Positions 1 through 23,356 of a stretch of 23,356 bases of DNA are shown here, in pieces. The notes under the pieces are model-generated. The model was not told where the DNA came from, did not search any database, and saw only the letters and a program-made list of their open reading frames with translations. Positions within the stretch are counted from its first letter, which is position 1. Each line of letters begins with the position of its first letter. The DNA lies in the IMG/VR virus record IMGVR_UViG_3300030106_000499, positions 1-23,356 of that record. The stretch is one strand, 5' to 3'. The stretch comes from a virus. Made by a program: the position numbers and the translations under genes.

Positions 1-1
1 A

Positions 2-865
2 GATGTAATCAATTTTTATGCAGGAGGTAATATTGCAGCTAGAATATCTGCTACTTCAGATTCTGATGGAGCAATTTATGCTGAAAAATATTATACTTGG
101 ATAGATGATACAAATACTCATATTGTTGGGGCTTCAGATGTAATGACATTTACTACTGGAGGTTATAATAGATTAGAACTTAACTCTAATGGGGCAGAAT
201 TAAAAAACGGTAGTGATTACTGGTATGCTCCTAGTGGAGGAGGGTACACTTGGGCAACGGACACTGATACTGGTTTTAACTTACAGTCTGCTGACCTCTT
301 AAATATTATTACTAATAATTCAATTAGAATACAAGTAGGGGCACAATCAATAGGAGTTACTAAGTCAGATGGTTCCACTCAGAATGTAAGTGTAGTGGCG
401 GAGATAAGCGGAGGAATTATAACTAATAATACCAGTTCCAGCTATTTTGCATCCGTTAGACCTATTGCAGATGATACTTATAGTTTAGGTGGGGGTTTTT
501 ATAGATGGGACAATGTCTATGCAACAAATGCCACAATTCAAACATCTGATGTTAGAGAAAAAGAAAATATTAATAATACTAAATTAGGTTTAGATTTTCT
601 TAAAGATTTACGTCCTGTATCTTATGAATGGAAAAAGAAAAAAGATAACAAAACAAATCAAACTCACTATGGGTTAATTGCTCAAGAAGTAGTAGAATCA
701 TTAAAGAAACATGGAATAGATTCTATAGAAGATTTTGGGGGTATTGTTCATGAAGGAGACCCTAAAGGTTTGTATGGGGCTAGATACGAAGAATTTGTAC
801 CAATCCTTATAAAAGCGGTACAAGAATTATCGGAAGAAATTAAACAATTAAAGGAGGACCAATAA
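2..865 (+). CDS. Tail fibre/spike C-terminal part with peptidase S74 chaperone domain (5' partial)
   Basis: The frame is open from base 2 with no stop, so the gene starts upstream of the window; the ATG at 143 is internal. The visible N-terminal part is a Ser/Thr/Asn/Gly-rich beta-type fibre sequence. From about base 545 it reads SDVREKENI, followed by GLDFLKDLRPVSYEW and HYGLIAQEV. This is the signature of the peptidase S74 (endosialidase-type) intramolecular chaperone, which trimerises the fibre and then cleaves itself just before the Ser of the S-D-x-R-x-K motif. That would release about 106 residues. The C-terminus (VPILIKAVQELSEEIKQLKE) is the usual short coiled coil. The protein probably forms a receptor-binding tail fibre or spike; the receptor cannot be inferred. 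The stop overlaps the next start (TAATG). Confidence 0.88.
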   Translation, partial: DVINFYAGGNIAARISATSDSDGAIYAEKYYTWIDDTNTHIVGASDVMTFTTGGYNRLELNSNGAELKNGSDYWYAPSGGGYTWATDTDTGFNLQSADLLNIITNNSIRIQVGAQSIGVTKSDGSTQNVSVVAEISGGIITNNTSSSYFASVRPIADDTYSLGGGFYRWDNVYATNATIQTSDVREKENINNTKLGLDFLKDLRPVSYEWKKKKDNKTNQTHYGLIAQEVVESLKKHGIDSIEDFGGIVHEGDPKGLYGARYEEFVPILIKAVQELSEEIKQLKEDQ

Positions 866-1059
866 TGGCAGACACTACAATAACTGTGACTTTTACAGAA
901 GCTCAATGGACAAGAGTTGTAGCAGCATCTTCATATATTAAAGGACCAATGGGTTCTGGCAATGTTGATGCGGATTTTTTTTCTACACTATGGAAAGAGA
1001 ATTTAACTAATCAAGTCAAAGCGTATGAAAAAGACCAAGCGTCAATCGCAGAGTTCTAA
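865..1059 (+). CDS. Small protein downstream of tail fibre, unknown function
   Basis: A 64-residue acidic-to-neutral protein with a good AAGGAGG Shine-Dalgarno 8 bases before the ATG. The start overlaps the stop of the fibre gene by one base, so translational coupling is likely. There is no signal peptide, membrane segment or recognisable motif. The sequence (TITVTFTEAQWTRVVAAS near the N-terminus) is soluble and probably partly helical. Position right after the fibre suggests a fibre-associated or small virion protein, but this rests on context only. Its last 35 bases are also the start of the next gene in another frame. Confidence 0.65.
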   Translation: MADTTITVTFTEAQWTRVVAASSYIKGPMGSGNVDADFFSTLWKENLTNQVKAYEKDQASIAEF

Positions 1060-1417
1060 AATTATACAGTATAGATATGATAACCCACATGATACTCTCC
1101 AACAGATTGGGGATGCATTTAATGTGTCTAGACAGTATGTATTCAAAGTACTAAAACAATTTGATATTCCTACTGTAAGGGCTAAAAAAATGAAAAATCC
1201 CAGACATTGTAAAATATGTGGGGAAATTAGTACAAAATTAGTACATGATGGCACCTGTCACTTTCAGTATTATAATCTAAAAATTAACTGTGCCACCTGT
1301 AGAATACCTTTTTATCGTAAACGTAGCCAGATAAAACAAGCGTATGAACAAGGGTTTACTTACAATTATTGCTCTCAAAGTTGTTATAGAAAAGGCAAAA
1401 GAGCCTTATCGGTGTAG
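1025..1417 (+). CDS. Helix-turn-helix protein with two zinc-binding clusters, putative regulator
   Basis: A 130-residue basic protein. Residues about 20-48 (DTLQQIGDAFNVSRQYVFKVL) form a helix-turn-helix of the sigma-region-4/ROK-like kind. Two cysteine clusters follow: C62-x2-C65 with C78-H79, and C89-x2-C92 with C116-x3-C120, both probable zinc sites. A C-terminal basic tail (RKGKRALSV) may contact DNA. The layout suggests a DNA-binding regulator; an HNH-like nuclease is an alternative but I see no convincing H-N-H residues. It lies immediately upstream of the phage sigma factor, which supports a role in transcription control. The first 35 bases overlap the preceding gene and there is no clear Shine-Dalgarno, so the exact start is uncertain. 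Confidence 0.7.
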   Translation: MKKTKRQSQSSKIIQYRYDNPHDTLQQIGDAFNVSRQYVFKVLKQFDIPTVRAKKMKNPRHCKICGEISTKLVHDGTCHFQYYNLKINCATCRIPFYRKRSQIKQAYEQGFTYNYCSQSCYRKGKRALSV

Positions 1418-1425
1418 ATAAATAT

Positions 1426-1443
1426 TATAATATCTGATATAAT
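1426..1443 (+). promoter_or_regulatory. Candidate promoter: two TATAAT boxes before the sigma gene
   Basis: The 90-base gap before the sigma gene has two perfect TATAAT boxes, at 1426-1431 and 1438-1443. No convincing -35 is visible. They differ from the AGTATAAT elements elsewhere because the second reads TGATATAAT. A host-type or early promoter for the sigma gene is plausible, but the surroundings are AT-rich and the match could be partly chance. Confidence 0.45.
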
Positions 1444-1466
1444 ATTACTTATAGATTTCCATAATC

Positions 1467-1482
1467 GAATCTTACGAGATTC
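1467..1482 (+). promoter_or_regulatory. Perfect 6-bp hairpin upstream of the sigma gene
   Basis: GAATCT and AGATTC form a perfect inverted repeat around the loop TACG. No T-run follows on the + strand, so it is not a typical terminator. It sits in the probable 5' untranslated region of the sigma gene or serves as an operator. Its core is almost identical, in reverse orientation, to the hairpin at 22310-22327. Confidence 0.45.
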
Positions 1483-1507
1483 CAAACAATCCTAGTAGAA
1501 TAACGAT

Positions 1508-2137
1508 ATGGAAATTAATAATGATTTAGTAATACAGTGGGAACCTAAAGTCCAAAAAATGTCTTCCTCAGCATTTATAGTAGGAATGGACAAAGAGGAT
1601 TTAGCTCAAGAGCTAAGAATTTCTTTACTTAAGGCGGCAAAAGCTTATGATGAAGGTAGAGGCATTTCTTTTCATACTTATTTACATACATCTTTAGTCA
1701 ATACAATCAGAACACTAATTAGTAAAGCTCAAAGAAGACCTATTCCTAAGAGCATAGATGATTATTATGAGTTTTCTGATAATGACAATCCTGTTATACC
1801 CAAAGAAATTCAGACTGCTTTAAGGGCAAATGATAATTACGCCCAAGAAATTGAGCTCGATTTGTTAGTTTCGTCACAACACATGTCAAAAAGAGAACGT
1901 AAATTCTTAAAGTTAAAGTTTGAAGGTCTTACTATGGATGAAATAACAGATGACTTGAGAGCATGTAGAATATGTATTTATTGTTTAGGGTTCAGAACAG
2001 AAGAAAATCAATTAGGAGTACCTGATTTTTCAAAATGTTTAGATAAACAAGGGGAAGGGGCTTATAAAATTAGAAACGCACTAAGAGAAAAATTTAGGTG
2101 GTTAGATGAAAAGTTTGAAAAAGACTCTGATTCTTGA
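1508..2137 (+). CDS. Phage-encoded RNA polymerase sigma factor (sigma-70 family) with Cys cluster in region 4
   Basis: A 209-residue protein. Residues 29-76 match sigma region 2: DLAQELRISLLKAAKAYDEG, then a G-x-x-F-x-T-Y stretch, then NTIRTLISKAQRR, which in sigma-70 proteins binds core polymerase and melts the -10 box. After an acidic linker, residues about 127-150 (MSKRERKFLKLKFEGLTMDEITDDL) start region 4, but the recognition part is interrupted by a cysteine-rich stretch, C153-x2-C156-x2-C159 and C177, before a final helix (YKIRNALREKFRWL). The cluster could bind zinc. The protein probably redirects host RNA polymerase to phage promoters; the repeated AGTATAAT elements are candidate targets. 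No strong Shine-Dalgarno precedes the ATG. The 3' end overlaps the next gene by 32 bases. Confidence 0.8.
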   Translation: MEINNDLVIQWEPKVQKMSSSAFIVGMDKEDLAQELRISLLKAAKAYDEGRGISFHTYLHTSLVNTIRTLISKAQRRPIPKSIDDYYEFSDNDNPVIPKEIQTALRANDNYAQEIELDLLVSSQHMSKRERKFLKLKFEGLTMDEITDDLRACRICIYCLGFRTEENQLGVPDFSKCLDKQGEGAYKIRNALREKFRWLDEKFEKDSDS

Positions 2138-2606
2138 AGATTTAAATTCTAAAAGCTTATATGAACTGTTTTCATCCTTGTATAAAGAAAAACATGGTTT
2201 TGAATATGAAGGTGCAGGCTTTATAGGTAATGAAATGCATAAGCTAAAAGTAGTTTTAGAGGATTATGGGCCTGAAAATATTGCTTGTGCTATACTTAAT
2301 TGTATAAAACGGAACGACAGAACAGTTTCTGTTCCTTATTTTACTGCGGGTATAAAATATTATTTAGTTCCAGATTATCCCGATATTTATTGGGCAGTTA
2401 AAAGATATGGAACCCTAGAAATAAAAAAGCTCTGGAATAGCCTTATAGTATTAGATGCTATTTGGCTCCCATCGGCATCACAGAAAAAAGAATTAAAACA
2501 AATAAAAGGTAAGTTACAGGAGTGGACTAATGCCCAGACGAAAAAAAGTTCGAGGAAGACTAATACAAAAACAAAAAAAACAGCCAAAATTAGAAAAAAA
2601 AGTTAA
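2106..2606 (+). CDS. Hypothetical protein with Lys-rich tail, overlapping its neighbours
   Basis: A 166-residue protein I do not recognise. The ATG follows an AGGTGG Shine-Dalgarno-like stretch inside the end of the sigma gene. Residues 1-130 are a mixed alpha/beta soluble sequence rich in Tyr and Leu. The last ~30 residues are a run of Lys, Thr, Ser and Arg, a likely nucleic-acid-binding tail. That tail is encoded within a 77-base overlap with the next gene in a different frame. Context between sigma factor and helicase suggests a role in early transcription or replication, without direct evidence. Confidence 0.65.
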   Translation: MKSLKKTLILEDLNSKSLYELFSSLYKEKHGFEYEGAGFIGNEMHKLKVVLEDYGPENIACAILNCIKRNDRTVSVPYFTAGIKYYLVPDYPDIYWAVKRYGTLEIKKLWNSLIVLDAIWLPSASQKKELKQIKGKLQEWTNAQTKKSSRKTNTKTKKTAKIRKKS

Positions 2607-2778
2607 AGTTATTGCTTCAAAGAATGACAATACTGACATTTGGACTGAAGGACAGTTTGATACAGTTGAGGAAGCTATAAATTATCTTGACAAGATAGAT
2701 ACGTCTAATGTAACATACAATGTATATTCAGATTCAAACAGGGTAATATATACCAAACAAGGAGGAGTAAGTGCCTAG
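2530..2778 (+). CDS. Small protein with basic N-terminus, unknown function
   Basis: An 82-residue protein. An AGGAG Shine-Dalgarno (about 2519-2523) is well placed before the ATG. The N-terminal 25 residues are strongly basic (PRRKKVRGRLIQKQKKQ), followed by an alpha/beta part with FDTVEEAINYLDKI and NVYSDSNRVIYTKQ, which looks like a compact small domain. No known family is recognised. The first 77 bases overlap the end of the preceding gene in another frame, and the last bases overlap the GTG start of the helicase gene. Confidence 0.6.
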   Translation: MPRRKKVRGRLIQKQKKQPKLEKKVKVIASKNDNTDIWTEGQFDTVEEAINYLDKIDTSNVTYNVYSDSNRVIYTKQGGVSA

Positions 2779-4033
2779 TCCGGAATTTATTGAATCCGCA
2801 GTAATCTTTAATTTAAATACAGAAGGTAATTTACATAATTTTAAACACGTCAAGAATGATTTTGCTAAACATGGAGAAGCATTTGATTGGTTAGTAACTT
2901 ATTTTGATAAACATGGGGAGTTTCCTTCTCAGATTGTTTTAGAGCAACAGTTTCCTAGCTTAGACTCTAAAGCCAGTGATACAAATTTTGATTATGCGTA
3001 TGAACAATTTAAGCGTTCTTTATTACAAAGAAATGTATTAAGGGCGGTTAATTCTAATTCTAATTTAATTTTTGATGACCCTAAGAAAGCTTTGTCTAAC
3101 ATAATGTCAGGGCTAACAGACATCGAAACTGTGTATGACGAAGATGTCATGCCTTATGATAGTGGGGAATTGACTAGATTAGAAGAATGGAAGAATAGAA
3201 AACAAAGAAGAAAGTTGGGGGATGGCTTAATGGGCATTCCTACTAGTTTTGATTCTTTGAACTCTAGAGGGGTCGGGTGGATGCCCGGAGAATTAATAGC
3301 AGCTTTTGCTAGACCTACAATTGGTAAAACATGGCTTTGTGTTCATGCCGCTGCTACTGCAGTAAAGGCGGGGCATAGAACGTTATTAATTTCTACCGAA
3401 ATGCCTAATCGTGCTATAAACATGAGAATTGATGTAGTGTTAGCAAAACTATATGACTATGAATTTTCTCATATGGCATTACGGCATGGAGAACCTATAA
3501 ATGAAGCTGACTATAGAGACTTTTTAGAAACATCTAACCAAAAAGATTTGTTGGTAAGTGACCATATTGCAGGTCAGATGGGTTTTTCATTAGAGTCTAT
3601 TGCTAGTTTAGTCAGAAAACATAAACCAGAGTTTGTTGTGATTGACGGTGTATATTTGATTTCCGCAGGGGATTCAAAATCAGCGGCTTGGGAGCAGTCA
3701 CACAGATTGTTTTATGGATTAAAAAATCTAGCTACTGCAATAAATACACCGATATTAGTTACTACCCAAGCTAACAGAGAGGCTTCGGATATGTTTACTC
3801 CGCCAAAGCCTAATCATGTAGCATTTGGAGATGCTTTGATTAGAGCTGCAGACGTGGCATTAGCCATGTGTGGGGTGGAGGATGAAGACGATAAAAGAAT
3901 GGTTCAATTCCAAAAGTATCGTGATGGCGATTTATCACAGAACATAGCCTACATGCAGTGGGGAGTAAACACGGGAGACATAAGAGAGCTACAAGGATAT
4001 ACCCCACGATTCCTTATGCTCGCAGAAGAATAG
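2771..4033 (+). CDS. Replicative DNA helicase, DnaB-like
   Basis: A 420-residue protein starting with GTG, supported by the GGAGGAG Shine-Dalgarno just upstream. Residues ~1-120 resemble the helical N-terminal domain of DnaB helicases. The C-terminal RecA-fold domain begins near residue 150 and shows GWMPGELIAAFARPTIGKTW, with Walker A A180 to T187. The catalytic Glu lies in LISTEM (E210) and Walker B in EFVVIDGVYLI (D292). TTQANRE (331-337) matches the DnaB-type motif that follows Walker B, where QxN-type residues sense nucleotide or DNA. It should unwind the fork as a hexamer ahead of the phage polymerase, together with the primase encoded two genes downstream. Walker A has Ala-Arg-Pro instead of the more usual Gly-rich start, as in many DnaB proteins. 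Confidence 0.9.
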   Translation: MPSPEFIESAVIFNLNTEGNLHNFKHVKNDFAKHGEAFDWLVTYFDKHGEFPSQIVLEQQFPSLDSKASDTNFDYAYEQFKRSLLQRNVLRAVNSNSNLIFDDPKKALSNIMSGLTDIETVYDEDVMPYDSGELTRLEEWKNRKQRRKLGDGLMGIPTSFDSLNSRGVGWMPGELIAAFARPTIGKTWLCVHAAATAVKAGHRTLLISTEMPNRAINMRIDVVLAKLYDYEFSHMALRHGEPINEADYRDFLETSNQKDLLVSDHIAGQMGFSLESIASLVRKHKPEFVVIDGVYLISAGDSKSAAWEQSHRLFYGLKNLATAINTPILVTTQANREASDMFTPPKPNHVAFGDALIRAADVALAMCGVEDEDDKRMVQFQKYRDGDLSQNIAYMQWGVNTGDIRELQGYTPRFLMLAEE

Positions 4034-4043
4034 GAGGATAGTA

Positions 4044-4235
4044 ATGGGACTTTTAGATTGGTTTGGAAGTAGCGATGATAGCAATATTGTTGTGAAATCT
4101 ACAAGAAGCAAGGGAGATGGTAGACCAATGATTGAGATTACTGTAGGAGATATTAGAAAAGGTATTGCTACAGATGAAAATGGTTACCGAAATGAAGTAG
4201 TTCTGTTCCTTAGAAAAAACAAAAGGGATAGATAG
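4044..4235 (+). CDS. Small hypothetical protein between helicase and primase
   Basis: A 63-residue protein with an AGGAGG Shine-Dalgarno that overlaps the helicase stop codon. It starts MGLLDWFGSSDDSN and ends in a basic KNKRDR. The middle (RPMIEITVGDIRKGIATDENGY) suggests a small beta-rich fold. Not recognised. Its TAG stop shares a base with the GTG start of the primase, so the two are probably translationally coupled. Confidence 0.65.
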   Translation: MGLLDWFGSSDDSNIVVKSTRSKGDGRPMIEITVGDIRKGIATDENGYRNEVVLFLRKNKRDR

Positions 4236-5110
4236 TGGTAGATTGGTACTCTGTATTAACAAAATATGGGGTTGATGTACCTTACGAAGAGCAGGTGATG
4301 ATTAGCTGCCCTTTTCATGATGACAGAAGAGTTTCGTGTTCTTTAAATTTAGATTTAGGATTGTGGATTTGTTTTGCCGGTTGTGGTCAGGGCAGTTTGA
4401 AAGGATTTATATTTAAACTTTCTGGAAAGTCTTGGGAAGAATTAAGTTACGAATTAGATGATAACTTAGATATACAATCTACAGAACTTGATTCTGTTTT
4501 TTTAGAGCAAGAATTAGAAGATGGATACCGAGAAGTAGGTTACGAAGAACCTGAAAACTTAATGGAAGTGCCTAACAACCATTGGATATATGACCGAGGC
4601 TTTACAAAACAATTAGTATTAGAGTGGGATTGTAAAGTAAATCAATATTTAGACTTTATGATTCCAGCTAAAAATGCAGATAATGAAGTTCTTGGTTGGA
4701 TTTCTAGGCGTTTACAAGCTATTCCTAAGTATTTATTTTCTAGGGGATTCAAAAAGTCACAAACGTTGTTCGGTATAAACCACATAAAAGAAGAGCAAGA
4801 ACTTTATATAGTAGAAGGTGCTTTAGATTGTATGTGGCTACAGCAGCATGGCTATGCTAGTGTTGGCGTTTTAGGGGCTAATCTTTCAAAAAAACAAATT
4901 GACTTGTTAGGTGAAATTAATCCATCACGAGTAGTGTTAGCGTTAGATAATGATGATGCTGGTGGTAAAGGTATGCAAAAAGCTACGCTTGACATCAATG
5001 AACGTTTCTTGATATCATACTTAAGACTACCAAAAAAATATAAAGACGTTCAAGAAATCCGAGATGTCGAGACGTTACGTACGGTATTACAAAATAAAAC
5101 AATAATATAA
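4235..5110 (+). CDS. DNA primase, DnaG-like (CHC2 zinc finger plus Toprim)
   Basis: A 291-residue protein starting with GTG. The N-terminus has a zinc-finger arrangement C25-P-F-H28 and C46-x3-C50, as in CHC2 primases, where it reads the template. The Toprim domain has the conserved Glu in LYIVEGALDC (E194) and the acidic pair in VVLALDNDDAGG (D238, D240), which hold catalytic metals. It should make RNA primers for phage DNA replication. At 291 residues it is much shorter than bacterial DnaG and lacks a recognisable C-terminal helicase-binding domain. The helicase is encoded separately just upstream, unlike the fused T7 primase-helicase. Confidence 0.88.
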   Translation: MVDWYSVLTKYGVDVPYEEQVMISCPFHDDRRVSCSLNLDLGLWICFAGCGQGSLKGFIFKLSGKSWEELSYELDDNLDIQSTELDSVFLEQELEDGYREVGYEEPENLMEVPNNHWIYDRGFTKQLVLEWDCKVNQYLDFMIPAKNADNEVLGWISRRLQAIPKYLFSRGFKKSQTLFGINHIKEEQELYIVEGALDCMWLQQHGYASVGVLGANLSKKQIDLLGEINPSRVVLALDNDDAGGKGMQKATLDINERFLISYLRLPKKYKDVQEIRDVETLRTVLQNKTII

Positions 5111-5122
5111 TAGGAGATTTAA

Positions 5123-5806
5123 ATGAGTGGAATTGCAAGAATACAACGCAAAAGAGAAGACATAAGAAGGCCTCAACAACAAACTCAGGCCCCAAGTAGA
5201 GAAGTTTGGTTCAAAGATGGCGACCAAGTTTTTCTTTCATCGATTGCAACAGGTAATGAAGAAGATAGGTTTATGGACGAAATAAACCTATATACTTTCA
5301 GAATGGGTAACAGATGGATAAACTTGCTAAAAGATGAAACTGTAGATGATAGTATAGTTCCTGAAGGCACTAGAGCGTCTAGTAAATTTGCTTTTTGGGC
5401 ATATGTTCACAGAATAATACACTTAGATAGACTAAATGATGATTGGGAAGCTGTAGAGGGACCCGGTGGAAAAATGATGTACAGAGAAGACATCAATGAT
5501 TTTAGAATTGTTAGTCTAGGTTTTGGAAGAAACGATTATGTTTGGGACCAACTCTCTGGTATTTATAGTGATTGGGGAGGCTTAGATAAAGGTGTTATTA
5601 GAATTAAGAGAAGTGGTGCAGGATTAGAGACTTCTTATACTTTATCAGCAACTCCACAAACAGAAGAGATACCTGAAGAAAGAAAAGCTGAGATAACAGA
5701 ATTACCTTTAATAAAAGAATACTTTCTTGACAGATATGGTAAAAACATTGAGTTATCATTAGGAAGCGAACCACAAGCTACTACCTCTGCAAAGCCTTTG
5801 TTCTAA
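5123..5806 (+). CDS. Probable single-stranded DNA-binding protein
   Basis: A 227-residue protein with an AGGAG Shine-Dalgarno. No catalytic motif is seen. The middle (VWDQLSGIYSDWGGLDKGVI) followed by RIKRSGAGLETSYTLSATP resembles the 'x-F-x-I-x-R-x-G-x-G-L-x-T-x-Y' stretch that I associate with phage single-stranded DNA-binding proteins of the OB-fold type. Several aromatic residues (W, Y, F) are available for base stacking. A basic N-terminus and a C-terminal tail ending in PLF are also compatible, although the tail is not strongly acidic as in gp32 or gp2.5. The position between primase and DNA polymerase is the usual one for such a protein. It would coat single-stranded template and stimulate polymerase and recombinase. 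Confidence 0.55.
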   Translation: MSGIARIQRKREDIRRPQQQTQAPSREVWFKDGDQVFLSSIATGNEEDRFMDEINLYTFRMGNRWINLLKDETVDDSIVPEGTRASSKFAFWAYVHRIIHLDRLNDDWEAVEGPGGKMMYREDINDFRIVSLGFGRNDYVWDQLSGIYSDWGGLDKGVIRIKRSGAGLETSYTLSATPQTEEIPEERKAEITELPLIKEYFLDRYGKNIELSLGSEPQATTSAKPLF

Positions 5807-5811
5807 GTTAC

Positions 5812-7947
5812 ATGACAATTGTAACTCCGGAAAACTCAAACGAGCAGTTACATCTGTTGATGGAACGCTTGCATAAAGATTCTGTTGTTGTTATAGATGT
5901 AGAGACCACTGGTTTAGAAGTACATGATGGAGATTTTGTTTGTGGTATTGGCGTTGCCCAATTAGATAGCGATTTTTCTCAGTATTATCCTGTAGCTCAT
6001 AACCACAACTGTGAAGTTGAGCGTAAGAACAAGAAACAGAAAGAGCTAGAAGAACGGCTTATTTGTGATGAGTGGTGTAAAGACGGTAAGTATGAAAACG
6101 TTGACCCTGTAATCATAGAATCTTTTATTAACATATTAAATGATAGTTTTTTTGTTAGTACCTTTATTGGTCACAACTTAAAATTTGACCTACATTTTTT
6201 ATCTAAACTTGGTTTAAGTGTTGGTAATAGAAAACTGATTGACACATTAGTTATGACTAGGCTTACCGAACCTAAATCTGATGAAAACGTTGGTATAGGT
6301 CTGACGGCAACAGCCCAAAGAAGATTTGGTAAAGAAGCGGGTCAGTATGATATAGACCTCAAAACTACCATGAAGCAAAAAAAGTGGGTTGGTAAATTAG
6401 GATGTGATTGCCATGAAGGTATTGATGAGAACGAGAAACCAGTCGACCTTGGACATGGTGGATATGACCGAGCACCTATTAATTTAGTAGGTCCTTACTG
6501 TGAACAAGATGTTTTAGTAACAGCAAAGCTTTATAACAACTGTTTAAAAAAGATAACTAATACAAATCAGAATCGTATCTATGAATTGCAATGTCAGTTG
6601 ACTAAGACTTTGTTTGACATGGAGGGGCGTGGTATTGGTATAGATGATTCTTATGCTAGGACAGCTAAGAGTGCTATTCAATTTAGACAGCAGAAGGTTG
6701 AACGACAAATTTATAAATTAGCAGGTAAAGAGTTTGATATTCTAAGTCCTAAACAGGTTGGGGAAGTCTTAAATGGTATGAACCCTCCGATACATTCTCC
6801 TGTAAAGACTCCAAAGGGTGAGGAATCGTGGAATGAGGCGGCACTGATAAATATTGACCATAGAATTGCTGGATTGATTAGACAATATAGAAGTCTGGCA
6901 AAGCTTATATCTACGTATTTACAACCTTATATTAAGAAGAATGTAAAGCATACACAGTTTTATAATTGGGGAACTTCTACTGGAAGGTTATCTAGTCAGA
7001 GTCCTAACTTTCAAAACATTCCAAGAAATCATTTTAATTTAGAAGAACATGAATTGTCTGATACAGAGAAGGCAGATATTAGGGGTAAGATTTCAGCAAT
7101 GATTTCACAAAAAGGTATTGTTGCTACTCAAGAACTTTCCGATGATGTGTTATCTACTTGGGCTTATATTGGAGATGAGTCCTATAATGAAGAAAATGAT
7201 GCTCAGGTATCAATAAGAAGATTATTTATTCCACGTAAGGGTTATAAGTTGGTAGGATTTGACTATCAACAAATGGAAGTTCGTGTTTTTATGTCCTACT
7301 TTAGGAATAAAACTATTGATGAGATACTAAACAAAGATGATGTAGACTTTCATAGTGAGGCAGCCAAGCTTGCCTTTGGTATTGATGAGTCACATGACCG
7401 ATTTAAAGAGTTTAGGCAGTACGCTAAGGCGGTAACTTTCGGTACTATTTACGGTATAGGCAACAAAAAGTTGGCTCAACAGCTAAGTACCACACCACAA
7501 GAAGCCGGAAAATTCAAGAAACAATACTTTCAAGGAATGAAAGGCTCAAAAGAATGGTTTGATAAAGTGGTTGCTACGGCTGGGCGGGGAGATATCTTGA
7601 TGAATCGTTATGGGCGAGTATATAGTATTGACCCTAGATTTGCATATAAAGGTGTGAATTATATGGTACAAGGTACTAGTGCTGACTTATTGACCGAAAG
7701 AATGATAGAAGTAGACAAATACCTTGCTGATAAGAAAAGTCATATATTAGTACAGGTTCATGACGAAATTATATGTGAGATACATGAATCTGAGTTAGAG
7801 ACTATACCTTATGAGATACAAACTTTACTAGAGCAGAACTCTAAAAACATACCTTTGAAAGTAGATATGGAAGTCTTTACTCCTTCTTGGGCGACCAAAA
7901 AAGAATTGAAGCCTGTATCCATGGAAGATTATATTGACTGGGACTAA
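5812..7947 (+). CDS. polA: DNA polymerase, family A, with 3'-5' proofreading exonuclease
   Basis: A 711-residue family A polymerase. The proofreading domain shows Exo I D29-x-E31 (VIDVETTGL), Exo II in HNLKFD (N122, D126) and Exo III Y229-x3-D233. The polymerase domain has TSTGRLSSQSPNFQNIPR (about 388-405), motif A in LVGFDYQQMEVR (D484), motif B R535-x3-K539-x3-F543-G-x2-Y547-G, and motif C QVHDE (H650-E652). There is no 5'-3' exonuclease domain, as usual for phage enzymes. F543 aligns with E. coli Phe762, a residue linked in viral ecology studies to phage lifestyle. Unusual inserts are the charged, Cys-containing stretch at about 64-95, CDCH near 198-201, and about 60 residues (408-468) between the QNIPR motif and motif A. 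The Shine-Dalgarno is weak. Confidence 0.95.
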   Translation: MTIVTPENSNEQLHLLMERLHKDSVVVIDVETTGLEVHDGDFVCGIGVAQLDSDFSQYYPVAHNHNCEVERKNKKQKELEERLICDEWCKDGKYENVDPVIIESFINILNDSFFVSTFIGHNLKFDLHFLSKLGLSVGNRKLIDTLVMTRLTEPKSDENVGIGLTATAQRRFGKEAGQYDIDLKTTMKQKKWVGKLGCDCHEGIDENEKPVDLGHGGYDRAPINLVGPYCEQDVLVTAKLYNNCLKKITNTNQNRIYELQCQLTKTLFDMEGRGIGIDDSYARTAKSAIQFRQQKVERQIYKLAGKEFDILSPKQVGEVLNGMNPPIHSPVKTPKGEESWNEAALINIDHRIAGLIRQYRSLAKLISTYLQPYIKKNVKHTQFYNWGTSTGRLSSQSPNFQNIPRNHFNLEEHELSDTEKADIRGKISAMISQKGIVATQELSDDVLSTWAYIGDESYNEENDAQVSIRRLFIPRKGYKLVGFDYQQMEVRVFMSYFRNKTIDEILNKDDVDFHSEAAKLAFGIDESHDRFKEFRQYAKAVTFGTIYGIGNKKLAQQLSTTPQEAGKFKKQYFQGMKGSKEWFDKVVATAGRGDILMNRYGRVYSIDPRFAYKGVNYMVQGTSADLLTERMIEVDKYLADKKSHILVQVHDEIICEIHESELETIPYEIQTLLEQNSKNIPLKVDMEVFTPSWATKKELKPVSMEDYIDWD

Positions 7948-7955
7948 AAAACTGC

Positions 7956-7964
7956 TAGTATAAA
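7956..7964 (+). promoter_or_regulatory. AGTATAAA promoter element, predicted leaderless start of DUF3310 gene
   Basis: TAGTATAAA lies in the 23-base gap after polA; its last base is six bases before the ATG at 7971. A TTGACT at 7934-7939 could serve as a -35 with a long 19-base spacer. A transcript starting the usual 6-8 bases after the box would begin at or next to the start codon, and there is no Shine-Dalgarno. Confidence 0.6.
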
Positions 7965-7970
7965 TATACA

Positions 7971-8243
7971 ATGTCTAAATATAACGAAGATAAAATTTTA
8001 GAAGAAATATCTCAGTATGTAAACAATACATATGATGAACATTATAGCGAAGGTGAAGTGCAGACTTTAGACTTTATAGCAGCTTGTGGGGATGCTAAAG
8101 CATTCTGTCGAGGAAACATTCTAAAGTACGCTTCAAGATATGATAAAAAAGGAACCCCCAGAAAAGATATACTAAAAATAATACACTATGCAATGTTACT
8201 GTTGCATTTTAGTGACAAAGGAGAAGATGATGCCAAAAGTTAG
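7971..8243 (+). CDS. DUF3310 family protein (putative phage nucleotide kinase-like)
   Basis: A 90-residue protein with HYSEGEVQTLDFIAACGD and then FCRGNILKYASRYDKKGTPRKDILKIIHYA. This matches the DUF3310 pattern (HY...x-I-x-F-I...GN-x-x-K-Y-x-x-R...K-x-x-x-x-D-L-x-K). The family is widespread in phages and is sometimes annotated as 'nucleotide kinase', but its biochemistry is not settled. It opens an overlapping cluster (DUF3310, small protein, MazG-like, RecA-like) and has its own promoter element directly upstream with no Shine-Dalgarno. The last 14 bases overlap the next gene. Confidence 0.78.
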   Translation: MSKYNEDKILEEISQYVNNTYDEHYSEGEVQTLDFIAACGDAKAFCRGNILKYASRYDKKGTPRKDILKIIHYAMLLLHFSDKGEDDAKS

Positions 8244-8448
8244 TGCCCATTTAGGGTTTACATTTAGAGTAGGTCCACTAGACCAAAATCAATATGGTAG
8301 AGTAGATTTGACTGTAGACCAAATAGATACAGAAATTCCAATAGAACCACAGTTAGAAGATTCTAAAAAAGTAGCTGATGTTGTGTGGGAATTTATAAAA
8401 GGAAAGGTAGATGCTCAAATAGAGGATATGTTAGATGACAGTAAATAA
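8230..8448 (+). CDS. Small hypothetical protein in the nucleotide-metabolism cluster
   Basis: A 72-residue acidic protein. I chose the ATG at 8230 (MPKVSAHLGF) because AAAGGAG lies about six bases upstream; the ATG at 8227 is too close and the earlier ATG at 8188 lies deep inside the DUF3310 gene without a good site. The sequence looks like a beta-strand-rich start followed by an amphipathic helix (SKKVADVVWEFIKGKVDAQIEDML). No family is recognised. It overlaps the genes on both sides by 14 bases, which implies translational coupling. Confidence 0.65.
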   Translation: MPKVSAHLGFTFRVGPLDQNQYGRVDLTVDQIDTEIPIEPQLEDSKKVADVVWEFIKGKVDAQIEDMLDDSK

Positions 8449-8695
8449 TTCCTCTGAAAGAGCTATTGTCCTTGAAGCTGTTTTAGCTGAACGTGAACGT
8501 CAAGACGCATCTTTTGGTGAACAAAATCATGATGATTCTTGGTGGAATCTATTATTGACACAAAAACATGGTAAAGTAACCGAAGAAATTTTTGGTTATA
8601 GTGATACTAAATTATTTATTGAAATTGTTCAGACCTGTGCTACTTATTTTGCATGGGCGGAAGCAATAAGAAGGAGAATAAAGAATGGAAAATAA
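8435..8695 (+). CDS. MazG-like protein with altered metal-binding motif
   Basis: An 86-residue protein that reads ERERQDASFGEQNHDDSWWNLLL near its N-terminus, typical of small phage MazG-like nucleotide pyrophosphohydrolases. It is followed by a C-terminal helix LFIEIVQTCATYFAWAEAIRRR, equivalent to the usual E-L-V-Q-x-A-A-x-A-x-A-W. In the family, the first helix carries E-E-x-G-E metal ligands. Here the corresponding segment reads QKHGKVTEE (43-51), so several acidic ligands appear replaced or shifted. It may be a divergent or inactive enzyme, or a binding protein. If active it would hydrolyse (d)NTPs. It overlaps its neighbours by 14 and 11 bases. Confidence 0.62.
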   Translation: MTVNNSSERAIVLEAVLAERERQDASFGEQNHDDSWWNLLLTQKHGKVTEEIFGYSDTKLFIEIVQTCATYFAWAEAIRRRIKNGK

Positions 8696-9638
8696 TGCTG
8701 AAGAAGCTATAGAAAATTTACTAAAAAAGAAATCTTTAAAGTTTATTAGAGGTGATAGTGACACATTTGTTAATAATAGAATACCTTTTGATATTCCTGT
8801 TCTAGATAAACTTACTGGTGGTGGTATTCCATTTAAGAAAATGACTCTTATATATGGTCCAACTAATGTAGGAAAGTCTTATTTAGCGTCTCAAATAGTG
8901 GCTAATGCTCAGAAAATAGGCGGTAAAGCTGTATGGGTAGATACCGAGTTATCTTATGATAAAGACTGGATGGAAAGATGTGGGGTTGATAATTCCAAAA
9001 TATTAGTTTCACAACCTACTACCGGAGAAGAAGCCATGGACCATGTTAGAGAAGCAATGCAAGAAGGCTTTGAGGTTATCGTATTAGATAGTATTGCCGG
9101 CTTAATACCAGCTGCTATTTCAGAAGAAGTTGCTAAAGGTGACTTTGCTCATAGTCCGATGGCTTGGCAAGCAAGATTTGTAAACAGTTCTTTTCCCAAA
9201 CTTTTCCCCTACTTACAGAATGGTTCGGCTTTTGTAGCTATAAACCAAGTACGTGCTAGTATGGGGCCTGTAGCATTAGACAATATGCCTGCGGGCCAAG
9301 GACAAGTTTATTTTGCTCATTCTATATTACAAGTCCAAAGAAAAGGTTGGATAGAAGAGAAGGACAAAAAGGTTGGATTTAATATGAACATTAGACTTAG
9401 GAAGACCAAGACTGGAGGAGAAAATTGGGATTCTGCCATAGTTCCATTCAGAGTTGAAGGCGGGATTGATGTTGTTGAAAGTTATATTAGAGATGGTATT
9501 GACCAAAAAATAATTACTCAATCAGGTGCATGGTATACATATGGTGATGTAAAAGTTATGGGTATGAATGGATTGAAAGAAAAGTTTGTTGAAGATGAAA
9601 AATTGTTTGAAAAACTAAAAGATGAACTTACCTCCTAG
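8685..9638 (+). CDS. RecA/UvsX-like recombinase
   Basis: A 317-residue RecA-fold ATPase. Walker A is GPTNVGKS (58-65), the catalytic Glu is in AVWVDTELSYD (E88), and Walker B is VIVLDSIAGLIP (D135). FVAINQVRASMG (183-194) fits the RecA L2-adjacent N-Q-[IV]-R motif. The segment from about 145 to 165, EEVAKGDFAHSPMAWQARFV, occupies the place of the DNA-binding L1 region. It should form filaments on single-stranded DNA and drive strand exchange, serving repair and recombination-dependent replication. It is shorter than E. coli RecA (about 350) and lacks its acidic tail. The following genes encode two nucleases, a coiled-coil protein and a RuvC-like resolvase, which fit one recombination pathway. 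Confidence 0.9.
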   Translation: MENNAEEAIENLLKKKSLKFIRGDSDTFVNNRIPFDIPVLDKLTGGGIPFKKMTLIYGPTNVGKSYLASQIVANAQKIGGKAVWVDTELSYDKDWMERCGVDNSKILVSQPTTGEEAMDHVREAMQEGFEVIVLDSIAGLIPAAISEEVAKGDFAHSPMAWQARFVNSSFPKLFPYLQNGSAFVAINQVRASMGPVALDNMPAGQGQVYFAHSILQVQRKGWIEEKDKKVGFNMNIRLRKTKTGGENWDSAIVPFRVEGGIDVVESYIRDGIDQKIITQSGAWYTYGDVKVMGMNGLKEKFVEDEKLFEKLKDELTS

Positions 9639-9927
9639 AGATTATACAGACCAAGAAAATCTAATTGCAGATTGTCTGTCTAAGTTTGGTATGAGATACG
9701 ACCAACAGGTTTATTATCATCCATACATAGTAGATTTTTACATACCAGAGATAAAAATGGTTGTAGAAGCGGATGGAGTGTATGGTCATTTATCAAAAAG
9801 AGACCGAAAAAGAGATGAAGACTTACTATTACTAGACGATATTGAGTATATTATACATATAAAAGAAACTACTTTAGAAAAAATAAAGGCAAAATTATGG
9901 CTGGAATTAACCAAATTAGACCAGTAA
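9622..9927 (+). CDS. DUF559/Vsr-like PD-(D/E)XK endonuclease
   Basis: A 101-residue protein with the compact Vsr/DUF559 pattern: an N-terminal helix with Glu (E12), then YYHPYIVDFYIPEIKMVVEA with D38 and E49, then DG and H56, then KRDRKRDEDLL. These are the expected acidic metal ligands and the basic helix that follows. Proteins of this type nick or cut DNA, for instance at mismatches or branches. Here it lies between the recombinase and the Cas4-like exonuclease, so a role in processing recombination intermediates or degrading host DNA is likely. It overlaps the recombinase gene by 17 bases and the next gene by 31. Confidence 0.75.
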   Translation: MNLPPRDYTDQENLIADCLSKFGMRYDQQVYYHPYIVDFYIPEIKMVVEADGVYGHLSKRDRKRDEDLLLLDDIEYIIHIKETTLEKIKAKLWLELTKLDQ

Positions 9928-10577
9928 AGACGAAAACTAAAAAAAAGTCTTTATATGATGAAGACTCTTGGTTAGTAAATCAAATAGACAATCATTTAGA
10001 AGGAGTAATGGAAGCTCCTAGAACAGGTGTTTTTTATCCTTCTGCATTGGGTAACCCCTGTGATAGATATTTATGGTTATGTTATAACGGTAAAATGATT
10101 AGTCAGACGTTACCGCCAAACTTAGAGAGAATTTTTCAAAATGGTAGTTCATTAGAAGACCGAGTAGATAAATGGCTTGAAGAAATGAACATCTTGGTTG
10201 ACCGAGAAGTTTCAGTCAAACAAGATATTCCTCCTATTTCTGGAAGGATAGACTTTTTAATCAATCATTATAAATATGGCGTTCATCCAATAGAACTAAA
10301 ATCTATTAATACTTCTGGGTTTTATAAACTAAAATCTCCTAAACCAGAACATGAAATACAATTACAAATTTATTTAAACATTGGAGACTATAATCAAGGA
10401 ACCGTATTTTATGAAAATAAAAATGACCAAAAAATGAAAACATTTGTAATTGAGAGGGATATTGAAAAATGGAATGAGATTTTAAACAGATGTTTTAAAA
10501 TTCAAGATATGTTAGCAAGACCTACTGATTGTACCGGTAATTCGTGGTGTGCTTGTAAAAAGGTTGGAGCACGATAA
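9897..10577 (+). CDS. Cas4/RecB-like PD-(D/E)XK exonuclease with probable iron-sulfur cluster
   Basis: A 226-residue nuclease. The core is SGRIDFLINH (D119), IELKSIN (E133, K135) and EIQLQIYL (Q155 and Y159, the QxxxY motif) of the RecB/Cas4 group. Cys55 in the N-terminal PSALGNPCDRYLWL, plus C212, C218 and C220 near the C-terminus, form the one-plus-three cysteine arrangement that holds a [4Fe-4S] cluster in Cas4, AddB and Dna2. It probably resects DNA ends to provide single strands for the recombinase. No CRISPR array or other cas gene is present, so it belongs to phage recombination rather than spacer acquisition. The basic N-terminus (KTKTKKK) may aid DNA binding. Confidence 0.8.
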   Translation: MAGINQIRPVKTKTKKKSLYDEDSWLVNQIDNHLEGVMEAPRTGVFYPSALGNPCDRYLWLCYNGKMISQTLPPNLERIFQNGSSLEDRVDKWLEEMNILVDREVSVKQDIPPISGRIDFLINHYKYGVHPIELKSINTSGFYKLKSPKPEHEIQLQIYLNIGDYNQGTVFYENKNDQKMKTFVIERDIEKWNEILNRCFKIQDMLARPTDCTGNSWCACKKVGAR

Positions 10578-11083
10578 TGCAGCAAAGAGAAACACCTTGG
10601 ACACCTATAAAAGCTATTTCAAGAGCTAAAAATAGTGTAGAATCTTTTGGGGTACCTATTTTTGACCCAAATTTACCTAAAGAACATGATTTATTATTTG
10701 GGCAGCTGGCGAGTTATTCTGATACTGAGTTAGAAAAGTTTTTAGTTATTTATGGTGGATATAAAGCATCTTTGGAAACTAAACTTGCAGATATAGAATC
10801 TGTGGTTGGGGCTTTAGAAGCGGCTTTTAATGAAGGATATAATGCAGCTTTACATCAAGTAGCTAAAGAATATGAAAAGTCAGGGGCTAAAAAGCCTACT
10901 AGAGAAGAGTTAAGAGGTGAAGTAATGACTCGATTTGATGAATTAACGGAGCAGAAAAAAGATATAATTGACCAAACCGTTGAGCTAAAAAGGTTTCAAG
11001 GGTTGTTAAATACTTATACAACTGCCTATCAAACAGTTAGTAGAGTTGTAACTTTACGAACTAAACGGGCAGAAAGTATTTAA
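10577..11083 (+). CDS. Coiled-coil protein in the recombination cluster, unknown function
   Basis: A 168-residue protein that is largely helical. Residues ~45-100 and 115-160 (ELEKFLVIYGGYKASLETKL, FDELTEQKKDIIDQTVELKR) look like long amphipathic helices that could form a helical hairpin. I see no catalytic motif. It shares one base with the exonuclease stop (TAATG) and lies before the RuvC-like gene. A partner of the recombinase or exonuclease, for instance a mediator like UvsY, is possible from context and size but not from recognisable sequence. Confidence 0.65.
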   Translation: MQQRETPWTPIKAISRAKNSVESFGVPIFDPNLPKEHDLLFGQLASYSDTELEKFLVIYGGYKASLETKLADIESVVGALEAAFNEGYNAALHQVAKEYEKSGAKKPTREELRGEVMTRFDELTEQKKDIIDQTVELKRFQGLLNTYTTAYQTVSRVVTLRTKRAESI

Positions 11084-11085
11084 TT

Positions 11086-11096
11086 TTTAGTATAAT
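11086..11096 (+). promoter_or_regulatory. TTTAGTATAAT promoter element, predicted leaderless start of RuvC-like gene
   Basis: TTTAGTATAAT stands in an 18-base gap. The ATG of the next gene begins at 11102, exactly five bases after the box. No Shine-Dalgarno is present. The same 11-mer, with the same five-base spacing to an ATG, recurs at 21485-21495. Confidence 0.7.
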
Positions 11097-11101
11097 ATAG
11101 T

Positions 11102-11560
11102 ATGGAATTTATAGGATTAGATACATCCTCATTTGCTATCCATGCTGTAATTATAAATGATAAGGAAGAAATTACAGAAATGTATAAATGGGAATGTGAT
11201 AGAAAAGCGGAATATACAGACAGGTTTCCAGAATTAGTTAATAATTTTAAAATTGGTCTTGAAGATATTGATATAAAGTACGCAGCTTTAGAAGATGCTG
11301 CTCCAGTTATGTTGGGGCGTTCTAATAATTACACTAAACTTTCTCGAGTAGTCGGGGCTGTTTGGGCTTTTTTAATTGATTCAGATATTGATACTTCGTT
11401 TGTTCCGCATGGCACATGGAAGAAAGCAACTGTGGGAAAAGGAAATGCCAAGAAAGAAGATATAATGAAATATGCAACAGAAAAGTGGGGAGATAGATTC
11501 CCCGAACAAGATTATGCAGACGCAGCATGTCTAGCATTATGGAACAAGAGGAGGTTCTAG
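11102..11560 (+). CDS. RuvC-like Holliday junction resolvase
   Basis: A 152-residue RNase H-fold protein. FIGLDTSS (D7), YAALEDAAP (E64) and QDYADAACLALW (D137, D140) match the four acidic residues of RuvC. VPHGTWKKATVGKGNAKKED is the typical conserved segment before the last motif, contributing Lys residues that contact DNA. It should resolve Holliday junctions and clear branches before packaging, which fits its location between recombination and terminase genes. The start codon immediately follows a TTTAGTATAAT element and has no Shine-Dalgarno, so translation is probably leaderless. Confidence 0.85.
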   Translation: MEFIGLDTSSFAIHAVIINDKEEITEMYKWECDRKAEYTDRFPELVNNFKIGLEDIDIKYAALEDAAPVMLGRSNNYTKLSRVVGAVWAFLIDSDIDTSFVPHGTWKKATVGKGNAKKEDIMKYATEKWGDRFPEQDYADAACLALWNKRRF

Positions 11561-11561
11561 T

Positions 11562-12077
11562 ATGAGTTTAGCCGGTGGATTGACTAAGGTAGTTAGAGGT
11601 TTTCAAATGTTCTTTCCGGGAAAAAAGGAAGGACCTAAAAGGGAATATAAAGATAAATTTCCTAAAAAACTTCCAACTATAGAAGATGTAAAAAATAAGT
11701 ATGGTGCAGTTGTTTGGTGTAAATTTGCCAAATGTGCTAGTAACCAAGAAGTAAAAAACTTACAAAGAACTACTGGGAGTTTATTAAAAAGAACAAACTA
11801 TACACCTATTGCAGAACAAGAACATATATGGGCTGGGATATGTACTAGGGGTGAAATAGGAATGCAATTTAATGAAATAAGATTACCGCATGGTTCAAAG
11901 ATAAAAGTTCCTAGTTGTTATACAGCTCATACAGATAAAACAGGATACTGGGATTTTTCTCAATTCCTAAACTCAGATGGAAGTCCATTAGGGGGTAACA
12001 TAGATTCCCAACATGTATCTGATGCTGGGTATGGAATGATGGATGATAACAGTATATACGATAATTTAAAAGACTAA
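11562..12077 (+). CDS. Hypothetical protein upstream of terminase
   Basis: A 171-residue protein with a strong GAGGAGG Shine-Dalgarno. The N-terminal 45 residues are basic (FFPGKKEGPKREYKDKFPKK). The core has VVWCKFAKCASNQEVKNLQR, then GLYxx-free stretches ending IWAGICTRGEIGMQF, and IKVPSCYTA. The four cysteines (two in C-x4-C) could bind metal, but no known family is recognised. The C-terminus is acidic. Placement right before the terminase subunits suggests a packaging or regulatory function by context only. Confidence 0.6.
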   Translation: MSLAGGLTKVVRGFQMFFPGKKEGPKREYKDKFPKKLPTIEDVKNKYGAVVWCKFAKCASNQEVKNLQRTTGSLLKRTNYTPIAEQEHIWAGICTRGEIGMQFNEIRLPHGSKIKVPSCYTAHTDKTGYWDFSQFLNSDGSPLGGNIDSQHVSDAGYGMMDDNSIYDNLKD

Positions 12078-12079
12078 TT

Positions 12080-12580
12080 ATGCCTAAACATATACCAGAT
12101 GAAATAAAGCTAAAAGCAATGGAGCTTTTTCTTAGGGGAGACAAAACAGCTAAAGAAATAGCTGAAGAAATTTCTACCGAAGAACACAAAGTTGCTCCGC
12201 CTACTATTTATATGTGGGCTAAAAGAGACAAATGGAGTGAACAAAAAGCTGTTGCAATAGCAGACAATCAAACAAAGTTAGCAGAATCAGAGGGCCAAAG
12301 ATTTACTAGATTACAAGCCGAGCAGTTAGATGGCTATACAGAAATAGCTAATAAAGCTGTTAGAGAAATGAGTGAGTTGCATTATGATAGGGCTTTAGAT
12401 GCGGCTAGGGCTGCAGATATTGGTATTAAGGGGCAAAGAGAAGTACTTCAAGGCATGATAAACCTAGAGTTTGTTCAAGATATAATGACTGTTTTAATCG
12501 AGGAAATATCAGACCAAGACACTCTACAGAGAATTGGTGTAAAACTTAAAACTATCGAGCAAAAACATAGGGACATATAG
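12080..12580 (+). CDS. Terminase small subunit (putative)
   Basis: A 166-residue protein. The N-terminal ~55 residues form a helix-turn-helix: IKLKAMELFLRGDKTAKEIA followed by VAPPTIYMWAKRDKWSEQK. This 'T-I-Y-x-W-x-K-R-D-x-W' pattern is common in phage small terminases, where it recognises packaging DNA. The remainder is helical and probably oligomerises. It lies two bases upstream of the large terminase gene, the canonical arrangement. Start has a weak Shine-Dalgarno but follows the previous stop closely. Confidence 0.75.
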   Translation: MPKHIPDEIKLKAMELFLRGDKTAKEIAEEISTEEHKVAPPTIYMWAKRDKWSEQKAVAIADNQTKLAESEGQRFTRLQAEQLDGYTEIANKAVREMSELHYDRALDAARAADIGIKGQREVLQGMINLEFVQDIMTVLIEEISDQDTLQRIGVKLKTIEQKHRDI

Positions 12581-12582
12581 AA

Positions 12583-14241
12583 ATGGCTAAAGACATTATT
12601 AGTGTCGGTGGGGCGTTTGATATGCTTTCCGATGGTTTATTAGAACAAAAACGATATGAAGTCGGGACATTTCGAGAGTTTATTGAAAACATATGGGCAC
12701 ACTCATATGATAATCCAGAGTATTTTAAAGCTTGGCATGTAAGTTTACTTACAGAAGATATTGAAGAATGTTTAGAAACAGGTTTAAATTATGTTGGGGT
12801 ACTACCCAGAGGGCATTTTAAATCAACTATTTTAGGACATGCATTTAGTGTTTGGAGATTGTTGAAGGCCCCTAGAGATATGTCTATACTTTACTTATCT
12901 TATAGTGATGGTATGGCGAAATATCATATTGCTGAGATAAATAAGACTATTGCAAGGAACCCTATTATTCCTGAACTGTTGATTAATAGAAATCCCAAAG
13001 CTGACTTCTCAGCTAGATTTTATAAGAACAATAAACCCATGGAAATTATGCATGGTGGATTGTTTTCTTTCAAAAGAGGTATGCATGTCAATGGTGCTTT
13101 AGTTGCTGATGACGTATTGAGAGACCCAGAGAACCCGTTAAACATGGGACAAATAACTAAAGTAGAAGACCACTTTATGACAGAATCAATGTTCATACCA
13201 TTGAAAGAAGCTCCTGTTATTGTTGTGGGGACACCTATGATGCCCAATGATATACTGGCTAAATTACAAGATGATGAAAGATTTAAGGCTAGAGTATTAC
13301 CTGCCTTAGACCCAGTGCCCGGTAGAAGAGTGCTGGCACCTGAAATAATGAGTGAGAAGTACTTGTTAGCACAACAAAAAGCTAGACCTAAGTCTTTTGC
13401 TTCAGAGTTTATGTTGATTCCGCATTTTGCTACAGAGTCTTATTTTGATGTTGAAGATATAGAAAAGTGTGAAGATGAGCTTTTACGCTCTGTACCAGCT
13501 ACTAAAAAGTATACTGACTTACTGCCAGAAGATTTTGTTTTTGGTGGGTACGATGTAGGAAAGAAAAAGCACCCATCCCATTTAGTAATATTTAGAAAGC
13601 GTGGGGAAAACATTGAACAAGTACATTCTTCCTTTTTAGATGGTTGGAGTTACTCTGACCAGATAGAATATTTAAATGAAGTGGCAGACAATTTTGATAT
13701 GACTTCTGGTTATGTAGACAACACCAGAGGAGAATTAGAAGACCGTGGATTAGACGCTAGATGGAGACCTATGCATTTTTCACAAAAAAGCAAAAATACC
13801 ATGGCTTCGGTCTTTGAAAATTTTGTTCATTCAGGTATATTAAAACTAATCAAAGATGAAAGACAGAAGCAGCAGATTCTGTCTGTAAGCAATGAATTGA
13901 AAGCTCCCGATACTCCTATGGGTCATGGGGATGCTTTTTTCTCAATTGCAATGGCATTACAGGCAGCACATGATACATCATATAAGTTTGTAGATTTAGG
14001 AAATGCTTCGGACTGGTTTAATGCAATTAGTCCCGGGGAGACCCCCGAGAGCCGTAGGCAAATGGATAATGAACGAAAGGGTGCTGATTCCGAAATTAAT
14101 CCATTACAAATGCAACCAGTAAACCCTAGTGAAAGGGCTAGCTCTGCACCAAACCCGCAATGCGGTGACCCTGTTTGTAACCCATCTTTTTGGGTTCCGG
14201 AAAGAGGGCTTTGCTTGTATTGCAGCTTTAGACAACAATAG
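12583..14241 (+). CDS. terL: Terminase large subunit with C-terminal Cys4 motif
   Basis: A 552-residue packaging motor. The ATPase shows a Walker A-like VLPRGHFKST (P75-T82), Walker B LVADD (173-177) and motif III VVGTPMMPND. The nuclease domain shows FGGYDVGKKKHPSHLVIF (D324), YVDNTRGELEDRG (D379) and GHGDAFFSIAMALQ (D450), the RNase H-like acidic residues that cut concatemers. The C-terminal ~85 residues extend beyond the nuclease and end in C527-x4-C532 and C544-x2-C547, a probable zinc-binding knuckle not typical of terminases. It should translocate DNA through the portal encoded at 16931. Ribonucleotide reductase and two small genes separate it from the portal. Confidence 0.9.
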   Translation: MAKDIISVGGAFDMLSDGLLEQKRYEVGTFREFIENIWAHSYDNPEYFKAWHVSLLTEDIEECLETGLNYVGVLPRGHFKSTILGHAFSVWRLLKAPRDMSILYLSYSDGMAKYHIAEINKTIARNPIIPELLINRNPKADFSARFYKNNKPMEIMHGGLFSFKRGMHVNGALVADDVLRDPENPLNMGQITKVEDHFMTESMFIPLKEAPVIVVGTPMMPNDILAKLQDDERFKARVLPALDPVPGRRVLAPEIMSEKYLLAQQKARPKSFASEFMLIPHFATESYFDVEDIEKCEDELLRSVPATKKYTDLLPEDFVFGGYDVGKKKHPSHLVIFRKRGENIEQVHSSFLDGWSYSDQIEYLNEVADNFDMTSGYVDNTRGELEDRGLDARWRPMHFSQKSKNTMASVFENFVHSGILKLIKDERQKQQILSVSNELKAPDTPMGHGDAFFSIAMALQAAHDTSYKFVDLGNASDWFNAISPGETPESRRQMDNERKGADSEINPLQMQPVNPSERASSAPNPQCGDPVCNPSFWVPERGLCLYCSFRQQ

Positions 14242-14264
14242 AATATTATTACAGGAGAAATTAA

Positions 14265-16199
14265 ATGATATTAAAAAATAAAATAAAAACACGTACAGAA
14301 GATAAATCTACAATCACAGACCAAGCAGAAGTTATTTTAGCTCACCGATATTATTTAAAGGATACTGATGGAGATGTAATTGAAAATTCGTCTCAACTTT
14401 TTTCTAGGGTAGCTTTGGCTGTTGCTAGTATTGATACACAGTATGGTAAACTCCCTGTAGATGCTCAATTAACTGAAAAAGATTTTTATACAATTATGTC
14501 TAATTTAGAGTTTGTTCCTAACTCTCCAACTTTAATGAATGCCGGTACAGAACAAGGAACTCTTTCAGCGTGTTTTGTATTACCTTTAGAAGATAGTATG
14601 GAAGGAATAATGAAAGCAGCACACGATGCAGCAATGGTCCAAAAATTTGGTGGTGGAACAGGATTTGCTTTGTCTAAGTTAAGGCCTAAAGGGGACAGAA
14701 TTAAATCTACTCATGGGATTGCTTGTGGTCCTATAGAAGTACTAAAGACACTTTCAAGAGTGTCTTCTATGATTACACAAGGAGGAAAAAGGGATGGTGC
14801 TAACATGGCAGTGATGTCTATTTATCATCCAGACATATTAGATTTTATCGATTGTAAAAAAGTTGAAGGTGAAATACACAACTTTAACATTTCAGTTGGG
14901 GTTGATTCTAATTTCATGAAAGCTGTAGAAGGCAACATGGATTATAATTTAATTAATCCTAAAACCAATGAAGTTGCTGGGTCACTTAATGCCCGAGAAG
15001 TATTTGACAAAATAGTTTATGGGGCTTGGAGAAATGGTGAACCCGGAATGATATTCTTAGACCAAGTAAACAAAGACAACCATGTAAAAGAAACTTATGG
15101 TGAGATGATTGCAACTAATCCTTGTGGCGAACAACCGTTGCTAGGTAATGAATCATGTAATTTAGGGTCTATAAACTTAGCTAAATTTTATAAGAAAGCT
15201 GAAAAAGCCCATGCGTTTGGTTGGAAAGCAGAAATAGATTGGGCTCGGCTTGAATGGGTAACAAGAAAGTCTGTTCACTTTTTAGATAATGTCATAGATG
15301 CTAATAAATATGCAACCGCAGATATTGAAGAAATGACAAAGGCAACTCGAAAGATTGGTTTAGGCATTATGGGTTTTGCTGACTTATTAATACAAATGCA
15401 AATACCATATGAGTCGCAACTTGCAAGAGATGCCGGAAGTAAAATAATGAAATCTGTTAGAGAATGGGCAGATGATGAGTCTAAGCAACTAGCTAAATCT
15501 AGAGGAGCTTTCCCAGCGTGGGAAGATAGTAATTACGATAAACAAACAGAAGTCTACAGAAATCATTGTAGACTAACAGTTGCTCCAACAGGAACTATTT
15601 CGATGATAGCTGATACATCTAGTGGTATAGAACCTACATTTGCGTTGGCTTGGAAAAAACAAAACATACTAGAAGGTAAGACTTTAAATTACGTAAACAA
15701 GTATTTTGAGCAAGATGCTAGAAAGCATGGTTTTTATTCAGAAGATTTAATGGACTACTTGGCAGAAGGTGGCTCTTTGGCTACTGTACCCGAAGTTCCA
15801 GAGTGGGCTAAAGCAGTATATGCTACAGCACCGGAAATATCTCCAGATGACCATGTTCTTATGCAAGCAGCATTTCAAGAAGCTTGTGATTCGGGTATCT
15901 CTAAAACAATTAATTTCCCGAACTCTGCTACTAAAGAAGATGTAGAAGACGCTTATATGTTAGCGTGGAAAGAAGGGTGTAAGGGAATTACAGTCTATAG
16001 GGCGGGCAGTAGAGAAAAAGAAGTTCTTGTAAAAGGTAATGCAGACAAATCAAAGCAACCAACCTTAGATGGTTTTGAGTTAGAAGAACAAATGTTAGAA
16101 TCTAACCACGATTGTGATTGCGGTTCTCCTAACATAGTTTTTGAATCTGGGTGTGAGACTTGTAAGACCTGTGGATGGAGTGCCTGTTTAATTTCATAG
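14265..16199 (+). CDS. nrdJ: Class II (adenosylcobalamin-dependent) ribonucleotide reductase
   Basis: A 644-residue protein. LSACFVLPLEDSMEGI holds the first redox Cys (C103), and NPCGEQPLLGNESCNLGSIN holds the N285, C287, E289 active-site triad and the second redox Cys (C298). FGGGTGFALSKLRP is the substrate/phosphate-binding stretch. The C-terminus is cysteine-rich (C617, C619, C630, C633, C636, C641), like the tail that re-reduces the active site in NrdJ/NrdZ proteins. No nrdB-like small subunit is encoded nearby, which fits class II. It makes deoxyribonucleotides for phage replication using vitamin B12 supplied by host or environment. An AGGAG Shine-Dalgarno precedes the ATG. Its location inside the packaging-head module is unusual. 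Confidence 0.94.
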   Translation: MILKNKIKTRTEDKSTITDQAEVILAHRYYLKDTDGDVIENSSQLFSRVALAVASIDTQYGKLPVDAQLTEKDFYTIMSNLEFVPNSPTLMNAGTEQGTLSACFVLPLEDSMEGIMKAAHDAAMVQKFGGGTGFALSKLRPKGDRIKSTHGIACGPIEVLKTLSRVSSMITQGGKRDGANMAVMSIYHPDILDFIDCKKVEGEIHNFNISVGVDSNFMKAVEGNMDYNLINPKTNEVAGSLNAREVFDKIVYGAWRNGEPGMIFLDQVNKDNHVKETYGEMIATNPCGEQPLLGNESCNLGSINLAKFYKKAEKAHAFGWKAEIDWARLEWVTRKSVHFLDNVIDANKYATADIEEMTKATRKIGLGIMGFADLLIQMQIPYESQLARDAGSKIMKSVREWADDESKQLAKSRGAFPAWEDSNYDKQTEVYRNHCRLTVAPTGTISMIADTSSGIEPTFALAWKKQNILEGKTLNYVNKYFEQDARKHGFYSEDLMDYLAEGGSLATVPEVPEWAKAVYATAPEISPDDHVLMQAAFQEACDSGISKTINFPNSATKEDVEDAYMLAWKEGCKGITVYRAGSREKEVLVKGNADKSKQPTLDGFELEEQMLESNHDCDCGSPNIVFESGCETCKTCGWSACLIS

Positions 16200-16208
16200 G
16201 AGGTTAAA

Positions 16209-16430
16209 TTGGATAAAGAAGAACGAAAAAATTTTGACAATACATATTACAATCATCAGGAGGAGATGAAAGGCATATCTGCAATTCTAGATAGTCAAGA
16301 AGATTTGAAAGAACAGATTGTTTTATTATCTGAAAAAGTAGATAAATTAACAATCTTATATACAGATTTAGCAGAAAAATATGTACACGAAAATAACCAA
16401 CTGCGTCAAGAATTGACGGGCAGAAGATAA
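16209..16430 (+). CDS. Small coiled-coil protein, TTG start
   Basis: A 73-residue, highly charged protein. The TTG start is supported by TAGGAGG overlapping the nrdJ stop. The sequence from about residue 28 (SQEDLKEQIVLLSEKVDKLT to RQELTGRR) shows a heptad pattern of a short coiled coil. There is no catalytic motif or membrane segment. It may be a small structural or assembly protein, given its place before the portal, but this is inferred. Confidence 0.6.
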   Translation: MDKEERKNFDNTYYNHQEEMKGISAILDSQEDLKEQIVLLSEKVDKLTILYTDLAEKYVHENNQLRQELTGRR

Positions 16431-16442
16431 ATTAGAAAAATA

Positions 16443-16451
16443 TAGTATAAT
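16443..16451 (+). promoter_or_regulatory. TAGTATAAT promoter element upstream of the portal cluster
   Basis: TAGTATAAT lies in the 51-base gap after the small coiled-coil gene. Unlike the three leaderless cases, the next ATG is 30 bases downstream and has an AGGAG Shine-Dalgarno at 16471-16475, so a short leader of about 24 bases is predicted. No -35 at normal spacing is seen. Confidence 0.65.
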
Positions 16452-16481
16452 ATAAACATAGAAAAGTTTTAGGAGAAGTCC

Positions 16482-16928
16482 ATGGTATTAGGAAACATGA
16501 TGAATGAGAGCGGTCAACAGTATGTAGCTATCAAAGATGATAAGAATACATGGAGAATATTAGATACTTGGCATGCAGATTTAAAGATGCTAACTGCTGA
16601 TGATGATATTCCAGATGATAGTAACGCAGTCATTGCATTGTCTGAGGGGCAGTTTATTGCTTTGATAAAAGAAGCAGCTAGTGCGGGGGTTTTAGAAAAC
16701 GCAAACTTCTCATCAGATGTAGATATGTCTGAATTAGAATACGAGCTGGAAACAAAAGATATAAAAATTAAAGACTTAGAGGAAGAAATACATAATCTAA
16801 CAAAAGAAAAAAGAGTTGTTGAAAGAGCAGCTTCTCGGTCAGAAGAGTTTGAACTAAAAGAGAAAGCGATGGACAATATATTAAAGTTAGTATCTATGCA
16901 AGATATGACTAAACTAAGCAGGGATTAA
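16482..16928 (+). CDS. Hypothetical coiled-coil protein upstream of portal
   Basis: A 148-residue acidic protein. Residues 1-65 form a globular part (YVAIKDDKNTWRILDTWHAD, then VIALSEGQFIALIKEAASAG), and residues 83-130 are a long heptad-type coiled coil (MSELEYELETKDIKIKDLEE onward). The start is supported by AGGAG six bases upstream. Placed directly before the portal gene and first in a predicted transcript. Not recognised; a structural or assembly role is inferred from position. Confidence 0.65.
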   Translation: MVLGNMMNESGQQYVAIKDDKNTWRILDTWHADLKMLTADDDIPDDSNAVIALSEGQFIALIKEAASAGVLENANFSSDVDMSELEYELETKDIKIKDLEEEIHNLTKEKRVVERAASRSEEFELKEKAMDNILKLVSMQDMTKLSRD

Positions 16929-16930
16929 TA

Positions 16931-18871
16931 ATGAAATTATCTGAATATATGCCTCAAGTCCCCCAAATGCAGCAGCAAATGGCGGACTTAAATAAACAAA
17001 TAAGTTTATTAGATGTAATGAAAGCTACAGGGGACACAGGAAGTGCTCCTACTGTTGGATTAGACCAAATAGTAAATACATGGGTACGTCATCAAATGGC
17101 GTATCGCCAACAATTGGTTCAAGATTTACAGACTGTTGTTATGTCTGTAGAAGAAATTAGAGGACCTTTATCGCATATAACAGGTGAAGTTTTTAGACGT
17201 GGTATTGAAATAATACCTACAGTAGAAAATGCCGACAAAGAACAAACAACTAAATTAAAAAACTGGTTAGATGATTGTAATGTCTTTGACCAAAGTTTAG
17301 AAGAAGTACTTAGGCAATTTCATATGGATTTAAATTCTTTAGACGATGCTTTTTTGTATATGGCTAAAGAATATAAAGACGAAGGAAACGGGAAAGTTAC
17401 TTCTAGATTACAAGAGATTAGAAGATTAAATCCAGCACTTGTAGAATTTGATTTAGACCAAGCGGGGTTACCTAAGAATGCACATTGGATATGCCCAATT
17501 GAGAGAACTGACGTAGCTGAAGGACCGGGTAAGTCTGAAAAAGGTTTAGAAAGAATACCTGCGATGTATAAATATTATCACAGAAATCAACACATGTATT
17601 TTACAGATGATGAAATTATACATTTATCAAAATTTTCACCTTCTGAAACTTATGGCTGGTCACCAATACTTACTATATTTGAAAAGGCACTAACCTTAAT
17701 TGGTATGGATAAAAACCTTTATCGTTTCTTTTATGAAAGAAAAATGCCTGCGTCAATGATTATGGTAACTACAGATGACCCAGAGAGTCTACGAAGAGAA
17801 AGAGAACATATTGCAGCTCAAACTCGATTAGACCCTAACTATGTTCCTATGGTAGCAGTCTCAGCAAGAAACCAAAGAGGTAGGGTGGACATGGTGAGAC
17901 TGTTCCACACCTTACAGGAAATGGATTATTTACCTGTACGAGAAGAAATTAGAGAACGTGTAGCTGCTATGTGGGGTGTTACTCCAGCATGGCAAGGTGC
18001 TCCTGATGCGTTTGGAGGTATGTCATCACAAACTCAACAATTAGTTGTTATGAGTCGTGTTGTCGAAGGAGACCAAAGACTAATACGTGAGAAAGTTTTC
18101 CCAAGAATCTTAAAGGCTTTTGGAATAACTGACTATGAATTACAGTTACCACAGCCAGAAGAAAAGGCTGAAAACACTAGAATTTCTTTTGCTCAACAAA
18201 AGATAGCTATTGCTAATCAATTTTCTCAATTAGGTTTTGATGTAAAACTAAAAGAACAAGATGTCCCATTTTGGGAAGCTGACTTTATTGTTAGCGGAGA
18301 ACCAGTACCTACAGCACAAATGCAAGCAGAACAAACTGCTTTAGGTATTCAGCAGACTCGAAACGCTATGGAACAAGAAGAGCAACAACAACAGGCTATG
18401 GCTGAACAACAAGCTGCTGCCACTGAAGAAGGTCCGATAGCTCCCGAAGAAGAAGGTGCCGAACCGATTCAAGCTATGCAAAAAGCTTACAAGCCACCTT
18501 CACAGAGAAAGTTTAAAGGCAGAACTGGTGGAGTAACTCCAGATTGGTCTGATAAACACCCCGATGAAGAACGAGATATTGATGCTTATACCGAAGCAAG
18601 AGAAAAAAATGAATTAACTTTATCTAAAACTTGGATTGAATCTTTAAGTGAGAAAGGCTTTACGTCTCCTTTAATAAAAGAAGTTTCTTCTGATATGTCA
18701 CAAATGTGGTTTGAACAAAACAATGTTGATTATATTGCTCAATTGGCTGGAGACAGTGTAACTACAGTTGAAAAAGCTATATTTGGTGATGCAACTAGAT
18801 TCAGTAGATATAAACAAACTGGTAATAGGAAGCCTACAGAACCAACAAAAATTGAATTAGACGATGAGTAA
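16931..18871 (+). CDS. Portal protein
   Basis: A 646-residue protein. The core (about 55-470) carries recognisable portal features: VMSVEEIRGPLSHITGEVFR near the N-terminus, LDDAFLYMAKEYK, DDEIIHLSKFSPSETYGWSP followed by ILTIFEKALTLIGMDKNLY, and FFYERKMPASMIMV. This is typical for the wing and stem of HK97-type portal proteins. WGVTPAWQGAPDAFGGMSSQ fits the late portal segment that shapes the crown. Residues about 470-520 are Gln/Glu/Ala-rich, followed by a hydrophilic C-terminal extension of about 130 residues not needed for a portal fold. It forms the dodecameric DNA gate at one capsid vertex and docks the terminase. Confidence 0.85.
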   Translation: MKLSEYMPQVPQMQQQMADLNKQISLLDVMKATGDTGSAPTVGLDQIVNTWVRHQMAYRQQLVQDLQTVVMSVEEIRGPLSHITGEVFRRGIEIIPTVENADKEQTTKLKNWLDDCNVFDQSLEEVLRQFHMDLNSLDDAFLYMAKEYKDEGNGKVTSRLQEIRRLNPALVEFDLDQAGLPKNAHWICPIERTDVAEGPGKSEKGLERIPAMYKYYHRNQHMYFTDDEIIHLSKFSPSETYGWSPILTIFEKALTLIGMDKNLYRFFYERKMPASMIMVTTDDPESLRREREHIAAQTRLDPNYVPMVAVSARNQRGRVDMVRLFHTLQEMDYLPVREEIRERVAAMWGVTPAWQGAPDAFGGMSSQTQQLVVMSRVVEGDQRLIREKVFPRILKAFGITDYELQLPQPEEKAENTRISFAQQKIAIANQFSQLGFDVKLKEQDVPFWEADFIVSGEPVPTAQMQAEQTALGIQQTRNAMEQEEQQQQAMAEQQAAATEEGPIAPEEEGAEPIQAMQKAYKPPSQRKFKGRTGGVTPDWSDKHPDEERDIDAYTEAREKNELTLSKTWIESLSEKGFTSPLIKEVSSDMSQMWFEQNNVDYIAQLAGDSVTTVEKAIFGDATRFSRYKQTGNRKPTEPTKIELDDE

Positions 18872-19595
18872 GTTACAAAAACAAATTAAGAATGATTTAG
18901 AACTACCTAGAGGTGAGACAAAAGTGCTTCAGGCAGAAGATAAAGATTATGATAGAGGTTTACTCGTAAAACTTTTAGAAGATGGAGGCTATGATGTTGT
19001 TTATTGGTATGACAAATTGAAAGCTTATCCTATTGAAGTATTAGTTGATGGCGAGTCTATAAAGAAAGACGCTAAAAAAGTTACCTTTAAGTTTCACCCA
19101 GAACTACAGAAAGCCTTAAATTTATCTAAAGAAAATGGCGGTGGAGGAAACGGGGGTGGTGGCGGAGCTGCTACTTCAGGTTCTTTTGGTAGTGGCGGGG
19201 GTACGGTATTTACTTCAACCAACTCTGGTATATATTCCCCAACTTATGGTGGGGGTAGCCGAAGAAAACGAAAAAAACGAAGAAAAAAAAGTGGGATAGA
19301 TAAACTTGCTGATTTTATAACTGATAATTCTCCTGAACGTAAAATGATAAAAGACCTTGCATCTTTTGTTATTAAGGCTCTTGAGAAAGATGAAAAAAAA
19401 TTTCAAGTAGGTAAACGATTTAGACAACAAACTAGTTCTACTGCAATGAATGATAACATTGCCCGTGTTGATTACCAAAAGGGTTGGATGGGTGGATATC
19501 AAGCTGATTCTCTAGCACGGGGTGGGGAAAAAGACAAAAGCAGTTATATTAGTGATGAAATAGAAGAGGAAACAGAAGAAAGGGAGTTCAAATAA
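18864..19595 (+). CDS. Gly-rich basic protein, probable virion or assembly protein
   Basis: A 243-residue protein overlapping the portal stop by eight bases. Residues 1-88 look folded (VVYWYDKLKAYPIEVLVDGE). Then comes a low-complexity linker (91-131) of Gly with FTSTNSGIYSPTYGGG, followed by a strongly basic block SRRKRKKRRKK (132-142), a helical part (150-180) and an acidic C-terminus. The Gly-rich/FTSTN.GI..PT.GG pattern reminds me of proteins next to portal genes in marine phages. No catalytic motif is seen. The basic block could bind DNA or the scaffold. Confidence 0.6.
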   Translation: MSKLQKQIKNDLELPRGETKVLQAEDKDYDRGLLVKLLEDGGYDVVYWYDKLKAYPIEVLVDGESIKKDAKKVTFKFHPELQKALNLSKENGGGGNGGGGGAATSGSFGSGGGTVFTSTNSGIYSPTYGGGSRRKRKKRRKKSGIDKLADFITDNSPERKMIKDLASFVIKALEKDEKKFQVGKRFRQQTSSTAMNDNIARVDYQKGWMGGYQADSLARGGEKDKSSYISDEIEEETEEREFK

Positions 19596-19907
19596 ATGTT
19601 GAACTCACAAACATTGTATGATAATCTATGTTCTAAATGTAGAGGTCATATGTATATAAACGAAGATGAGGACTTACAGTGTTTTACTTGCGGTAAAATA
19701 TTAGTAGTCACAGTGCGGAGGCATTATGATACCACAAATAGCTCACTTAGAAATAAAAAAGAAGAGAGCACTAGGCTGGACATGGACCAAGCTGGCAAAG
19801 TGGCTAGAAGAAGAGTATGGAACGAAAGTTCATCGAACAACCATTCAAAGATGGTACGACAAACAGGTTTGGGAGGACAGTCTCGAGGACTCACCTGCGG
19901 GAGATAA
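19596..19907 (+). CDS. Small zinc-ribbon ORF overlapping the phosphoesterase gene
   Basis: A 103-residue frame with a GGGAG Shine-Dalgarno. It shows C12-x2-C15 and C29-x2-C32 (LCSKCRGHMYINEDEDLQCFTCGK), a clear zinc ribbon. After about residue 44 the frame overlaps the well-supported phosphoesterase gene for 182 bases and becomes Ser/Arg/Asn-rich without pattern (KKEESTRLDMDQ and so on). The zinc-ribbon part is convincing. The rest may be a real dual-coded tail, or the ribbon may be joined to the next frame by frameshifting. The function may be nucleic-acid binding. Confidence 0.55.
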   Translation: MLNSQTLYDNLCSKCRGHMYINEDEDLQCFTCGKILVVTVRRHYDTTNSSLRNKKEESTRLDMDQAGKVARRRVWNESSSNNHSKMVRQTGLGGQSRGLTCGR

Positions 19908-21048
19908 TCTATCTGACCGAATAAAGTTAGACAAAAAAGTTGCAACACATAAAAGTGAAGCCAATTTTTATAAAAAACTTTATCAACAATCCTTAAAAGA
20001 AAATACTAAACAAGAACTTATTGTTGAAACTATACAAGAGTTTACTAAAGCATTTCCTGCTGTTCCCTTAAAACATCTAGACAAAACCGAAAAGACTCCT
20101 TTTGGCCATCAAAAACAAATTATGGTCACCCCTTTATCCGATACTCACATAGGGGAACATGTTTATAAAGAACAAATGAGAAACTTGAATGAGTATAACT
20201 TTGAAATATTTAATAGACGTATGTATGGCTGGGCTAACCAAATAATAAAACATGCTACATACCGAAGACAAATAGCTCCTGTAGACGAATTAATTATTCC
20301 TATGTTAGGTGATATGATTAGTGGGGACATACATGAAGAGTTAGCTAGGTCTAATATGGCTAATTGTATGGAACAAATGATTAGAGGAGCTAGTATTATT
20401 GGACAAGCTTTAATGTATTTAGCACCTCATTTTACAAAAATCAGAGTTCCTTGTGTGGTTGGTAATCATGGAAGAATGACTCGAAAGCCGCCTATGAAAG
20501 ATAAGTATATGGATTGGGACTATATGCTTTATCAATGGCTGGCAGCATTTTGTAGAAACCAAGAAAACATAGAGTTTCATATCCCACGTAGTTTTATGAC
20601 TACATTTAAAATACACGATAAAGTCGTTCTTATAATGCATGGAGATTCTATATCGGGTGCTGGTAGTAGTGGTGCTATTACAGGTGCTATAACTAAATTA
20701 CGAAGTGTATTTCAATATCGAAAGGCTTTGCAAAGAGAAATAGAAGATTCCTTAGATGATGATTCAGAGATAGAGTTTGATAGTGTTATGATTGGTCATT
20801 TTCATAGGATAGATGAAATAGATATAGGTACTGGTGAGTTACATATATGCGGAACTATGAAAGGACCGGATGAATTTGCTATGCAAAGGCTTCATGCAGC
20901 GACTAAACCTAAACAATTAGTTACTTATTGGCATCCAAGATATGGTTATGTAGGTAAAGATGTTATTTATTTAAATCGTTATGATACAAGCAAACGAAAG
21001 TTTATAGATAAGATTCCAGAGAAGTGGGTAGATTTTGTAGAATCTTAA
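19726..21048 (+). CDS. HTH-metallophosphoesterase fusion (calcineurin-like)
   Basis: A 440-residue protein. Residues about 7-48 are a helix-turn-helix (TWTKLAKWLEEEYGTKVHRT, TIQRWYDKQVW). A linker with a helix leads to a metallophosphoesterase domain: D139-x-H141 in PLSDTHIGE, GDMISGD (D196), GNHGR (N247, H248), LIMHGD (H305) and GHFHR (H358, H360). These are the five metal-binding motifs of the calcineurin/Mre11-like superfamily. The substrate could be DNA ends, nucleotides or phosphoproteins; the N-terminal DNA-binding-like domain favours nucleic acid. It starts at ATG with CGGAGG five bases upstream, inside the zinc-ribbon frame. Its place among head genes is notable; related proteins may be linked to packaging or DNA processing. 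Confidence 0.82.
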   Translation: MIPQIAHLEIKKKRALGWTWTKLAKWLEEEYGTKVHRTTIQRWYDKQVWEDSLEDSPAGDNLSDRIKLDKKVATHKSEANFYKKLYQQSLKENTKQELIVETIQEFTKAFPAVPLKHLDKTEKTPFGHQKQIMVTPLSDTHIGEHVYKEQMRNLNEYNFEIFNRRMYGWANQIIKHATYRRQIAPVDELIIPMLGDMISGDIHEELARSNMANCMEQMIRGASIIGQALMYLAPHFTKIRVPCVVGNHGRMTRKPPMKDKYMDWDYMLYQWLAAFCRNQENIEFHIPRSFMTTFKIHDKVVLIMHGDSISGAGSSGAITGAITKLRSVFQYRKALQREIEDSLDDDSEIEFDSVMIGHFHRIDEIDIGTGELHICGTMKGPDEFAMQRLHAATKPKQLVTYWHPRYGYVGKDVIYLNRYDTSKRKFIDKIPEKWVDFVES

Positions 21049-21051
21049 ATT

Positions 21052-21489
21052 ATGCCTATACATAAACGTTTTGACATAGATTGGTATATTACTAATGACG
21101 CATCTGGAAAAAAAGCCGTCACATGTTTTTTACAAAAACAAGGGCTATCTGTTAAAGAAAATCCTAATAAATATGGCATAGACTTAATAACAAATGGTAC
21201 AACTAATAAGGGACAAGTATTTAGTAGTGTACCTGTTGAAGTAGAAAGACGGCAGATATGGGATAAGACTTTTCCTTTTCCTACAGTGCATGTGCCGGAA
21301 AGAAAAACTAAGTTTCTTAAGCACTATATGTTATATGCAGTAGTTAATTTGAATTTTAACAAAGTTATGTTTTGTTCTTCAGATATTATTAAACAATATA
21401 AACCCATAGAAATACCAAATAAAGCTGTGGCAAACGATGAATACTTTTATGATGTTCCGATAACTTGTTGGGAAATTCATGATATTTAG
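21052..21489 (+). CDS. Putative PD-(D/E)XK nuclease
   Basis: A 145-residue protein. The arrangement AVTCFLQKQGLSVKENPNKY, GIDLITNG (D44), then PVEVERRQIW (E63, E65) resembles the restriction-endonuclease fold: helix, strand with Asp, strand with E-x-E/K. A further FPTVHVPERKTKFL segment and a strand pair (YAVVNLNFNKVMFCSS) complete a compact core as in small Holliday-junction or REase-like nucleases. The lysine normally in the motif is not clear; E-x-E-R is present instead. The call is by pattern only. It follows the phosphoesterase by three bases and ends inside a promoter element. Confidence 0.5.
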   Translation: MPIHKRFDIDWYITNDASGKKAVTCFLQKQGLSVKENPNKYGIDLITNGTTNKGQVFSSVPVEVERRQIWDKTFPFPTVHVPERKTKFLKHYMLYAVVNLNFNKVMFCSSDIIKQYKPIEIPNKAVANDEYFYDVPITCWEIHDI

Positions 21490-21495
21490 TATAAT
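21485..21495 (+). promoter_or_regulatory. TTTAGTATAAT promoter element overlapping a stop codon, predicted leaderless start
   Basis: TTTAGTATAAT includes the TAG stop of the preceding gene. The ATG of the next gene (21501) begins five bases after the box, the same spacing as at 11086-11102. No Shine-Dalgarno exists between. A transcript from it would start at or almost at the ATG. Confidence 0.7.
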
Positions 21496-21500
21496 AGCTT

Positions 21501-22073
21501 ATGGCTACTCAAAAATCCGCAGATAGAGAAATTACTCGAATACTAACCTCACTTTTACATGATGTAGGAGATGAAGTTTTTAAGTTATCTAAAGAAGATG
21601 CGACTAAAGTTACTGGAAGTGTTTCACAAGCAGAAAACCAAGTCAAATTAATTAAAGATAAAGGTGGATTTAGATTAGAACTTTCTGGAGGAGTGGTAGA
21701 CCTTTTGTCTCCAGATGAAAATAATAAGCCTAAAATCTTACAATCATCTACTTTTCAATCTAAAAGACATTATAGGAAGGCAACTACAGTTGTACCTAAA
21801 AGTCCTAGATATAAAGTTGGTTCTTATTTAAGGTCTGGTGGATATGTTAGGGCACATCCTAAAACTTGGAAGCCCGGATTTAGACCTCGATATGATGAAA
21901 GTTCTAACCGCTGGAGAACTGATAGTATAGATACAAATTTTGGCTATCGTATGTCAGCGGTAAAAAGAAAAAACGATTGGGTAGCAGAAAATATTGATAA
22001 AATTTTTGATAGCTTGTCAGAGGAAGATATTATTCTAATGGCAATGCATGGAGTTATTCCAGAATATGAATAA
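21501..22073 (+). CDS. Hypothetical basic protein in head module
   Basis: A 190-residue basic protein. The middle contains SKRHYRKATTVVPKSPRYKV and SYLRSGGYVRAHPKTWKPGF, the kind of Arg/Tyr/Gly-rich stretch seen in phage virion proteins that contact DNA or are processed. The ends are helical (LTSLLHDVGDEVFKLSKED; SLSEEDIILMAMHGVI). No enzyme motif is recognised. Expression appears to start from its own leaderless promoter element. A minor head or internal protein is a reasonable guess from location. Confidence 0.6.
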   Translation: MATQKSADREITRILTSLLHDVGDEVFKLSKEDATKVTGSVSQAENQVKLIKDKGGFRLELSGGVVDLLSPDENNKPKILQSSTFQSKRHYRKATTVVPKSPRYKVGSYLRSGGYVRAHPKTWKPGFRPRYDESSNRWRTDSIDTNFGYRMSAVKRKNDWVAENIDKIFDSLSEEDIILMAMHGVIPEYE

Positions 22074-22084
22074 GGAGGAAAAGC

Positions 22085-22282
22085 GTGGGACCGAGTAAAG
22101 AACAAGAATATATAATAGCCAGACATTCTAAAATGGTGGGAAAAGTATTAGATTTAGTAGAAGCATCTTTGCCAGAAGGCAATCAATGTGAGAAATTAAA
22201 GAAGCTAATACAAGTTCCTTTGTATGATTTTCGTAATGAAATGCTCCATTTTGAAGCAGAAGGCGTACCTGAGACTGACTAA
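22085..22282 (+). CDS. Small hypothetical protein, GTG start
   Basis: A 65-residue protein. The GTG start is supported by AAGGAGG five to six bases upstream, overlapping the previous stop. The sequence is helical (EQEYIIARHSKMVGKVLDLV, then CEKLKKLIQVPLYDFRNEML) and looks like a small conserved phage protein that dimerises. Function is unknown. Last gene before the long regulated leader of the scaffold gene. Confidence 0.6.
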   Translation: MGPSKEQEYIIARHSKMVGKVLDLVEASLPEGNQCEKLKKLIQVPLYDFRNEMLHFEAEGVPETD

Positions 22283-22293
22283 TTTCGTATTTT

Positions 22294-22299
22294 TATAAT
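22294..22299 (+). promoter_or_regulatory. Possible extra -10 box
   Basis: A perfect TATAAT in TTTTTATAATATAAA, upstream of the hairpin at 22310. Lacks the AG before the box. The region is so AT-rich that a chance match is possible. Confidence 0.3.
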
Positions 22300-22309
22300 A
22301 TAAATCTGT

Positions 22310-22329
22310 AAAATCTCGTAGGATTTTTT
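22310..22329 (+). terminator. Weak hairpin followed by T-run
   Basis: AAAATCT pairs with GGATTTT around the loop CGTA, and the T-run continues for two more bases. It is AT-rich and ends the gene cluster before the AGTATAAT element at 22338, so a rho-independent terminator is possible, though weak. Its core is nearly identical in reverse orientation to the hairpin at 1467-1482. Confidence 0.4.
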
Positions 22330-22335
22330 AGTTTG

Positions 22336-22346
22336 TTGAGTATAAT
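22336..22346 (+). promoter_or_regulatory. TTGAGTATAAT promoter element for scaffold/capsid genes
   Basis: TTGAGTATAAT, followed by G. Fifth copy of the AGTATAAT-type element. The transcription start would be near 22352, within the inverted repeat that follows, giving a leader of about 110 bases before the scaffold-like gene. No -35 at normal spacing is seen. Confidence 0.65.
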
Positions 22347-22349
22347 GTA

Positions 22350-22372
22350 ATAACGTTTAAATATAACGTTAT
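22350..22372 (+). promoter_or_regulatory. 8-bp inverted repeat at the predicted transcription start
   Basis: ATAACGTT (22350-22357) and AACGTTAT (22365-22372) form a perfect 8-bp inverted repeat with a seven-base spacer. It also contains the direct repeat ATAACGTT. It begins four bases after the TATAAT box, so it could be an operator for a dimeric regulator or a hairpin at the 5' end of the mRNA. Confidence 0.5.
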
Positions 22373-22386
22373 ATTTAGCTATAAAA

Positions 22387-22418
22387 AAAAGGTCGGAGGT
22401 GGCTTAGACCAACCTTTT
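22387..22418 (+). promoter_or_regulatory. Leader hairpin upstream of scaffold gene
   Basis: AAAAGGT (22387-22393) pairs with ACCTTTT (22412-22418), 7 bp, around an 18-base loop that holds GGAGGTGG. An alternative pairing is GGTC with GACC. The structure lies between promoter element and the true Shine-Dalgarno (AGGAGG at about 22444). It could be a terminator-like attenuator, a stabilising 5' hairpin or a translational control element. Confidence 0.45.
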
Positions 22419-22460
22419 ATGATAGCGTAAACAAACAAAATCATAGGAGGTTTAAAAACT

Positions 22461-23318
22461 ATGGCAGAGATAGATGAAAGGCTTGAAAAGCAGATGGAAG
22501 GCACTAATCTTGCTCTAGCCGCTGTAGCCGAAGTCCTACAAAAAATGGACGGAAGATTGGCTAAAGAGGCGGAAGAAGAGGAAGAAGAGATGGAAAAAGC
22601 TGCAATCGAAAAAGCCCAATCTGATTTGGTGAAATCTGTGGCTTCTGAAGTTGTTTCAATGCTAAAAGCTAGCGAAGGTGACAGTTATGCTGGAGCTGAT
22701 GTTAGTGGAGACGACAGAAAGGCTAGCCCTACAGGTAGTACACCACAAGACGCTGACGACTCAGAAAGCGATGCTGGAATCTCTTCTAAGATAGAAGACC
22801 AGCAAAACACAATTCAAGCAGCCCACATGGGTGATGACGAAGATGAAGTTGCAAAAGCTTATGAAAAAGGCTACGCAGCTGCAATGAAAAAAGAAAAAGA
22901 TGAAGATGAGGATGGTATGGAAAAGGCAGCTCATGGAGATGATGCTGACGATGAGGCTAAAGATGAGCCTAATACAGAGAAAGGTATGGACGAAGACGAT
23001 GATGACATGGAAAAAATGCAGAAGCAAATAGAGTCTTTGAAAAAGCAATTAGCTGAAACAGAGACAAGTATGCAGAAAGCAGTCCAAACAGAATCTGAAG
23101 CAAGATTAAGAAAGATGGGATTCAGAGAGGAGAATGGATTACAAGCTCCACAAAAGATTAATGGATTAGGAGTAGACGGTTCAGCACCTCTACAAAAATC
23201 CGCTGTCACTGATACCCCAGAGCAATTAGCTGAACTTTCTTACTCAGAGCTCAGAAGAATGCAACACCAAATAGAAACTGGTAACACCGATGGTGTTCCT
23301 AGGGAACTATTAGGATAA
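22461..23318 (+). CDS. Acidic scaffold-like head assembly protein
   Basis: A 285-residue, very acidic protein. The N-terminal ~70 residues are helical with an all-Glu stretch (EAEEEEEEMEKAAIEKAQ). The middle (75-185) is low complexity in Asp, Glu, Ser and Ala with repeated MEKAA/DDMEKM units. Residues ~185-220 (MEKMQKQIESLKKQLAETET) are a coiled coil, followed by a C-terminal tail (LSYSELRRMQHQIETGNTDG). Composition and the place directly before a new gene suggest a scaffolding protein around which the capsid assembles. No Ser-His protease motif is visible. A strong AGGAGG Shine-Dalgarno and a 110-base leader suggest high expression. Confidence 0.65.
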   Translation: MAEIDERLEKQMEGTNLALAAVAEVLQKMDGRLAKEAEEEEEEMEKAAIEKAQSDLVKSVASEVVSMLKASEGDSYAGADVSGDDRKASPTGSTPQDADDSESDAGISSKIEDQQNTIQAAHMGDDEDEVAKAYEKGYAAAMKKEKDEDEDGMEKAAHGDDADDEAKDEPNTEKGMDEDDDDMEKMQKQIESLKKQLAETETSMQKAVQTESEARLRKMGFREENGLQAPQKINGLGVDGSAPLQKSAVTDTPEQLAELSYSELRRMQHQIETGNTDGVPRELLG

Positions 23319-23346
23319 ACAAAACAAACTATAGGAGATTATAAAC

Positions 23347-23356
23347 ATGGCTAACC
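23347..23356 (+). CDS. Start of next gene, probably major capsid protein (3' partial)
   Basis: ATG at 23347 (Met-Ala-Asn, then cut off by the window end) with AGGAG at 23333-23337. Only three codons are visible, so the product is inferred from position directly after the scaffold-like gene, where the major capsid protein usually lies. Confidence 0.5.

Follow-up and report, generated by a model that had tools for sequence, protein, structure and literature searches.

Absence of GATC from an uncultured tailed phage and its alternation with GATC-bearing states among related phages

Results

Gene content of the window

The window, by which we mean the whole stretch of DNA analysed, is the entire IMG/VR record IMGVR_UViG_3300030106_000499 (23,356 bases) and covers part of the genome of a tailed phage that has not been cultured. 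Its features are collected in Table 1; among them, the sigma-70 region 2-like protein hints that the host is bacterial. The hypervariable slot holds small conserved ORFs only and no accessory gene, and the DUF559 gene is conserved in GATC-free and GATC-bearing members of the family alike. No methylase match was obtained among the 20 window proteins scanned (Pfam or PHROGs), in agreement with the sequence-only reading, and tRNAs, sought in 14 pieces as a clue to the host, were not found.

Table 1. Features of the 23,356-base window
Feature	Position	Strand	Basis or remark
C-terminal part of tail fibre/tail spike-like protein, cut by contig end	2..865	+	PHROG matches
Sigma-70 region 2-like protein	1508..2137	+	PF04542 over cut-off
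DnaB-like replicative helicase	2771..4033	+	phrog_19
DNA primase	4235..5110	+	phrog_47
DNA polymerase, family A-like; left border of hypervariable slot	5812..7947	+	phrog_17, gene maps
Hypervariable slot between polymerase and RecA-like genes	8244..8684	+	boundaries approximate
UvsX/RecA-like recombinase	8685..9638	+	phrog_97; family tree gene
DUF559 protein, weak Vsr match	9622..9927	+	PF04480
RuvC-like Holliday junction resolvase	11102..11560	+	phrog_159
Terminase_5 match, probably small terminase subunit	12080..12580	+	PF06056
Large terminase subunit	12583..14241	+	phrog_38
Ribonucleotide reductase large subunit	14265..16199	+	phrog_84
Portal protein	16931..18871	+	phrog_18178
Exonuclease-like protein	19726..21048	+	phrog_284

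GATC in the window

An exact search found no GATC on either strand of the window, against 57.3 (sd 7.3) expected from 100 dinucleotide shuffles and 53.1 under a second-order Markov model, and among the 256 tetramers GATC had the lowest z. Synonymous-codon shuffles of 33 window ORFs (7,780 codons, some ORFs overlapping) gave a mean of 54.1 (sd 5.4) and in 300 replicates never fewer than 40, so that the depletion exceeds what codon use gives. The claim that the window lacks GATC where dozens are expected is thus borne out under three null models (0 versus 53 to 57), as is the avoidance described at the codon level. In the window ORFs, Asp preceding C is encoded 51 times by GAC and never by GAT, and preceding other bases 381 times by GAT and 123 times by GAC. 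Ile following G is never ATC (ATA 41, ATT 37), and ATC accounts for 30 of the 425 Ile codons following other bases. The window has been under long, strong selection against GATC. Three further palindromes, which the sequence-only reading does not mention, are also scarce in it, namely GCGC (0 versus 9.1 expected), CGCG (0 versus 4.5) and GGCC (9 versus 23).

GATC and other palindromes in related phages

The large terminase subunit led to 80 relatives. The comparison of sites covers 122 deduplicated, representative relatives, and the family tree was built from the UvsX/RecA-like recombinase. According to the ratio of observed to expected GATC, contigs were classed as zero (below 0.05), plus (above 0.4) or intermediate, referred to as low (the remainder). 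The zero class comprises 67 contigs with 3 GATC in 1,054,002 bases, compared with 2,390 expected, and the plus class 46 contigs with 1,889 versus 2,508 expected; only nine of the 122 are intermediate. Where 10 or more GATC are expected (115 contigs), 60 contigs have exactly none, and not one falls below 0.4 for CATG, AGCT, GTAC, CTAG or TTAA. Two relatives lack the site over 81,555 bp (202 expected) and 66,157 bp (138 expected). Both states alternate across the tree, on which a minimum of 8 state changes is needed with intermediates left out, most relatives being fragments and the tree having long branches (L047, L272); well supported branches force 6-7 changes, for each state, and a second tree of 101 rows gives 10. 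Of the 164 GATC sites aligned across six plus/zero pairs, 119 are a single base away from GATC in the zero contig, even the "close" pairs being only 71-79% identical in DNA.

Zero and plus contigs share one dataset number in three cases (3300025131, L070 and L063; 3300025141, L039 and L227; 3300024344, L022 and L033, the zero contig named first in each), which speaks against a library artefact. The dataset numbers within contig names presumably denote samples, which we take to be marine. Among the best 14 gene clusters no single gene explains every GATC state, nor does any residue in 17 gene clusters follow it perfectly, the best reaching a balanced accuracy of 0.92 (46 rows, without tree correction).

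Other 4-bp palindromes are affected as well. In 58 contigs of at least 12 kb (P <1e-4, partial cases counted), depletion was found for GATC in 40, GGCC in 18, GCGC in 12, CCGG in 4 and CGCG in 2, with GGCC, GCGC or CCGG at or near zero in some other family members. The site states combine in many ways: ten contigs, for example, are depleted in GATC and retain GGCC and GCGC, and five show the reverse combination. TTAA displays two milder levels within the family (~0.75 and 1.0-1.2); as it is also depleted in the nearest host MAG (5,262 versus 6,816), this depletion is taken as composition, in spite of the two family levels.

Methylases in the relatives

As a reason why some relatives bear GATC, a methylase of their own was considered and rejected, none being found in the sequenced parts save for an N6/N4-type gene in L074. 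The D12/Dam profile PF02086 matched none of 50 fragmentary records (18 of them GATC-bearing), nor any of a second, partly overlapping set of 50 (31 GATC-bearing or low); PF05869 matched 0 of 50 fragmentary records, and PF01555 one of 50, the GATC-bearing L074, which alone carries this gene. By tblastn of 219 sequences, again fragments, no Dam was detected and a C5 methylase was present in eight, all GATC-free. Scanning 80 loci with regex motifs yielded one C5 candidate, in the GATC-free L039/L070; its other matches were scattered and short, and were judged chance.

The hypervariable slot and AIPR

In relatives, the slot carries AIPR, C5 methylase and other genes. Several members have slot genes that appear nuclease-like by eye, two of them without a Pfam nuclease match; some have the look of nuclease and HNH genes. 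The AIPR gene matches PF10592 (54 bits in one member, cut-off 25), and two phage AIPR members give a weak AbiU match in PADLOC. Within the sub-clade of the window, all 7 GATC-bearing representatives extending into the slot carry AIPR, and over the whole tree it is present in 0 of 59 zero and 0 of 8 low representatives; all 13 AIPR-containing loci, five of them family records outside the earlier set, are GATC-bearing. A further 35 GATC-bearing representatives with the slot covered have no AIPR. At most three independent gains are implied, one on well supported branches, too few for the association with GATC state to reach significance. L036 and L150 have the gene broken into two ORFs. Of three strong Dehalococcoidia homologues, two (L407, L408) have no obvious R-M neighbour by eye; one Dehalococcoidia homologue adjoins a Type IIG R-M enzyme. 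The structure model of AIPR is of low confidence (pLDDT 61.7): this poor model, in which an N-terminal HEPN RNase domain was sought, gave no fold hit with an E value of 0.001 or lower, and no convincing solved relative of the protein was found.

Host lead

The sequence-only reading had proposed that GATC avoidance offers a clue to the host. It did so only indirectly, through a NadA gene which in two relatives nests in Chloroflexota, next to a Dehalococcoidia MAG (SH-aLRT 100, 99, 97); the names of the genes surrounding nadA in L300 are presumptive. From this placement, the host is probably a Dehalococcoidia/SAR202-type member of the Chloroflexota. Of the 197 genomes in the candidate order, 51 have a PF02086 match over cut-off, some matches being partial. 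Five high-scoring genes were checked and all match the Dam family; two adjoin a PD-(D/E)XK nuclease gene (PF20472) and a third lies beside a gene that matches a Type II nuclease model, as predicted pairs. Against the clue, the nearest host MAG (G081) shows no Dam-type gene over the stretch covered: Dam, C5 methylase, AIPR and TerL were absent by tblastn from 632 kb of ~0.9 Mb, and its sole PF02086 hit is below cut-off. At the family level, 11 of 76 genomes have PF02086 over cut-off; in the 26 of at most 1.5 Mb no intact hit over cut-off occurs, the sole one there being broken by stops.

A search for the host through TerL in GTDB contigs confirmed none. For the candidate class, the TerL profile gave three distant prophage-like hits over 393 genomes (32-35% identity), and it gave none in 394 of an actinobacterial class; these numbers are too small for significance, and the empty result shows nothing by itself. 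The tetranucleotide correlation with the host MAG (0.47-0.70) was left unused, as it had no comparison set.

Discussion

The sequence-only reading attributed the absence of GATC to a restriction system that recognises this site. The selection stands; restriction is its best explanation, because the trait is nearly on/off, reverses repeatedly and is accompanied by the disappearance of GGCC, GCGC and CCGG in other members, and DpnII-like and DpnI-like enzymes would leave the same loss of sites. We consider it likely that the tailed-phage lineage of the window long replicated in bacteria that cut GATC, probably Dehalococcoidia/SAR202-type Chloroflexota. Each GATC in incoming phage DNA would carry a chance of cleavage and mutants without the site would be favoured, loss occurring mostly by a one-base change that would often be synonymous (GAT-C to GAC-C). 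Should the lineage move to hosts that lack the enzyme, or become otherwise protected, sites would return by mutation towards the random level; GATC-free and GATC-bearing lineages would both follow from loss under cutting and return without it. From these patterns we infer a restriction enzyme as the agent, its possible identity and the direction of each change.

Selection against GATC could also come from methyl-directed mismatch repair, with MutH acting on unmethylated or hemimethylated sites, or from Dam/SeqA-type effects. In the available portion of PMC5014478, phiX174 provides a precedent for a phage without GATC, and counterselection by MutHLS is proposed for enterobacteriophages. MutH does not explain, however, why GGCC, GCGC and CCGG are at or near zero in other members. 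These three are recognition sites of known Type II enzymes, and since all depleted words are 4-bp palindromes, Type II restriction fits better. The likely host, moreover, belongs to the Chloroflexota, and to our knowledge MutH is confined to certain proteobacteria; we therefore regard mismatch repair as quite unlikely. Still less probable is a GATC nuclease of the phage itself, destroying host or rival DNA while its own genome is kept free of the site instead of methylated. The nuclease-like slot genes, the conserved DUF559 gene and some accessory clusters confined to GATC-free contigs would agree with it, but the commonest such cluster, c35, is carried by only 10 of 60 GATC-free contigs spanning its position (low contigs counted as GATC-bearing), DUF559 is present in both states, no residue follows the state perfectly and the slot of the window has no accessory gene. 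Chance, base composition, codon use or an assembly or library artefact has virtually no probability given the three null models, the 3 sites in 1.05 Mb and the two states found under one dataset number, and for the window it is already refuted.

The restriction reading would be modified if the host enzyme were present throughout and the GATC-bearing members were shielded by a phage-coded factor such as the AIPR protein. The confinement of AIPR to GATC-bearing loci and the homologue beside a Type IIG enzyme speak for it, as does the available text of PMC2292703 and PMC3506569, in which AIPR genes commonly occur within R-M operons and are related to DndB; an N-terminal HEPN RNase domain is described in the latter. 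On the other side stand the 35 GATC-bearing representatives without AIPR, the few gains, the split genes and the two homologues lacking an obvious R-M neighbour, and we hold this shielding to be improbable, if less so than mismatch repair. It is a speculative and only marginally more probable idea that the phage AIPR is a new kind of anti-restriction factor, whose acquisition would allow GATC cutting to be tolerated, with sites then returning. If true, the slot would serve as a reservoir from which counter-restriction genes are exchanged, and the site content of a genome would record the counter-defences carried.

With shared core genes, repeated GATC switches and further 4-bp palindromes lost in some members, the family constitutes a natural experiment, and under the preferred restriction reading the site content of uncultured phages could serve to trace the host defences of their past. 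The family also points at a phage group for Dehalococcoidia/SAR202; among the literature matches listed, no title concerned an isolated phage of these bacteria.

Regarding known systems, some GATC-bearing relatives have a gene that scores over cut-off for the AIPR/AbiU1 family (PF10592), but here it is phage-borne, sits in a variable slot with no R-M partner evident and is known from sequence. In the available portion of PMC5014478, GATC is wholly absent from the phage genome, as in the window; here the depletion extends beyond GATC and the likely host is no enterobacterium. According to the available portion of PMC9516812, which treats 33 published genomes, GANTC depletion divides pelagiphages by clade, its cause being unsettled. 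In both cases marine phages of one host group split into site-poor and site-normal clades, but here the motif and the phages are others, depletion extends to as many as four additional 4-bp palindromes in different members, and the hosts are likely to be Chloroflexota. The available part of PMC6286503 describes R-M site avoidance by prokaryotic viruses, in which palindromic restriction sites, GATC included, are under-represented in phage DNA; for GATC this held in each of the 46 phages with hosts encoding the corresponding enzymes, there Type IIM. Hosts and enzymes are known in that study, whereas the present case is known from phage sequences, with the site at zero in contigs of up to 81.5 kb and its state flipping repeatedly inside one family. 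Restriction-site avoidance is thus already known, and the present family is a sharp new case of it.

GATC avoidance in the window and its relatives

An exact search found no GATC on either strand of the window, itself a full IMG/VR record (23,356 bases), against 57.3 sites expected from dinucleotide shuffles, 53.1 from a second-order Markov model, and a mean of 54.1 (minimum 40) in 300 synonymous-codon shuffles of the 33 window ORFs. GATC has the lowest z of all 256 tetramers. The total lack of the site and its codon-level sign, both noted in the sequence-only reading, are thus exact: before C, Asp is encoded by GAC 51 times and never by GAT; elsewhere GAT is used 381 times and GAC 123, and after G the Ile codon ATC does not occur. 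The absence is a real and very strong signal, and shows selection against GATC. GCGC and CGCG are likewise missing, and GGCC is found 9 times where 23 are expected. TAAG is also scarce (82 versus 150 expected).

The window proteins match families of a tail fibre, sigma-70 region 2, DnaB, primase, DNA polymerase, UvsX/RecA, RuvC, terminase, ribonucleotide reductase, portal and exonuclease. No close cultured phage was found with the terminase (best matches among 50,697 records, about 25% identity over 40%), the polymerase (26%) or the portal, whose best matches are haloviruses (about 27%). Relatives were taken from IMG/VR contigs, with at least 80 matches per search; going by the numbers in the contig names, we take their datasets to be marine. 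Among the best 80 terminase loci, 59 hold no GATC, three hold 1-3 sites and 18 reach at least 0.4 of expectation, and the full contigs L070 (81,555 bp) and L055 (66,157 bp) have none versus 202 and 138 expected. When the set was widened by RecA searches and identical RecA genes removed, 122 representatives remained: 67 zero contigs (observed/expected below 0.05; 3 GATC in 1,054,002 bases versus 2,390 expected), 46 plus contigs (above 0.4; 1,889 versus 2,508) and nine low contigs in between (53 versus 195). No contig fell below 0.4 of expectation for CATG, AGCT, GTAC, CTAG or TTAA, the last showing two milder levels among relatives.

With the low rows left out, the state changed at least eight times on the tree. 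Contig L238 (23 GATC, 30 expected) stands beside L205 (0 of 52) and L216 (0 of 46), with which it shares 72% DNA identity, and contigs of both kinds are present under single dataset numbers. One subclade (L057, L159, L162, L163 and L165) carries 1-3 sites each, as if recently released from avoidance. The GATC-free block of L264 hints at recombination between GATC-free and GATC-bearing lineages; a chimeric contig is the other possibility. Alignment of six plus/zero pairs covered 164 GATC sites, of which 119 are a single base away from GATC in the zero partner (L154 and L158, 33 of 43; L032 and L035, 37 of 56); the commonest replacements are GACC, a synonymous Asp change as in the window, and GGTC.

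Coordinates of features in the window, a relative and a Dehalococcoidia-class genome
Sequence	Position	Feature	Remarks
Window	8244-8684	Variable slot between DNA polymerase and UvsX/RecA-like genes	Hypervariable across the family; small conserved ORFs alone in the window; AIPR, C5 methylase and, by eye, HNH-like and nuclease-like genes in relatives
Window	21052-21489	Small ORF	Resembles a PD-(D/E)XK nuclease, but only by eye (nothing in Pfam over cut-off); L070 homologue sits elsewhere in its genome
L264, full record	~34.0-48.9 kb	14.8-kb GATC-free block	Contig otherwise GATC-bearing
L409, Dehalococcoidia-class locus	3206-8196	AIPR homologue	Adjoins a Type IIG restriction-modification gene

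GATC-bearing members and candidate hosts

A methylase of their own as the reason why some members keep GATC fails in the sequenced parts. The PF02086 profile matched none of 50 relatives' records and none of 50 in a second, partly overlapping set, among them GATC-bearing contigs 71.5 and 81.3 kb long; PF05869 matched none of 50, and PF01555 one of 50, the GATC-bearing L074. Likewise, a Dam query by tblastn found no match in 219 sequences, and C5 queries found eight, all GATC-free. The top cluster of an accessory-gene scan, situated in the variable slot, is a gene some 390 codons long with a match to AIPR (PF10592). In the window's sub-clade, all seven GATC-bearing representatives whose sequence extends to the slot have it; across the whole tree, none of 59 zero and eight low representatives does. 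The 13 loci found by an AIPR search, five of them family records new to the set, are all GATC-bearing. In L036 and L150 the gene is split into two ORFs. Nevertheless, it is missing from 35 other GATC-bearing representatives, and since it was gained independently at most three times, once on well supported branches, the link is a lead only; a change of host accounts for these members equally well.

As to the host, L070 (81.6 kb) and L055 (66.2 kb) carry nadA, encoding quinolinate synthase, beyond the region reached by the window. Their products are 75% identical, and the closest of the best 80 cellular NadA belongs to a Dehalococcoidia MAG of 31% G+C (72%), in surroundings judged cellular by eye. 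The next six relatives are also Chloroflexota, within which a quick tree nests the phage NadA (SH-aLRT 100, 99 and 97; two rows have an odd letter make-up). Streamlined low-G+C SAR202 are described in PMC11994032. The D12 profile exceeds its cut-off in 51 of 197 genomes of the candidate order and 11 of 76 of the candidate family. Five of the high scorers were checked, and every one matches the Dam family. Two of these genes (L383 and L384) directly adjoin a PD-(D/E)XK nuclease gene (PF20472, PDDEXK_11), the pairs being likely, predicted Type II restriction-modification systems, and another lies next to a match to a Type II nuclease model. By contrast, no Dam-type gene was found in 632 kb of the nearest candidate host MAG, and no intact D12 match over cut-off in 26 small genomes (up to 1.5 Mb) of the candidate family. 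Three Dehalococcoidia-class genomes (L432, L413 and L433) hold terminases 32-35% identical to those of the phage family, apparently prophage remnants.

Restriction as the probable selecting agent

All 4- and 6-bp palindromes were tested in 58 contigs of at least 12 kb. Depletion at P<1e-4, partial cases counted, was found for GATC in 40 contigs, GGCC in 18, TTAA in 15, GCGC in 12, CCGG in four and CGCG in two, and for no other palindrome in two or more contigs. The TTAA reduction is mild and also present in the candidate host MAG; each of the other five sites drops to zero, or almost so, in part of the family yet keeps a normal level elsewhere, and the combinations are many. CCGG is absent or almost so in L216 (0 of 26 expected), L205 (3 of 28) and L260 (0 of 16). 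Mismatch repair as the selecting agent would affect only GATC, yet several palindromes are lost, and we therefore favour restriction. Accordingly, of the earlier proposal that a restriction system drove the loss, the selection itself stands, and restriction as its cause is well supported by this varied palindrome loss, though inferred.

No report on this phage family was present among the literature matches listed. The phenomenon itself is already known: in PMC6286503, GATC is under-represented in 46 of 46 phages whose hosts encode corresponding Type IIM enzymes, and PMC9516812 describes the same kind of split in pelagiphages, where the motif is GANTC. In the present family, an uncultured one, the on/off history is unusually clean.
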